Assembly (NCBI GenBank): GCA_021776465.1
Contig: JAJFFU010000027.1
Span: forward strand, 1 to 33,887
Length of the DNA: 33,887 nt
Source: Parvularculaceae bacterium
GTDB taxonomy: Bacteria > Pseudomonadota > Alphaproteobacteria > Caulobacterales > Parvularculaceae
Reading direction: 5' to 3'
Within the stretch, counting starts at the first letter, position 1. The number at the start of each line of letters is the position of its first letter. Under the pieces are notes generated by a model, which was not told the origin of the DNA, ran no database searches, and saw nothing but the letters and a program-made list of their open reading frames with translations. Positions 1 to 33,887 of the stretch are shown here, one piece after another. The position numbers and the translations under genes are program-made.

Positions 1-313
1 TTTTTTTTGTTTTTTTTGGGTTTTTTTTGATTCCTTATTGTCTGTGTGAATTTTTTTAGTAAAACCCTCACCCTTAATATGTTATACGGCTTGTTGTTTG
101 ATGTTTTTCTTGAAATCACTAGCGTTGTTATTCTATAAACAGCCCCTAAACAGCCCCTAAACAGCCCCTATATTCTTGTTTTTAATAACCCCCCCCTCTA
201 TATAAGCATGTATTAATTTTGGATAGAGTGCACCATCAATTATTGCAATAGATAATTTCTGTATATTTACTGCTCAACTAAAAACATGTCTATTTCAGGG
301 TTTAAAATTTTCC
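1..313. other. Gene-free leader with T-runs and 11-bp direct repeats
   Basis: No convincing reading frame is seen here. The first 60 bases are T-rich low-complexity sequence, a C-run follows at about 189-196, and three tandem 11-bp repeats lie at 137-169. The region precedes the first gene of a rightward operon, so it probably carries that operon's promoter, but no element could be fixed with confidence. Confidence 0.6.
137..169. repeat. Three exact tandem 11-bp repeats (AAACAGCCCCT)
   Basis: Three perfect head-to-tail copies of AAACAGCCCCT occupy 137-147, 148-158 and 159-169. The 11-bp spacing puts each copy on roughly the same face of the helix, as in iterons or operator arrays. No replication initiator gene is recognised nearby, so the role is unknown. 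Confidence 0.85.
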
Positions 314-571
314 ATGCCTAAACGAGTACGTAATATTTCAGAGATAAGAGTTAGTCTTAAAAAAATTAAGCTACCTACTGAATATCGATTAGGCCCAGAG
401 TCCATAATCAACAACGTCCCTCTTTTTATTGAGTCACACCTGTGTATTTTAGGTACCGATCCGCTTAAAAGGATACATCGTCCGTATTATTATCGTCTTA
501 AAGAGGTTCTGTCATCTTTGGATATTGAGATAGATATAGAAGAATATGTACCCGAAAAAACGATGAAATAA
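314..571 (+). CDS. Small DUF6965-like protein
   Basis: An 85-residue protein. Its middle has the layout I associate with DUF6965 proteins of Bacteroidota and their phages: a LP..YRLGP start (about residues 20-28), then II.NVPLFIESHL (about 31-43), then a PYYYRL segment (about 57-62). The function of that family is unknown and the match is from memory. The stop codon overlaps the next ATG (TAATG), so the two genes are probably co-translated. There is no signal peptide or membrane segment. Confidence 0.65.
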   Translation: MPKRVRNISEIRVSLKKIKLPTEYRLGPESIINNVPLFIESHLCILGTDPLKRIHRPYYYRLKEVLSSLDIEIDIEEYVPEKTMK

Positions 572-765
572 TGCTCACACCTCATCAAACAACAAATATA
601 TGTAAAGCTTACAGTGGGAGTATTACTTGCAGATACCTTCTATTAAAAACTCAAGGTTTTGTTTGTGGTAAATTAACTGACCTAAAACCAAGAATCGATA
701 AGCAATGTGAGAAGGGGCTTATAAAAGCTATCGGGGATAATTGTGCAGGGGTACCTAACGATTAA
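571..765 (+). CDS. Cysteine-containing small protein of unknown function
   Basis: A 64-residue protein beginning in the TAATG overlap with the upstream gene. It has five cysteines at about residues 11, 20, 32, 45 and 57, spaced in a way that could bind a metal, for example NIC-KAYSGSITC and KQCEKGL...GDNC. I do not recognise the family. The overlap supports reality. A zinc-binding role is a guess. Confidence 0.6.
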   Translation: MLTPHQTTNICKAYSGSITCRYLLLKTQGFVCGKLTDLKPRIDKQCEKGLIKAIGDNCAGVPND

Positions 766-798
766 ATTAAAACAGTTAAAACAAATGGTACATTGTTA

Positions 799-993
799 AT
801 GAAAGAATTAAGAGCCCTCGAAGGAAAGTTTTGAGTGATTGTGGTAGATATATTCGATTATACAGATCGGATAGAAAATGACTCCTCTACTAAAGTAGAA
901 GTGCTAGAGGTTACACCTAAAAAAGGCGATAAACCTCTTAAAACACATGTATATATTGATAGTGTCGTATGTTTTGAAGCGGGTGCATCCTAA
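799..993 (+). pseudogene. Small reading frame interrupted by an in-frame TGA
   Basis: ATG at 799 opens a frame that reads MKELRALEGKF, meets TGA at 832-834, and continues in the same frame from GTG 835 for 52 codons to TAA 991-993 (VIVVDIFDYTDR...VVCFEAGAS). The combined product would be about 64 residues. Options are a nonsense-mutated gene, UGA readthrough, or a separate 52-residue protein starting at GTG 835. The family is not recognised. An AAACTWAGTTT palindrome follows the stop at 1000-1010. Confidence 0.4.
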
Positions 994-999
994 CTTTAA

Positions 1000-1010
1000 A
1001 AACTAAGTTT
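1000..1010. promoter_or_regulatory. AAACTWAGTTT palindrome, copy 1
   Basis: Exact AAACTAAGTTT, 7 bp after the stop of the preceding small frame and about 80 bp before the ASCH gene. It is the first of eleven exact copies in this window. The others are at 1705, 5203, 6405, 6922, 8185, 10246, 11690, 13388, 15825 and 21347 (start positions), and a half-matching copy lies at 13514-13521. The binding protein is unknown. Confidence 0.7.
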
Positions 1011-1089
1011 GTAAAATCCTTAAACCCTATAAGTGTAACTCAAATAATAAAATCATCCAATCTAACACGTAAAATAGTAGGTATAATCT

Positions 1090-1677
1090 ATGAAAGCACT
1101 ATGGTTAAAACAACCGTACGCGACGTTGATGTTGCACGGAAAGATCGAGACTCGCACTAGAAATACAAACGTAAGAGGGGATATTCTTTTGTGCTCCACA
1201 AAAACACCTTATTCACTTTCTCAACAACAAGAAATCAGTGGTATACATCAATCTGAACGAATCCACTCAATGTTAGGATTAGAAAACCTACCGAACAGTG
1301 TCGCGATAGGGATTGGAACATTAGTAGATTCAAGAAAAATGCAGCCAGAAGATGCTGATAATTGTTTTGTTGAGTATTCTGATCATAGGTGGTGTTGGGT
1401 ATTTGAAAATATCCATGCAGTTAAACCATTCTTTTTAAAAGGAAAACAAGGATGGAAAGAAATGGGTGAGCCCGATATTGAATTTACTCGTTCTCCTCAA
1501 TGGAGAGAAGAATCCTCAGAAATTCTATCAACACTGAATAATTATGATATCAAAACGACAGCAGGTCAGGTATTTATTAATTGTTCATATGGTAGTAAGG
1601 GATGGGAACAAAACTCTAAACCAGTTAAAATAAAACCCCACCACATTTCTAAAATCAGAAAAACCATACATTATTGA
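1090..1677 (+). CDS. ASCH-domain protein
   Basis: A 195-residue protein. The N-terminus (MKALWLKQPYATLMLHGKIETRTRNT...RGDILLC; quoted in parts) has the ASCH hallmark: a strand leading to QPYA.L...GK..ETR and then a basic RG-I-L segment. ASCH domains are PUA-like RNA-binding folds; some members cleave or deaminate nucleosides, and phages often carry them. The domain fills roughly residues 1-135. The last 60 residues are a lysine-rich tail of unknown role. The gene stands alone, with palindromes upstream (1000) and downstream (1705). The substrate cannot be read from sequence. Confidence 0.75.
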   Translation: MKALWLKQPYATLMLHGKIETRTRNTNVRGDILLCSTKTPYSLSQQQEISGIHQSERIHSMLGLENLPNSVAIGIGTLVDSRKMQPEDADNCFVEYSDHRWCWVFENIHAVKPFFLKGKQGWKEMGEPDIEFTRSPQWREESSEILSTLNNYDIKTTAGQVFINCSYGSKGWEQNSKPVKIKPHHISKIRKTIHY

Positions 1678-1704
1678 TTAGAGAAGCCTTATTACTAATT
1701 AGAT

Positions 1705-1715
1705 AAACTTAGTTT
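1705..1715. promoter_or_regulatory. AAACTWAGTTT palindrome, copy 2
   Basis: Exact AAACTTAGTTT inside TAAACTTAGTTTA, 21 bp upstream of the small gene at 1736. Its position just ahead of a start codon, as at 8185 and 21347, fits an operator-like role. Confidence 0.7.
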
Positions 1716-1735
1716 ACAAAACCAACTTTACGAAA

Positions 1736-1915
1736 ATGAAGGATGAAGATGATGGATTCAAACCAATCAAATGTAAATACAATAACCAAACCTATATGTG
1801 TATGTATTACAACGAAAAAATGAATTTTGCATTGATAACCTCAGATTTAAAAAACCATTTTTTTAAGTTTAAAGTACCGTTCTCAGATATTCAATTAGAA
1901 GATGACAGTAAGTAA
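1736..1915 (+). CDS. Short unknown protein (59 aa)
   Basis: ATG 1736 to TAA 1913-1915 encodes 59 residues beginning MKDEDDGFKPIKCKYNNQ and containing TYMCMYYNEKMNFALITS, then a basic FFKFKVPFSDI segment. The alternating hydrophobic pattern suggests a small beta-rich protein. The family is not recognised. A frame of this length in an AT-rich stretch could be chance, but its start follows a regulatory-looking palindrome and it fills an otherwise gene-free gap. Confidence 0.45.
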   Translation: MKDEDDGFKPIKCKYNNQTYMCMYYNEKMNFALITSDLKNHFFKFKVPFSDIQLEDDSK

Positions 1916-2132
1916 AGATTGTACTTTGATTAACCGATTCTATTTCCCTGGACACTTCAGTTTAAAACCCTCTTGATTTAAATTAGAGACGTATAAAATT
2001 ATCTATCACGATAATTATATATATATTTACCAACGCATAAACGAGAGCAAAACAACTTATAATTGAAAAATCAAAACACATTTTCCTGGTTTAACTGTTT
2101 GAAACACTGTGTTTACTGTTTCATCGTATTGT

Positions 2133-2615
2133 ATGATTAAAAATAAAAAAATACTAATCGTTGGTGGTGCGTGTAGCGGTAAAGATTACCTCGCAACACG
2201 TCTAGCAGAGTTGCATGGGTTCACGTTTGGTGTGTTTTCTACCTCGCGCCCTCCAAGAAAAAACGAAATCAATGGAGAGCATTACCATTTCTTAACCGAC
2301 AAGGAGTTTAATACCCAAAGTAAAGAGATGGTTGTGTTAGCGCATTGGAGAGAATGGGGATACGGGTTAAAAGAGATTGATTGGATTACCGATAGTGTAT
2401 TTATATTTACCCCTGCTTATTTAGATCAACTCTCGAAGGAGGAATGATCTAATTGTATGGTGATCTACCTTGATATACCTGAGTCCATCCGAAGAGATAG
2501 GCTTGTCAAGCGTAAAGATTCAGATGATGGTGTGGAGCAAAGGCTTGATAGAGATCGTCAAGATTTTGAAGGTTTTATTGATTACGACTTACGAGTAACT
2601 AACCAAGACTTCTAA
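2133..2615 (+). pseudogene. dNMP (guanylate-type) kinase interrupted by in-frame TGA
   Basis: ATG 2133 starts MIKNKKILIVGGACSGKD, whose GGACSGKD is a Walker A loop of the phage dNMP/guanylate kinase type. TGA at 2445-2447 stops it after SKEE, yet the same frame continues SNCMVIYLDIPESIRRDRL and a helical region ending LRVTNQDF at TAA 2613-2615. Both halves form one kinase with normal spacing: P-loop, then a YLD.PESIRRDRL.KR lid region. The interruption could be a recent nonsense mutation (one base from CGA, AGA or TGG), UGA readthrough, or a split gene restarting at ATG 2457. A strong AAGGAGGA lies at 2434-2441, unusual here. Thymidylate synthase follows one gene downstream, consistent with dNTP supply. 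Confidence 0.7.
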
Positions 2616-2617
2616 TA

Positions 2618-3253
2618 ATGAAGAAACGAGACTTTATAATGTACCTATCCTTATTAGGCACAGTGATAATGCTAATACCTTGTATGATTTCACAGATGTT
2701 CGTCGAGCAAGGTGAATTAAAAACAGCCCTAACGATTAACAATGTAATGGGGATAATTGTCATATTGGTTTCTTTCTCTTGTGTTGTTTTCTCTTACATG
2801 AAAGTCTCCCGTAAAGCAGCCCGTAGGTTAAGCCGTCAAACAAAAGAGGTACCGGAAGAAGACATAACACCCCGTCGTTTGTTTTTAAAAGACGATGTGG
2901 TTAAATTCCGCCTCCAATCATCTTTTCTGGCCCACTCATCTTTTCTGGCATCGTATCATGGAAACTCTTTCAGTGTGATCGAAGACGAAAGAACAGAAGA
3001 GTGGCTTGGTGCAGCGTGGGTAACTGACATCCCCCCCACTATAAACCCCGGACGACTTATTATGTATAACCGCGACGGGATTCCAAAAGACACGAGAAGA
3101 GCAAGAGTACAACATCATTCGGGTATAGGATCGACTGAAATAGAAATTGAAGACTTGGAGGATCATCAGAAACAAATCATCGAAAAACATAATATCGTCG
3201 GAGTTCTTGTTGATTCTTCCTTTTTAGAACTTGTAATAAAAGAAAAATCATGA
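2618..3253 (+). CDS. Two-helix membrane protein of unknown function
   Basis: A 211-residue protein. Two hydrophobic segments lie near the N-terminus (about residues 8-27 and 41-63), followed by a basic stretch (SRKAARRLSRQ) and a soluble domain of about 140 residues. The topology suggests both ends in the cytoplasm. The soluble part contains a duplicated SSFLA, from an 18-bp offset repeat of TCATCTTTTCTGGC at 2918 and 2936. The start lies 3 bp after the kinase stop, and the stop overlaps the thymidylate synthase start, so it belongs to the same operon. The family is not recognised. Confidence 0.65.
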   Translation: MKKRDFIMYLSLLGTVIMLIPCMISQMFVEQGELKTALTINNVMGIIVILVSFSCVVFSYMKVSRKAARRLSRQTKEVPEEDITPRRLFLKDDVVKFRLQSSFLAHSSFLASYHGNSFSVIEDERTEEWLGAAWVTDIPPTINPGRLIMYNRDGIPKDTRRARVQHHSGIGSTEIEIEDLEDHQKQIIEKHNIVGVLVDSSFLELVIKEKS

Positions 3254-4161
3254 AAGGATATATAGATATTGTTAAGCGCGTTATTAACGCCCCGGAAACA
3301 GAATGGAAACCCAACCGAACAGGGGTTCGAACAAAAGCTCTCAGCGGTGATCATTTCTACCATGATATGAGTGATGGGTTCCCGCTTGTTACAACCAAAC
3401 AAACTTACTTTAGGGGAGCTGCTGTTGAAACTGAGTTTTTCATCAAGGGATTAACCGATAAGCAGTGGCTCAAGGATAGAAAATGTAATATTTGGAACGA
3501 CTGGGCTAACCCGGTAGGTGTACAGGCGATACTGGATGAAGAAGCAGCCAACGGCACCGAAGCCGCAGGAGTATTCAGAACACCTGAACGAACAGAACAA
3601 CGCCGGAAGGAAATTCAAAAAGAGCAGAACGATCTTGGTAAAATTTACGGATACCAGTGGAGAAATTTCAATGGTGTAGATCAGGTGCAATCAGTGCTTG
3701 ACAAACTTCTAACCAATCCAGCGGATCGTCGAATGATTGTTTCGGCTTGGAACCCCGCGGAGCTCGAAGAAATGGCTCTTCCTCCGTGTCATTTGATGTT
3801 TCAGGTGATTGTTACTGGGGAAAACCTTGACACATTAAATCTAAACTGGTATCAGCGCTCTGTTGATCTCATGTTGGGTTTGCCATTTAATATAGCGAGT
3901 TATGCGCTCCTATTGAAGCTGTTTGCTAAACATGCGGATATGAAAGAAGGGGTTCTTCGTGGATTTCTTGGAGATGTACATATTTATGAGGATCAAATGG
4001 ACACAGCTAAAGCGCAATGCGAACGAGAGCCCTTATCTCTTCCTGATCTAAACATTTTTAAATCCCCGGGACATTTTGATTTTCTGTCGTGGACGCACGA
4101 GGATTATGAATTACTGAATTACGAACATCAGGGAAAATTGAATTATCCTGTGGCGGTGTAG
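3250..4161 (+). CDS. thyA: Thymidylate synthase (ThyA type)
   Basis: A 303-residue ThyA-type enzyme converting dUMP to dTMP with methylene-tetrahydrofolate in the cytoplasm. Visible landmarks are NRTGVRT (about residues 22-28), the DRR pair at 159-161, the catalytic Cys180 in ALPPCHLMFQ, the QRSVD phosphate-binding segment at 202-206, and LPFNIASYA with Asn214. It is longer than the 264-residue E. coli enzyme, mainly through an insert at about residues 92-128, as in phage forms. The final PVAV matches the usual ThyA C-terminus. Its start overlaps the previous stop by 4 bp. All key residues are present, so it should be active. The first parS site begins 12 bp after the stop. Confidence 0.95.
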   Translation: MKGYIDIVKRVINAPETEWKPNRTGVRTKALSGDHFYHDMSDGFPLVTTKQTYFRGAAVETEFFIKGLTDKQWLKDRKCNIWNDWANPVGVQAILDEEAANGTEAAGVFRTPERTEQRRKEIQKEQNDLGKIYGYQWRNFNGVDQVQSVLDKLLTNPADRRMIVSAWNPAELEEMALPPCHLMFQVIVTGENLDTLNLNWYQRSVDLMLGLPFNIASYALLLKLFAKHADMKEGVLRGFLGDVHIYEDQMDTAKAQCEREPLSLPDLNIFKSPGHFDFLSWTHEDYELLNYEHQGKLNYPVAV

Positions 4162-4172
4162 ATAAAACCAAA

Positions 4173-4188
4173 TGTTCCACGTGGAACA
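4173..4188. promoter_or_regulatory. parS site 1 (TGTTCCACGTGGAACA)
   Basis: A perfect 16-bp palindrome identical to the consensus of chromosomal parS sites, bound by ParB/Spo0J in Bacillus, Pseudomonas, Caulobacter and many others. It lies between thyA and the next small gene. Two identical copies follow within 850 bp, which argues against chance. Confidence 0.85.
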
Positions 4189-4192
4189 ATGA

Positions 4193-4450
4193 ATGAATAT
4201 TGTTATGATAGAGATAAACGAAAAAAATCAAATTGGAGAAACCCTACATCTATTATGTAGTGATGTAAGACATCATTCATTTAAGAAGGAATTGGATTTC
4301 CTAACCTCTATAGGAGGTGATAAAACAGAAAATCCGTCTATTTTAACTTTAGAAGTTCCTTTTACCGAGAAAGGTTATGATATGATTGGAATTGGAGACA
4401 CGCTATTACTAACGTTATCCAGAATTCCTGATCCAAATCCAACCAACTAA
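4193..4450 (+). CDS. Small unknown protein between parS sites
   Basis: An 85-residue protein starting 4 bp after the first parS site and ending 13 bp before the second. It has no signal peptide or membrane segment. The sequence alternates short strands and charged loops (ILTLEVPFTEKGYDMIGIGD near residues 50-70). An internal ATG at 4205 (MIEINEK) is an alternative start that would leave more room between the parS site and the ribosome. The family is not recognised. Confidence 0.55.
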   Translation: MNIVMIEINEKNQIGETLHLLCSDVRHHSFKKELDFLTSIGGDKTENPSILTLEVPFTEKGYDMIGIGDTLLLTLSRIPDPNPTN

Positions 4451-4463
4451 CAAAAACCGCGGA

Positions 4464-4479
4464 TGTTCCACGTGGAACA
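4464..4479. promoter_or_regulatory. parS site 2 (TGTTCCACGTGGAACA)
   Basis: A second perfect copy of the chromosomal-type parS palindrome, 291 bp from the first and wholly intergenic. Confidence 0.85.
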
Positions 4480-4531
4480 CTGTAAAAAACTAAAGAACGG
4501 CTACGGTGAACAACGCTGGTAACGTAGTCTT

Positions 4532-4639
4532 ACCATCAGAAGAAAAAATAGAGGTATCTTGACGTACACGTGTACGACCCTTATTGAAAGGGTTGCTTTT
4601 TGTTTCGAGCAACTTGTTGAGCAACCTGCTTCTGATGGT
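4532..4639 (+). ncRNA. Candidate structured RNA with multi-branch fold
   Basis: ACCATCAGAAG (4532-4542) is the exact reverse complement of CTTCTGATGGT (4629-4639), closing an 11-bp helix round about 86 nt. Inside are at least three further hairpins: the 14-bp palindrome CGTACACGTGTACG (4563-4576), ACCCTT/AAGGGT (about 4577-4593), and TTGCT/AGCAA (about 4593-4612). That is a four-way-junction layout. It lies between parS sites 2 and 3 and 16 bp upstream of a lipoprotein gene, so a cis-regulatory RNA, a small RNA or a DNA structure linked to partition are all possible. The strand is inferred from the neighbouring genes. Confidence 0.45.
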
Positions 4640-4655
4640 TATTAAAGATTAAATA

Positions 4656-4967
4656 ATGAGTAAAGCAACTGAAATTAAAAAACAGGCTAAAGGGTTTATC
4701 ACCTGTTTAGTATTAGTATTGATGGTTACTTCCTGTTGTAATAACCCCGACTGCACCTACAAAGCTTTAGAACCCCCAATTGTATTAACAGGAAAAACGT
4801 TTTATTCGATCACTTGTGTTGATAAGAACGGCCAACTTTGGGTGAGTTCTACAGGGTGGGATGTAGCCCAACAGATGATAACTGAAGGTTTTCGTGTGGG
4901 TGATACTGTGGTGTTTGGACCTGATATAGTTAACCAGCGTCGTGACGAATATAACCCCGTCCGTTAA
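4656..4967 (+). CDS. Small predicted lipoprotein
   Basis: A 103-residue protein. After a charged N-terminus (MSKATEIKKQAK) a hydrophobic segment (about residues 14-25) leads to a lipobox VTSC with Cys27 as the likely lipidated residue, so it is probably exported and membrane-anchored. The mature part of about 76 residues has cysteines (CNNPDC, ITC) and a mainly beta pattern ending in GDTVVFGPDIV. Small phage lipoproteins can act in superinfection exclusion, but nothing here proves that. The gene lies between parS sites 2 and 3 and follows a possible structured RNA. Confidence 0.7.
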   Translation: MSKATEIKKQAKGFITCLVLVLMVTSCCNNPDCTYKALEPPIVLTGKTFYSITCVDKNGQLWVSSTGWDVAQQMITEGFRVGDTVVFGPDIVNQRRDEYNPVR

Positions 4968-4998
4968 ATGTTGGTGATTATAATAAAACTAAAGATCA

Positions 4999-5014
4999 TG
5001 TTCCACGTGGAACA
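4999..5014. promoter_or_regulatory. parS site 3 (TGTTCCACGTGGAACA)
   Basis: A third perfect copy, followed directly by a half site (TGTGGAACA, 5018-5026). It lies 57 bp upstream of the next operon. Confidence 0.85.
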
Positions 5015-5070
5015 CTTGTGGAACATAATCTTAATTACATAGAGTAATCAGTACTAAGTCAAATTAAAAA

Positions 5071-6027
5071 ATGGAAATAAAAGCAGACATCAATCTAGAC
5101 AGGGCGGCAAGAATTCCTGTTGTCATGGAAATCAAAAACACCAGCGATAAATCAATTACAGTTAACCTGAACGATGTATTTTCTGGAAACGACCTTCCAG
5201 ATAAACTTAGTTTAGAGTCGTTAAAGCCTTATTATGTCTTCATACCTGAATACGAGGGATTGCAATTATCCCCTAAGCACCTATCCCCCGTCTCTAAAGA
5301 CCCCTTTTCTATTACTCTTCATAATACTCTTAATTCGCCAACACCTCTCACTTTCTTTGACGGAAACATTGGTGTTAGTGTTGGTGGTGTCGGAGGTAGT
5401 TTTTTAAAGGCTCGTGAGCGACGACAGAAAAGAAACAACAACGAACGTCTTACCCGTTCACGTGCGGATAAAAACCCTCCTCCTCGATTAGATTCCGTCT
5501 TCGCCCCTTTCCCTGGCTCCTTAGATGCCTGGGAAACCGAACAAGCATTGGCGGATGATAAGCGGACCCAGGGCGCCGCATTTACATTTGACAATGAAAC
5601 GGTGAGAGTGGACAAACCTCCGTCTATTGGTTTTCGAATCCAGAACCGAAGTAACCACATTCTCACAGCGAATATATTAGGCGGTAACAGTCCAGATATT
5701 TCAGTCACCCGTATAGAATCTGGCCTTGATAGGAATTTTGATGATTTTTTTAACCAGTGGGGGGAAGAATTTGCTGGCATAGACATGGTTTTCGATAACA
5801 GCCTGCAAATCGAGGAGGTCGTAACCCTACACAAACGATTAAACGGATTCCCTTCCTCCCGGGAAATTGTACCTAGTCAACATATAACATCTGGCCAAAC
5901 AGAATTAAGATCAGTCAGAATAATCACCCCACTCACTATAAGTATGGAAACGACAATATCCACACCTATCCACGGAAACTCAGTTTTACTGTTCTTCCTA
6001 CGTCCGTACCCAAACACCAGCACATGA
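5071..6027 (+). CDS. Beta-rich protein with two related domains (PEY family)
   Basis: A 318-residue protein, first of four coupled genes. Two segments resemble each other: about residues 17-40 (VVMEIKNTSDKSITVNLND) and about 186-207 (IGFRIQNRSNHILTANILGG), suggesting a duplicated beta-sandwich. Between them lie KLSLES and YYVFIPEYEG (about residues 48-63), the motif shared by the next three genes, then a basic, low-complexity linker (ARERRQKRNNNERLTRSR). No catalytic motif is visible. The similar IGF.I.N pattern in the 21379 gene suggests a wider family, possibly structural virion proteins. That is inference. AAACTTAGTTT at 5203 encodes KLSL. Confidence 0.65.
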   Translation: MEIKADINLDRAARIPVVMEIKNTSDKSITVNLNDVFSGNDLPDKLSLESLKPYYVFIPEYEGLQLSPKHLSPVSKDPFSITLHNTLNSPTPLTFFDGNIGVSVGGVGGSFLKARERRQKRNNNERLTRSRADKNPPPRLDSVFAPFPGSLDAWETEQALADDKRTQGAAFTFDNETVRVDKPPSIGFRIQNRSNHILTANILGGNSPDISVTRIESGLDRNFDDFFNQWGEEFAGIDMVFDNSLQIEEVVTLHKRLNGFPSSREIVPSQHITSGQTELRSVRIITPLTISMETTISTPIHGNSVLLFFLRPYPNTST

Positions 6028-6326
6028 CCAATCGACCAACACCAGCTAAAATATCAGACCGTGAGTACGAGTACTTATTCACTCCTGATTATGTAGGTTA
6101 TAAAGTTTCAGATAATCTTGAATTATCCAAAGGTTGGCATACCCTTTCACCAGAGGCGAAACACGCATTAACCGTCGCTGTTGTTGCGGTCATAGTGTTC
6201 TTTATAGTTGACGTTATATCCAAATCCTCAAAACCAAAACCAAGAAACCAATCCTCGTTAGCATCAAAAGCAATAAAAAGGGGTTTAACTACGGCTGCTG
6301 AAATACTCACAACGAAAAGGAAATAA
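6024..6326 (+). CDS. Small membrane protein of the PxPxKxS/PEY family
   Basis: A 100-residue protein. Its N-terminus (NRPTPAKIS, then YLFTPDYVGYKVS) carries the motif shared with the 6326 and 6901 genes. A single hydrophobic helix lies at about residues 47-66 (ALTVAVVAVIVFFIVDVIS), followed by a basic tail (KSSKPKPRNQ...TTKRK), so it is likely a single-pass membrane protein with a cytoplasmic C-terminus. The start overlaps the previous stop (ATGA) and the stop overlaps the next start (TAATG). The function is unknown. Confidence 0.65.
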   Translation: MTNRPTPAKISDREYEYLFTPDYVGYKVSDNLELSKGWHTLSPEAKHALTVAVVAVIVFFIVDVISKSSKPKPRNQSSLASKAIKRGLTTAAEILTTKRK

Positions 6327-6904
6327 TGAACCACCCTTCACCATCCAAGCTATCCGACTACACGCCCCCTGAATTTAAATTCATACCAGAATACCAACCA
6401 CTAAAAACTAAGTTTAAGAGCCTTCCCCCGTACGGCATGGGATATCTAAAAGATTATTTTGACTTAACCCCCAGTATATACGAGTTCATGTTAACCAACT
6501 CTTCAGACAGGGAAACCAAAGCCTATTTATTTGGAAGGCCAGCGATGTCCCACGACGGCGACGCGGTAAATCCAGAACACGTGAGCATCACTGTAAAAAA
6601 GAACGGACAAGAAACCGATGCCACTGAGTTTTTAGAACGAATCACCACAAGTCCACTATTCAATAGCTTCTGTTCGCTTAGAGCCAAAAAAAGCGAACAA
6701 TTCAAAAAGCTTCTTTGGTACAAGTATACTGCCGGAGGCACACGGGTTGCCACCCCATTGTCTTTTGATTCAGCTTTTATATCGCCTGACACAACAATGG
6801 TTAGTTCTGAACAGTGTATCACGGTGATTGACGGCTTCACATGGATCGAAACCACATTGCTACCCCTAACTTCCGTCACACTTATTCTTGAACAAAAGAA
6901 ATGA
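6326..6904 (+). CDS. Beta-rich protein of the PxPxKxS/PEY family
   Basis: A 192-residue protein. Residues 1-24 (NHPSPSKLS, then FKFIPEYQPL) carry the shared motif. The rest resembles one domain of the 5071 protein and the 21379 protein: SIYEFMLTNSSDRETKAYLFG (in parts) near 50-70 and a C-terminal segment TVIDGFTWIETTLLPL. It lacks membrane helices. It is coupled to both neighbours by overlapping stop and start codons. It may be a soluble or virion partner of the two small membrane proteins on either side. The role is unproven. Confidence 0.65.
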   Translation: MNHPSPSKLSDYTPPEFKFIPEYQPLKTKFKSLPPYGMGYLKDYFDLTPSIYEFMLTNSSDRETKAYLFGRPAMSHDGDAVNPEHVSITVKKNGQETDATEFLERITTSPLFNSFCSLRAKKSEQFKKLLWYKYTAGGTRVATPLSFDSAFISPDTTMVSSEQCITVIDGFTWIETTLLPLTSVTLILEQKK

Positions 6905-7230
6905 ACTACCCCTCCCCCGGTAAACTTAGTTTAGAAAAAAGCGATGCATCGTTTCTTTTCACGCCTGAGTATAAGGGGTATGAGGTTTCAACAAAGTTGG
7001 TTTCTAAAAAATCCAGACAAAGACGACCGGGATTATTTACGAGCAACAGCCAACGGCTGGATGGTTCATGGGAAGATGTATGGCGCTTGGATGGTACTAG
7101 TGAATCAACAATCCAACGTGAGCGCCGTAGACGAAGTTTTAATAAAATACTCGTATATGCCATGGTATTCGTAGCGGTTATTGTGCTTGGTGCAATTCTA
7201 TCAGGGCGTCGCGGTCGCCGCCGTCGGTAG
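6901..7230 (+). CDS. Small membrane protein of the PxPxKxS/PEY family
   Basis: A 109-residue protein. NYPSPGKLSLEKS, then FLFTPEYKGYEVS give the shared motif. Residues about 79-101 form one hydrophobic helix (ILVYAMVFVAVIVLGAILSG) ending in an arginine-rich tail GRRGRRRR, so the C-terminus should stay in the cytoplasm. It overlaps the previous stop by 4 bp and is the last gene of the four. AAACTTAGTTT at 6922 encodes KLSL, the same codons as in the 5071 gene, so the two loci may be related by duplication. Confidence 0.65.
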   Translation: MNYPSPGKLSLEKSDASFLFTPEYKGYEVSTKLVSKKSRQRRPGLFTSNSQRLDGSWEDVWRLDGTSESTIQRERRRRSFNKILVYAMVFVAVIVLGAILSGRRGRRRR

Positions 7231-7316
7231 GTATAAAATAATCCAGAAAAAATTAGCGCATATAAAAAAGATAATTATCTTTGAGAATAATTAAGATTTC
7301 ACTAAAGCAAAACATT

Positions 7317-8186
7317 ATGTCCAAAGAACAGCGCAGAGACGTTTTTTATCTTGACCCAGCGAAGATTGAGATTAGGGATGGTTTTAACGTAAGAACCGAC
7401 CTTGGCGATATAGAGTCGCTGGCTCAGAGCATCTTGGAAAACGGGGTAATGCAGCCCCTAAAAGGTTATCGTGGGAAATCAAAAAACCCGAAAAACTACA
7501 TAGTCACCAATGGACATCGTAGATTAACAGCGGTACGGTTATTAATCGAGAGAGGTCACTATTCTAATAGTGTGGACAGGCCCGACGACTCGGACAAGGA
7601 AGGCAAAATATTTATGCCTTTTATATTTGAGTCGCAGGGTTATTCTAACGAAAGACGGATATTCGATATGTTTATTCTCAACGACGGAAAACAACTGCTT
7701 CCGATCGAGCAAGCCGAGGGAATCGACAGGCTGTTAAACTATGGATATACCATTCCTGAAGTCGCGAAAAAATTAGGTAGGGAACCTATCTATATAAGTA
7801 ACCTCCACAGGCTCCATAATGCACCAAAAAAATTCAAAAACCTCGTTGGTCAAGACGTGATCTCATCCACGTACGCTATTAAATTAATGCAGGAACATGA
7901 GGATTTTGATGAGATACATGAATTGATTGAAAAGGCCCGGAACAATGGGGGTGGTTCTCCTAAAGCTAAAGTCACAAAAAAAGACGTTGCAAAAGTGAGT
8001 GGTAAGTTCAATTCTTTATCGGAGTTTAAAAAATGCGTGAAGGCTAACACAGAGAATGAGCCTCACTCCCACATGAAAGAGACCTTCAACTTACTACAGG
8101 ATATTCTTAACGGCAAGCTTAGTAATCAAGATTTCAACAGAATCTTTTACCAAGACCCAAACCAAACACGTATACCAGACGCGTAA
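7317..8186 (+). CDS. ParB-like (ParB/Srx fold) DNA-binding protein, NGHRR type
   Basis: A 289-residue protein read from ATG 7317 (MSKEQRRD); a longer TTG-initiated frame from 7281 is less likely. Residues 8-80 form a ParB N-terminal domain: a strand with I..GFNVR, then LAQSILENGVMQPL, then VTNGHRRLTAVRLL (about 64-76). NGHRR replaces the GERR box of classical ParB. A helix-turn-helix follows at about 147-170 (TIPEVAKKLGREPIYISNL). Classical ParB proteins are CTP switches that load on parS. Whether this variant binds CTP, the three parS sites at 4173-5014, or the AAACTWAGTTT palindromes (one lies at 8185, overlapping its stop) is open. No ParA gene is seen. Confidence 0.8.
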   Translation: MSKEQRRDVFYLDPAKIEIRDGFNVRTDLGDIESLAQSILENGVMQPLKGYRGKSKNPKNYIVTNGHRRLTAVRLLIERGHYSNSVDRPDDSDKEGKIFMPFIFESQGYSNERRIFDMFILNDGKQLLPIEQAEGIDRLLNYGYTIPEVAKKLGREPIYISNLHRLHNAPKKFKNLVGQDVISSTYAIKLMQEHEDFDEIHELIEKARNNGGGSPKAKVTKKDVAKVSGKFNSLSEFKKCVKANTENEPHSHMKETFNLLQDILNGKLSNQDFNRIFYQDPNQTRIPDA

Positions 8187-8195
8187 ACTTAGTTT
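8185..8195. promoter_or_regulatory. AAACTWAGTTT palindrome at ParB-like stop
   Basis: Exact AAACTTAGTTT overlapping the last two bases of the ParB-like stop codon and 7 bp before the next ATG. It is followed by ACACC, as at 11690, where the same TTTACACC context recurs. Confidence 0.7.
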
Positions 8196-8202
8196 ACACC
8201 AA

Positions 8203-8826
8203 ATGAGAGCGGAAATTACTTTAACGAACATGGACTTACTACAGGAGTATCGAGATGTCCCTGTAGATAAGATTGTGGCAGCGCATTTTGAGCCGATGGT
8301 TCAGTCTATGATTAAATTCTCTTCTTTAGCGGTGTTTAAATTTAGTAACGGCGTAAAGGTGCTTAAGCATCCCGAAGATTGGATTGGCCTGAGTAGTGAC
8401 CTTTTAAGGGTTTCGACTGAAAAAGAGATTGGCCGCATGTATAAGACTTATAAGGCTATTATCGGAATGTTGATGAACGAGTGTAAGTGGGCTAATATTA
8501 GCCGAACTATTAAACTCTTACAGGATGAAAACCTTGTACCTAAAGAATGGGTTCATGATCAAACTAAATTACAACAACTCGGATACGACATGCTATCTCA
8601 ATCATTATTAAACAGAGTCTACGATCTCCGAGCCGGAGCCAATGGATTAATTCTCATAAAAGAAAAGACGCGCATCCGTTTAGATTTCGTTCCATTCGAG
8701 TGCCATGTTCAAATGAACGTGATCACAAAAGATGAATACGAAGAGATTTTAAAAACCAATAGCTCATCTGATGCTGAGATATCGATGTATGCTACGGGTT
8801 GGAACTCAAACTCCACCGAAGCATGA
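8203..8826 (+). CDS. Unknown protein downstream of ParB-like gene
   Basis: A 207-residue soluble protein, mostly helical, with a charged N-terminal region and FKFSNGVKVLKHPEDWIGLS near residues 46-65. It has no signal peptide, membrane segment or recognised motif. It begins 16 bp after the ParB-like gene, with a palindrome between, and its stop overlaps the next ATG, so it is probably in the ParB-like operon. It could be a partition or replication accessory protein, but only context suggests this. Confidence 0.6.
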   Translation: MRAEITLTNMDLLQEYRDVPVDKIVAAHFEPMVQSMIKFSSLAVFKFSNGVKVLKHPEDWIGLSSDLLRVSTEKEIGRMYKTYKAIIGMLMNECKWANISRTIKLLQDENLVPKEWVHDQTKLQQLGYDMLSQSLLNRVYDLRAGANGLILIKEKTRIRLDFVPFECHVQMNVITKDEYEEILKTNSSSDAEISMYATGWNSNSTEA

Positions 8827-9092
8827 ATCTTAGAAAAATCGCCATTGATATTATCAATGCTCTTGAGGAAAAAGACACCTCTCTTTCTCCTGATGAAAGA
8901 AAAATAGAAATCATCCAAGAGGCTTTAGCTGTGTTTTCACACGACACGTGTATTGAGTTTAAAAACGAGGCTATATCAGCGTGTGATAAAAAAATAAAAG
9001 AACTCATTCATCCCGACTACGTGTTCGGATTAACGGTTGCAAAGACAGCTATCCTAGACACCCAGCATAAGCTACTAATTAAACCATGGTAA
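8823..9092 (+). CDS. Small helical unknown protein
   Basis: An 89-residue protein starting at ATG 8823 (MNLRKIAIDIINALEEKD), which overlaps the previous stop by 4 bp. An earlier ATG at 8799 would overlap the upstream gene far more and is less likely. Highly charged and helical (ERKIEIIQEALAVFS). The stop overlaps the exonuclease start. The family is not recognised. Confidence 0.55.
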   Translation: MNLRKIAIDIINALEEKDTSLSPDERKIEIIQEALAVFSHDTCIEFKNEAISACDKKIKELIHPDYVFGLTVAKTAILDTQHKLLIKPW

Positions 9093-9877
9093 CACTAAAA
9101 AAACCCATAGCATTTCTTGATTTTGAATCCACTGGATTGGAGATTAGAACCGCTAGAATTTGCCAAATAGGCGTATCAAAACTTACGCTTGATGGTGAAC
9201 TTAAGACGGTGAAAATTCTCGTCAATCCTGAGATGAAGATTCCAAAAGAAGCCACCGTGATTCATGGGATCACCGATGAAATGATCAACACCTATAATAA
9301 AGGTGCCCCCGCGCATAACTTTAAATCCTTGGCCCCTAATCTTCTTGACTATATAAAGGGGTGTGATTTAGGTGGGTTTAACATTTTGAAGTATGACATC
9401 CCTCTTTTAAGAGAGGAGTTGATACGTGCCAAAATAGACCATAATTTTGACGGTGTCCAATACATGGATGTCTCGAATATATTCAGGGAACTTTACCCGA
9501 GGAATCTTGCGAGCGTCTTTAAGTTCTACATGAATCAAGATATGGACGGCAACCATGACGCCGGAGAAGACGCTAAAGCGTCAGCCAATATCTTTTTAAA
9601 GATGATCGAAACTGAGTCTGAGAAAATCGGCGACGGTGTGGACTCGTTTTTCACAATGAGTGACTCAAAGATAAAAAGGGTTGATTTTGCTGGGTACTTC
9701 ATTAAGGACGAAGAAGGGCAGGTGTGTTTTAATTTCGGCAAAAGCATCGGAAAGGTTGCCTCCAAGAACAAGAAGTTTCTTCAATGGATGATTGACAAGG
9801 GAGACTTTCCTCGTGACACCCTCGAATGGGCAGAGCGAATAATAGAGGCAAATAAAACTGTTAACACAGAAGGCTAA
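9086..9877 (+). CDS. DEDDh 3'-5' exonuclease (DnaQ-like)
   Basis: A 263-residue exonuclease of the DnaQ fold. Exo I is FLDFEST (Asp12 and Glu14), Exo II lies in GFNILKYDIPLL (about residues 97-108), and Exo III is HDAGEDA (about 156-162), giving the DEDDh set that binds two metal ions and removes 3'-terminal nucleotides. Residues 1-175 hold the catalytic domain. The last 85 residues (VDFAGYFIKDEEGQVCFNFG) resemble the C-terminal extension often found on phage and Bacteroidota DnaQ-like proteins. It is likely used for proofreading, repair or host DNA turnover. It overlaps the preceding gene by 7 bp. Confidence 0.88.
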   Translation: MVTLKKPIAFLDFESTGLEIRTARICQIGVSKLTLDGELKTVKILVNPEMKIPKEATVIHGITDEMINTYNKGAPAHNFKSLAPNLLDYIKGCDLGGFNILKYDIPLLREELIRAKIDHNFDGVQYMDVSNIFRELYPRNLASVFKFYMNQDMDGNHDAGEDAKASANIFLKMIETESEKIGDGVDSFFTMSDSKIKRVDFAGYFIKDEEGQVCFNFGKSIGKVASKNKKFLQWMIDKGDFPRDTLEWAERIIEANKTVNTEG

Positions 9878-9888
9878 AACCAAGAATT

Positions 9889-10020
9889 ATGGAGGTAACA
9901 ACAAAATTTAACGAGGGAGACGTTGCATGGTACATGCATATGAATGCCCCCCACAGGCAAAATACTTGGAATACCCATCTTTGTAGGAGTTGGGTCACTA
10001 TAATCAAACTACCGATATAG
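9889..10020 (+). CDS. Short frame, possibly a decayed small gene
   Basis: ATG 9889 to TAG 10018-10020 encodes 43 residues starting MEVTTKFNEGDVAWYMHMN. The KF.EGD.AWYM start resembles small SH3-like phage proteins with a KGD.VWYM opening, but the remainder does not keep that pattern. Past the stop the frame continues open for about 23 codons (TFKILLQAALKVGEIVKY). It could be a complete small protein or a gene broken by mutation. The region to 10238 holds nothing else convincing. Confidence 0.35.
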   Translation: MEVTTKFNEGDVAWYMHMNAPHRQNTWNTHLCRSWVTIIKLPI

Positions 10021-10238
10021 ACGTTTAAAATTTTGCTTCAGGCAGCCTTGAAGGTCGGGGAGATTGTTAAATATAAACATGCTGGCTTCTAACTCTAAAA
10101 ACCGATACAGATACCGATGTATTCAACCATCATCAATCAAGGATTCAGGGGGTAAATCTTTAAAGTTTAAAACTTATAGTGTTTAACTTTCAAACCAACT
10201 AGAAATTGTCGCTTGAAGTTATTTTTTATACGCACAAC

Positions 10239-10733
10239 ATGACGGAAACTAAGTTTATAAAATCTTTAATCGGCCCGATAGATGACGATGGCTTAACGAA
10301 TAAAGCATTCAGAGATCATGTTAGGGTGTTACTTTCTCAGATTACTAATTACGATTACATTCCTAATATTCACACCCAAGCACTCGTCTCTTGTTATCAC
10401 GGAACAACGAGCAAAGAAAAAGCTAGAAGCATCATTAAAAATGGATTTAACCCCAACACTTTTTTCGCTCGCAATCTTGAGGATGCAATTTTTATGGGGG
10501 GCAAGCATGTGTTTCAGGTTTTGTTTCGCACCTGTGATCTACCTGAAAATTGGCAGGTAAGGTGTTTGGACAGGATTCCTCCCTGGCGAATACTTGAGCT
10601 ACGTACATATTCTAAATCGTCACCGTGGCACGAAAACAAAATCTTACAAAGTCAGTTCTATAGCGCTCGTCTTGAGACTCCGTATCAACAACCTCCTTAT
10701 GCTTTTAACGATTTATGGAAGAAATTAAATTAA
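10239..10733 (+). CDS. ADP-ribosyltransferase-like protein
   Basis: A 164-residue protein from ATG 10239 (MTETKFIKS); a longer TTG-initiated frame from 10206 is less likely. Residues 53-70 read YHGTTSKEKARSIIKNGF, and FFARNLEDAIFMGGKHVFQVLF follows (in parts). This is the ART/PARP-type layout, in which the Y/H-x-T-strand binds NAD and a second strand completes the site. Phages use such enzymes to modify host proteins or nucleic acids. The third catalytic residue cannot be assigned safely. A Tpt1-like RNA 2'-phosphotransferase fold is another option. AAACTAAGTTT lies inside the gene at 10246. Confidence 0.55.
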   Translation: MTETKFIKSLIGPIDDDGLTNKAFRDHVRVLLSQITNYDYIPNIHTQALVSCYHGTTSKEKARSIIKNGFNPNTFFARNLEDAIFMGGKHVFQVLFRTCDLPENWQVRCLDRIPPWRILELRTYSKSSPWHENKILQSQFYSARLETPYQQPPYAFNDLWKKLN

Positions 10734-10756
10734 CACTGAGAGGTTAACCTAAAATT

Positions 10757-11275
10757 ATGACTGATTATATAGAAGCACAAACATCGATGTATCCAGATGA
10801 GTCTGGCGCGATAATATCTGAGTGCGAAAACTACAGGTATCGGCTTTGGCGTGTATGGGATAACGCTCATCCGCGTGTGCTTTTTATAATGCTTAATCCT
10901 TCAACCGCTGACGCTTCGGAAGACGACCCCACTATTCGTCGTTGTATTGGTTTTGCAAAATCATGGGGGTATGGGGGTCTTATGGTTGGTAATTTATTTG
11001 CCTTCAGAACCCCTTATCCGAAAGAATTAAAAACGGTTGTCTCTCACAAAACATATATCAATTCTATCCATATCGAGGCTATGATGTCAGAGTGTGATGT
11101 AACGATTTGCGCATGGGGCAATCCACCGATCCAAGCTCCTCGCTACCCCTTTATGAACAAGAAGGTTCTCCACTGTTTAGCTCTAACGAATTCAAACAAT
11201 CCGCGCCACCCTCTTTATTTAAAAAAAGACTTACGCCCTGTATTATTCAGCCCTAACCACCCATATTTAAACTAA
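10757..11275 (+). CDS. DUF1643 family protein
   Basis: A 172-residue protein. LFIMLNPSTADA, DDPTIRRCIGFAKSWGYGG and GNLFAFRTPYPKEL (about residues 42-95) are the family's strongest motifs. DUF1643 proteins are common in bacteria and phages. Their activity is not settled in my knowledge. The conserved D/R/C-rich segments suggest a nucleotide- or nucleic-acid-related enzyme. It lies 23 bp after the ART-like gene, probably in the same transcript. Confidence 0.85.
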   Translation: MTDYIEAQTSMYPDESGAIISECENYRYRLWRVWDNAHPRVLFIMLNPSTADASEDDPTIRRCIGFAKSWGYGGLMVGNLFAFRTPYPKELKTVVSHKTYINSIHIEAMMSECDVTICAWGNPPIQAPRYPFMNKKVLHCLALTNSNNPRHPLYLKKDLRPVLFSPNHPYLN

Positions 11276-11279
11276 AAAA

Positions 11280-11696
11280 ATGAAAAAAACACATTACGCA
11301 GATGGTCACGACAGGTACATGAGTGAAGTAGTATTTAAGGATAAACTCTTTAACAACACTAACAAAGAATTGCTTCAACGCTTTGCTGTTTACCACAAGA
11401 AAAACACCTCAATTTATCACGACTTTAAAGAGTTGGCGTTTCAGATGATATCTGCTGATAGGGCAAAATACTCCGCGTGGGTGGTGGTTAACGTGATTCG
11501 ATGGCGCCGAGACAGTAAGAGCAATAACAAGCTATTTAAGATCAACAACGATTTCATAGCAATATATGCCCGGATGTTTGCGGTGGAATTCCCTCAGTAC
11601 AAGGATTTCTTCGTTACAAGAAAAATGAAGCCTATCCGCAGTATCAGTCAGGAAGAGCGCGCCCGGATCAACGACGAAGAAAACTTACTAAACTAA
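11280..11696 (+). CDS. Conserved phage-type unknown protein
   Basis: A 138-residue basic protein. Landmarks are IYHDFKELAFQMISADRAKYSAW (in parts, about 46-68), VNVIRWRRD, and FKINNDFIAIYARMF (about 84-100). I have the impression of a widespread phage hypothetical family with an IRW...FKINN..YARMF core, but cannot name it. The aromatic and arginine content would suit nucleic acid binding. It starts 4 bp after DUF1643. A palindrome overlaps its stop codon. Confidence 0.65.
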   Translation: MKKTHYADGHDRYMSEVVFKDKLFNNTNKELLQRFAVYHKKNTSIYHDFKELAFQMISADRAKYSAWVVVNVIRWRRDSKSNNKLFKINNDFIAIYARMFAVEFPQYKDFFVTRKMKPIRSISQEERARINDEENLLN

Positions 11697-11700
11697 GTTT
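11690..11700. promoter_or_regulatory. AAACTWAGTTT palindrome at 11690
   Basis: Exact AAACTAAGTTT spanning the stop of the upstream gene and followed by ACACC, as at 8185. The next gene starts 42 bp further on. Confidence 0.7.
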
Positions 11701-11742
11701 ACACCATGACGTTTCACTATGAAAACAAATTGAAAAACGGAT

Positions 11743-12228
11743 ATGATAAGAGTATTTACACATAATAAGAACAGCTTCGACGCCTTAGTCAGAAACAGGG
11801 GGTTATCAAGCGATAATGTCGAGACTGAGGCCCCTCATGCTTTTTACATCTCAATAAACGATACTTGCGGAACTGATCAGGTGCCGTATTTTGAAAATAG
11901 AGAGAATGTACTGGTTCTCTTTTTTGACGACGTCACAGAAGACATTGAGGTTCCGGTGTTGGGAAGTGACATAACACTGACTGTAAAGGCTTTCACGATC
12001 GAACAAGCAAGAGAGGTAATTCATTTTTTAGAAAAACAGAAAGGTAGGCCAAGCTGTGTCGTTCATTCCGCAGTCGGAATAGCCCGCAGTGGAGCGCTGG
12101 GTGAGTTTGTAAACGATTATTTTAACGGGGATTACCACACTTTCAAAAGACAAAACCCCCGCATCCTCCCAAATGGAATGGTTTTACGATTACTTAAACA
12201 AGCATGGAAAGAAATAGATTACCCATAA
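11743..12228 (+). CDS. Tyrosine/dual-specificity phosphatase-like protein, catalytic Cys replaced by Ser
   Basis: A 161-residue protein with the phage PTP/DSP layout: an N-terminal beta region, a helix FTIEQAREVIHFLEKQ (about 84-99), then the P-loop VHSAVGIARSG at 107-117. The family signature is HCxxGxxRS; here His108, Gly112, Arg115 and Ser116 are kept but the nucleophile is Ser109 (codon TCC, one base from TGC). A C-to-S change usually removes catalysis while phosphate binding is kept, so this is probably a pseudophosphatase that binds phosphorylated partners. It could also be a sequencing error or a recent loss. It lies downstream of a palindrome in the ART-like/DUF1643 gene group. Confidence 0.7.
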   Translation: MIRVFTHNKNSFDALVRNRGLSSDNVETEAPHAFYISINDTCGTDQVPYFENRENVLVLFFDDVTEDIEVPVLGSDITLTVKAFTIEQAREVIHFLEKQKGRPSCVVHSAVGIARSGALGEFVNDYFNGDYHTFKRQNPRILPNGMVLRLLKQAWKEIDYP

Positions 12229-12371
12229 TGGAAAGTAGCTATACTCTTTTATCTCATCACATGCGGGAACGCTCGATGAGTCTGTATAAGACACGGTAAA
12301 TATTACGAGGTTGGCTCGGTGATTCCGATTGGGCCCTTCAAGTCAGTCAAACTAAACTATAAAATCGAAAC

Positions 12372-12635
12372 ATGAAGGAGTCTTATATATTGATGAGTGA
12401 TACTGAAATTCAGGACTTTGTTGAATCAAACGTAGATGTCTACGAAGACCAGGAGCATATATTTGATATGCTCCAAGCGGTACAGAGTTGTATAAATGGC
12501 AATCCCCATGGCTCATTCATTACTTCTGTCGCTAATCAGGATTGGGATAACGCCCGCCCTGACTCTATTAACCTACGCCACTTTGATGTGTACAAGGTAT
12601 TTATGAATCAGATAACCCGAAAGGATCAACAGTAA
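12372..12635 (+). CDS. Small acidic unknown protein
   Basis: An 87-residue protein with no membrane segment. The N-terminal half is acidic (DTEIQDFVESNVDVYEDQEH). Residues 64-87 hold LRHFDVYKVFMNQITRK. The start at 12372 follows an AAACATG context. The family is not recognised. The 140 bp before it contain only a 23-codon frame (12228-12299) that I do not count as a gene. Confidence 0.55.
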   Translation: MKESYILMSDTEIQDFVESNVDVYEDQEHIFDMLQAVQSCINGNPHGSFITSVANQDWDNARPDSINLRHFDVYKVFMNQITRKDQQ

Positions 12636-12655
12636 TTCCCTATTTAAAAATCATC

Positions 12656-12892
12656 ATGGAAAAGAAAACAATCAAAGTAGAATATACTCAAGAGGTCTTT
12701 TGTGAACGAGAAATCGAGGTAAGCGAAAGAACGTACGCCCTTCTTGAGAAGTACAATAAAAAAGATGTTAGCTGTGACCACAGAAACCAAGAAGAATCAT
12801 CTCTGTATCGCAGTATCACACGTGACCAATCACCAGAGGAAGCGGTTGAGTCGCATATTATTCACATTACCTCTGTAAAAGAGATTAAATAG
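12656..12892 (+). CDS. Small charged unknown protein
   Basis: A 78-residue, highly charged protein (KKTIKVEYTQEVFCEREIEVSE near the N-terminus, in parts). A beta-hairpin followed by a helix is plausible. Starts 20 bp after the previous stop. It is not recognised. Confidence 0.55.
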   Translation: MEKKTIKVEYTQEVFCEREIEVSERTYALLEKYNKKDVSCDHRNQEESSLYRSITRDQSPEEAVESHIIHITSVKEIK

Positions 12893-12971
12893 AAACTACA
12901 AAGGAATAAGAAGACTAAGCCTAATATTTTATTATCTTCGTAGATAACCGCGTTAATTTAACATAGATATT

Positions 12972-13385
12972 ATGAGCGAGTCCAATCGGCTTAAGGCGAT
13001 TCTGAAGAAGAAGAAGATTAATATGTACACGTTGGCAGTGGAAACCGGGGTGTCTGAGAAGAAAATAATAGCTCTGTGTGAGGACATGGATGAGGGTATG
13101 TACTTGAATACGGCTAACAGGATTTGTGAGTTTTTAAAATGTGATTTTGACAAAGTGTTTGGTGATCGAACCTACACACGTCTAAAACGCATGATCATGG
13201 AGCGAAACATCAGTCAAAAAGCTCTCGCTGCGGGATCAGATATAAAGCAATACAAGATTTCGAATTTATGTAATAACATAAACGAGAATGTATACATGAG
13301 CACCGCTAAGAGGATTTGTGAGTTTTTAGACTGCACCCTTGATGAAGCCTTCGGAGATCGTGACTACTCATTCGAGGACGCGTAG
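12972..13385 (+). CDS. Tandem helix-turn-helix (XRE-like) regulator
   Basis: A 137-residue protein made of two copies of a Cro/CI-type helix-turn-helix: residues about 6-64 (RLKAILKKKKINMYTLAVETG ... ANRICEFLKCDFDKVFGD, in parts) and 70-128 (RLKRMIMERNISQKALAAGSD ... AKRICEFLDCTLDEAFGD). The repeats share R-I-C-E-F-L.C..D..FGD. Two DNA-reading heads on one chain could bind palindromic DNA as a monomer. It stands alone with about 80 bp upstream containing a TATCTTCG element close to the Bacteroidota TAnnTTTG box. A palindrome (13388-13398) begins 3 bp after its stop. It is a reasonable candidate to read that motif. Confidence 0.75.
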   Translation: MSESNRLKAILKKKKINMYTLAVETGVSEKKIIALCEDMDEGMYLNTANRICEFLKCDFDKVFGDRTYTRLKRMIMERNISQKALAAGSDIKQYKISNLCNNINENVYMSTAKRICEFLDCTLDEAFGDRDYSFEDA

Positions 13386-13387
13386 AA

Positions 13388-13398
13388 AAACTTAGTTT
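13388..13398. promoter_or_regulatory. AAACTWAGTTT palindrome at 13388
   Basis: Exact AAACTTAGTTT 3 bp after the tandem HTH gene. A degenerate copy (CTAAGTTTACACC, 13514-13526) follows about 120 bp downstream, ahead of the glycosyltransferase gene. Confidence 0.7.
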
Positions 13399-13419
13399 AA
13401 CGCATAAAGTAAAAAGAGC

Positions 13420-13554
13420 ATGTTAAAACACCGAAAGGCCTGTTTCAAGATTCTACCCCAACCTAGACATTTCATTACCGCCGAAGTTGACCAGAAAATA
13501 ATGAACCACCCTTCTAAGTTTACACCATTAAATTTTTTGGAAAACACGATTTGA
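13420..13554 (+). CDS. Possible small protein (44 aa)
   Basis: ATG 13420 to TGA 13552-13554 encodes 44 residues (MLKHRKACFKILPQPRHF...NFLENTI). Basic N-terminal half, no recognised motif. It ends 3 bp before the glycosyltransferase start, which favours a real leader gene, but a chance frame cannot be excluded. Confidence 0.35.
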   Translation: MLKHRKACFKILPQPRHFITAEVDQKIMNHPSKFTPLNFLENTI

Positions 13555-13557
13555 TTG

Positions 13558-15102
13558 ATGAAGCAAGTCATTAGCACATATAAAGAATTACAGCAGGACA
13601 GGTTCCGGGACTCTCAGTTCATAGATGATCATCCTGAGAAAAACATTCTTTTCATTAGCCCTCAGTTGTCGGGTCAGCACCTGTATAAATTCATCCTTCC
13701 TTATATAGTATTGTATGAGCAGAACTTATGGAATTCTGCCTTCACAAGCCTTACCAAATACAGTTCCGACAAACAGGTTGAGATTAAGGATTCTTTAATC
13801 CGTTCACATGAGATAATGTGGGCCGATTACGTGGTGATTCCGTTCACTACCCAAAACCTAGCAACTTCTGCCGGGGATGGTTTTAGTTTGTATCAGCAGA
13901 TCAGGGATATAAACCCTGAGGTAAAAATTATTTACCATGTTGACTACAATTATTATTTACTCCCCACTAGTCATCCGTATCATTCAAAATTTCAGGATCG
14001 TCAAGCAATCAAATCGGTAGAGGATAATATTTTTTACGCTGACACGGTGGTGGTTACTAATTTCTTGCTTCAGCAGTATCTCCATGATGTTTTTAAGGAA
14101 TTAAAAGAGACTGGCAGGTATAAAAACAGAGTGACGGGGGTTGCGATATCTTGCTTGCCAATGCTTTCAGACCCGGAGACTATTTTTGAGAACATGGTGA
14201 TCGAACATGATGATCAAAAGCCTAAAGAAGAGGAAGCTAACGCTTCTGACCAAGAAAACGAGCTGCCGGAAAATCCAGAATCAACTGATGAGGCGCCCGC
14301 GGCTGACGCCCCTAAAAACAAACCACCTTTACCGGAAGGCTTCACCCCCCCAACCATAAAAGACCTTCACGACTATTACACATCAAAGGGGTATGAGGAT
14401 GCTCAGGATGCGGCCATCGCCTTTATAACAGTACACGATAATCTTGGCTGGGTGTTGGGTAAGGAAAAGAAAGTGATAACTGCATGGAAAAAGCTTGCCC
14501 TTAGCTTTTACAAGCATAAAAAAGAGGAGTTCTCAGCACCTACTGTTGAGCCAGCTCCTATTAAAGTTGGAATTGTGGCCTCTAAATTTTACCATGACGA
14601 CATCAGGGCTTACGCAAAAGAATTGAGAGCCATTAAAGAAAAGTACGGTGATAATTTCCAGCTCGTTGTATTTGGCTATAACGGAGAGGACGAAGCCTAT
14701 CCCAACAACGCTCTTGAGGGTATAGAACATGAATATGTTCGACCTGTCACTATCAACCATTACTTTAAAACTCTATACAGCTTAAAATTAGATGCTCTTT
14801 TCATCCCTTTGCGCAAGACCGAGTATAATGAGACCTCTGAAAACTACAACAAGTTCATCGAGGCTGCCCTCTTGAAGGTTCCTGTTATCACCTACAATAT
14901 TTTCCCCTATTCGGAATTACTCACCAACGAATCAGATGGTTTTATGATTAACAAGAAGGCTGAATTGATAGAGCTTATAGGTCGATTAATAGACGACCCT
15001 TCTATTTTAAAGAAAGCTGGGCAGACCGCCATGGAGCTTGCTTTGGATAATTTCTGTTTTCACGACAATAATATGGAGTTGATCTCCAAAGTGTATTCAT
15101 GA
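13558..15102 (+). CDS. GT-B glycosyltransferase with inserted linker and helical domain
   Basis: A 514-residue protein from ATG 13558 (MKQVISTYKEL). Residues about 27-210 form a Rossmann-like domain (KNILFISPQLSGQHLYKF; VKIIYHVDYNYYLLP). An acidic, proline-rich linker at about 223-265 and a short helical module (DLHDYYTSKGYEDAQDAA, about 274-325) are inserted. A second Rossmann domain begins at IKVGIVASKFYHDD (about 339) and ends in the family-4-like FIEAALLKVPVITYNIFPYSELL (in parts) and a GFMI patch. The acceptor is unknown: surface glycans, virion proteins or modified DNA bases are possible. It overlaps the next gene (ATGA). Confidence 0.75.
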   Translation: MKQVISTYKELQQDRFRDSQFIDDHPEKNILFISPQLSGQHLYKFILPYIVLYEQNLWNSAFTSLTKYSSDKQVEIKDSLIRSHEIMWADYVVIPFTTQNLATSAGDGFSLYQQIRDINPEVKIIYHVDYNYYLLPTSHPYHSKFQDRQAIKSVEDNIFYADTVVVTNFLLQQYLHDVFKELKETGRYKNRVTGVAISCLPMLSDPETIFENMVIEHDDQKPKEEEANASDQENELPENPESTDEAPAADAPKNKPPLPEGFTPPTIKDLHDYYTSKGYEDAQDAAIAFITVHDNLGWVLGKEKKVITAWKKLALSFYKHKKEEFSAPTVEPAPIKVGIVASKFYHDDIRAYAKELRAIKEKYGDNFQLVVFGYNGEDEAYPNNALEGIEHEYVRPVTINHYFKTLYSLKLDALFIPLRKTEYNETSENYNKFIEAALLKVPVITYNIFPYSELLTNESDGFMINKKAELIELIGRLIDDPSILKKAGQTAMELALDNFCFHDNNMELISKVYS

Positions 15103-15485
15103 CCGCATCAAACACATATGGAACAAAAGATTTATTTTGGTTAAATTTAGACCAGAACCTTTCTATTGAACGCAGGGAAGAAGGCGTGGTGAGGCTTTAT
15201 CAAGAGAGGTATTCCTCTGGGGCGTTTGTTGATATGACAAAAACAGAAGCATGTCTGCTCCTCACCCATCTTGAAAGTAACAAGAATTCCCCTCGGGTTA
15301 AGGTGTCAAAAACAGGTGGGGTATTCCGGCTTCTTGAATGGGATAGTGATGGAACTGACGACACTACTATTGTGCTTTATTTAAAGGAAGCCACGGTTTG
15401 TTTAAGATGGCTAAAAGACTGGTACCATGACATGATAAAAAACAAAGGATGGAAAAAGAGCAATCAAGCCCCCAAGCAGAATTAG
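15099..15485 (+). CDS. Unknown protein after glycosyltransferase
   Basis: A 128-residue protein, mainly beta in the first half (FWLNLDQNLSIERREEGVVR) with a tryptophan-rich basic C-terminus (CLRWLKDWYHDMIKNKGWKK). It starts in the ATGA overlap with the glycosyltransferase and overlaps the next gene by 37 bp. The family is not recognised. Confidence 0.6.
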   Translation: MTASNTYGTKDLFWLNLDQNLSIERREEGVVRLYQERYSSGAFVDMTKTEACLLLTHLESNKNSPRVKVSKTGGVFRLLEWDSDGTDDTTIVLYLKEATVCLRWLKDWYHDMIKNKGWKKSNQAPKQN

Positions 15486-16021
15486 ACCTCATCGACCGCG
15501 CCAAACATTTCGCAATAGAGCGCCATGAGGCAGTCAGCCATCTTTACGACGGGGGGCCTTACGCGGTCCATCTTGATATGGCAGTCCACTTTTTTAACAG
15601 GTACATCACCTCTCTTGATGAGGATGATCAAATCCGTAAACATCAGCACGTCATAACCGCAGCTATTTGGCTGCATGACACTATCGAGGATTGTCGCCTG
15701 ACATATAACGACATCAAACAGGAATTCGGGCTTGAAGTTGCTGAGCTGGTGTACGCCGTGACTAATGAGAAGGGCCGCACGAGGGCCGAACGCGCCAACT
15801 ATGATTACTACGAAGGAATTCAGAAAACTAAGTTTGCCACCATTATAAAGTTGTGCGATAAACTCGCAAACGTTACTTACAGTCTAGGAACTGGCAGCAG
15901 CATGTTTGATAAGTATAAAAAAGAACACGAGTTTTTTAAAGATATGCTTTATGACAAATCGGCTCAAGAAGGTGCTCATGAAGACCTGTGGATGAAATTA
16001 CACCTTTTGCTAAATGATTAG
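15449..16021 (+). CDS. SpoT/MESH1-like HD phosphohydrolase
   Basis: A 190-residue HD-domain protein of the RelA/SpoT hydrolase type. Metal-binding positions are visible: His41 in VHLDM, His76-Asp77 in WLHDTIED, Glu80-Asp81, and Asp137 in LCDKLANV. The spacing and the YAVTNEKGRTRAERAN segment (about 102-117) match small alarmone hydrolases (SAH/MESH1), which remove the 3'-pyrophosphate of (p)ppGpp. No synthetase domain is present. In a phage this would prevent a stringent response or starvation shut-down. Activity on another nucleotide is possible. AAACTAAGTTT lies inside at 15825. Confidence 0.8.
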   Translation: MEKEQSSPQAELDLIDRAKHFAIERHEAVSHLYDGGPYAVHLDMAVHFFNRYITSLDEDDQIRKHQHVITAAIWLHDTIEDCRLTYNDIKQEFGLEVAELVYAVTNEKGRTRAERANYDYYEGIQKTKFATIIKLCDKLANVTYSLGTGSSMFDKYKKEHEFFKDMLYDKSAQEGAHEDLWMKLHLLLND

Positions 16022-16748
16022 ATTCTATAAACAGCAGATTGATGATAAAACCTATCATTATAGGCTTCGCACATTACTTGGAAGGGTGCGAATCATTATC
16101 TACAGGCTAGAGAGTAAATCTATCTTAGGAATTTCTTACCGAAAGCCAGTCCGTTTAAGAAGTAAGTGGTACAGGCTATGCGATATAATCAATCATGACG
16201 CCCCACTTCGACTGGCGATGACCTCGGAAAATAAATATCACACCGGACGTAATGAAACCTTTGATTTAGCGGTGAAAACCATTGCTAAGCATGGGGTAGA
16301 TTTTAATCAGATGCTAGAAATCGAATGGCCTGACATATGTCATTTTTTCACATGTCAGTATATGGTTAAGATAAAAAAAGAATGGGAGGAGATCACCGCA
16401 GGATATCTTGAGTATAAAGATCGCGCTTTCTATGACTCTGTAATGGCGGTGGCTTTTTGGCACTGCGCGGCCAAACATCATTTTCCCGGTACTCTCACCC
16501 CGTTTGAGCGTGCGAAACTAATTATCACAGAACAGGAAAAATACGTAAACAGCACTGTTAAGCCAATGCTTTGGCGCTCTACGATCTATCCTCAAAAAAT
16601 GGTAATCCGATTCATAGATGCGGTAAGAAATGAAAAATACCCTGATTTTTTCAAAGACCTCTATGATGAGGATTTGTTGCTTGATATTTTCATCGCAGCC
16701 TATCATGATGGTGAATCAGAAAAATACACCCTGCAAAATAGAGCCTAA
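16014..16748 (+). CDS. Unknown protein, paralogue of 17420 gene
   Basis: A 244-residue protein. The N-terminal 60 residues are basic (LRTLLGRVRIIIYRLESKS). The C-terminal half (about 139-235) matches the 17420 protein: FYDSVMAVAFWH here against YFDSVLTVAVWH there, then a helix with ERAKLIITEQE, and an ending DLLLDIFIAAYHDGE against ALIMIFSIAFYSAK. No catalytic motif is evident. It overlaps the HD gene by 8 bp and sits directly before the exoribonuclease, so a joint role with that enzyme is possible. Confidence 0.65.
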   Translation: MIRFYKQQIDDKTYHYRLRTLLGRVRIIIYRLESKSILGISYRKPVRLRSKWYRLCDIINHDAPLRLAMTSENKYHTGRNETFDLAVKTIAKHGVDFNQMLEIEWPDICHFFTCQYMVKIKKEWEEITAGYLEYKDRAFYDSVMAVAFWHCAAKHHFPGTLTPFERAKLIITEQEKYVNSTVKPMLWRSTIYPQKMVIRFIDAVRNEKYPDFFKDLYDEDLLLDIFIAAYHDGESEKYTLQNRA

Positions 16749-16751
16749 TCC

Positions 16752-17423
16752 ATGACACAACTTTATTTAGATACCGAGTTCACAGATTTAAAACAGACCG
16801 CTGACCTGGTCTCTATTGGAATGTGCTCTAAGGACGGGAGGGTATTTTACGCTGAAATTACCGATTATAACCATGCCAAGTGTAGTGAGTGGGTGAAAAC
16901 CAACATTATTCCTAATCTCCCGTTATCGACCAAAACAAACCCCCTCACCTTTATCGAGGCCGCCGATGTGAGTTCTAAGGATGGAATTGCTCATGGGTTT
17001 GACGTTGAGATGCGGCATCAGAAAGAAGTAGTGGCCTTCAATCTCAAGAGATGGATTAAACAATTTTCAAATGGAAAAGCCAGTATAGAGGTTTGGGCTG
17101 ACGTTAATCCTTGGGACTGGGTTCTGTTTTGTGATTTATTTGGCAGTGCATTTAACCTACCTCGGGAGATTCATTATATCCCGCTTGATTTTGCAACCGT
17201 ATTAAAACGGGAAGGGCTCGATCCTGATGTAGATCGGCTTGACTTATTGCTTCCAGCGTCCCGTGACAATGTAATTAAACTTCATTTTGGCTTTGATCCG
17301 TCCTCCATGGATAAAACCGCTAAAATTGAACTTATGACTCAGACCAAGCATAATGCTCGGTTTGATGCAATTGTACTCCAACAATTATTTGAACAATTTC
17401 AAATCAAACCTGAATCCAAATGA
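16752..17423 (+). CDS. DEDDh 3'-5' exoribonuclease-like protein
   Basis: A 223-residue protein beginning MTQLYLDTEFTDL, with Asp7 and Glu9 as Exo I. VWADVNPWDWVLFCDLFG (about 118-135) supplies Exo II aspartates and KHNARFDAIVLQQLF (about 199-213) supplies the His and Asp of Exo III. This arrangement matches the compact Rv2179c-like 3'-5' exoribonuclease family carried by many phages, which degrades RNA 3' ends. It lies between two paralogous unknowns and overlaps the second by 4 bp. Confidence 0.82.
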   Translation: MTQLYLDTEFTDLKQTADLVSIGMCSKDGRVFYAEITDYNHAKCSEWVKTNIIPNLPLSTKTNPLTFIEAADVSSKDGIAHGFDVEMRHQKEVVAFNLKRWIKQFSNGKASIEVWADVNPWDWVLFCDLFGSAFNLPREIHYIPLDFATVLKREGLDPDVDRLDLLLPASRDNVIKLHFGFDPSSMDKTAKIELMTQTKHNARFDAIVLQQLFEQFQIKPESK

Positions 17424-17956
17424 GTGAAAAACAAGAAGCTGAAACAGAAGAAACCTCTGAATCGAGTGTAAACCCCGTATTTGATAATGCGATCAGTGCG
17501 ATAGCTGACCTACCATTTAGCGATATTAAACCAACTGCGGACTCGGTAGAGCTTTTTTACAAAACAAACATCCATAAGATGGAATTCATGGACTCATATC
17601 ATGATGCCTGTGAAAAACTTCCAGTGACCGCACCCCAAGCATACTTTGACAGCGTACTTACAGTAGCGGTATGGCACCGTATGGAATACCAATTCGGGGT
17701 TAAAAAGTCTACATACGATTTAGCTTATATGATTTGTAAGTCTCATGAGGATTTAATTATCAGCGGCAAATACAAACCCTATCCGAACAGTGAATTTCCC
17801 CAAGATTTAATTGATGCTTGGAAGCTGACTCTGGACAAAAAAATTACCAAGGGTGAAATTCCTGACATCTTACCGTGGGTGATAGATGACGGAGCTCTTA
17901 TCATGATATTTTCCATCGCGTTCTATAGCGCTAAACCCTTAGACCCAGCAGACTAA
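17420..17956 (+). CDS. Unknown protein, paralogue of 16014 gene
   Basis: A 178-residue acidic protein with a Ser/Glu-rich first 18 residues and a helical body. YFDSVLTVAVWH at about 74-85 and IFSIAFYSAK near the end mirror the 16014 protein, so the two are paralogues on either side of the exoribonuclease. No active-site motif was found. Starts in an ATGA overlap. Confidence 0.62.
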   Translation: MSEKQEAETEETSESSVNPVFDNAISAIADLPFSDIKPTADSVELFYKTNIHKMEFMDSYHDACEKLPVTAPQAYFDSVLTVAVWHRMEYQFGVKKSTYDLAYMICKSHEDLIISGKYKPYPNSEFPQDLIDAWKLTLDKKITKGEIPDILPWVIDDGALIMIFSIAFYSAKPLDPAD

Positions 17957-18039
17957 ACGCCGGAAATTGCTAAACCTATCACAATGATTAGGTCGCTACC
18001 TGAGTTATAAATTTACATTAAACAGTTTAAACCTAAATT

Positions 18040-18645
18040 ATGAAGCAAGTTGAACCCACCCCTTACAAAACCGATAGAATTAACCAATATTCAGGAGGGA
18101 AAATTGAAGATGCCACAATTCCAGATTATCCCCCGAAAGCCGAAGATCAAGGTAAACTTCCGAATTCTTTTATGACGTTAGAGGGGCACTATATTGGAGC
18201 GTATGCTCATGGATGGTGGTATTTCACAAAACACATGCTTGTATGCTCGGAATACCCACACGGAGTGGCAGTAGTGCTTAGCCGTAGAGCAGATAAAATC
18301 TTAGGCCTAGATATAACCGAACCAGCAGAATCACACATGTTAGGGTATTATGGGTATTCTCATCGTGCAGGTAACTTGTTTAAAATAGGCGATCGTCTTT
18401 TTGAAGAAGAATACGAACCAATCGAGGGAGATTATACTGAAGAGCAATGGAAAAAATTTGAGAAAGAAAGAGTTGAATCCGCAACAAAAGCTTTAGAGAG
18501 AAAAGAGTATGACACACTGGAAATAGCCCTTTCTGAAACTCCTATGTCTTGGGTAGTGCCGTATTCTATGAGGGGAAATGTAGAAATAAACAATATGGAA
18601 CAGGCTAAACAGGCCGCTAAAAACATGTCTTCATATTTAAGCTAA
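18040..18645 (+). CDS. Unknown protein
   Basis: A 201-residue soluble protein. The central part is rich in aromatic residues (GHYIGAYAHGWWYFTKHML) followed by GLDITEPAESHMLGYYGYSH (in parts), and the C-terminal part is helical and charged. No signal peptide or motif is recognised. It starts after an A-rich AAATTATG context typical of this element. An 83-bp gap separates it from the upstream gene. Confidence 0.62.
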   Translation: MKQVEPTPYKTDRINQYSGGKIEDATIPDYPPKAEDQGKLPNSFMTLEGHYIGAYAHGWWYFTKHMLVCSEYPHGVAVVLSRRADKILGLDITEPAESHMLGYYGYSHRAGNLFKIGDRLFEEEYEPIEGDYTEEQWKKFEKERVESATKALERKEYDTLEIALSETPMSWVVPYSMRGNVEINNMEQAKQAAKNMSSYLS

Positions 18646-18689
18646 CACCTTACCCACACACCACTGTAAACCCTTAAGCTTAATTTAAA

Positions 18690-19268
18690 ATGAACGAACA
18701 ACCCCGCAATTTCAACCTTGGAGACAAGATATATTTTGAAGGCGAAAAACGTCCTTACAAAGTGAGGGCATATAATAAGCGATATGTTGTGTGTACAAAA
18801 CCACACAATCCAATGAATACAGTGTTATATACAATTATCGATCTTGAAGAAAACATTAGAGGCCCGGAGAATCTGCTTTTCGGAGAGGGATTCGAGACCA
18901 ATCAACAGTGCTGGAATGCTATCCACAGACTTCATGGATTTCCAGAACACGATGTACCACCGGAAAGCACCGTAAGTCATATAAATAGAGTGCCTTTACT
19001 GATTGAGCGTGTTACCCGAAAGGTAATCAAGATCAAGAATGTGTTTGTTCCTTACTTGGAAGATGGTGAAGTGGATTTACCACCGCCAGAAGTTGACGGA
19101 TTTGAAATGATCACTTCTTCTCTTATTACTCTTGATGGTCAGCCCTATGATAAGTATGAATATATTCCTCACTGGGTAAGTCTGTGTGCCGGAGGAAATG
19201 CCGAACGAATAAGAGGAAACAAAATCAGAATCCATGACTTTTTGCCTGCACGCCCACAAGCATCCTAA
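18690..19268 (+). CDS. Phage-type small-domain protein, unknown role
   Basis: A 192-residue protein. The first 80 residues (NLGDKIYFEGEKRPYKVRAY, then VVCTKPHN, then VLYTIIDLEENIRGPENLLFG) resemble an SH3-like domain I associate with many phage hypotheticals. The rest is beta-rich with acidic loops. The product may bind nucleic acid, but no catalytic residues show. The stop lies inside the next overlapping gene. Confidence 0.6.
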   Translation: MNEQPRNFNLGDKIYFEGEKRPYKVRAYNKRYVVCTKPHNPMNTVLYTIIDLEENIRGPENLLFGEGFETNQQCWNAIHRLHGFPEHDVPPESTVSHINRVPLLIERVTRKVIKIKNVFVPYLEDGEVDLPPPEVDGFEMITSSLITLDGQPYDKYEYIPHWVSLCAGGNAERIRGNKIRIHDFLPARPQAS

Positions 19269-19488
19269 CGGGGTTCTTTCTCAGTTGATTTCTGACCTTG
19301 AAGCGGTTGGATTTCAGGATGTTTCTAGAGAACGCCGCGGAGGGTACTTGTTCGTGAACACGAAAAAATGGGTCTACCAAATTACCGAGGTTGGAAAGCC
19401 GGACAATACTGATTCTAAAGACATTATGAGAATAGTACTTCGAAATAAACGAAAACTGTTTTGGAGACACATAATAAAAAGAAATTGA
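19234..19488 (+). CDS. Small basic protein overlapping upstream gene
   Basis: An 84-residue basic protein whose ATG at 19234 lies 35 bp inside the previous gene. VLSQLISDLEAVGFQDVSRERR and YLFVNTKKWVYQITEVG (in parts) look like an alpha-beta fold rather than a shadow frame, and 220 bp of it lie beyond the previous gene. The function is unknown. Confidence 0.5.
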   Translation: MTFCLHAHKHPNGVLSQLISDLEAVGFQDVSRERRGGYLFVNTKKWVYQITEVGKPDNTDSKDIMRIVLRNKRKLFWRHIIKRN

Positions 19489-19556
19489 TCTTGTATGCGT
19501 AGCTTAATGAGGGGGGCATCCATGACTTTAAAAACAACGTTAACTAAAATTTAATT

Positions 19557-20099
19557 ATGAACAATTGGACAAAAGGTATTTTAATTTTCTTGATCTCCGG
19601 GGGGTTGTTATTCGGAGGAATATATATAGGTCTGGATTGGCACACCAACAACAAAGACGTTTCGTTGCGTGCAGATTTTCAGGCGCAGGATGACGTATGT
19701 AAATCTTACTTTAAGACCATGTGGTCTATCATCCAAGACCACGCCAAAGTTGTGGATAAAACCTCAGATGATTTCTTGAAAATATACCAACCCTTAATGG
19801 AGGGAAGATACGGGGACGAAGGGGAGCCTCTCTTTGAATGGATTGCAGAAGATAATCCCGAATACACTCTCGATGCACATAGGGATTTAATGGTAACCAT
19901 TAATGCGACTCGAACCCAATTTCATGAGGAGCAAAAGAAGAAAATATCGATAAAGGCCGAGCATGATAAGTTGCGACAAAAGAAGCCTTGGAAATGGTTT
20001 ATTGATGATTCATCTGAGATTGTAATGATGATAGTAACAGATCAATACACTGAAGACACTTGGGAATCTGGCAGAGATGAACGTGAACTAGAATTCTAG
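19557..20099 (+). CDS. LemA-like membrane-anchored protein
   Basis: A 180-residue protein. One hydrophobic helix (about residues 8-26, ILIFLISGGLLFGGIYIGL) anchors it, leaving a mostly helical domain of about 150 residues. The pattern (SLRADFQAQDDVCKSYFKTMW, IYQPLMEGRYG, ATRTQFHEEQKKK; each in part) resembles LemA family proteins found in bacteria and large phages, whose function is uncertain. It is followed 1 bp later by a multi-helix membrane protein, a pairing that suggests one envelope-associated unit. Confidence 0.6.
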   Translation: MNNWTKGILIFLISGGLLFGGIYIGLDWHTNNKDVSLRADFQAQDDVCKSYFKTMWSIIQDHAKVVDKTSDDFLKIYQPLMEGRYGDEGEPLFEWIAEDNPEYTLDAHRDLMVTINATRTQFHEEQKKKISIKAEHDKLRQKKPWKWFIDDSSEIVMMIVTDQYTEDTWESGRDERELEF

Positions 20100-20100
20100 T

Positions 20101-21327
20101 ATGGGCATTTGGATTCCTCTTATATACCCATTTTTAATAGGTCTGGCCGCGCTATTCTATTTCAGGCACAAAGTTGTTTGGTGGGAATCCCTCATCCCGA
20201 TCGGCGTAGGCTTATTGTTCATTGCTGTCTTCCGCTTCTTTGTTATTACAGCGTTAACCAATGACACCGAATATTGGTCAGGGACAGTACACAAGGTAGA
20301 GTATTACGAGGACTGGAATGAATACATCCATAGGATTTGTTACCGAACTGTTTCCTGTGGTAAGAATTGTACAAGAACGGTGCCCTATGATTGCTCATAT
20401 GTTCAATACCATTCGAGTTATTGTGAGATAACTGACAACAACGGGTTGTCTAATCGTATATCTAAAAGCGAATATAAGCGGTTATCTAGACAATTCAATC
20501 AGACCCCTAAGTTTGTTGATCTCCACCGGAGTTACCACACTAATGACGGAGATAAATATAAGTTCCATTGGCAGGGTGAACGTGAAACCTGTGAACTTAT
20601 GGTTACCGAGCATAGCTATGAAAACAAAGTACAGGTTGCCAAGTCAGTTTATAGTTATCCAGAGGTAAGCGAGCAAGAGGTTAAACAGTACAAGCTATTT
20701 AACTATCCTGAAATTAAGAATCATAAGATGCCTTCTATTCTTGGAAAGGGGGGTGGTAATCGAAAAATGGGAAATGCCGAGTTCAATTGGCTGAACGCCA
20801 CGCTTGGCAAACCAAAGCAACTTAGAATCTGGGTATTATTATTCAATGATCAAATCCCCATCGCCGGACAGATGCAGGAACGGTATTGGAAGGGTGGTAA
20901 TAAAAATGAGTTCGTTATTTGTATTGGATTAACCGCAGATCAGGTAAAATGGTGTCATACTTTTTCGTGGTCAGACTCCCAAGAACCCAAGATAACCATC
21001 AGAAATTATGTTATGAATCACAGGGAGCTGGACTTATTAGAATTGGCACAATTTACTGGCCCAGAGCTTGAGAAAAAATTTAAGAGAAAGCAGTTTAAAG
21101 ATTTTGCTTACCTCACTGTTGAGCCTCCATTTTGGGCGATCATATGGTGTCATGTACTTGTGTTTCTGATCACCGTCGGGATAACCTTTTGGAACGTACT
21201 CAACGACTTTGATAATGAAAATTTTAACAGTCATTATCGAAGCAAGACAACAGAGCAATTCCTATGTAAAATTTCAGCATGGCGCGAAAAAATGCAACTA
21301 CGATTCAATAATTTGAAATGGTGGTGA
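20101..21327 (+). CDS. Large multi-helix membrane protein next to LemA-like gene
   Basis: A 408-residue protein. Hydrophobic helices lie at about residues 4-22 and 31-52 and near the C-terminus at about 343-366 (FWAIIWCHVLVFLITVGITF, in part). The large middle region (about 55-340) is cysteine- and aromatic-rich (RICYRTVSCGKNCTRTVPYDC), so it may face the periplasm with disulphides. The C-terminal tail is basic. No known domain is recognised. Together with the LemA-like gene it forms a two-gene unit. Confidence 0.65.
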   Translation: MGIWIPLIYPFLIGLAALFYFRHKVVWWESLIPIGVGLLFIAVFRFFVITALTNDTEYWSGTVHKVEYYEDWNEYIHRICYRTVSCGKNCTRTVPYDCSYVQYHSSYCEITDNNGLSNRISKSEYKRLSRQFNQTPKFVDLHRSYHTNDGDKYKFHWQGERETCELMVTEHSYENKVQVAKSVYSYPEVSEQEVKQYKLFNYPEIKNHKMPSILGKGGGNRKMGNAEFNWLNATLGKPKQLRIWVLLFNDQIPIAGQMQERYWKGGNKNEFVICIGLTADQVKWCHTFSWSDSQEPKITIRNYVMNHRELDLLELAQFTGPELEKKFKRKQFKDFAYLTVEPPFWAIIWCHVLVFLITVGITFWNVLNDFDNENFNSHYRSKTTEQFLCKISAWREKMQLRFNNLKWW

Positions 21328-21346
21328 TCGTGCCAAGTATAATGTA

Positions 21347-21357
21347 AAACTTAGTTT
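21347..21357. promoter_or_regulatory. AAACTWAGTTT palindrome at 21347
   Basis: Exact AAACTTAGTTT, 21 bp upstream of the ATG of the 21379 gene, whose product is related to the PEY-family proteins. It is the last exact copy; none was found in the remaining 12.5 kb. Confidence 0.7.
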
Positions 21358-21378
21358 AAACAAATAAACATTAAGTCT

Positions 21379-21939
21379 ATGAAACCAACCCTCCCTCTTT
21401 CTATCGGTTTTGTTATTAAAAACCCTACCAAAAAACCCCTTAACGCTGTAATATTTGGTCACGACCAGTTTTTATTAGCGCCAAATTATGGCTCAGACGA
21501 AGATATTGAGATACTGCCTAATAATAACGCCCTCACCTATGGAGGGTTATTATTGGCAAGTGCGCGCACCGATTTCCGAAGCTCTTTCTTCATGATAAAA
21601 GCTACTAGCGAAGAACAGGCACAAGAAATCATACACCATAATTACAATGGAAGCTTAAAGGCACAAGTATCTTCGAATCCGGTCTTTCCACAAGACCACA
21701 TCCATGGAAGTCAAAAAGACAAAACAGCCGTCCTTCTTCAGTATAGCTGTGATATTAACGCTGAGAACAGTTTTCAGGTCAAAATACTGCCAGAAAGTCA
21801 ACTCGGAATAGTGTTTTATGATCAGAAATTAACTTCTGCCATGATGGACACTTACGAGATAGAACAAGGGGTAAAGGTAGATCGGAATTATTGTATGTAT
21901 AGTGATGCCGATGCTGGGTCTGTAATTTCTGACAGTTAA
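21379..21939 (+). CDS. Beta-rich protein related to 5071/6326 gene products
   Basis: A 186-residue protein. Residues about 6-28 (LPLSIGFVIKNPTKKPLNAV) match the pattern in the 5071 protein (IGFRIQNRSNHILTANI), followed by an IFG/NYGSDEDIEI segment. The remaining sequence alternates strands. There are no catalytic motifs or membrane helices. The same beta-sandwich may serve as a virion or scaffold module. It is followed by a SLOG gene with a TAATG overlap. Confidence 0.6.
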   Translation: MKPTLPLSIGFVIKNPTKKPLNAVIFGHDQFLLAPNYGSDEDIEILPNNNALTYGGLLLASARTDFRSSFFMIKATSEEQAQEIIHHNYNGSLKAQVSSNPVFPQDHIHGSQKDKTAVLLQYSCDINAENSFQVKILPESQLGIVFYDQKLTSAMMDTYEIEQGVKVDRNYCMYSDADAGSVISDS

Positions 21940-22367
21940 TGAAAGTAATAGTTGCAGGAGGCAGAGATTACAACGACTACAATGAGCTCTGCAAGGTATG
22001 CGACTACATGTTGCAAAACCAGACAAACATTGAAATTGTTAGCGGAAAAGCTCCGGGTGCTGATACTCTCGGGGAGACCTACGGGAAGGCCTCTGGTTAT
22101 CCTATCCGGCCTTTCCCGGCGGATTGGAATGATTTCACAGAGCCATGTTTGATAAAACACCGAAGGGATGGCACCAAATATAATGCACTTGCAGGACATA
22201 AAAGAAACCGAAAGATGGCTGCGTACGCTGATGTTTTAATAGCTTTTTGGGATGGTGATAGCAACGGGACGCTTAATATGATTAACCAAGCAAAAGCCCA
22301 TGGATTAAAGGTGAAAATCCACAGGTATAAAAAACGCATTAAAAATGGTGAAAATTCTAGCAAATAG
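21939..22367 (+). CDS. SLOG/YspA-like (DUF2493) nucleotide-binding protein
   Basis: A 142-residue protein starting MKVIVAGGRDYNDY and containing VSGKAPGADTLGE (about 34-46) and GTKYNALAGHKRNRKMAAYAD (in parts). This is the DUF2493/SLOG Rossmann-like fold, which binds nucleotide-type ligands and appears in ADP-ribose or cyclic-nucleotide signalling. Phages often carry these small forms. The ligand is unknown. It starts within the TAATG overlap of the preceding gene. Confidence 0.85.
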   Translation: MKVIVAGGRDYNDYNELCKVCDYMLQNQTNIEIVSGKAPGADTLGETYGKASGYPIRPFPADWNDFTEPCLIKHRRDGTKYNALAGHKRNRKMAAYADVLIAFWDGDSNGTLNMINQAKAHGLKVKIHRYKKRIKNGENSSK

Positions 22368-22551
22368 TAGTTTACGAAACAGAACCCTTCGTCAACGAAA
22401 AGACTTATCGCCTTTGCTTAAGACGCATTGTCACCGATATCATTATCAGTCTGTAAAGACCTATAAAAAATGGCAATCCATGCTTTCAGGTAGTGAGATA
22501 AAACAAATTGCCGATTATTATGGAGGACAGTCAGAAACGCTAACATCATGA
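22345..22551 (+). CDS. Small basic unknown protein
   Basis: A 68-residue basic protein overlapping the SLOG gene by 23 bp and the next gene by 4 bp (ATGA). LRNRTLRQRKDLSPLLKTHCH suggests a DNA- or RNA-binding helix. No family is recognised. Confidence 0.5.
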   Translation: MVKILANSSLRNRTLRQRKDLSPLLKTHCHRYHYQSVKTYKKWQSMLSGSEIKQIADYYGGQSETLTS

Positions 22552-22811
22552 AAAAGAGAAAACGGTCACATCAAGACAGAATGGGATATATATGGACATG
22601 GACCTCGGATAAAACTATCAGGGCTTTTCAGTTACAAAGTGGGATATGCATAAAAGATTGGGGAGTAAGACTTTCCTTTTCTAAACAGGGGGTGTTTTTT
22701 GAAATAAAAATCCAAATTTTATGCATGTATTTTCAACTTTCTATTCCGGGTGTTATAGAGATGCCTGTTGAGTTGTTTGAAGCAAGAGACAGCAATCCAA
22801 TTCAGAAATGA
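22548..22811 (+). CDS. Small unknown protein
   Basis: An 87-residue protein starting in the ATGA overlap with the preceding gene. Basic start (KKRKRSHQDR) followed by an aromatic and hydrophobic middle (YIWTWTSDKTIRAFQLQSG) and FSKQGVFFEIKIQILCMYF. The pattern is beta-rich. The next gene's ATG lies 16 bp beyond its stop. The family is not recognised. Confidence 0.5.
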   Translation: MKKRKRSHQDRMGYIWTWTSDKTIRAFQLQSGICIKDWGVRLSFSKQGVFFEIKIQILCMYFQLSIPGVIEMPVELFEARDSNPIQK

Positions 22812-22827
22812 TAAAACTCAAACCCAC

Positions 22828-23118
22828 ATGGATATAGGAATTGGTGTAGCAGTGGTCAGAAAACATAAACAGATGAGCCAACAAGAATTAGCAAACAAGT
22901 CGGGGCTCACTCAGGTTACCATTTCTCTTATAGAAACAGGCAAATCTAAGCCTCACTCCAACTCTCTGGATATGATTTGTGAGGCTCTCAAAACAAACAA
23001 ACACACCCTCATTCTTCTGTCCTATGAGTGTATAGATGTACATGATTCAAAGTGGGGTTTATACTCCCTGCTATATCCAGCAATTCAAGAATTAACCCTG
23101 AAATTTGTAGGGGATTAA
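22828..23118 (+). CDS. XRE-family helix-turn-helix regulator
   Basis: A 96-residue protein from ATG 22828 (MDIGIGVAVVRKHKQMSQQ); a longer TTG-initiated frame from 22768 overlaps the upstream gene and is less likely. The HTH is canonical: VRKHKQMSQQELANKSGLTQ, then TISLIETGKSKPH (about residues 10-42). The C-terminal 35 residues (WGLYSLLYPAIQELTLKF) may dimerise. It is probably a small repressor or antirepressor for the operon ending at the 23365 terminator. Confidence 0.85.
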   Translation: MDIGIGVAVVRKHKQMSQQELANKSGLTQVTISLIETGKSKPHSNSLDMICEALKTNKHTLILLSYECIDVHDSKWGLYSLLYPAIQELTLKFVGD

Positions 23119-23143
23119 CAATTATAAATATAAACTGTATATC

Positions 23144-23347
23144 ATGAGTAAAACAATTGGAGAACAAAGAGTCCGAGTAGAATTTAACCCGGATGACAAC
23201 GGTATGGTCCAGCAGCTTAAACAAAAGACTGCTGAACTGATCAATATCGTCGATCAAATCAAGGATAAAGACCATAGATTAGCAGCTTTAGCAATGACGG
23301 CTTACGAGGAAGCTGCTATGTGGGCAGTTAAATGCGCAACCGCATAA
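23144..23347 (+). CDS. Probable Acb2/Tad1-type cyclic-nucleotide sponge
   Basis: A 67-residue protein ending HRLAALAMTAYEEAAMWAVK, with an N-terminal RVRVEFNP segment and two amphipathic helices. The two-helix hairpin with an A-x-T-x-x-E-x-A-x-M-W-A-V-K ending matches, from memory, the hairpin proteins of the Acb2/Tad1 group, which bind cyclic (oligo)nucleotide messengers of CBASS and Thoeris defence and so block signalling. It lies last in its operon, 25 bp after an XRE gene and just before the 23365 terminator, a usual place for small counter-defence genes. Assignment is by motif only. The alternative is an unknown helical protein. Confidence 0.6.
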   Translation: MSKTIGEQRVRVEFNPDDNGMVQQLKQKTAELINIVDQIKDKDHRLAALAMTAYEEAAMWAVKCATA

Positions 23348-23364
23348 CAATTATTAGGTGTTTA

Positions 23365-23406
23365 TACCTATTATAAAAGGGGGTAGACCCCCCCCTTTTA
23401 TAGGTA
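23365..23406 (+). terminator. Long hairpin terminator closing the forward operon
   Basis: TACCTATTATAAAAGGGGG pairs with CCCCCCTTTTATAGGTA around a short loop, forming an exceptionally long stem. It lies 17 bp after the small sponge-like gene. The near-perfect symmetry would allow it to act in both directions. Confidence 0.85.
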
Positions 23407-23441
23407 TTTACACTATTCTTTCCTTCCTATTCTCTCCTGTA

Positions 23442-23472
23442 TTTTTGTATCATATGAGTTGCAAATTATAAT
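23442..23472 (+). promoter_or_regulatory. Possible promoter (TTTTTG - 19 bp - TATAAT)
   Basis: TTTTTG at 23442-23447 and TATAAT at 23467-23472 are separated by exactly 19 bp, the spacing used by the Bacteroidota housekeeping sigma factor (TTTG, then TAnnTTTG). The -7 box is not the usual TAnnTTTG. It would transcribe the operon beginning at 23576. Confidence 0.35.
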
Positions 23473-23575
23473 CTAGTCCGCACCTAGTTACTTTATGTAG
23501 ATATAAAATCTGAATCCTCCTTTCCTATAACCGTTTACGAGCCCAAAATAATTTGATTCAATAGCACTAGAACTA

Positions 23576-24037
23576 ATGACACTGAGAGAACGGTTGATCA
23601 TGGCTCAATATTATTACCATAGAGGTTGGCAAAAAATACTGACGCCTCTTTTGACGCAATATGCGCGCCGAGACGCGACAAAAGTCTATTTAAAGGCGTG
23701 TACTTACGAGGTGTTCAGCAGGCGAAAAGCCTGTGTTCCTGAGTTAACGATAACCGCATATGTGGACCGACAAGCTGATATTTTGATTGAGTCGATACGC
23801 TATCCCCAAACTTGGCACTTAGCTCCGTATAAACGTATTTCACAGGCTATAATCCAATTCTTGTGTCGAGTGACCATTTCTCACTCTCCATCTTATTTTG
23901 AGCAGGATATTGACCCTATAACAAATAAAGCATACTGCCATTGCAGGTGGTGTGACAAGAAATTATTAATTCCGTATATTGAAACTAAATTGAAAGAAAC
24001 ATTCATTAACACTCAAAGAGCCAAACATGAGACATAG
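23576..24037 (+). CDS. Unknown protein with C-terminal CxxC motif
   Basis: A 153-residue basic, mostly helical protein. Near the end CHCRWCDKK gives a C-x-C-x-x-C cluster that could bind zinc or iron-sulphur. The central helices (RISQAIIQFLCRVTI) are amphipathic. It is the first gene after the 23365 terminator and a possible promoter. It overlaps the next start by 11 bp. The family is not recognised. Confidence 0.62.
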   Translation: MTLRERLIMAQYYYHRGWQKILTPLLTQYARRDATKVYLKACTYEVFSRRKACVPELTITAYVDRQADILIESIRYPQTWHLAPYKRISQAIIQFLCRVTISHSPSYFEQDIDPITNKAYCHCRWCDKKLLIPYIETKLKETFINTQRAKHET

Positions 24038-24233
24038 AGGAAGGTTAGTTGAAATGCTCGTTATAGAACAAATGTCTGACGGCGAACTATGTGATGTAGT
24101 AGTTCCAGCAGGATCGATCATCGAATGGGAATCAGAAGATGACTGGAATCATGATGTAACAGATGAGGCAATTAACGACTGCGCGGTCTATTTATCTGAA
24201 AACCCAAACACGAAGCGTATAAATCTCAATTAG
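24027..24233 (+). CDS. Small acidic protein
   Basis: A 68-residue acidic protein overlapping the preceding gene by 11 bp, with VIEQMSDGELCDVVVPAGSII and SEDDWNHDVTDEAIND (each in part). The short beta-rich start followed by a negatively charged helix could be a DNA mimic or adaptor, but no family is recognised. Confidence 0.5.
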   Translation: MRHRGRLVEMLVIEQMSDGELCDVVVPAGSIIEWESEDDWNHDVTDEAINDCAVYLSENPNTKRINLN

Positions 24234-24236
24234 ATC

Positions 24237-24578
24237 ATGAAGCTAGATTTATCAAAATACACTACCACATCGATATTAGCCTCCTATGAATTTATATTTT
24301 CTCAATGGATCGGCGGCGAAATGAGCCCCCCAGAAGCGCGGGAAAAAGTACCAACCATTTATATATTCAAAGAAGTTGTGCAAGAACTACGTGCTATCTA
24401 TTTGGATCGTGAGGATGCCTCACCTGACCATCTAAAGCAGGTAGAAGACAGCGCGGTAAAGAGGGTTGCTGACTTCGCTCAGTTTGATGAGGAAGTTCTC
24501 CAAAAAATTATCGAAAAAATGTATGATGAAGTAAAAGAGAGGGTTCGGGAACATTTAAAGACACCTCCTATTAAATAA
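24237..24578 (+). CDS. Helical unknown protein
   Basis: A 113-residue helical, charged protein (DLSKYTTTSILASYEFIFSQW, then VVQELRAIYLDRE and VLQKIIEKMYDEVKERVREHL). It starts 3 bp after the previous stop, so it is probably co-transcribed with it. It has no membrane segment or known motif. A coiled coil in the last 35 residues is plausible. Confidence 0.6.
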   Translation: MKLDLSKYTTTSILASYEFIFSQWIGGEMSPPEAREKVPTIYIFKEVVQELRAIYLDREDASPDHLKQVEDSAVKRVADFAQFDEEVLQKIIEKMYDEVKERVREHLKTPPIK

Positions 24579-24693
24579 GAGGTAATTATATACCACTTTG
24601 ACCCAGTTTCAGTCATTTTCTCCCATGGTCTAATCCCTTCCTCTTTTCTTCCCCCTTCCCCCATTAATTTAACACTAATTAAAATCCAAAACA

Positions 24694-25041
24694 ATGAGCA
24701 AAAAACAAACTGACACACCCAAAAAAGCTACCGAAACCGCAAGCGATGTTTACCACAGAACCCTTCATTTTGACATCATGGATTTTCTTATAAAATACAA
24801 AGAACTTATCGTAGAAGTATGGGTGCCAGTTTCTCCAAAAGACTTGACTCTTGATTTTGCTTGTGGAGGTAAATCTTCCAAGGAAATTGAGGAAATACGG
24901 CGAGATTTTATGACAGATAAGGCAGCCTTAAATAAAAAAGTATCTGCTTTTTATAGGGCATATTGCGGAGAAATTAAATGGGTGAGAGTGCGGGGGTGGA
25001 AAGATTTTCCTCTTGGAGTTACATTCTCTTTTAGAGACTAA
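24694..25041 (+). CDS. Unknown protein
   Basis: A 115-residue protein with a Lys/Thr-rich first 18 residues, then HFDIMDFLIKYKELIVEVWVP and LDFACGGKSSKEIEEIRRDF (in parts). It follows a 115-bp gap rich in pyrimidines. Its 3' end overlaps the convergent gene by 11 bp. No motif is recognised. Confidence 0.58.
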   Translation: MSKKQTDTPKKATETASDVYHRTLHFDIMDFLIKYKELIVEVWVPVSPKDLTLDFACGGKSSKEIEEIRRDFMTDKAALNKKVSAFYRAYCGEIKWVRVRGWKDFPLGVTFSFRD

Positions 25042-25417
25042 TAAAATGTATTCTTATAAACGATAGATACATGCCCTCTCTAGAGTTTACCTCCCTTTCC
25101 ATTGAAACAACTATTTCAAACTGAGCAGGGTCCGATGGAGATTGTTCTACTGAACATTCATGGGCTGTGTGTATTTTCCCTGTGTCCTTCTCTCTAAAGC
25201 GACTGCCTACAAGGGTTGGCTTAAGAGCTTCAAGTTGCTGGGCTGCGGCTTCTCTTGTCGCAAAAATTAACTGATCGGGAAAAACGAATCTTTCAGGCGA
25301 CTGATTTCGCTCAACATTTTCATCTGCGTCGTCCATAGCTGTCTTCATGACATCGAAGAAGCTTACATCCTTTTTAAGTTTAATATTGACTGACTTTTTA
25401 CCTTTTTTCTTAGCCAT
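25031..25417 (-). CDS. Unknown protein downstream of the transposase
   Basis: A 128-residue protein, read from the ATG at 25417 (MAKKKGKKSVNIKLKK); a start at 25435 is less likely. Basic N-terminus, a helical middle with ATREAAAQQLEALKPTLVG, and a beta-rich end. It lies 21 bp after the transposase stop on the same strand, so it could be a passenger of the insertion or an original phage gene. The 3' end overlaps the convergent forward gene. Family unknown. Confidence 0.58.
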   Translation of the reverse strand: MAKKKGKKSVNIKLKKDVSFFDVMKTAMDDADENVERNQSPERFVFPDQLIFATREAAAQQLEALKPTLVGSRFREKDTGKIHTAHECSVEQSPSDPAQFEIVVSMEREVNSREGMYLSFIRIHFISL

Positions 25418-26353
25418 GCTCCAACAAATATACAAAACCTATGCGGCAGTTAATTGGTCATACTTAAGCCGTCTTTCATGGCTTTGGTAGACGGCAAAAC
25501 TAAACCTCTTCCCTTGTGATATTTTGCGGGTGTTGTAGCGATAAGAGAACTCATTGCAGTACCTCTGCATGTGCTTTCCTGTTATAAAATGGTAAGTACC
25601 ATGAATAGTTCGTTTCACAGTACTGAAAAACCCCTCAATGGTATTAGTGTGTACAATACCTCTTACATATTCCTCGATCGCATGATTAACCTTTTGGTGA
25701 TCATAGTATCCTCCTAATCGCTTGTATGCAGCATATTCATCGGTCATGATTGTTGCACGTGGTTTTATGTTTTTCAGCAAGTTTGGGATCAGGTGTTCTG
25801 CTCTACGGCTTCCCACGTGGAATAACCTAACTTCTTTCTGACGTTGAACAACCCCTAGCAAGACTTCTTTTCCAGCCCCACCTGACAATCCTCGGGTTCT
25901 TTTATGCTTTTGCTTGTTCGGTTCTTTTCCGCCCACAAATGTTTCATCAACTTCAACTATTCCTTCTAAAACCTCTGGTGCTCTGCGTTGAAATAATTCG
26001 CGAATTCGGTGAAGTACAAACCAAGCGCTTTTCTGAGTAATCTTTAAATCACGCGCTAATTGGCAACTCGAAATTCCTTTCTTGTGGTTACTACACAAGT
26101 AGATTGCCATAAACCATTTGCGCAAAGGAATTTTACTGTTTTCAAAGATACTCCCCACAGTGACCGAAAATCGCTTCCGACACCCGGCACACTTATAGGT
26201 TTTTCCGTCTTTGAAAGTATATACTTTCTCATGCTTGCAATGAGGACATTTTGGCTTACCCCCCCAACGCATCTCGATAAGAAACTCTCGGCAAGTTTCT
26301 TCCTCCTTAAAATACTCCATTAGGTGATATAGACTGTCAAATGCTGTTACCAT
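25418..26353 (-). mobile_element. Probable IS1595-type insertion (ends not resolved)
   Basis: The transposase gene and its flanks. Possible end sequences (GTAGCAGGACCGTATATT read on the minus strand near 26360-26377) were seen on one side only. The true element may extend further on both sides and may include the small gene at 25031. Confidence 0.5.
25439..26353 (-). CDS. IS1595-family transposase
   Basis: A 304-residue protein. An N-terminal zinc ribbon with CPHC (about 36-39) and CAGC (about 55-58) is followed by a helix-turn-helix region SCQLARDLKITQKSAWFVLHRI (in parts). The ISXO2-like DDE domain has VDETFVGG (about 138-145), a second acidic strand TDEYAAYKRLGG (about 204-215), and HTNTIEGFFSTVKRTIHG (in part) with the third acidic residue. 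The length is normal and the frame is open, so it may be active. Terminal inverted repeats and a target duplication could not be fixed. It interrupts or adjoins the forward phage genes. Confidence 0.85.
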   Translation of the reverse strand: MVTAFDSLYHLMEYFKEEETCREFLIEMRWGGKPKCPHCKHEKVYTFKDGKTYKCAGCRKRFSVTVGSIFENSKIPLRKWFMAIYLCSNHKKGISSCQLARDLKITQKSAWFVLHRIRELFQRRAPEVLEGIVEVDETFVGGKEPNKQKHKRTRGLSGGAGKEVLLGVVQRQKEVRLFHVGSRRAEHLIPNLLKNIKPRATIMTDEYAAYKRLGGYYDHQKVNHAIEEYVRGIVHTNTIEGFFSTVKRTIHGTYHFITGKHMQRYCNEFSYRYNTRKISQGKRFSFAVYQSHERRLKYDQLTAA

Positions 26354-26792
26354 ACATTAATATACGGTCCTGCTACGTAATCTATTTGAGTTCTAAACTC
26401 ATTAATAAAAAATTAAATCTTCCCTAAAATCATTTGACATGGGGTTTTCACCTGATCTCGTTCTTTTCAATCCTGAGTGAGGTCATTAAAACGGTCAATT
26501 CTGTGAGTCTAAAACTCAAATTTAGTTTTTCGTATATTTCCCATCAAACAAAATGTAACGTATAGAACGACAGTAATTAACATAAAACATAAGGTAGCGT
26601 AAGCTTTGTTTTTTGCCTTTCAAATCCGCAAACTTTGAATACTGAACAAAAATAAGCAATACGCTCATGCTATGGCGTGGGCTTGTTTATTTGTTCAGTG
26701 AGGGTTTTGCGGCCCTGAAAGGCAGGTAGGCTTTTGGTCCACGCCTCCTTTTTACACAAACCCTTGAGGATCACAGGGACATTACTTTATTA
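26354..26792. other. 439-bp gene-free stretch with a long imperfect hairpin
   Basis: No reading frame is supported. The first 250 bp are AT-rich. The second part contains the long hairpin at 26614-26724, followed by GGTCCACGCC and a T-run shortly before the beta-barrel gene. Confidence 0.6.
26614..26724. repeat. Long imperfect inverted repeat, possible cassette recombination site
   Basis: TGCCTTTCA (26614-26622) matches TGAAAGGCA (26716-26724) in reverse complement. Inside, CCGCAAA pairs with TTTGCGG (26626-26632 and 26706-26712), TGAACAAA with TTTGTTCA (26643-26650 and 26690-26697), and ACGC with GCGT (26661-26664 and 26675-26678). The layout of several paired blocks with unpaired bulges resembles integron attC sites, though the attC core sequence is not exact. 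It directly precedes the beta-barrel gene. Confidence 0.55.
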
Positions 26793-27560
26793 ATGAAACT
26801 AAAATCAGTTACAGTTTTCCTACTACTAAGTGTTGCAGGATACAGCCAAAAGGGAACAGCCCATATTTCAGTTCATGGAGGATCATCTTTTACTTATGGA
26901 GAGTATTCTCAAACCACTTTTAATAATGATAAATACGACAACTTCTTATTTCCTTTTGAAGGAGGAGGAGCTAGTGGAGGATATCAATTTGGGTTTAGCT
27001 CCTATTATTACTTCTTAGATTATTTTTCTCTGGGTGTAAATTGGAATTACACGACTCATGGTGTAGATGTTGCACCCCGCGCTGATGGCTTTCAAAATTA
27101 TTGGGCAGACGAATACATTGGTTACACCGCAGAAACTGGAACATGGACTCACAATACGATTCTATTTGGGGCCAATTCATCAATTCCCTTCGGAAAAGAA
27201 AAACGCTGGATGCTTGACGGCAGAATACTTATTGGGTTGGACGTATTCTCAGTACCGTTAATTGATGAGGAAGCCTTTCTGACTGGGAATGGATCAGACG
27301 CCTATATCTCTGGTGATGAATCCTTCACCTCTATGGTTACACAGTACGGTCTAGGGATCAGGTATTTTATCACGGAAAAGGTAGGGATTGGAGCAAGTGT
27401 TGATGTGTTCAATTCATATACAGGAGGAAATTCTCATGTGGTTTACAATTTCTACGATGATGGAATTGACTTTTATGAAATACAGCAACGGGCTGATGTC
27501 AATTTTACAGCAAGTTATCTAAACACGAATGCAAACTTGACGGTGCGCCTTGGAAACTGA
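26793..27560 (+). CDS. Outer-membrane beta-barrel-like protein
   Basis: A 255-residue protein with a signal peptide (residues 1-18, MKLKSVTVFLLLSVAGYS, with cleavage likely before QKG). The mature part alternates aromatic and glycine-rich strands (FGFSSYYYFLDYFSLGVNW; YGLGIRYFITEKVGIGASVD), as in outer-membrane beta-barrels of Bacteroidota, and ends NLTVRLGN. It stands alone after a long hairpin and, unlike most of the neighbours, looks host-derived. It may be a gene cassette cargo. Ligand unknown. Confidence 0.75.
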   Translation: MKLKSVTVFLLLSVAGYSQKGTAHISVHGGSSFTYGEYSQTTFNNDKYDNFLFPFEGGGASGGYQFGFSSYYYFLDYFSLGVNWNYTTHGVDVAPRADGFQNYWADEYIGYTAETGTWTHNTILFGANSSIPFGKEKRWMLDGRILIGLDVFSVPLIDEEAFLTGNGSDAYISGDESFTSMVTQYGLGIRYFITEKVGIGASVDVFNSYTGGNSHVVYNFYDDGIDFYEIQQRADVNFTASYLNTNANLTVRLGN

Positions 27561-27782
27561 TCAAGGTCTTTCTTGTCCCTCATCGATAATGGGTGTTTTC
27601 CCGGTAGGTGCAGGTAACGGAGTACAAGCATCTTTGTATGTGGTGCCAAATACTCGGTTCTTGGATCACTCCGGGTCCGTACCAATTCTGGGTCATAGTG
27701 GTATATAATTGCCAAATGAGCCACACCCCCTTGCGTAAAATATGTTACGAAGTAAGAAATGTAAGATGTGGCTGGAAGGTAG

Positions 27783-27865
27783 CACAGGGAGTAGGATTCG
27801 AACCCACGAAGGCGTAAGCCAACGGTTTTGGAGACCGCCCCATTTGACCGCTTTGGTATCCCTGT
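27783..27865 (-). tRNA. tRNA-Trp (CCA) on a class II body
   Basis: Acceptor ACAGGGA pairs with TCCCTGT and the discriminator is G, as in tRNA-Trp. The anticodon arm CGGTCTCCAAAACCG is also Trp-like (CCA, reading UGG). The D-arm (CCAAAGCGGTCAAATGG) and the 14-nt variable arm (TGGCTTACGCCTTC) are of the Tyr/Ser/Leu class and close to the tRNA-Tyr at 32443. It appears to be a chimera. Confidence 0.8.
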
Positions 27866-27871
27866 GTGTAG

Positions 27872-27944
27872 TACCCTCGGAAGGATTCGAACCCTCAACC
27901 TCTGCTTAGAAGGCAGTTGTTCTGTCCAGGTGAACTATAGAGGC
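27872..27944 (-). pseudogene. Decayed copy of tRNA-Arg (TCT)
   Basis: Most similar to the tRNA-Arg(TCT) at 28767, with loop CTTCTAA. The acceptor GCCTCTA against CGAGGGT has two mismatches, and A27-A43 is a further mismatch in the anticodon stem. Probably a degenerate duplicate. Confidence 0.65.
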
Positions 27945-27955
27945 ATTTTATTTAG

Positions 27956-28032
27956 TTCCCCCGGTGGGTTTCGGACCCACGACCACCTGTTTATTAAAAG
28001 ACAGGTGGTCTAACCAACTGAGCTAAGGGCAC
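27956..28032 (-). pseudogene. Met/Lys hybrid tRNA with 10-nt anticodon loop
   Basis: The 5' end (GTGCCCTTAGCTC) is that of the tRNA-Met at 29263, while the 3' half equals the tRNA-Lys at 28852. The anticodon loop is CTTTTAATAA, three nt longer than Lys (CTTTTAA), and the acceptor stem has three mismatches. Most likely a recombinant pseudogene. A frameshift-type loop is the exciting alternative. Confidence 0.7.
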
Positions 28033-28034
28033 GT

Positions 28035-28228
28035 AAATATTTATAAGGCGCTGCATCTTTCTACAAGCCAAAGGGCTTTTGACACTTTTTATCACCTTTA
28101 GGGGGTGATTCGGGACTTCAATCCACCACCGTGACTATACCCTTCACTCCTTATGCGGAGAGCCGTAGGTTCATGGATGCGACTCCCGCTTTTGGTTGTC
28201 ATCCAGCTAACCATTCGGCCACAAGGGC
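28035..28228 (-). ncRNA. Duplicated non-tRNA segment, copy 1
   Basis: Shares aligned blocks with 29340-29523, for example CTATAGTC-type, GGATTGAAG and CTTGTAGAAAGA stretches on the minus strand, and each copy lies next to a Met-type tRNA 5' end. Stems CTCC/GGAG here and CCCT/AGGG in copy 2 occupy equivalent positions, hinting at conserved structure. The segment has no anticodon arm that I can assign. Confidence 0.45.
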
Positions 28229-28236
28229 GTAAAACG

Positions 28237-28262
28237 AAAAAAGCCCTCACATTTGTGAAGGC
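28237..28262 (-). terminator. Minus-strand terminator
   Basis: Read on the minus strand, GCCTTCAC-AAAT-GTGAGGGC (one G-U pair) is followed by TTTTTT. It lies about 115 bp downstream of the small minus-strand gene at 28379 and ahead of the copy 1 RNA-like segment. Confidence 0.8.
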
Positions 28263-28378
28263 TTCTACGCAATTTCTATATATCAAAGAACTACACATAA
28301 ACCTTCGGACGGGGTTCCCCCCATCTGCCGAAAACTATACATGTGGTCGTTATATTCATATTGCTAAGCTAGGAAAAA

Positions 28379-28639
28379 CTATCCTTTTTTTGTTAAACAA
28401 TCAAAAGTATTTCCATTTTCAGTCATAATGTACGCATGTTGTTTATCAGAGAGTTGATGTATTTTTGCTCCTTCTCCTGAAACATACCCATATATACAAT
28501 CGTCAACCATAACTTGTCCAGTGTCTTGTGCTTCTTTAAATTTTTCTGGATGGTTATTTTTCATGATAATGGTATAGCTATTGCCGAGTGAAAAATTCAT
28601 TTCTACTCCACTCCCACTTATTTTTCTTAATGTAAACAT
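28379..28639 (-). CDS. Small unknown protein in tRNA array
   Basis: An 86-residue protein (MFTLRKISGSGVEMNFSLG ... YGYVSGEGAKIHQLSDKQHAYIMTENG, in parts). The alternating pattern suggests a small beta-barrel. It sits between tRNAs, in the same direction, and is followed by a terminator at 28237-28262. Family unknown. It may act in translation like other small proteins that travel with phage tRNA clusters, but only position suggests it. Confidence 0.6.
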   Translation of the reverse strand: MFTLRKISGSGVEMNFSLGNSYTIIMKNNHPEKFKEAQDTGQVMVDDCIYGYVSGEGAKIHQLSDKQHAYIMTENGNTFDCLTKKG

Positions 28640-28688
28640 ATCTGTATGTATTAATTAATGTATATCTACACCCAATATACAAAACTTG

Positions 28689-28760
28689 AGAAGGTAACAG
28701 GAGTCGAACCCGTGTCTTGCAGTCCGTAGCCGCACGCTTTTCCAATTAAGCTATACCTCC
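28689..28760 (-). tRNA. tRNA-Arg (ACG)
   Basis: Acceptor GGAGGTA/TACCTTC, D-arm GCTTAATTGGAAAAGC, anticodon loop CTACGGA, T-arm ACGGGTTCGACTCCTGT. Anticodon ACG, which reads CGN after A-to-I editing by the host TadA enzyme. Confidence 0.88.
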
Positions 28761-28766
28761 TAATGG

Positions 28767-28840
28767 TACCCCTAGCGGGACTCGAACCCACAACCGACGG
28801 CTTAGAAAACCGTTGTTCTATCCAGTTGAACTATAGAGGC
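28767..28840 (-). tRNA. tRNA-Arg (TCT)
   Basis: Acceptor GCCTCTA pairs with TAGGGGT. Loop TTTCTAA gives anticodon TCT (AGA/AGG codons). T-arm GTGGGTTCGAGTCCCGC. This is the intact counterpart of the decayed copy at 27872. Confidence 0.88.
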
Positions 28841-28851
28841 ATATTCTTTAG

Positions 28852-28925
28852 TTCCCCCGGTGGGTTTCGAACCCACGACCCCCTGTTTAAAAGACAGGTG
28901 CTCTAACCAACTGAGCTACGAAGGA
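28852..28925 (-). tRNA. tRNA-Lys (TTT)
   Basis: Acceptor TCCTTCG pairs fully with CGGGGGA. Anticodon arm CCTGT-CTTTTAA-ACAGG gives TTT. T-arm GTGGGTTCGAAACCCAC. It is 12 bp from the Arg(TCT) gene. The same pair occurs, degraded, at 27872-28032. Confidence 0.9.
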
Positions 28926-29031
28926 ATAATACGTGTAAGGCCAGCCTTATCTCCTTTTTGAGACAGGTCTAGCCTTTGGTTTGTATTTCCTTCTTAGTGT
29001 CATTAGTAGACTTTAAATTCACCCTCTTTTG

Positions 29032-29106
29032 TCGCGATGGCCGGATTCGAACCGGAGACCTCCTGTGTGTAAAACAGGCGCTCTGAACCAACTGAGCTAC
29101 ATCGCA
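29032..29106 (-). tRNA. tRNA-Val (TAC)
   Basis: Acceptor TGCGATG/CATCGCG, anticodon arm CCTGT-TTTACAC-ACAGG with anticodon TAC, T-arm with core CCGGTTCGAATCCGG. Discriminator A. A wide gap of about 110 bp without features lies before the Lys gene. Confidence 0.88.
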
Positions 29107-29132
29107 ATAAAACACATTATTTTCTTTACTTG

Positions 29133-29207
29133 TGGAGGAGGCGAGACTCGAACTCGCAGCCTACTGAATGCAAAACAGTCGCTCTATCCAATTGGAGCTA
29201 CACCCCC
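29133..29207 (-). tRNA. tRNA-Ala (TGC)
   Basis: Anticodon loop TTTGCAT with anticodon TGC, flanked by ACTGT/TCAGT (one mismatch next to the loop). The acceptor stem GGGGGTG/CTCCTCC has the G3-U70 pair that identifies alanine tRNAs. T-arm GCGAGTTCGAGTCTCGC. Confidence 0.85.
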
Positions 29208-29262
29208 ATATTAATTATTAATACATTCATTACCTTTCTTCTCATTTTCTCACCTGCCTTGG

Positions 29263-29336
29263 TGCGCCCTGATGGTTTCGAACCATCGACCTTTACATTA
29301 TGAGTGTACCGCTCTAACCAACTGAGCTAAGGGCAC
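29263..29336 (-). tRNA. tRNA-Met (CAT), elongator or Ile2 type
   Basis: Acceptor GTGCCCT/AGGGCGC, loop CTCATAA with CAT, T-arm GATGGTTCGAAACCATC. No initiator features, so it is an elongator Met or a lysidine-modified Ile tRNA. The 5' end is reused in the hybrid at 27956. Confidence 0.85.
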
Positions 29337-29339
29337 AAA

Positions 29340-29523
29340 ATATTCTTAAGGGGCCGCGTCTTTCTACAAGTCAAAGGGCTTTACACACTTTGTCATCACC
29401 TTTAGGGTGCGATGCGGAGCTTCAATCCGTCACTCTGACTATAGCCCCCCACTCCCTGTGCAGAGGGTTGTAGATTCTTTGACACGACCCCTTCTTTTGG
29501 TTATCCGCCAGACAACCAAAATT
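29340..29523 (-). ncRNA. Duplicated non-tRNA segment, copy 2
   Basis: Paralogue of the segment at 28035, separated by about 1.3 kb and placed in the same way next to a Met tRNA. It has its own hairpins, for example TTGGTT...AACCAA and CCCTCTGCACAGGG (minus strand), and no reading frame. Function unknown. See copy 1. Confidence 0.45.
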
Positions 29524-29524
29524 G

Positions 29525-29597
29525 AGAAGCGTACTGGATTCGAACCAGTGTGCGTGGTTTTGCAGACCACTACCTACATCCGCTCGGTCAACGCTCC
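29525..29597 (-). tRNA. tRNA-Cys (GCA)
   Basis: Acceptor GGAGCGT/ACGCTTC, anticodon arm GTGGT-CTGCAAA-ACCAC (GCA), T-arm ACTGGTTCGAATCCAGT, discriminator U, the cysteine identity base. Confidence 0.9.
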
Positions 29598-29607
29598 TTA
29601 AATGAGA

Positions 29608-29838
29608 CTACCAGTAGTCCCAGTTAGCGGAGTGACGGTGTTGAAATGAAAGATCAACATCAACTTCATCAATTCCGCTAATTAACTTTTGTATCGCCAT
29701 ACGCTTTTTGGCTCGGTCAGCGCGATGATAAGGCTTTCTATATTCCTTATCTGCGCTCCTCGACCTACAGCTATATGATGACCATTTTTTACGTTTCCAC
29801 TTGGATTTCCAAGTATGGAATTTTTTGTTTTTTTTCAT
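29608..29838 (-). CDS. Small basic protein in tRNA array
   Basis: A 76-residue, very basic protein (KKNKKFHTWKSKWKRKKW near the start, KPYHRADRAKKRMAIQKL later, ending in SANWDYW). Lysine, arginine and tryptophan content suggest nucleic acid binding, possibly of tRNA or rRNA. It is in the array and on the tRNA strand. I do not know the family. Confidence 0.6.
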   Translation of the reverse strand: MKKNKKFHTWKSKWKRKKWSSYSCRSRSADKEYRKPYHRADRAKKRMAIQKLISGIDEVDVDLSFQHRHSANWDYW

Positions 29839-29899
29839 AGTTCTGAGTATTACACTCAGAACACAGCTTCAATCCTTATTTTCATAATCAATATTTTAG

Positions 29900-29972
29900 A
29901 GCGGTAGAGGAGGCTTGAACTCCCGGCCTTCTACTTGGCAAGCAGACGCTCTACCGACTGAGCTACCACCGC
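29900..29972 (-). tRNA. tRNA-Gly (GCC)
   Basis: Acceptor GCGGTGG/CTACCGC, loop TTGCCAA (GCC), T-arm GGGAGTTCAAGCCTCCT, discriminator U, as usual for glycine. It directly follows the 29973 gene. Confidence 0.9.
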
Positions 29973-30218
29973 TTATTTTCTATCCCAATTCGCAAACCAA
30001 TCACGTTTACCTACCCAGTGTCCAGCATAAAACTTCCCATCCTTAGGGCTATCCCACACGTTAGAGATTTCTCTAAAGTGTGGCATTAGTTCCCTTTGAT
30101 GGTGTAAAGCATCTTTCACAGCTCTTCTGTGTTGGCGATGCCATATCTTTTTCCATGCTTTATCACTTTTAGCACACGTGTACCAAGCGATTGGCGTCTT
30201 TTTTTTACTTCTTGACAT
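29973..30218 (-). CDS. Small basic MSRSKKKTP-type protein
   Basis: An 81-residue basic protein with N-terminus MSRSKKKTPIAWYTCAKSDK and a helix IWHRQHRRAVKDALHHQRELM (in part). Small proteins opening MSRSxKKTP are frequent near tRNA clusters in large phages, in my recollection. A role in binding structured RNA is a guess. Its stop codon abuts the tRNA-Gly gene. Confidence 0.62.
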   Translation of the reverse strand: MSRSKKKTPIAWYTCAKSDKAWKKIWHRQHRRAVKDALHHQRELMPHFREISNVWDSPKDGKFYAGHWVGKRDWFANWDRK

Positions 30219-30284
30219 AATTCTAGGTTTTAAATACCTAGAACAGTCCTATTTTTTTCAAGTTTTTCATTTCAATTTATTTTG

Positions 30285-30357
30285 AGCGGTAGACGGGCTT
30301 CGAACCCGTGACCTTCTGATTGGAAATCAGATGCTCTGCCAACTGAGCTACCACCGC
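30285..30357 (-). tRNA. tRNA-Gly (TCC)
   Basis: Same acceptor as the neighbouring Gly(GCC). Loop TTTCCAA (TCC), T-arm ACGGGTTCGAAGCCCGT. The two Gly genes probably arose by duplication. Confidence 0.9.
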
Positions 30358-30388
30358 TTGTTTATTTATCAACGCTTCATAAATATTG

Positions 30389-30460
30389 TACTCGGTACGG
30401 GAATCGAACCCGTCTTTTCAGGTTGAAAACCTGAGGTCCTAACCGATAGACGAACCGAGC
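30389..30460 (-). tRNA. tRNA-Glu (TTC)
   Basis: Acceptor GCTCGGT/ACCGAGT, anticodon arm TCAGG-TTTTCAA-CCTGA (TTC), core CGGGTTCGATTCCCG. Confidence 0.9.
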
Positions 30461-30536
30461 AGATTTCCTCCTCAGGTTCGCTTTCTTGATCAGACATGTT
30501 CATTCTTCGTACCATTACTAACATTTTAATTATTCG

Positions 30537-30610
30537 CGGTGTATACGGGACTCGAACCCGTGGCCTCCCGCGTGACAGGCGTGTACTCTAACCAACTGAG
30601 CCAATACACC
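30537..30610 (-). tRNA. tRNA-Asp (GTC)
   Basis: Perfect acceptor GGTGTAT/ATACACC, loop CTGTCAC (GTC), T-arm ACGGGTTCGAGTCCCGT, discriminator G as expected for aspartate. Confidence 0.9.
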
Positions 30611-30623
30611 AATTATTATTTTG

Positions 30624-30696
30624 CTGTCCGGGAGGGGTTCGAACCCACGACCTCTTGATTAACAGTCAATTGCTCTACCAACTGAGCTACCAGACA
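30624..30696 (-). tRNA. tRNA-Asn (GTT)
   Basis: Acceptor TGTCTGG/CCGGACA, loop CTGTTAA (GTT), discriminator G. Confidence 0.9.
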
Positions 30697-30844
30697 AAAT
30701 TACGAGCTGCACTGCTTCCGCTCGAACGAAGGTCGCTTTCGCCGCTTGGTATATTACAACTCCAACAGCTTCCTATCGAAAGCTGTCCTGTCCAGTGGGA
30801 GACTCCGAGGAGTTTGACTGTTCAACCTTTAGGACTTAAACCTG
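30697..30844 (-). other. 148-bp non-tRNA spacer with hairpins
   Basis: An unusually long spacer between tRNA-Asn and tRNA-Ile. On the minus strand CAGCTT/AAGCTG and ACTCC/GGAGT form hairpins. It has no tRNA or protein I can assign. It may be a small RNA or a tRNA remnant. Confidence 0.35.
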
Positions 30845-30918
30845 TTGGCAAAGCAGGATTTGAACCTACGACCTCCTGAGTATCAGTCAGGCGCTCTAAC
30901 CAACTGAGCTACATGCCA
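30845..30918 (-). tRNA. tRNA-Ile (GAT)
   Basis: Acceptor TGGCATG/TTTGCCA with one mismatch, anticodon arm CCTGA-CTGATAC-TCAGG (GAT), T-arm GTAGGTTCAAATCCTGC. Confidence 0.88.
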
Positions 30919-30993
30919 ATATGTAAATAGACCCCCTTTCTTCCTCCGATCTATTAAATGCCGATCCGCTATTATCGACTTACCCTATTCTAG

Positions 30994-31068
30994 TTGCGCA
31001 GGCGGGATTTGAACCCGCGACCTGATGGGTATGAACCACCCGAGATGACCAGACTTCTCCACCGCGCA
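30994..31068 (-). tRNA. tRNA-Met (CAT), initiator-like
   Basis: D-arm GAGAAGTCTGGTCATCTC and anticodon stem GGTGG-TTCATAC-CCATC are close to initiator tRNAs. The acceptor TGCGCGG/CTGCGCA starts with a T-A pair instead of the usual unpaired 1-72, so initiator function is uncertain. Confidence 0.82.
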
Positions 31069-31081
31069 ATATTATTATTTG

Positions 31082-31154
31082 AGCCTTGAACAGGGATCGA
31101 ACCCGTGACCTACTGATTACAAATCAGTCGCTCTACCAACTGAGCTATCAAGGC
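31082..31154 (-). tRNA. tRNA-Thr (TGT)
   Basis: Acceptor GCCTTGA/TCAAGGC, anticodon arm ACTGA-TTTGTAA-TCAGT (TGT), T-arm ACGGGTTCGATCCCTGT. Confidence 0.9.
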
Positions 31155-31166
31155 AAAAAAAACTTG

Positions 31167-31239
31167 TGGTACGGGTTGGACTCGAACCAACGGCCAGCAG
31201 ATTTTCAGTCTACCACTCTACCAACTGAGTTACCATACC
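31167..31239 (-). tRNA. tRNA-Phe (GAA)
   Basis: Acceptor GGTATGG/CCGTACC, loop CTGAAAA (GAA), T-arm GTTGGTTCGAGTCCAAC. First tRNA of the minus-strand cluster. Confidence 0.9.
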
Positions 31240-31260
31240 ATATGTCAAAAAACTTAGCAT

Positions 31261-31287
31261 AAAAAAAGCCCCGATTTTCATCGAGGC
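31261..31287 (-). terminator. Minus-strand terminator upstream of the tRNA cluster
   Basis: GCCTCGAT-GAAA-ATCGGGGC followed by seven T (minus strand). It lies between the small gene at 31314 and tRNA-Phe. So the tRNA cluster either has its own promoter in the 20 bp downstream or relies on readthrough. Confidence 0.85.
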
Positions 31288-31313
31288 TTCCTGTGCTTTG
31301 CAATTTTCTACTG

Positions 31314-31427
31314 TTAACCGCCGCTACTCAATAGAATTCTGGCACAAGAAGCCTGAAGATCGGTTTTAATCCCAACCGTATTGGCTTGGGCGCGTTCTGC
31401 GCCGCAATTTCTTGCCCATATATTCAT
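31314..31427 (-). CDS. 37-residue peptide with own terminator
   Basis: ATG at 31425-31427 opens MNIWARNCGAERAQANTV and runs 37 residues to TAA (31314-31316). It has good size and position between a possible promoter (31477) and a strong terminator (31261). The composition is unlike random AT-rich sequence (several Ala, Arg, Ser, ending LLSSGG). Family unknown. A structured RNA in the same place remains an alternative. Confidence 0.4.
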   Translation of the reverse strand: MNIWARNCGAERAQANTVGIKTDLQASCARILLSSGG

Positions 31428-31476
31428 AAATCGTAACATTGAAGTCTAACAGTTTTATCCCCTTTTAGGGTTGACC

Positions 31477-31484
31477 CAAAGGTA
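31477..31484 (-). promoter_or_regulatory. Possible -7 element (TACCTTTG) on the minus strand
   Basis: TACCTTTG matches the Bacteroidota TAnnTTTG box. No clear TTTG lies 19 bp upstream, so the promoter is only tentative. It would transcribe the 31314 peptide. Confidence 0.3.
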
Positions 31485-31552
31485 TAAACAAAAATATCAA
31501 TAATCCTAATAAAAGTACGGATTATCGCAAAAGATAATACAATTTAGACCTT

Positions 31553-31663
31553 ATGAAGATCAAGATAATGGCATTAAAGTTGTACTTCAAAACGCGTTGG
31601 TTTCGGCAACGATATGGGATTAAAGTTGAAAAAGCATTAAGCTGTCCTACTTACTCCCGGTAG
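31553..31663 (+). CDS. Possible 36-residue basic peptide
   Basis: ATG 31553 to TAG 31661-31663 encodes MKIKIMALKLYFKTRWFRQR and 16 more residues. Basic and amphipathic. It lies in the divergent spacer between the tRNA clusters. A chance frame is possible. The rest of the spacer up to 31870 holds only a 26-codon frame (31763-31843). Confidence 0.3.
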   Translation: MKIKIMALKLYFKTRWFRQRYGIKVEKALSCPTYSR

Positions 31664-31870
31664 TTTATACCCTGACTCGGCTTTATATAGGAGGCGCATC
31701 TTGTCAAATTACAACCCCCCTTAATTAGGTTTTATAAAAAATAGTTGTACGTTTGTATTGAAATGAACAGAACATTACATCAACAGTATTTACTCTCGCT
31801 ACCGAGTGTCTCTTATACTCACGGTGTAAATGCTGTGTATTGATTTTAGTGAAAAATTGATTCAACAGAA

Positions 31871-31899
31871 AGCCCCGTGAGATTCTCATGGGGCTTTTT
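31871..31899 (+). terminator. Forward terminator before the plus-strand tRNAs
   Basis: AGCCCCGTGAG-ATT-CTCATGGGGCT is followed by TTTT. An 11-bp stem, 14 bp upstream of tRNA-Pro. Confidence 0.88.
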
Positions 31900-31913
31900 C
31901 GTTTTGGGTATTT

Positions 31914-31988
31914 CGGGTAGTAGCGTAGCTCGGTTATCGCGCCTGCTTTGGGAGTAGGAGGTCGCAGGTTCGAATCCTGCCTACCCGA
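31914..31988 (+). tRNA. tRNA-Pro (TGG)
   Basis: Perfect acceptor CGGGTAG/CTACCCG, anticodon arm CCTGC-TTTGGGA-GTAGG (TGG), T-arm GCAGGTTCGAATCCTGC. Confidence 0.92.
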
Positions 31989-31990
31989 CT

Positions 31991-32063
31991 GTGAATGTAG
32001 CTCAGTTGGTAGAGCGCTTGCTTGTGGTGCAAGTGGTCGGGGGTTCGAGTCCCCTCATTCACC
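31991..32063 (+). tRNA. tRNA-His (GTG)
   Basis: Acceptor GTGAATG/CATTCAC with discriminator C, anticodon arm CTTGC-TTGTGGT-GCAAG (GTG). The base before the acceptor is T, so the extra G-1 typical of histidine tRNA is not evident in the DNA. Confidence 0.9.
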
Positions 32064-32171
32064 CTAAATGGTATTAAAAACAGAATAAGCCAGTTTTAAA
32101 TCCGGTTTTTGCATAAAAAATGCAGATACAGGGATTAAGATAGGTGAAGAATCTGTTTTAATGTCACATAC

Positions 32172-32260
32172 GGAGAGGTGGCAGAGTGGCTTAATGCTCT
32201 CGATTGCTGATCGAGCGTCCCCCAAAAAGGGGACCGAGGGTTCGAATCCTTCTCTCTCCG
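32172..32260 (+). tRNA. tRNA-Ser (GCT)
   Basis: A class II tRNA with acceptor GGAGAGG/TCTCTCC, anticodon loop TTGCTGA (GCT), a long variable arm with CCCC/GGGG, and discriminator G as expected for serine. Confidence 0.92.
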
Positions 32261-32284
32261 CTAGTGGTTTGATGTGATAAATAG

Positions 32285-32371
32285 GGAGGATTGGCAGAGC
32301 GGTCGAATGCGGTAGTCTTGAAAACTACTGGCCGAGAAATCGGTCCGAGGGTTCGAATCCCTCATCCTCCT
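32285..32371 (+). tRNA. tRNA-Ser (TGA)
   Basis: A class II tRNA with acceptor GGAGGAT/ATCCTCC, loop CTTGAAA (TGA), variable arm with GGCCGA/TCGGTC. The discriminator reads T rather than the expected G. Confidence 0.9.
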
Positions 32372-32442
32372 CTGTTTGTTGTTCATTTATGAATGACAAA
32401 TAGGTTTGTTTATCAAATAAAGCAAAATATGAGACACTAAAT

Positions 32443-32525
32443 TGGAGTATATCGAAGCGGTCAAACGAGACAGACTGTAACTCTGTTGCCTTCGGGCTTC
32501 GTAGGTTCGAATCCTACTGCTCCAA
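32443..32525 (+). tRNA. tRNA-Tyr (GTA)
   Basis: Acceptor TGGAGTA/TGCTCCA, D-arm TCGAAGCGGTCAAACGA, anticodon arm ACAGA-CTGTAAC-TCTGT (GTA), long variable arm TGCCTTCGGGCTTC, discriminator A. Its D-arm and variable arm resemble those of the Trp-type tRNA at 27783. Confidence 0.92.
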
Positions 32526-32549
32526 CTGAACTTAAAAAATTGAGATGAA

Positions 32550-32756
32550 ATGAAAGTAAGGATTAGTTATATCGGCATTAAGTATTTTCCTATATCCTCT
32601 ATTATGAAATGGGCATCGCTGTTTAAGAGGCACACATATATAAAGGGATTTCGGATTAGAATACTCGGGGGCATTTTAATGTTAGAGAGAAGACTGCTCA
32701 ACAAAAATTATTTAAAATTGCAAAACAGCGTAGGGAGCAATCCAATCATCGCGTAG
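32550..32756 (+). CDS. Possible small basic protein between tRNAs
   Basis: A 68-residue basic, hydrophobic protein (MKVRISYIGIKYFPISSIMK, RIRILGGILMLERRLL). Lies between tRNA-Tyr and tRNA-Leu in the same direction. The absence of a clear domain and the AT-rich context leave it uncertain. Confidence 0.35.
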   Translation: MKVRISYIGIKYFPISSIMKWASLFKRHTYIKGFRIRILGGILMLERRLLNKNYLKLQNSVGSNPIIA

Positions 32757-32794
32757 AGCAATTTAAAGCTTTGAATTAAACTACTGATTAGTAT

Positions 32795-32876
32795 GCGGGT
32801 GTGGTGGAATTGGTAGACACGTTAGATTTAGGATCTAATGCCTTACGGTGTGGGAGTTCGAGTCTCCCCACCCGTA
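32795..32876 (+). tRNA. tRNA-Leu (TAG)
   Basis: A class II tRNA with acceptor GCGGGTG/CACCCGT, anticodon arm TTAGA-TTTAGGA-TCTAA (TAG), discriminator A as expected for leucine. Last tRNA of the array. Confidence 0.92.
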
Positions 32877-32880
32877 CAAA

Positions 32881-32907
32881 AGCCGAAGATTTCTCTTCGG
32901 CTTTTTT
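32881..32907 (+). terminator. Terminator of the plus-strand tRNA cluster
   Basis: AGCCGAAGA-TTTC-TCTTCGGCT followed by TTTTT, 4 bp after tRNA-Leu. Confidence 0.9.
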
Positions 32908-32935
32908 CATTTAAAATCTAGTCGAAAAAAATGTC

Positions 32936-32957
32936 AGGTACAACATAGGTACAACAT
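32936..32957. repeat. Two tandem AGGTACAACAT repeats
   Basis: Exact 11-bp copies at 32936-32946 and 32947-32957, 60 bp after the tRNA-Leu 3' end. An integrase arm-type or regulator-binding site is possible. Confidence 0.6.
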
Positions 32958-32974
32958 TTTAGTATTTTGAAGAC

Positions 32975-32999
32975 AACATTTGTATTAATATCAAATGTT
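32975..32999. repeat. Inverted repeat AACATTTG/CAAATGTT
   Basis: A perfect 8-bp inverted repeat with a 9-bp AT-rich centre (TATTAATAT). Looks like an operator or cruciform. Partner protein unknown. Confidence 0.55.
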
Positions 33000-33259
33000 T
33001 CTACTTGGTTTTAATCCTTATGAATTTACTATCAAAATAATAAATTTTGGGTAAATCACAACCTTACTTCTTTGTAAGGGGGAGTTTATTATCATACAAT
33101 ATAACCGCAATTTAAACTCGTAAAATACTTCCATCAAAAGACTACGGCATAAAGCCATTGCTCTTTCCCTTGCTTATTTATTCCGTTTCCTTTTGAGCCA
33201 AGATTTTATCTTCCGTTTGGGTTCTGCTTAAATATTGTTTAATCTAAAATTTAAGTATT

Positions 33260-33887
33260 ATGACAACAAATGCAAGTAGTACCAGAAAAGGTGGTAAAAC
33301 AACCACTACAGTTAAGAAAGAAGTCAAAGAGAAATTGGCTAAACAAGCAATCGGTCTGGAAATTCTGAATCTCAGTATTGGGAAGATAGTTACAGATCCA
33401 TCGCAACCCAGAAAGACCTATAATGAAATACTTCTGAAAGGGCTTTCGGAGAGTATCAAAAAGCACGGTGTACTTCAACCCATCACAGTTCGAAAATCTG
33501 GAAATGATTATATAATTGTAATGGGAGAACGAAGATATCGTGCCAGTAAATTGGCAGGTAAGAAAACCATACCGTGTATTGTTAGGGAATATGAGAATAA
33601 TGATGTTCTCGAAGTCCAAATAATCGAAAATCTTCAAAGACAAGATGTTGAACCTACTGAGGAAGCAGATGCAATTGCCTATTTGAGTGAAAAGTATTCG
33701 CCATCAGAAATTGCAAAACGATTAGGACGAGGCGATAATTTTATTCGTCAAAGATTAAAATTGGCAGGACTCATAGAAGGGTTTAAGGTCTATGTCCGTC
33801 GAGGGGAAATGACGATTTCGTTAGGAGTAGGTGTTGCACTTTTTGAGCCAGAAGAACAACAGATGATGCTGGAAACAATGGGCGAAG
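33260..33887 (+). CDS. parB: ParB/Spo0J-type partition protein (GERR type), partial
   Basis: The first 209 residues of a ParB protein that runs off the window. A basic 30-residue tail precedes the domain: ILNLSIGKIVTDPSQPRKTY, then GLSESIKKHGVLQPITV and VMGERRYRASKLAG (about 92-105). GERR is the CTP-binding box of classical ParB. ENLQRQDVEPTEEA (about 126-139) is the next conserved box, and a helix-turn-helix follows (SPSEIAKRLGRGDNFIRQRL). It differs from the NGHRR protein at 7317. A classical ParB is the type that binds TGTTCCACGTGGAACA, so it is a candidate partner of the three parS sites, if both lie on one replicon. Confidence 0.88.
   Translation, partial: MTTNASSTRKGGKTTTTVKKEVKEKLAKQAIGLEILNLSIGKIVTDPSQPRKTYNEILLKGLSESIKKHGVLQPITVRKSGNDYIIVMGERRYRASKLAGKKTIPCIVREYENNDVLEVQIIENLQRQDVEPTEEADAIAYLSEKYSPSEIAKRLGRGDNFIRQRLKLAGLIEGFKVYVRRGEMTISLGVGVALFEPEEQQMMLETMGE

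Follow-up and report, generated by a model that had tools for sequence, protein, structure and literature searches.

The window analysed here, a 33,887-nt stretch of DNA constituting contig C170 of an assembly of 250 contigs (3.43 Mb), carries eleven exact copies of the palindrome AAACTWAGTTT, which, like the other palindromes below, is given no strand. Site 1 (AAACTAAGTTT, 1000..1010) is intergenic, and from its centre it is 85 bp to the downstream start at 1090. Site 2 (AAACTTAGTTT, 1705..1715), also intergenic, lies 20 bp ahead of an ATG at 1736 which, judged by eye, opens a short frame of less than 60 aa. The next three sites fall within genes: site 3 (AAACTTAGTTT, 5203..5213) in gene 5071-6027, site 4 (AAACTAAGTTT, 6405..6415) in gene 6326-6904, 84 bp past its start, and site 5 (AAACTTAGTTT, 6922..6932) in gene 6901-7230, 26 bp past its start. 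Site 6 (AAACTTAGTTT, 8185..8195) overlaps the stop codon of a ParB-like gene, and 7 bp separate its end from the start at 8203; site 7 (AAACTAAGTTT, 10246..10256) follows by a few bases the start of a gene ending at 10733. Site 8 (AAACTAAGTTT, 11690..11700) is on the stop of gene 11280-11696 and has its centre 48 bp ahead of the start at 11743, and site 9 (AAACTTAGTTT, 13388..13398) begins 3 bp past a gene for a tandem-HTH protein. Site 10 (AAACTAAGTTT, 15825..15835) is within gene 15449-16021, and site 11 (AAACTTAGTTT, 21347..21357) is intergenic, its centre preceding the start at 21379 by 27 bp.

The ParB-like gene (7317..8186, plus strand) encodes a 289-aa ParB/KorB-like protein with an HTH_ParB match (PF17762, E 3.2e-10), our proposed reader of the palindrome. 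The rival reader, encoded at 12972..13385 (plus strand), has two Cro/C1-type HTH domains (PF13443, E 1.5e-22, two stretches). A canonical ParB (33260..33886, plus strand; ParB_N PF02195, E 1.9e-29; HTH_ParB, E 2.5e-5) is truncated where the contig stops. There are three perfect parS sequences of 16 bp, at 4173..4188 (TGTTCCACGTGGAACA), 4464..4479 and 4999..5014. A second palindrome, TTATC N6 GATAA, was found in seven exact copies, several of them 26-80 bp before starts; one exact copy (12932..12947) is centred 32 bp before the tandem-HTH gene, and a copy with one mismatch (7275..7290) is centred 34 bp before the ParB-like gene.

Distribution of the palindrome

A first-pass annotation had located the same eleven copies. 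In 100 dinucleotide-preserving shuffles of the window their mean number was 0.09 and the largest 1. When one mismatch is allowed, 15 matches are found versus 2.05 expected. Two of the four additional matches differ at the centre base alone and may be functional: one with central G (AAACTGAGTTT, 3428..3438) within the thymidylate synthase gene, the other with central C (AAACTCAGTTT, 5976..5986) close to the end of gene 5071-6027.

The whole assembly contains 31 exact copies: 11 in the window, 19 in contig C131 (148,517 bp, of similar base composition) and one in contig C27, the single copy in the remaining 3.24 Mb. Apart from that copy the palindrome is confined to two contigs. Its density in the window, 11 per about 21 kb, exceeds that in C131, 19 per 148.5 kb. 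Because these 19 further copies are spread over C131, the earlier idea of a single functional block marked by the motif finds no support. The empty last 12.5 kb of the window, previously taken as a sign of such a block, is unremarkable beside C131, which is free of copies up to position 13,760 and has an internal copy-free gap of 15,965 bp. Spacing of sites in C131 is more even than uniform random (p 0.022); within the window alone evenness is not significant (p 0.29).

The window and C131 together contain 33 palindromes AAACT N AGTTT versus 0.54 expected, and 10 of the 13-bp form TAAACT N AGTTTA versus 0.05. In its fuller form, TAAACTWAGTTTA, the site is a 13-bp palindrome with an odd centre. 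Chance is excluded as the source of the array by the shuffle and palindrome counts. A composition effect, or a host-modification, restriction or uptake signal, is to us a very improbable explanation. The element probably encodes a restriction-modification pair, as judged from Pfam matches, but the nuclease matched belongs to the MvaI/BcnI family, which recognises a site other than AAACTWAGTTT. A host signal is also hard to reconcile with the near absence of the motif from the rest of the assembly and with the counts of the 13-bp form in two Bacteroidota genomes (0 and 1), as far as these sequences can stand for the true host.

Position of sites relative to genes

By site centre, and with reading frames called from 60 aa upward in the window, five of its sites are intergenic, one is on a stop (11690) and five are genic, which agrees with the earlier division into six between genes or at stops and five in genes. 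For the window and C131 together, 14 of 30 sites are intergenic, compared with 18.0% of 823 matches to permuted words (p 3e-4). In 11/30 sites a start codon follows the centre within 35 bp, versus 10.6% of permuted-word matches (p 1.5e-4).

These numbers bear on a possible structural role, in which the sites would serve to condense or package the DNA or give it a nucleoid-like coat, and not to control transcription. ParB-family proteins can spread on or condense DNA, the sites cover most of C131 more evenly than random, and some lie deep within genes. Nevertheless, the strong excess just upstream of starts fits transcription control better, and in vitro, operator DNA was not condensed by KorB in the presence of CTP (PMC11790492). 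We therefore regard a purely structural role as improbable.

As a separate matter, the Bacteroidota -7 promoter box was considered as an identity of the motif and dropped: by eye, most sites lack the G that such a box requires, and the base at the centre does not track gene direction.

Candidate reader proteins

For the 7317-8186 protein, ParB_N, the CTP-binding N-terminal domain, is not among the Pfam matches at E<=1e-3. Against the PDB the protein matches Spo0J (E 3.3e-6) and, weakly, KorB (8qa8, E 0.0066). Its GHRR-type motif and the stretch NDGKQLLPIE align with homologues, which occur in phages and plasmids at an identity of only 20-32% over the alignments. This low identity and the missing ParB_N match count against the protein as a KorB-type reader. 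The family-wide alignment of these homologues was too diverged for a scan, and AlphaFold gave no usable model of either the ParB-like protein or the 5071-6027 product (pLDDT 35 and 31).

The KorB operator is TTTAGC(C/G)GCTAAA (PMC2680271). The identical blind palindrome scan of IncP plasmid R751 (first 50 of 53.4 kb) returned as its top result TTAGC N GCTAA, or more fully TTTAGC N GCTAAA, in 10 copies situated at gene junctions and within genes. The resemblance of our array to KorB and its operators in RK2 and R751 has several sides: a candidate reader of the ParB family with an HTH_ParB-type domain on the same replicon, an odd-centred 13-bp palindrome of the same geometry, and about one site per 5-6 kb, at gene starts and within genes. 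On the other hand, the half-site differs, the centre is A/T instead of G/C, no KorA homologue was identified for the element, and its carrier is a virus-like replicon with lysis-gene matches. The second palindrome, TTATC N6 GATAA, might correspond to the operator of a KorA-type co-repressor. The first-pass suggestion of protein-binding sites, for which it named the 7317 protein, the tandem-HTH protein and an XRE protein at 22828 as candidate readers, is supported by this geometry and by analogous phage arrays (below), which make the 7317 protein the best candidate.

Partition sites of the canonical ParB were another proposal. The encoded ParB and the palindromic nature of sites bound by ParB-family proteins, parS included, speak for it. 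Yet AAACTWAGTTT is not the 16-bp parS sequence, its nearest copy is about 12 kb from the canonical parB gene, and the window has parS separately, in three exact copies within 850 bp (4173-5014). Because of these separate sites, a partition role of the motif has very little probability in our judgement. Partition seems to be served by its own sites, and the canonical ParB likely reads the parS copies and not AAACTWAGTTT. Among the Pfam matches listed (25/26 and 21/21) for 210 ORFs there is no ParA-type family that could correspond to IncC, the partner of KorB, short and boundary-crossing ORFs being left out and the contigs being incomplete.

Another regulator of the replicon might be the reader, most likely the tandem-HTH protein, which would then be the repressor of a phage and bind both operators and stoperator-like sites. 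One palindrome begins 3 bp past its gene, and a chain with two HTH domains could recognise a palindrome. Repressors of the L5 type act through as many as about 30 sites dispersed in a phage genome, often intergenic (PMC6550527). L5 stoperators are asymmetric, with one orientation predominating (PMC6550527), so that the perfect palindrome AAACTWAGTTT does not suit stoperators of the literal L5 type; repression resembling theirs may still apply. The arms of our palindrome are merely 1 bp apart, and the usual spacing for HTH dimers is wider. The second palindrome has this usual spacing and stands before the tandem-HTH gene; it is therefore the better target, and the tandem-HTH protein is possibly its reader. 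Further, phages with ParB-like homologues show the same geometry as our sites. We keep the tandem-HTH protein as a rival, though a rather doubtful one, and prefer the ParB-like protein.

Noc (with NBS) and MatP (with matS) each read short palindromes scattered over large DNA as well. Their sequences are different from AAACTWAGTTT, and they work on host chromosomes, with sites that are not known to be tied to gene starts.

Relatives of the element

The element, of uncertain host, appears to be a large DNA with virus- or plasmid-like character. In viral contigs no relative was reached through the ParB-like protein, the ATPase, or the 957-aa, 394-aa and 1160-aa proteins. Thymidylate synthase gave one locus at 36% and the SNF2 helicase 59 loci, and AAACTWAGTTT is absent from all 60. 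Genome contigs gave no ATPase match; the IS1595 transposase has 15 loci there, the four most complete at 43-44%, which are too distant to name a host. Among 62 genomes of its own family the ATPase is in the source genome alone, and 395 Bacteroidota genomes contain no match to the ATPase or ParB-like protein, an absence that is uninformative. In a tblastn search of phages neither the ATPase nor the 683-aa protein had a match, and the topoisomerase led to two weak records.

Comparable arrays in other replicons

Replicons bearing homologues of the ParB-like protein were hand-picked from the listed matches, not sampled at random (11 including the window; 19; 4 more in a follow-up). Erythrobacter phage R22L has 25 copies of GAAGT N ACTTC (GAAGTNACTTC) versus 0.23 expected, and by eye 8 of 23 sites in its annotated stretch are 10-47 bp upstream of an annotated start. 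Sphingomonas phage Carli, which came from the follow-up of R22L's relatives, has 30 copies of GGAAA N3 TTTCC (GGAAANNNTTTCC) versus 0.1 expected, and 16 of GAAAT N ATTTC. In both, sites are spaced more evenly than uniform random (p 0.002 for R22L, 5e-5 for Carli). OLIVR4 has 8 palindromes TACAA N5 TTGTA, 6 with CAAAT N ATTTG, and these look like ordinary promoter operators. Lumi has six sites with a single-base centre (N1), partly copies in its repeated ends; in the follow-up set, Burkholderia phage AH2 and the Manatee Spring phage are without an array. Agrobacterium phage Milano and R16L, whose ParB-like protein is identical to that of R22L, are outside the scanned set.

The letters of the sites are not common to these phages, since 8 homologue-bearing records lack AAACTWAGTTT, and 4 phages related to R22L lack GAAGTNACTTC. 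It was noticed afterwards that the half-sites AAACT, GAAGT, GAAAT and CAAAT have the common form NAANT.

The wider comparison counts against a ParB-like reader. An N1-centred palindrome passes the pre-set threshold of log10p -5.5 in 9 of 19 homologue-bearing replicons; Salmonella Vi II-E1, Klebsiella GP-1 and Delftia RG-2014 are among the 10 that fall short. Once the window and same-genus repeats are set aside, the proportion is 6/16, against 4/20 for controls (p 0.21), which were 20 IMG/VR contigs reached through a helicase, each scanned over its first 60 kb at most. Two controls match the ParB-like profile, one with an array (G079) and one without (G064). Control G073 carries 14 dispersed GAACG N CGTTC and no ParB-like protein was found in it; readers other than ParB-like proteins can therefore give such arrays, a point in favour of a different reader in the window too.

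Proposed model

The palindrome array is probably a set of docking sites for a control protein of ParB/KorB type. We incline, with somewhat more belief than doubt, to the view that AAACTWAGTTT (extended, TAAACTWAGTTTA) provides candidate sites of the replicon-encoded 7317-8186 protein and that this protein represses replicon-wide. The window contig and C131 would be parts of one large extrachromosomal replicon, about 182 kb together at least. Dimers of the reader, which we infer to be the ParB-like protein, would bind odd-centred palindromes spread over this replicon, some by gene starts and some genic. The effect of binding would presumably be repression of transcription across the whole replicon, as is the case for KorB on IncP plasmids. 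By extrapolation from KorB, the reader might load as a CTP-dependent sliding clamp.

A broader hypothesis, which we put forward tentatively and with more doubt than belief, is that unrelated viruses (the window replicon, R22L, Carli and Agrobacterium 7-7-1/OLIVR4) share an undescribed KorB-type ParB-like system separate from partition. Its protein would load at 8-33 odd-centred palindromes, in three cases nearly genome-wide and more evenly than chance, and silence or coat the genome; the letters would vary, the geometry and NAANT-N-ANTTN would stay.

KorB is a ParB-family clamp able to repress at long range on plasmids. If some viruses share its design, with loading sites every 2-7 kb, sliding clamps would take part in viral genome-wide control, and phage ParB-like proteins now annotated without known function would gain one that experiments could check. 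As R22L and Carli have been isolated and their hosts are named, such work could do without the uncultured element.

A replicon-wide array of palindromes

All eleven exact copies of AAACTWAGTTT reported in the first-pass annotation are present where it placed them, against 0.09 expected from shuffled sequence. Because a one-mismatch search of the window adds just four matches, two of them differing only at the centre base, the arms of this 11-letter palindrome are tightly fixed. Exact copies number 31 in the whole assembly (3.43 Mb, 250 contigs): 11 in the window, 19 in contig C131 (148,517 bp) and one in contig C27. With C and G centres included, AAACT N AGTTT occurs 33 times in the window and C131 versus 0.54 expected. 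It is by a wide margin the top palindrome of these two contigs, the distinct runner-up being ATTAT N8 ATAAT with 12 copies. Flanking T...A is favoured (50% of flanks), which gives the extended form TAAACTWAGTTTA, with 10 copies versus 0.05 expected.

The copies are not placed at random with respect to genes, as called by a simple ORF rule that misses those below 60 aa. Fourteen of 30 copies in the window and C131 are intergenic, versus 18.0% of 823 hits to permuted words of the same composition (p 3e-4). Further, 11/30 copies have a called start no more than 35 bp downstream of the motif centre, versus 10.6% of the same control hits (p 1.5e-4). Copies in C131 are spaced more regularly than a uniform distribution would give (CV 0.62, p 0.022); in the window, evenness is not significant (p 0.29).

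The motif has the same geometry as the operator of KorB, a repressor of IncP plasmids, given as TTTAGC(c/g)GCTAAA in a passage of PMC2680271; a passage of PMC11790492 describes this operator, OB, as 16-bp. A blind palindrome scan of the IncP plasmid R751 returned the KorB operator as top match (10 copies). The AAACTWAGTTT set is a real, replicon-wide array of predicted protein-binding sites with KorB-operator geometry. Among open-licence PMC papers, a search for AAACTWAGTTT brought up none that, judged by title, deals with phages or comparable bacterial regulators, and searches on phage ParB-like or KorB regulators and on evenly spread phage repeats with ParB listed none describing such arrays; the silence of this open-licence literature is weak evidence of novelty.

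Candidate reader and partition

The product of 7317-8186 has a ParB-type HTH (PF17762, E 3.2e-10) and no ParB_N match in Pfam. In the PDB it matches Spo0J, ParB and Noc, and KorB weakly. Homologues, with 20-32% identity over the alignments, appear in 304 phage records (E<=1e-3) and 504 plasmid records (E<=1e-5). This ParB-like protein is the likeliest reader of the array, an assignment we hold with slightly more belief than doubt.

A partition role for the motif, proposed earlier, is disfavoured. Three perfect copies of TGTTCCACGTGGAACA (0.00 expected), a sequence that turns up in the literature on P. aeruginosa parS (PMC4368675), lie between short genes at 4173, 4464 and 4999 (stretch 4173-5014), and a canonical ParB gene at 33260-33886 is cut by the contig end. 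Together they probably form a plasmid-type partition system. Since partition seems to be served in this way, the dispersed motif presumably serves a different function.

A second palindrome, TTATC N6 GATAA, came out of the scan of the window and C131 with 7 exact copies and 27 with up to one mismatch. It stands 32-44 bp ahead of the genes for the ParB-like protein (site at 7275) and the tandem-HTH protein (12932) and of two C131 genes that we read as SSB and the restriction enzyme, from Pfam calls made per set. Sites in C131 include those at 31028 and 47485, and there are others. The tandem-HTH protein (12972-13385) could bind this palindrome as its operator, and might then stand beside the ParB-like protein as KorA stands beside KorB.

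Comparison with other replicons

We compared replicons encoding ParB-like homologues with 20 IMG/VR contigs found via a helicase, looking for palindromes with arms 1 nt apart at log10p -5.5 or better. Nine of 19 homologue-bearing replicons have one (our element, Erythrobacter R22L, OLIVR4, 7-7-1, Vibrio R01, S3, E. coli ep3 and two plasmids) and ten do not; among controls the count is 4/20. OLIVR4 with 7-7-1, and Vibrio R01 with S3, are congener pairs. Leaving out the window and congeners, the comparison is 6/16 versus 4/20 (p 0.21). The P. aeruginosa plasmid palindrome may be the parS of a second ParB there. Control G073 has a strong array, 14 GAACG N CGTTC over 60 kb, and no ParB-like protein was found in it, so readers of another kind may give similar arrays. 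Another passing control, G079, has a weak ParB-like match.

R22L carries 25 GAAGT N ACTTC (log10p -41) and resembles our element in that, of the 23 sites within its annotated region, 8 sit 10-47 bp ahead of an annotated start. Four relatives of its ParB-like protein were followed up after the 19. Sphingomonas phage Carli has 30 GGAAA N3 TTTCC (log10p -63), about 2 kb apart across the whole genome, and Xylophilus phage Lumi has 21 TTACT N5 AGTAA, 17 of them at 58-83 kb, in the last third of its genome. The palindrome scan found no such array in Burkholderia phage AH2 (6 GACAC N9 GTGTC) or in the Manatee Spring phage. A half-site form NAANT, noticed post hoc, is common to our element, OLIVR4, R22L and Carli. 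The association of ParB-like protein and array is therefore suggestive, strong in a few cases, and unproven for the family.

The proposed replicon and its host

GC is nearly equal in the window (0.402) and C131 (0.406). The window holds 23 tRNA genes covering 19 amino acids (27782-32877); C131 adds Gln, found solely there, and two Leu (near 134-590 and 147461-148073), which completes all 20. Together with the common motif, this complementarity points to both contigs being parts of a single putative replicon of about 182 kb or more. A permuted tmRNA is predicted as well.

The Shine-Dalgarno signal is absent from the starts of 209 called genes, contigs pooled (6.7% versus 10.5% in a control stretch), and these start regions have an excess of A at -12/-11 and from -5 to -3. 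A-rich start regions without Shine-Dalgarno are typical of Bacteroidota. Contig C27 of the same bin has a GC of 0.58, and by inspection, without a taxonomic call, its genes read as alphaproteobacterial. At the end of C131 (L012:7990-8517) the sequence crosses a tRNA-Leu and enters a glnB-like gene that has a Shine-Dalgarno-like sequence and apparently belongs to another organism; this is probably an assembly chimera. The element is therefore probably foreign to the Parvularculaceae bin and comes from a host of uncertain identity.

Gene content

Pfam families among 210 ORFs include thymidylate synthase, topoisomerase IB, SNF2 helicase, SSB, M15 peptidase, holin, glycosyltransferases and three IS1595-type transposases. 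C131 encodes topoisomerase IB, an M15 endolysin and a holin, shows a weak HerA-type ATPase match and has many short proteins whose N-terminus carries a membrane segment. PHROGs were searched with half of the 210 ORFs (25 of 50 families listed) and ten large proteins. The Pfam and PHROGs matches listed include none for terminase, portal or major capsid; a tail-fibre family is among those from PHROGs. The large, virus-like C131 may represent an unusual, perhaps tailless virus, a reading that the tail-fibre match counts against.

A probable restriction-modification pair (C131 30269-32112; MvaI/BcnI-type nuclease and N6/N4 methylase by Pfam, assigned to genes by inspection) adjoins an IS1595-type transposase. 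One ORF of the Pfam-scanned set matches the type I Thoeris inhibitor family Tad6 (E 9.4e-18). The products of three adjacent window genes (6024, 6326, 6901) have in common, by eye, the N-terminal stretch P-[ST]-P-x-K-[LI]-S.
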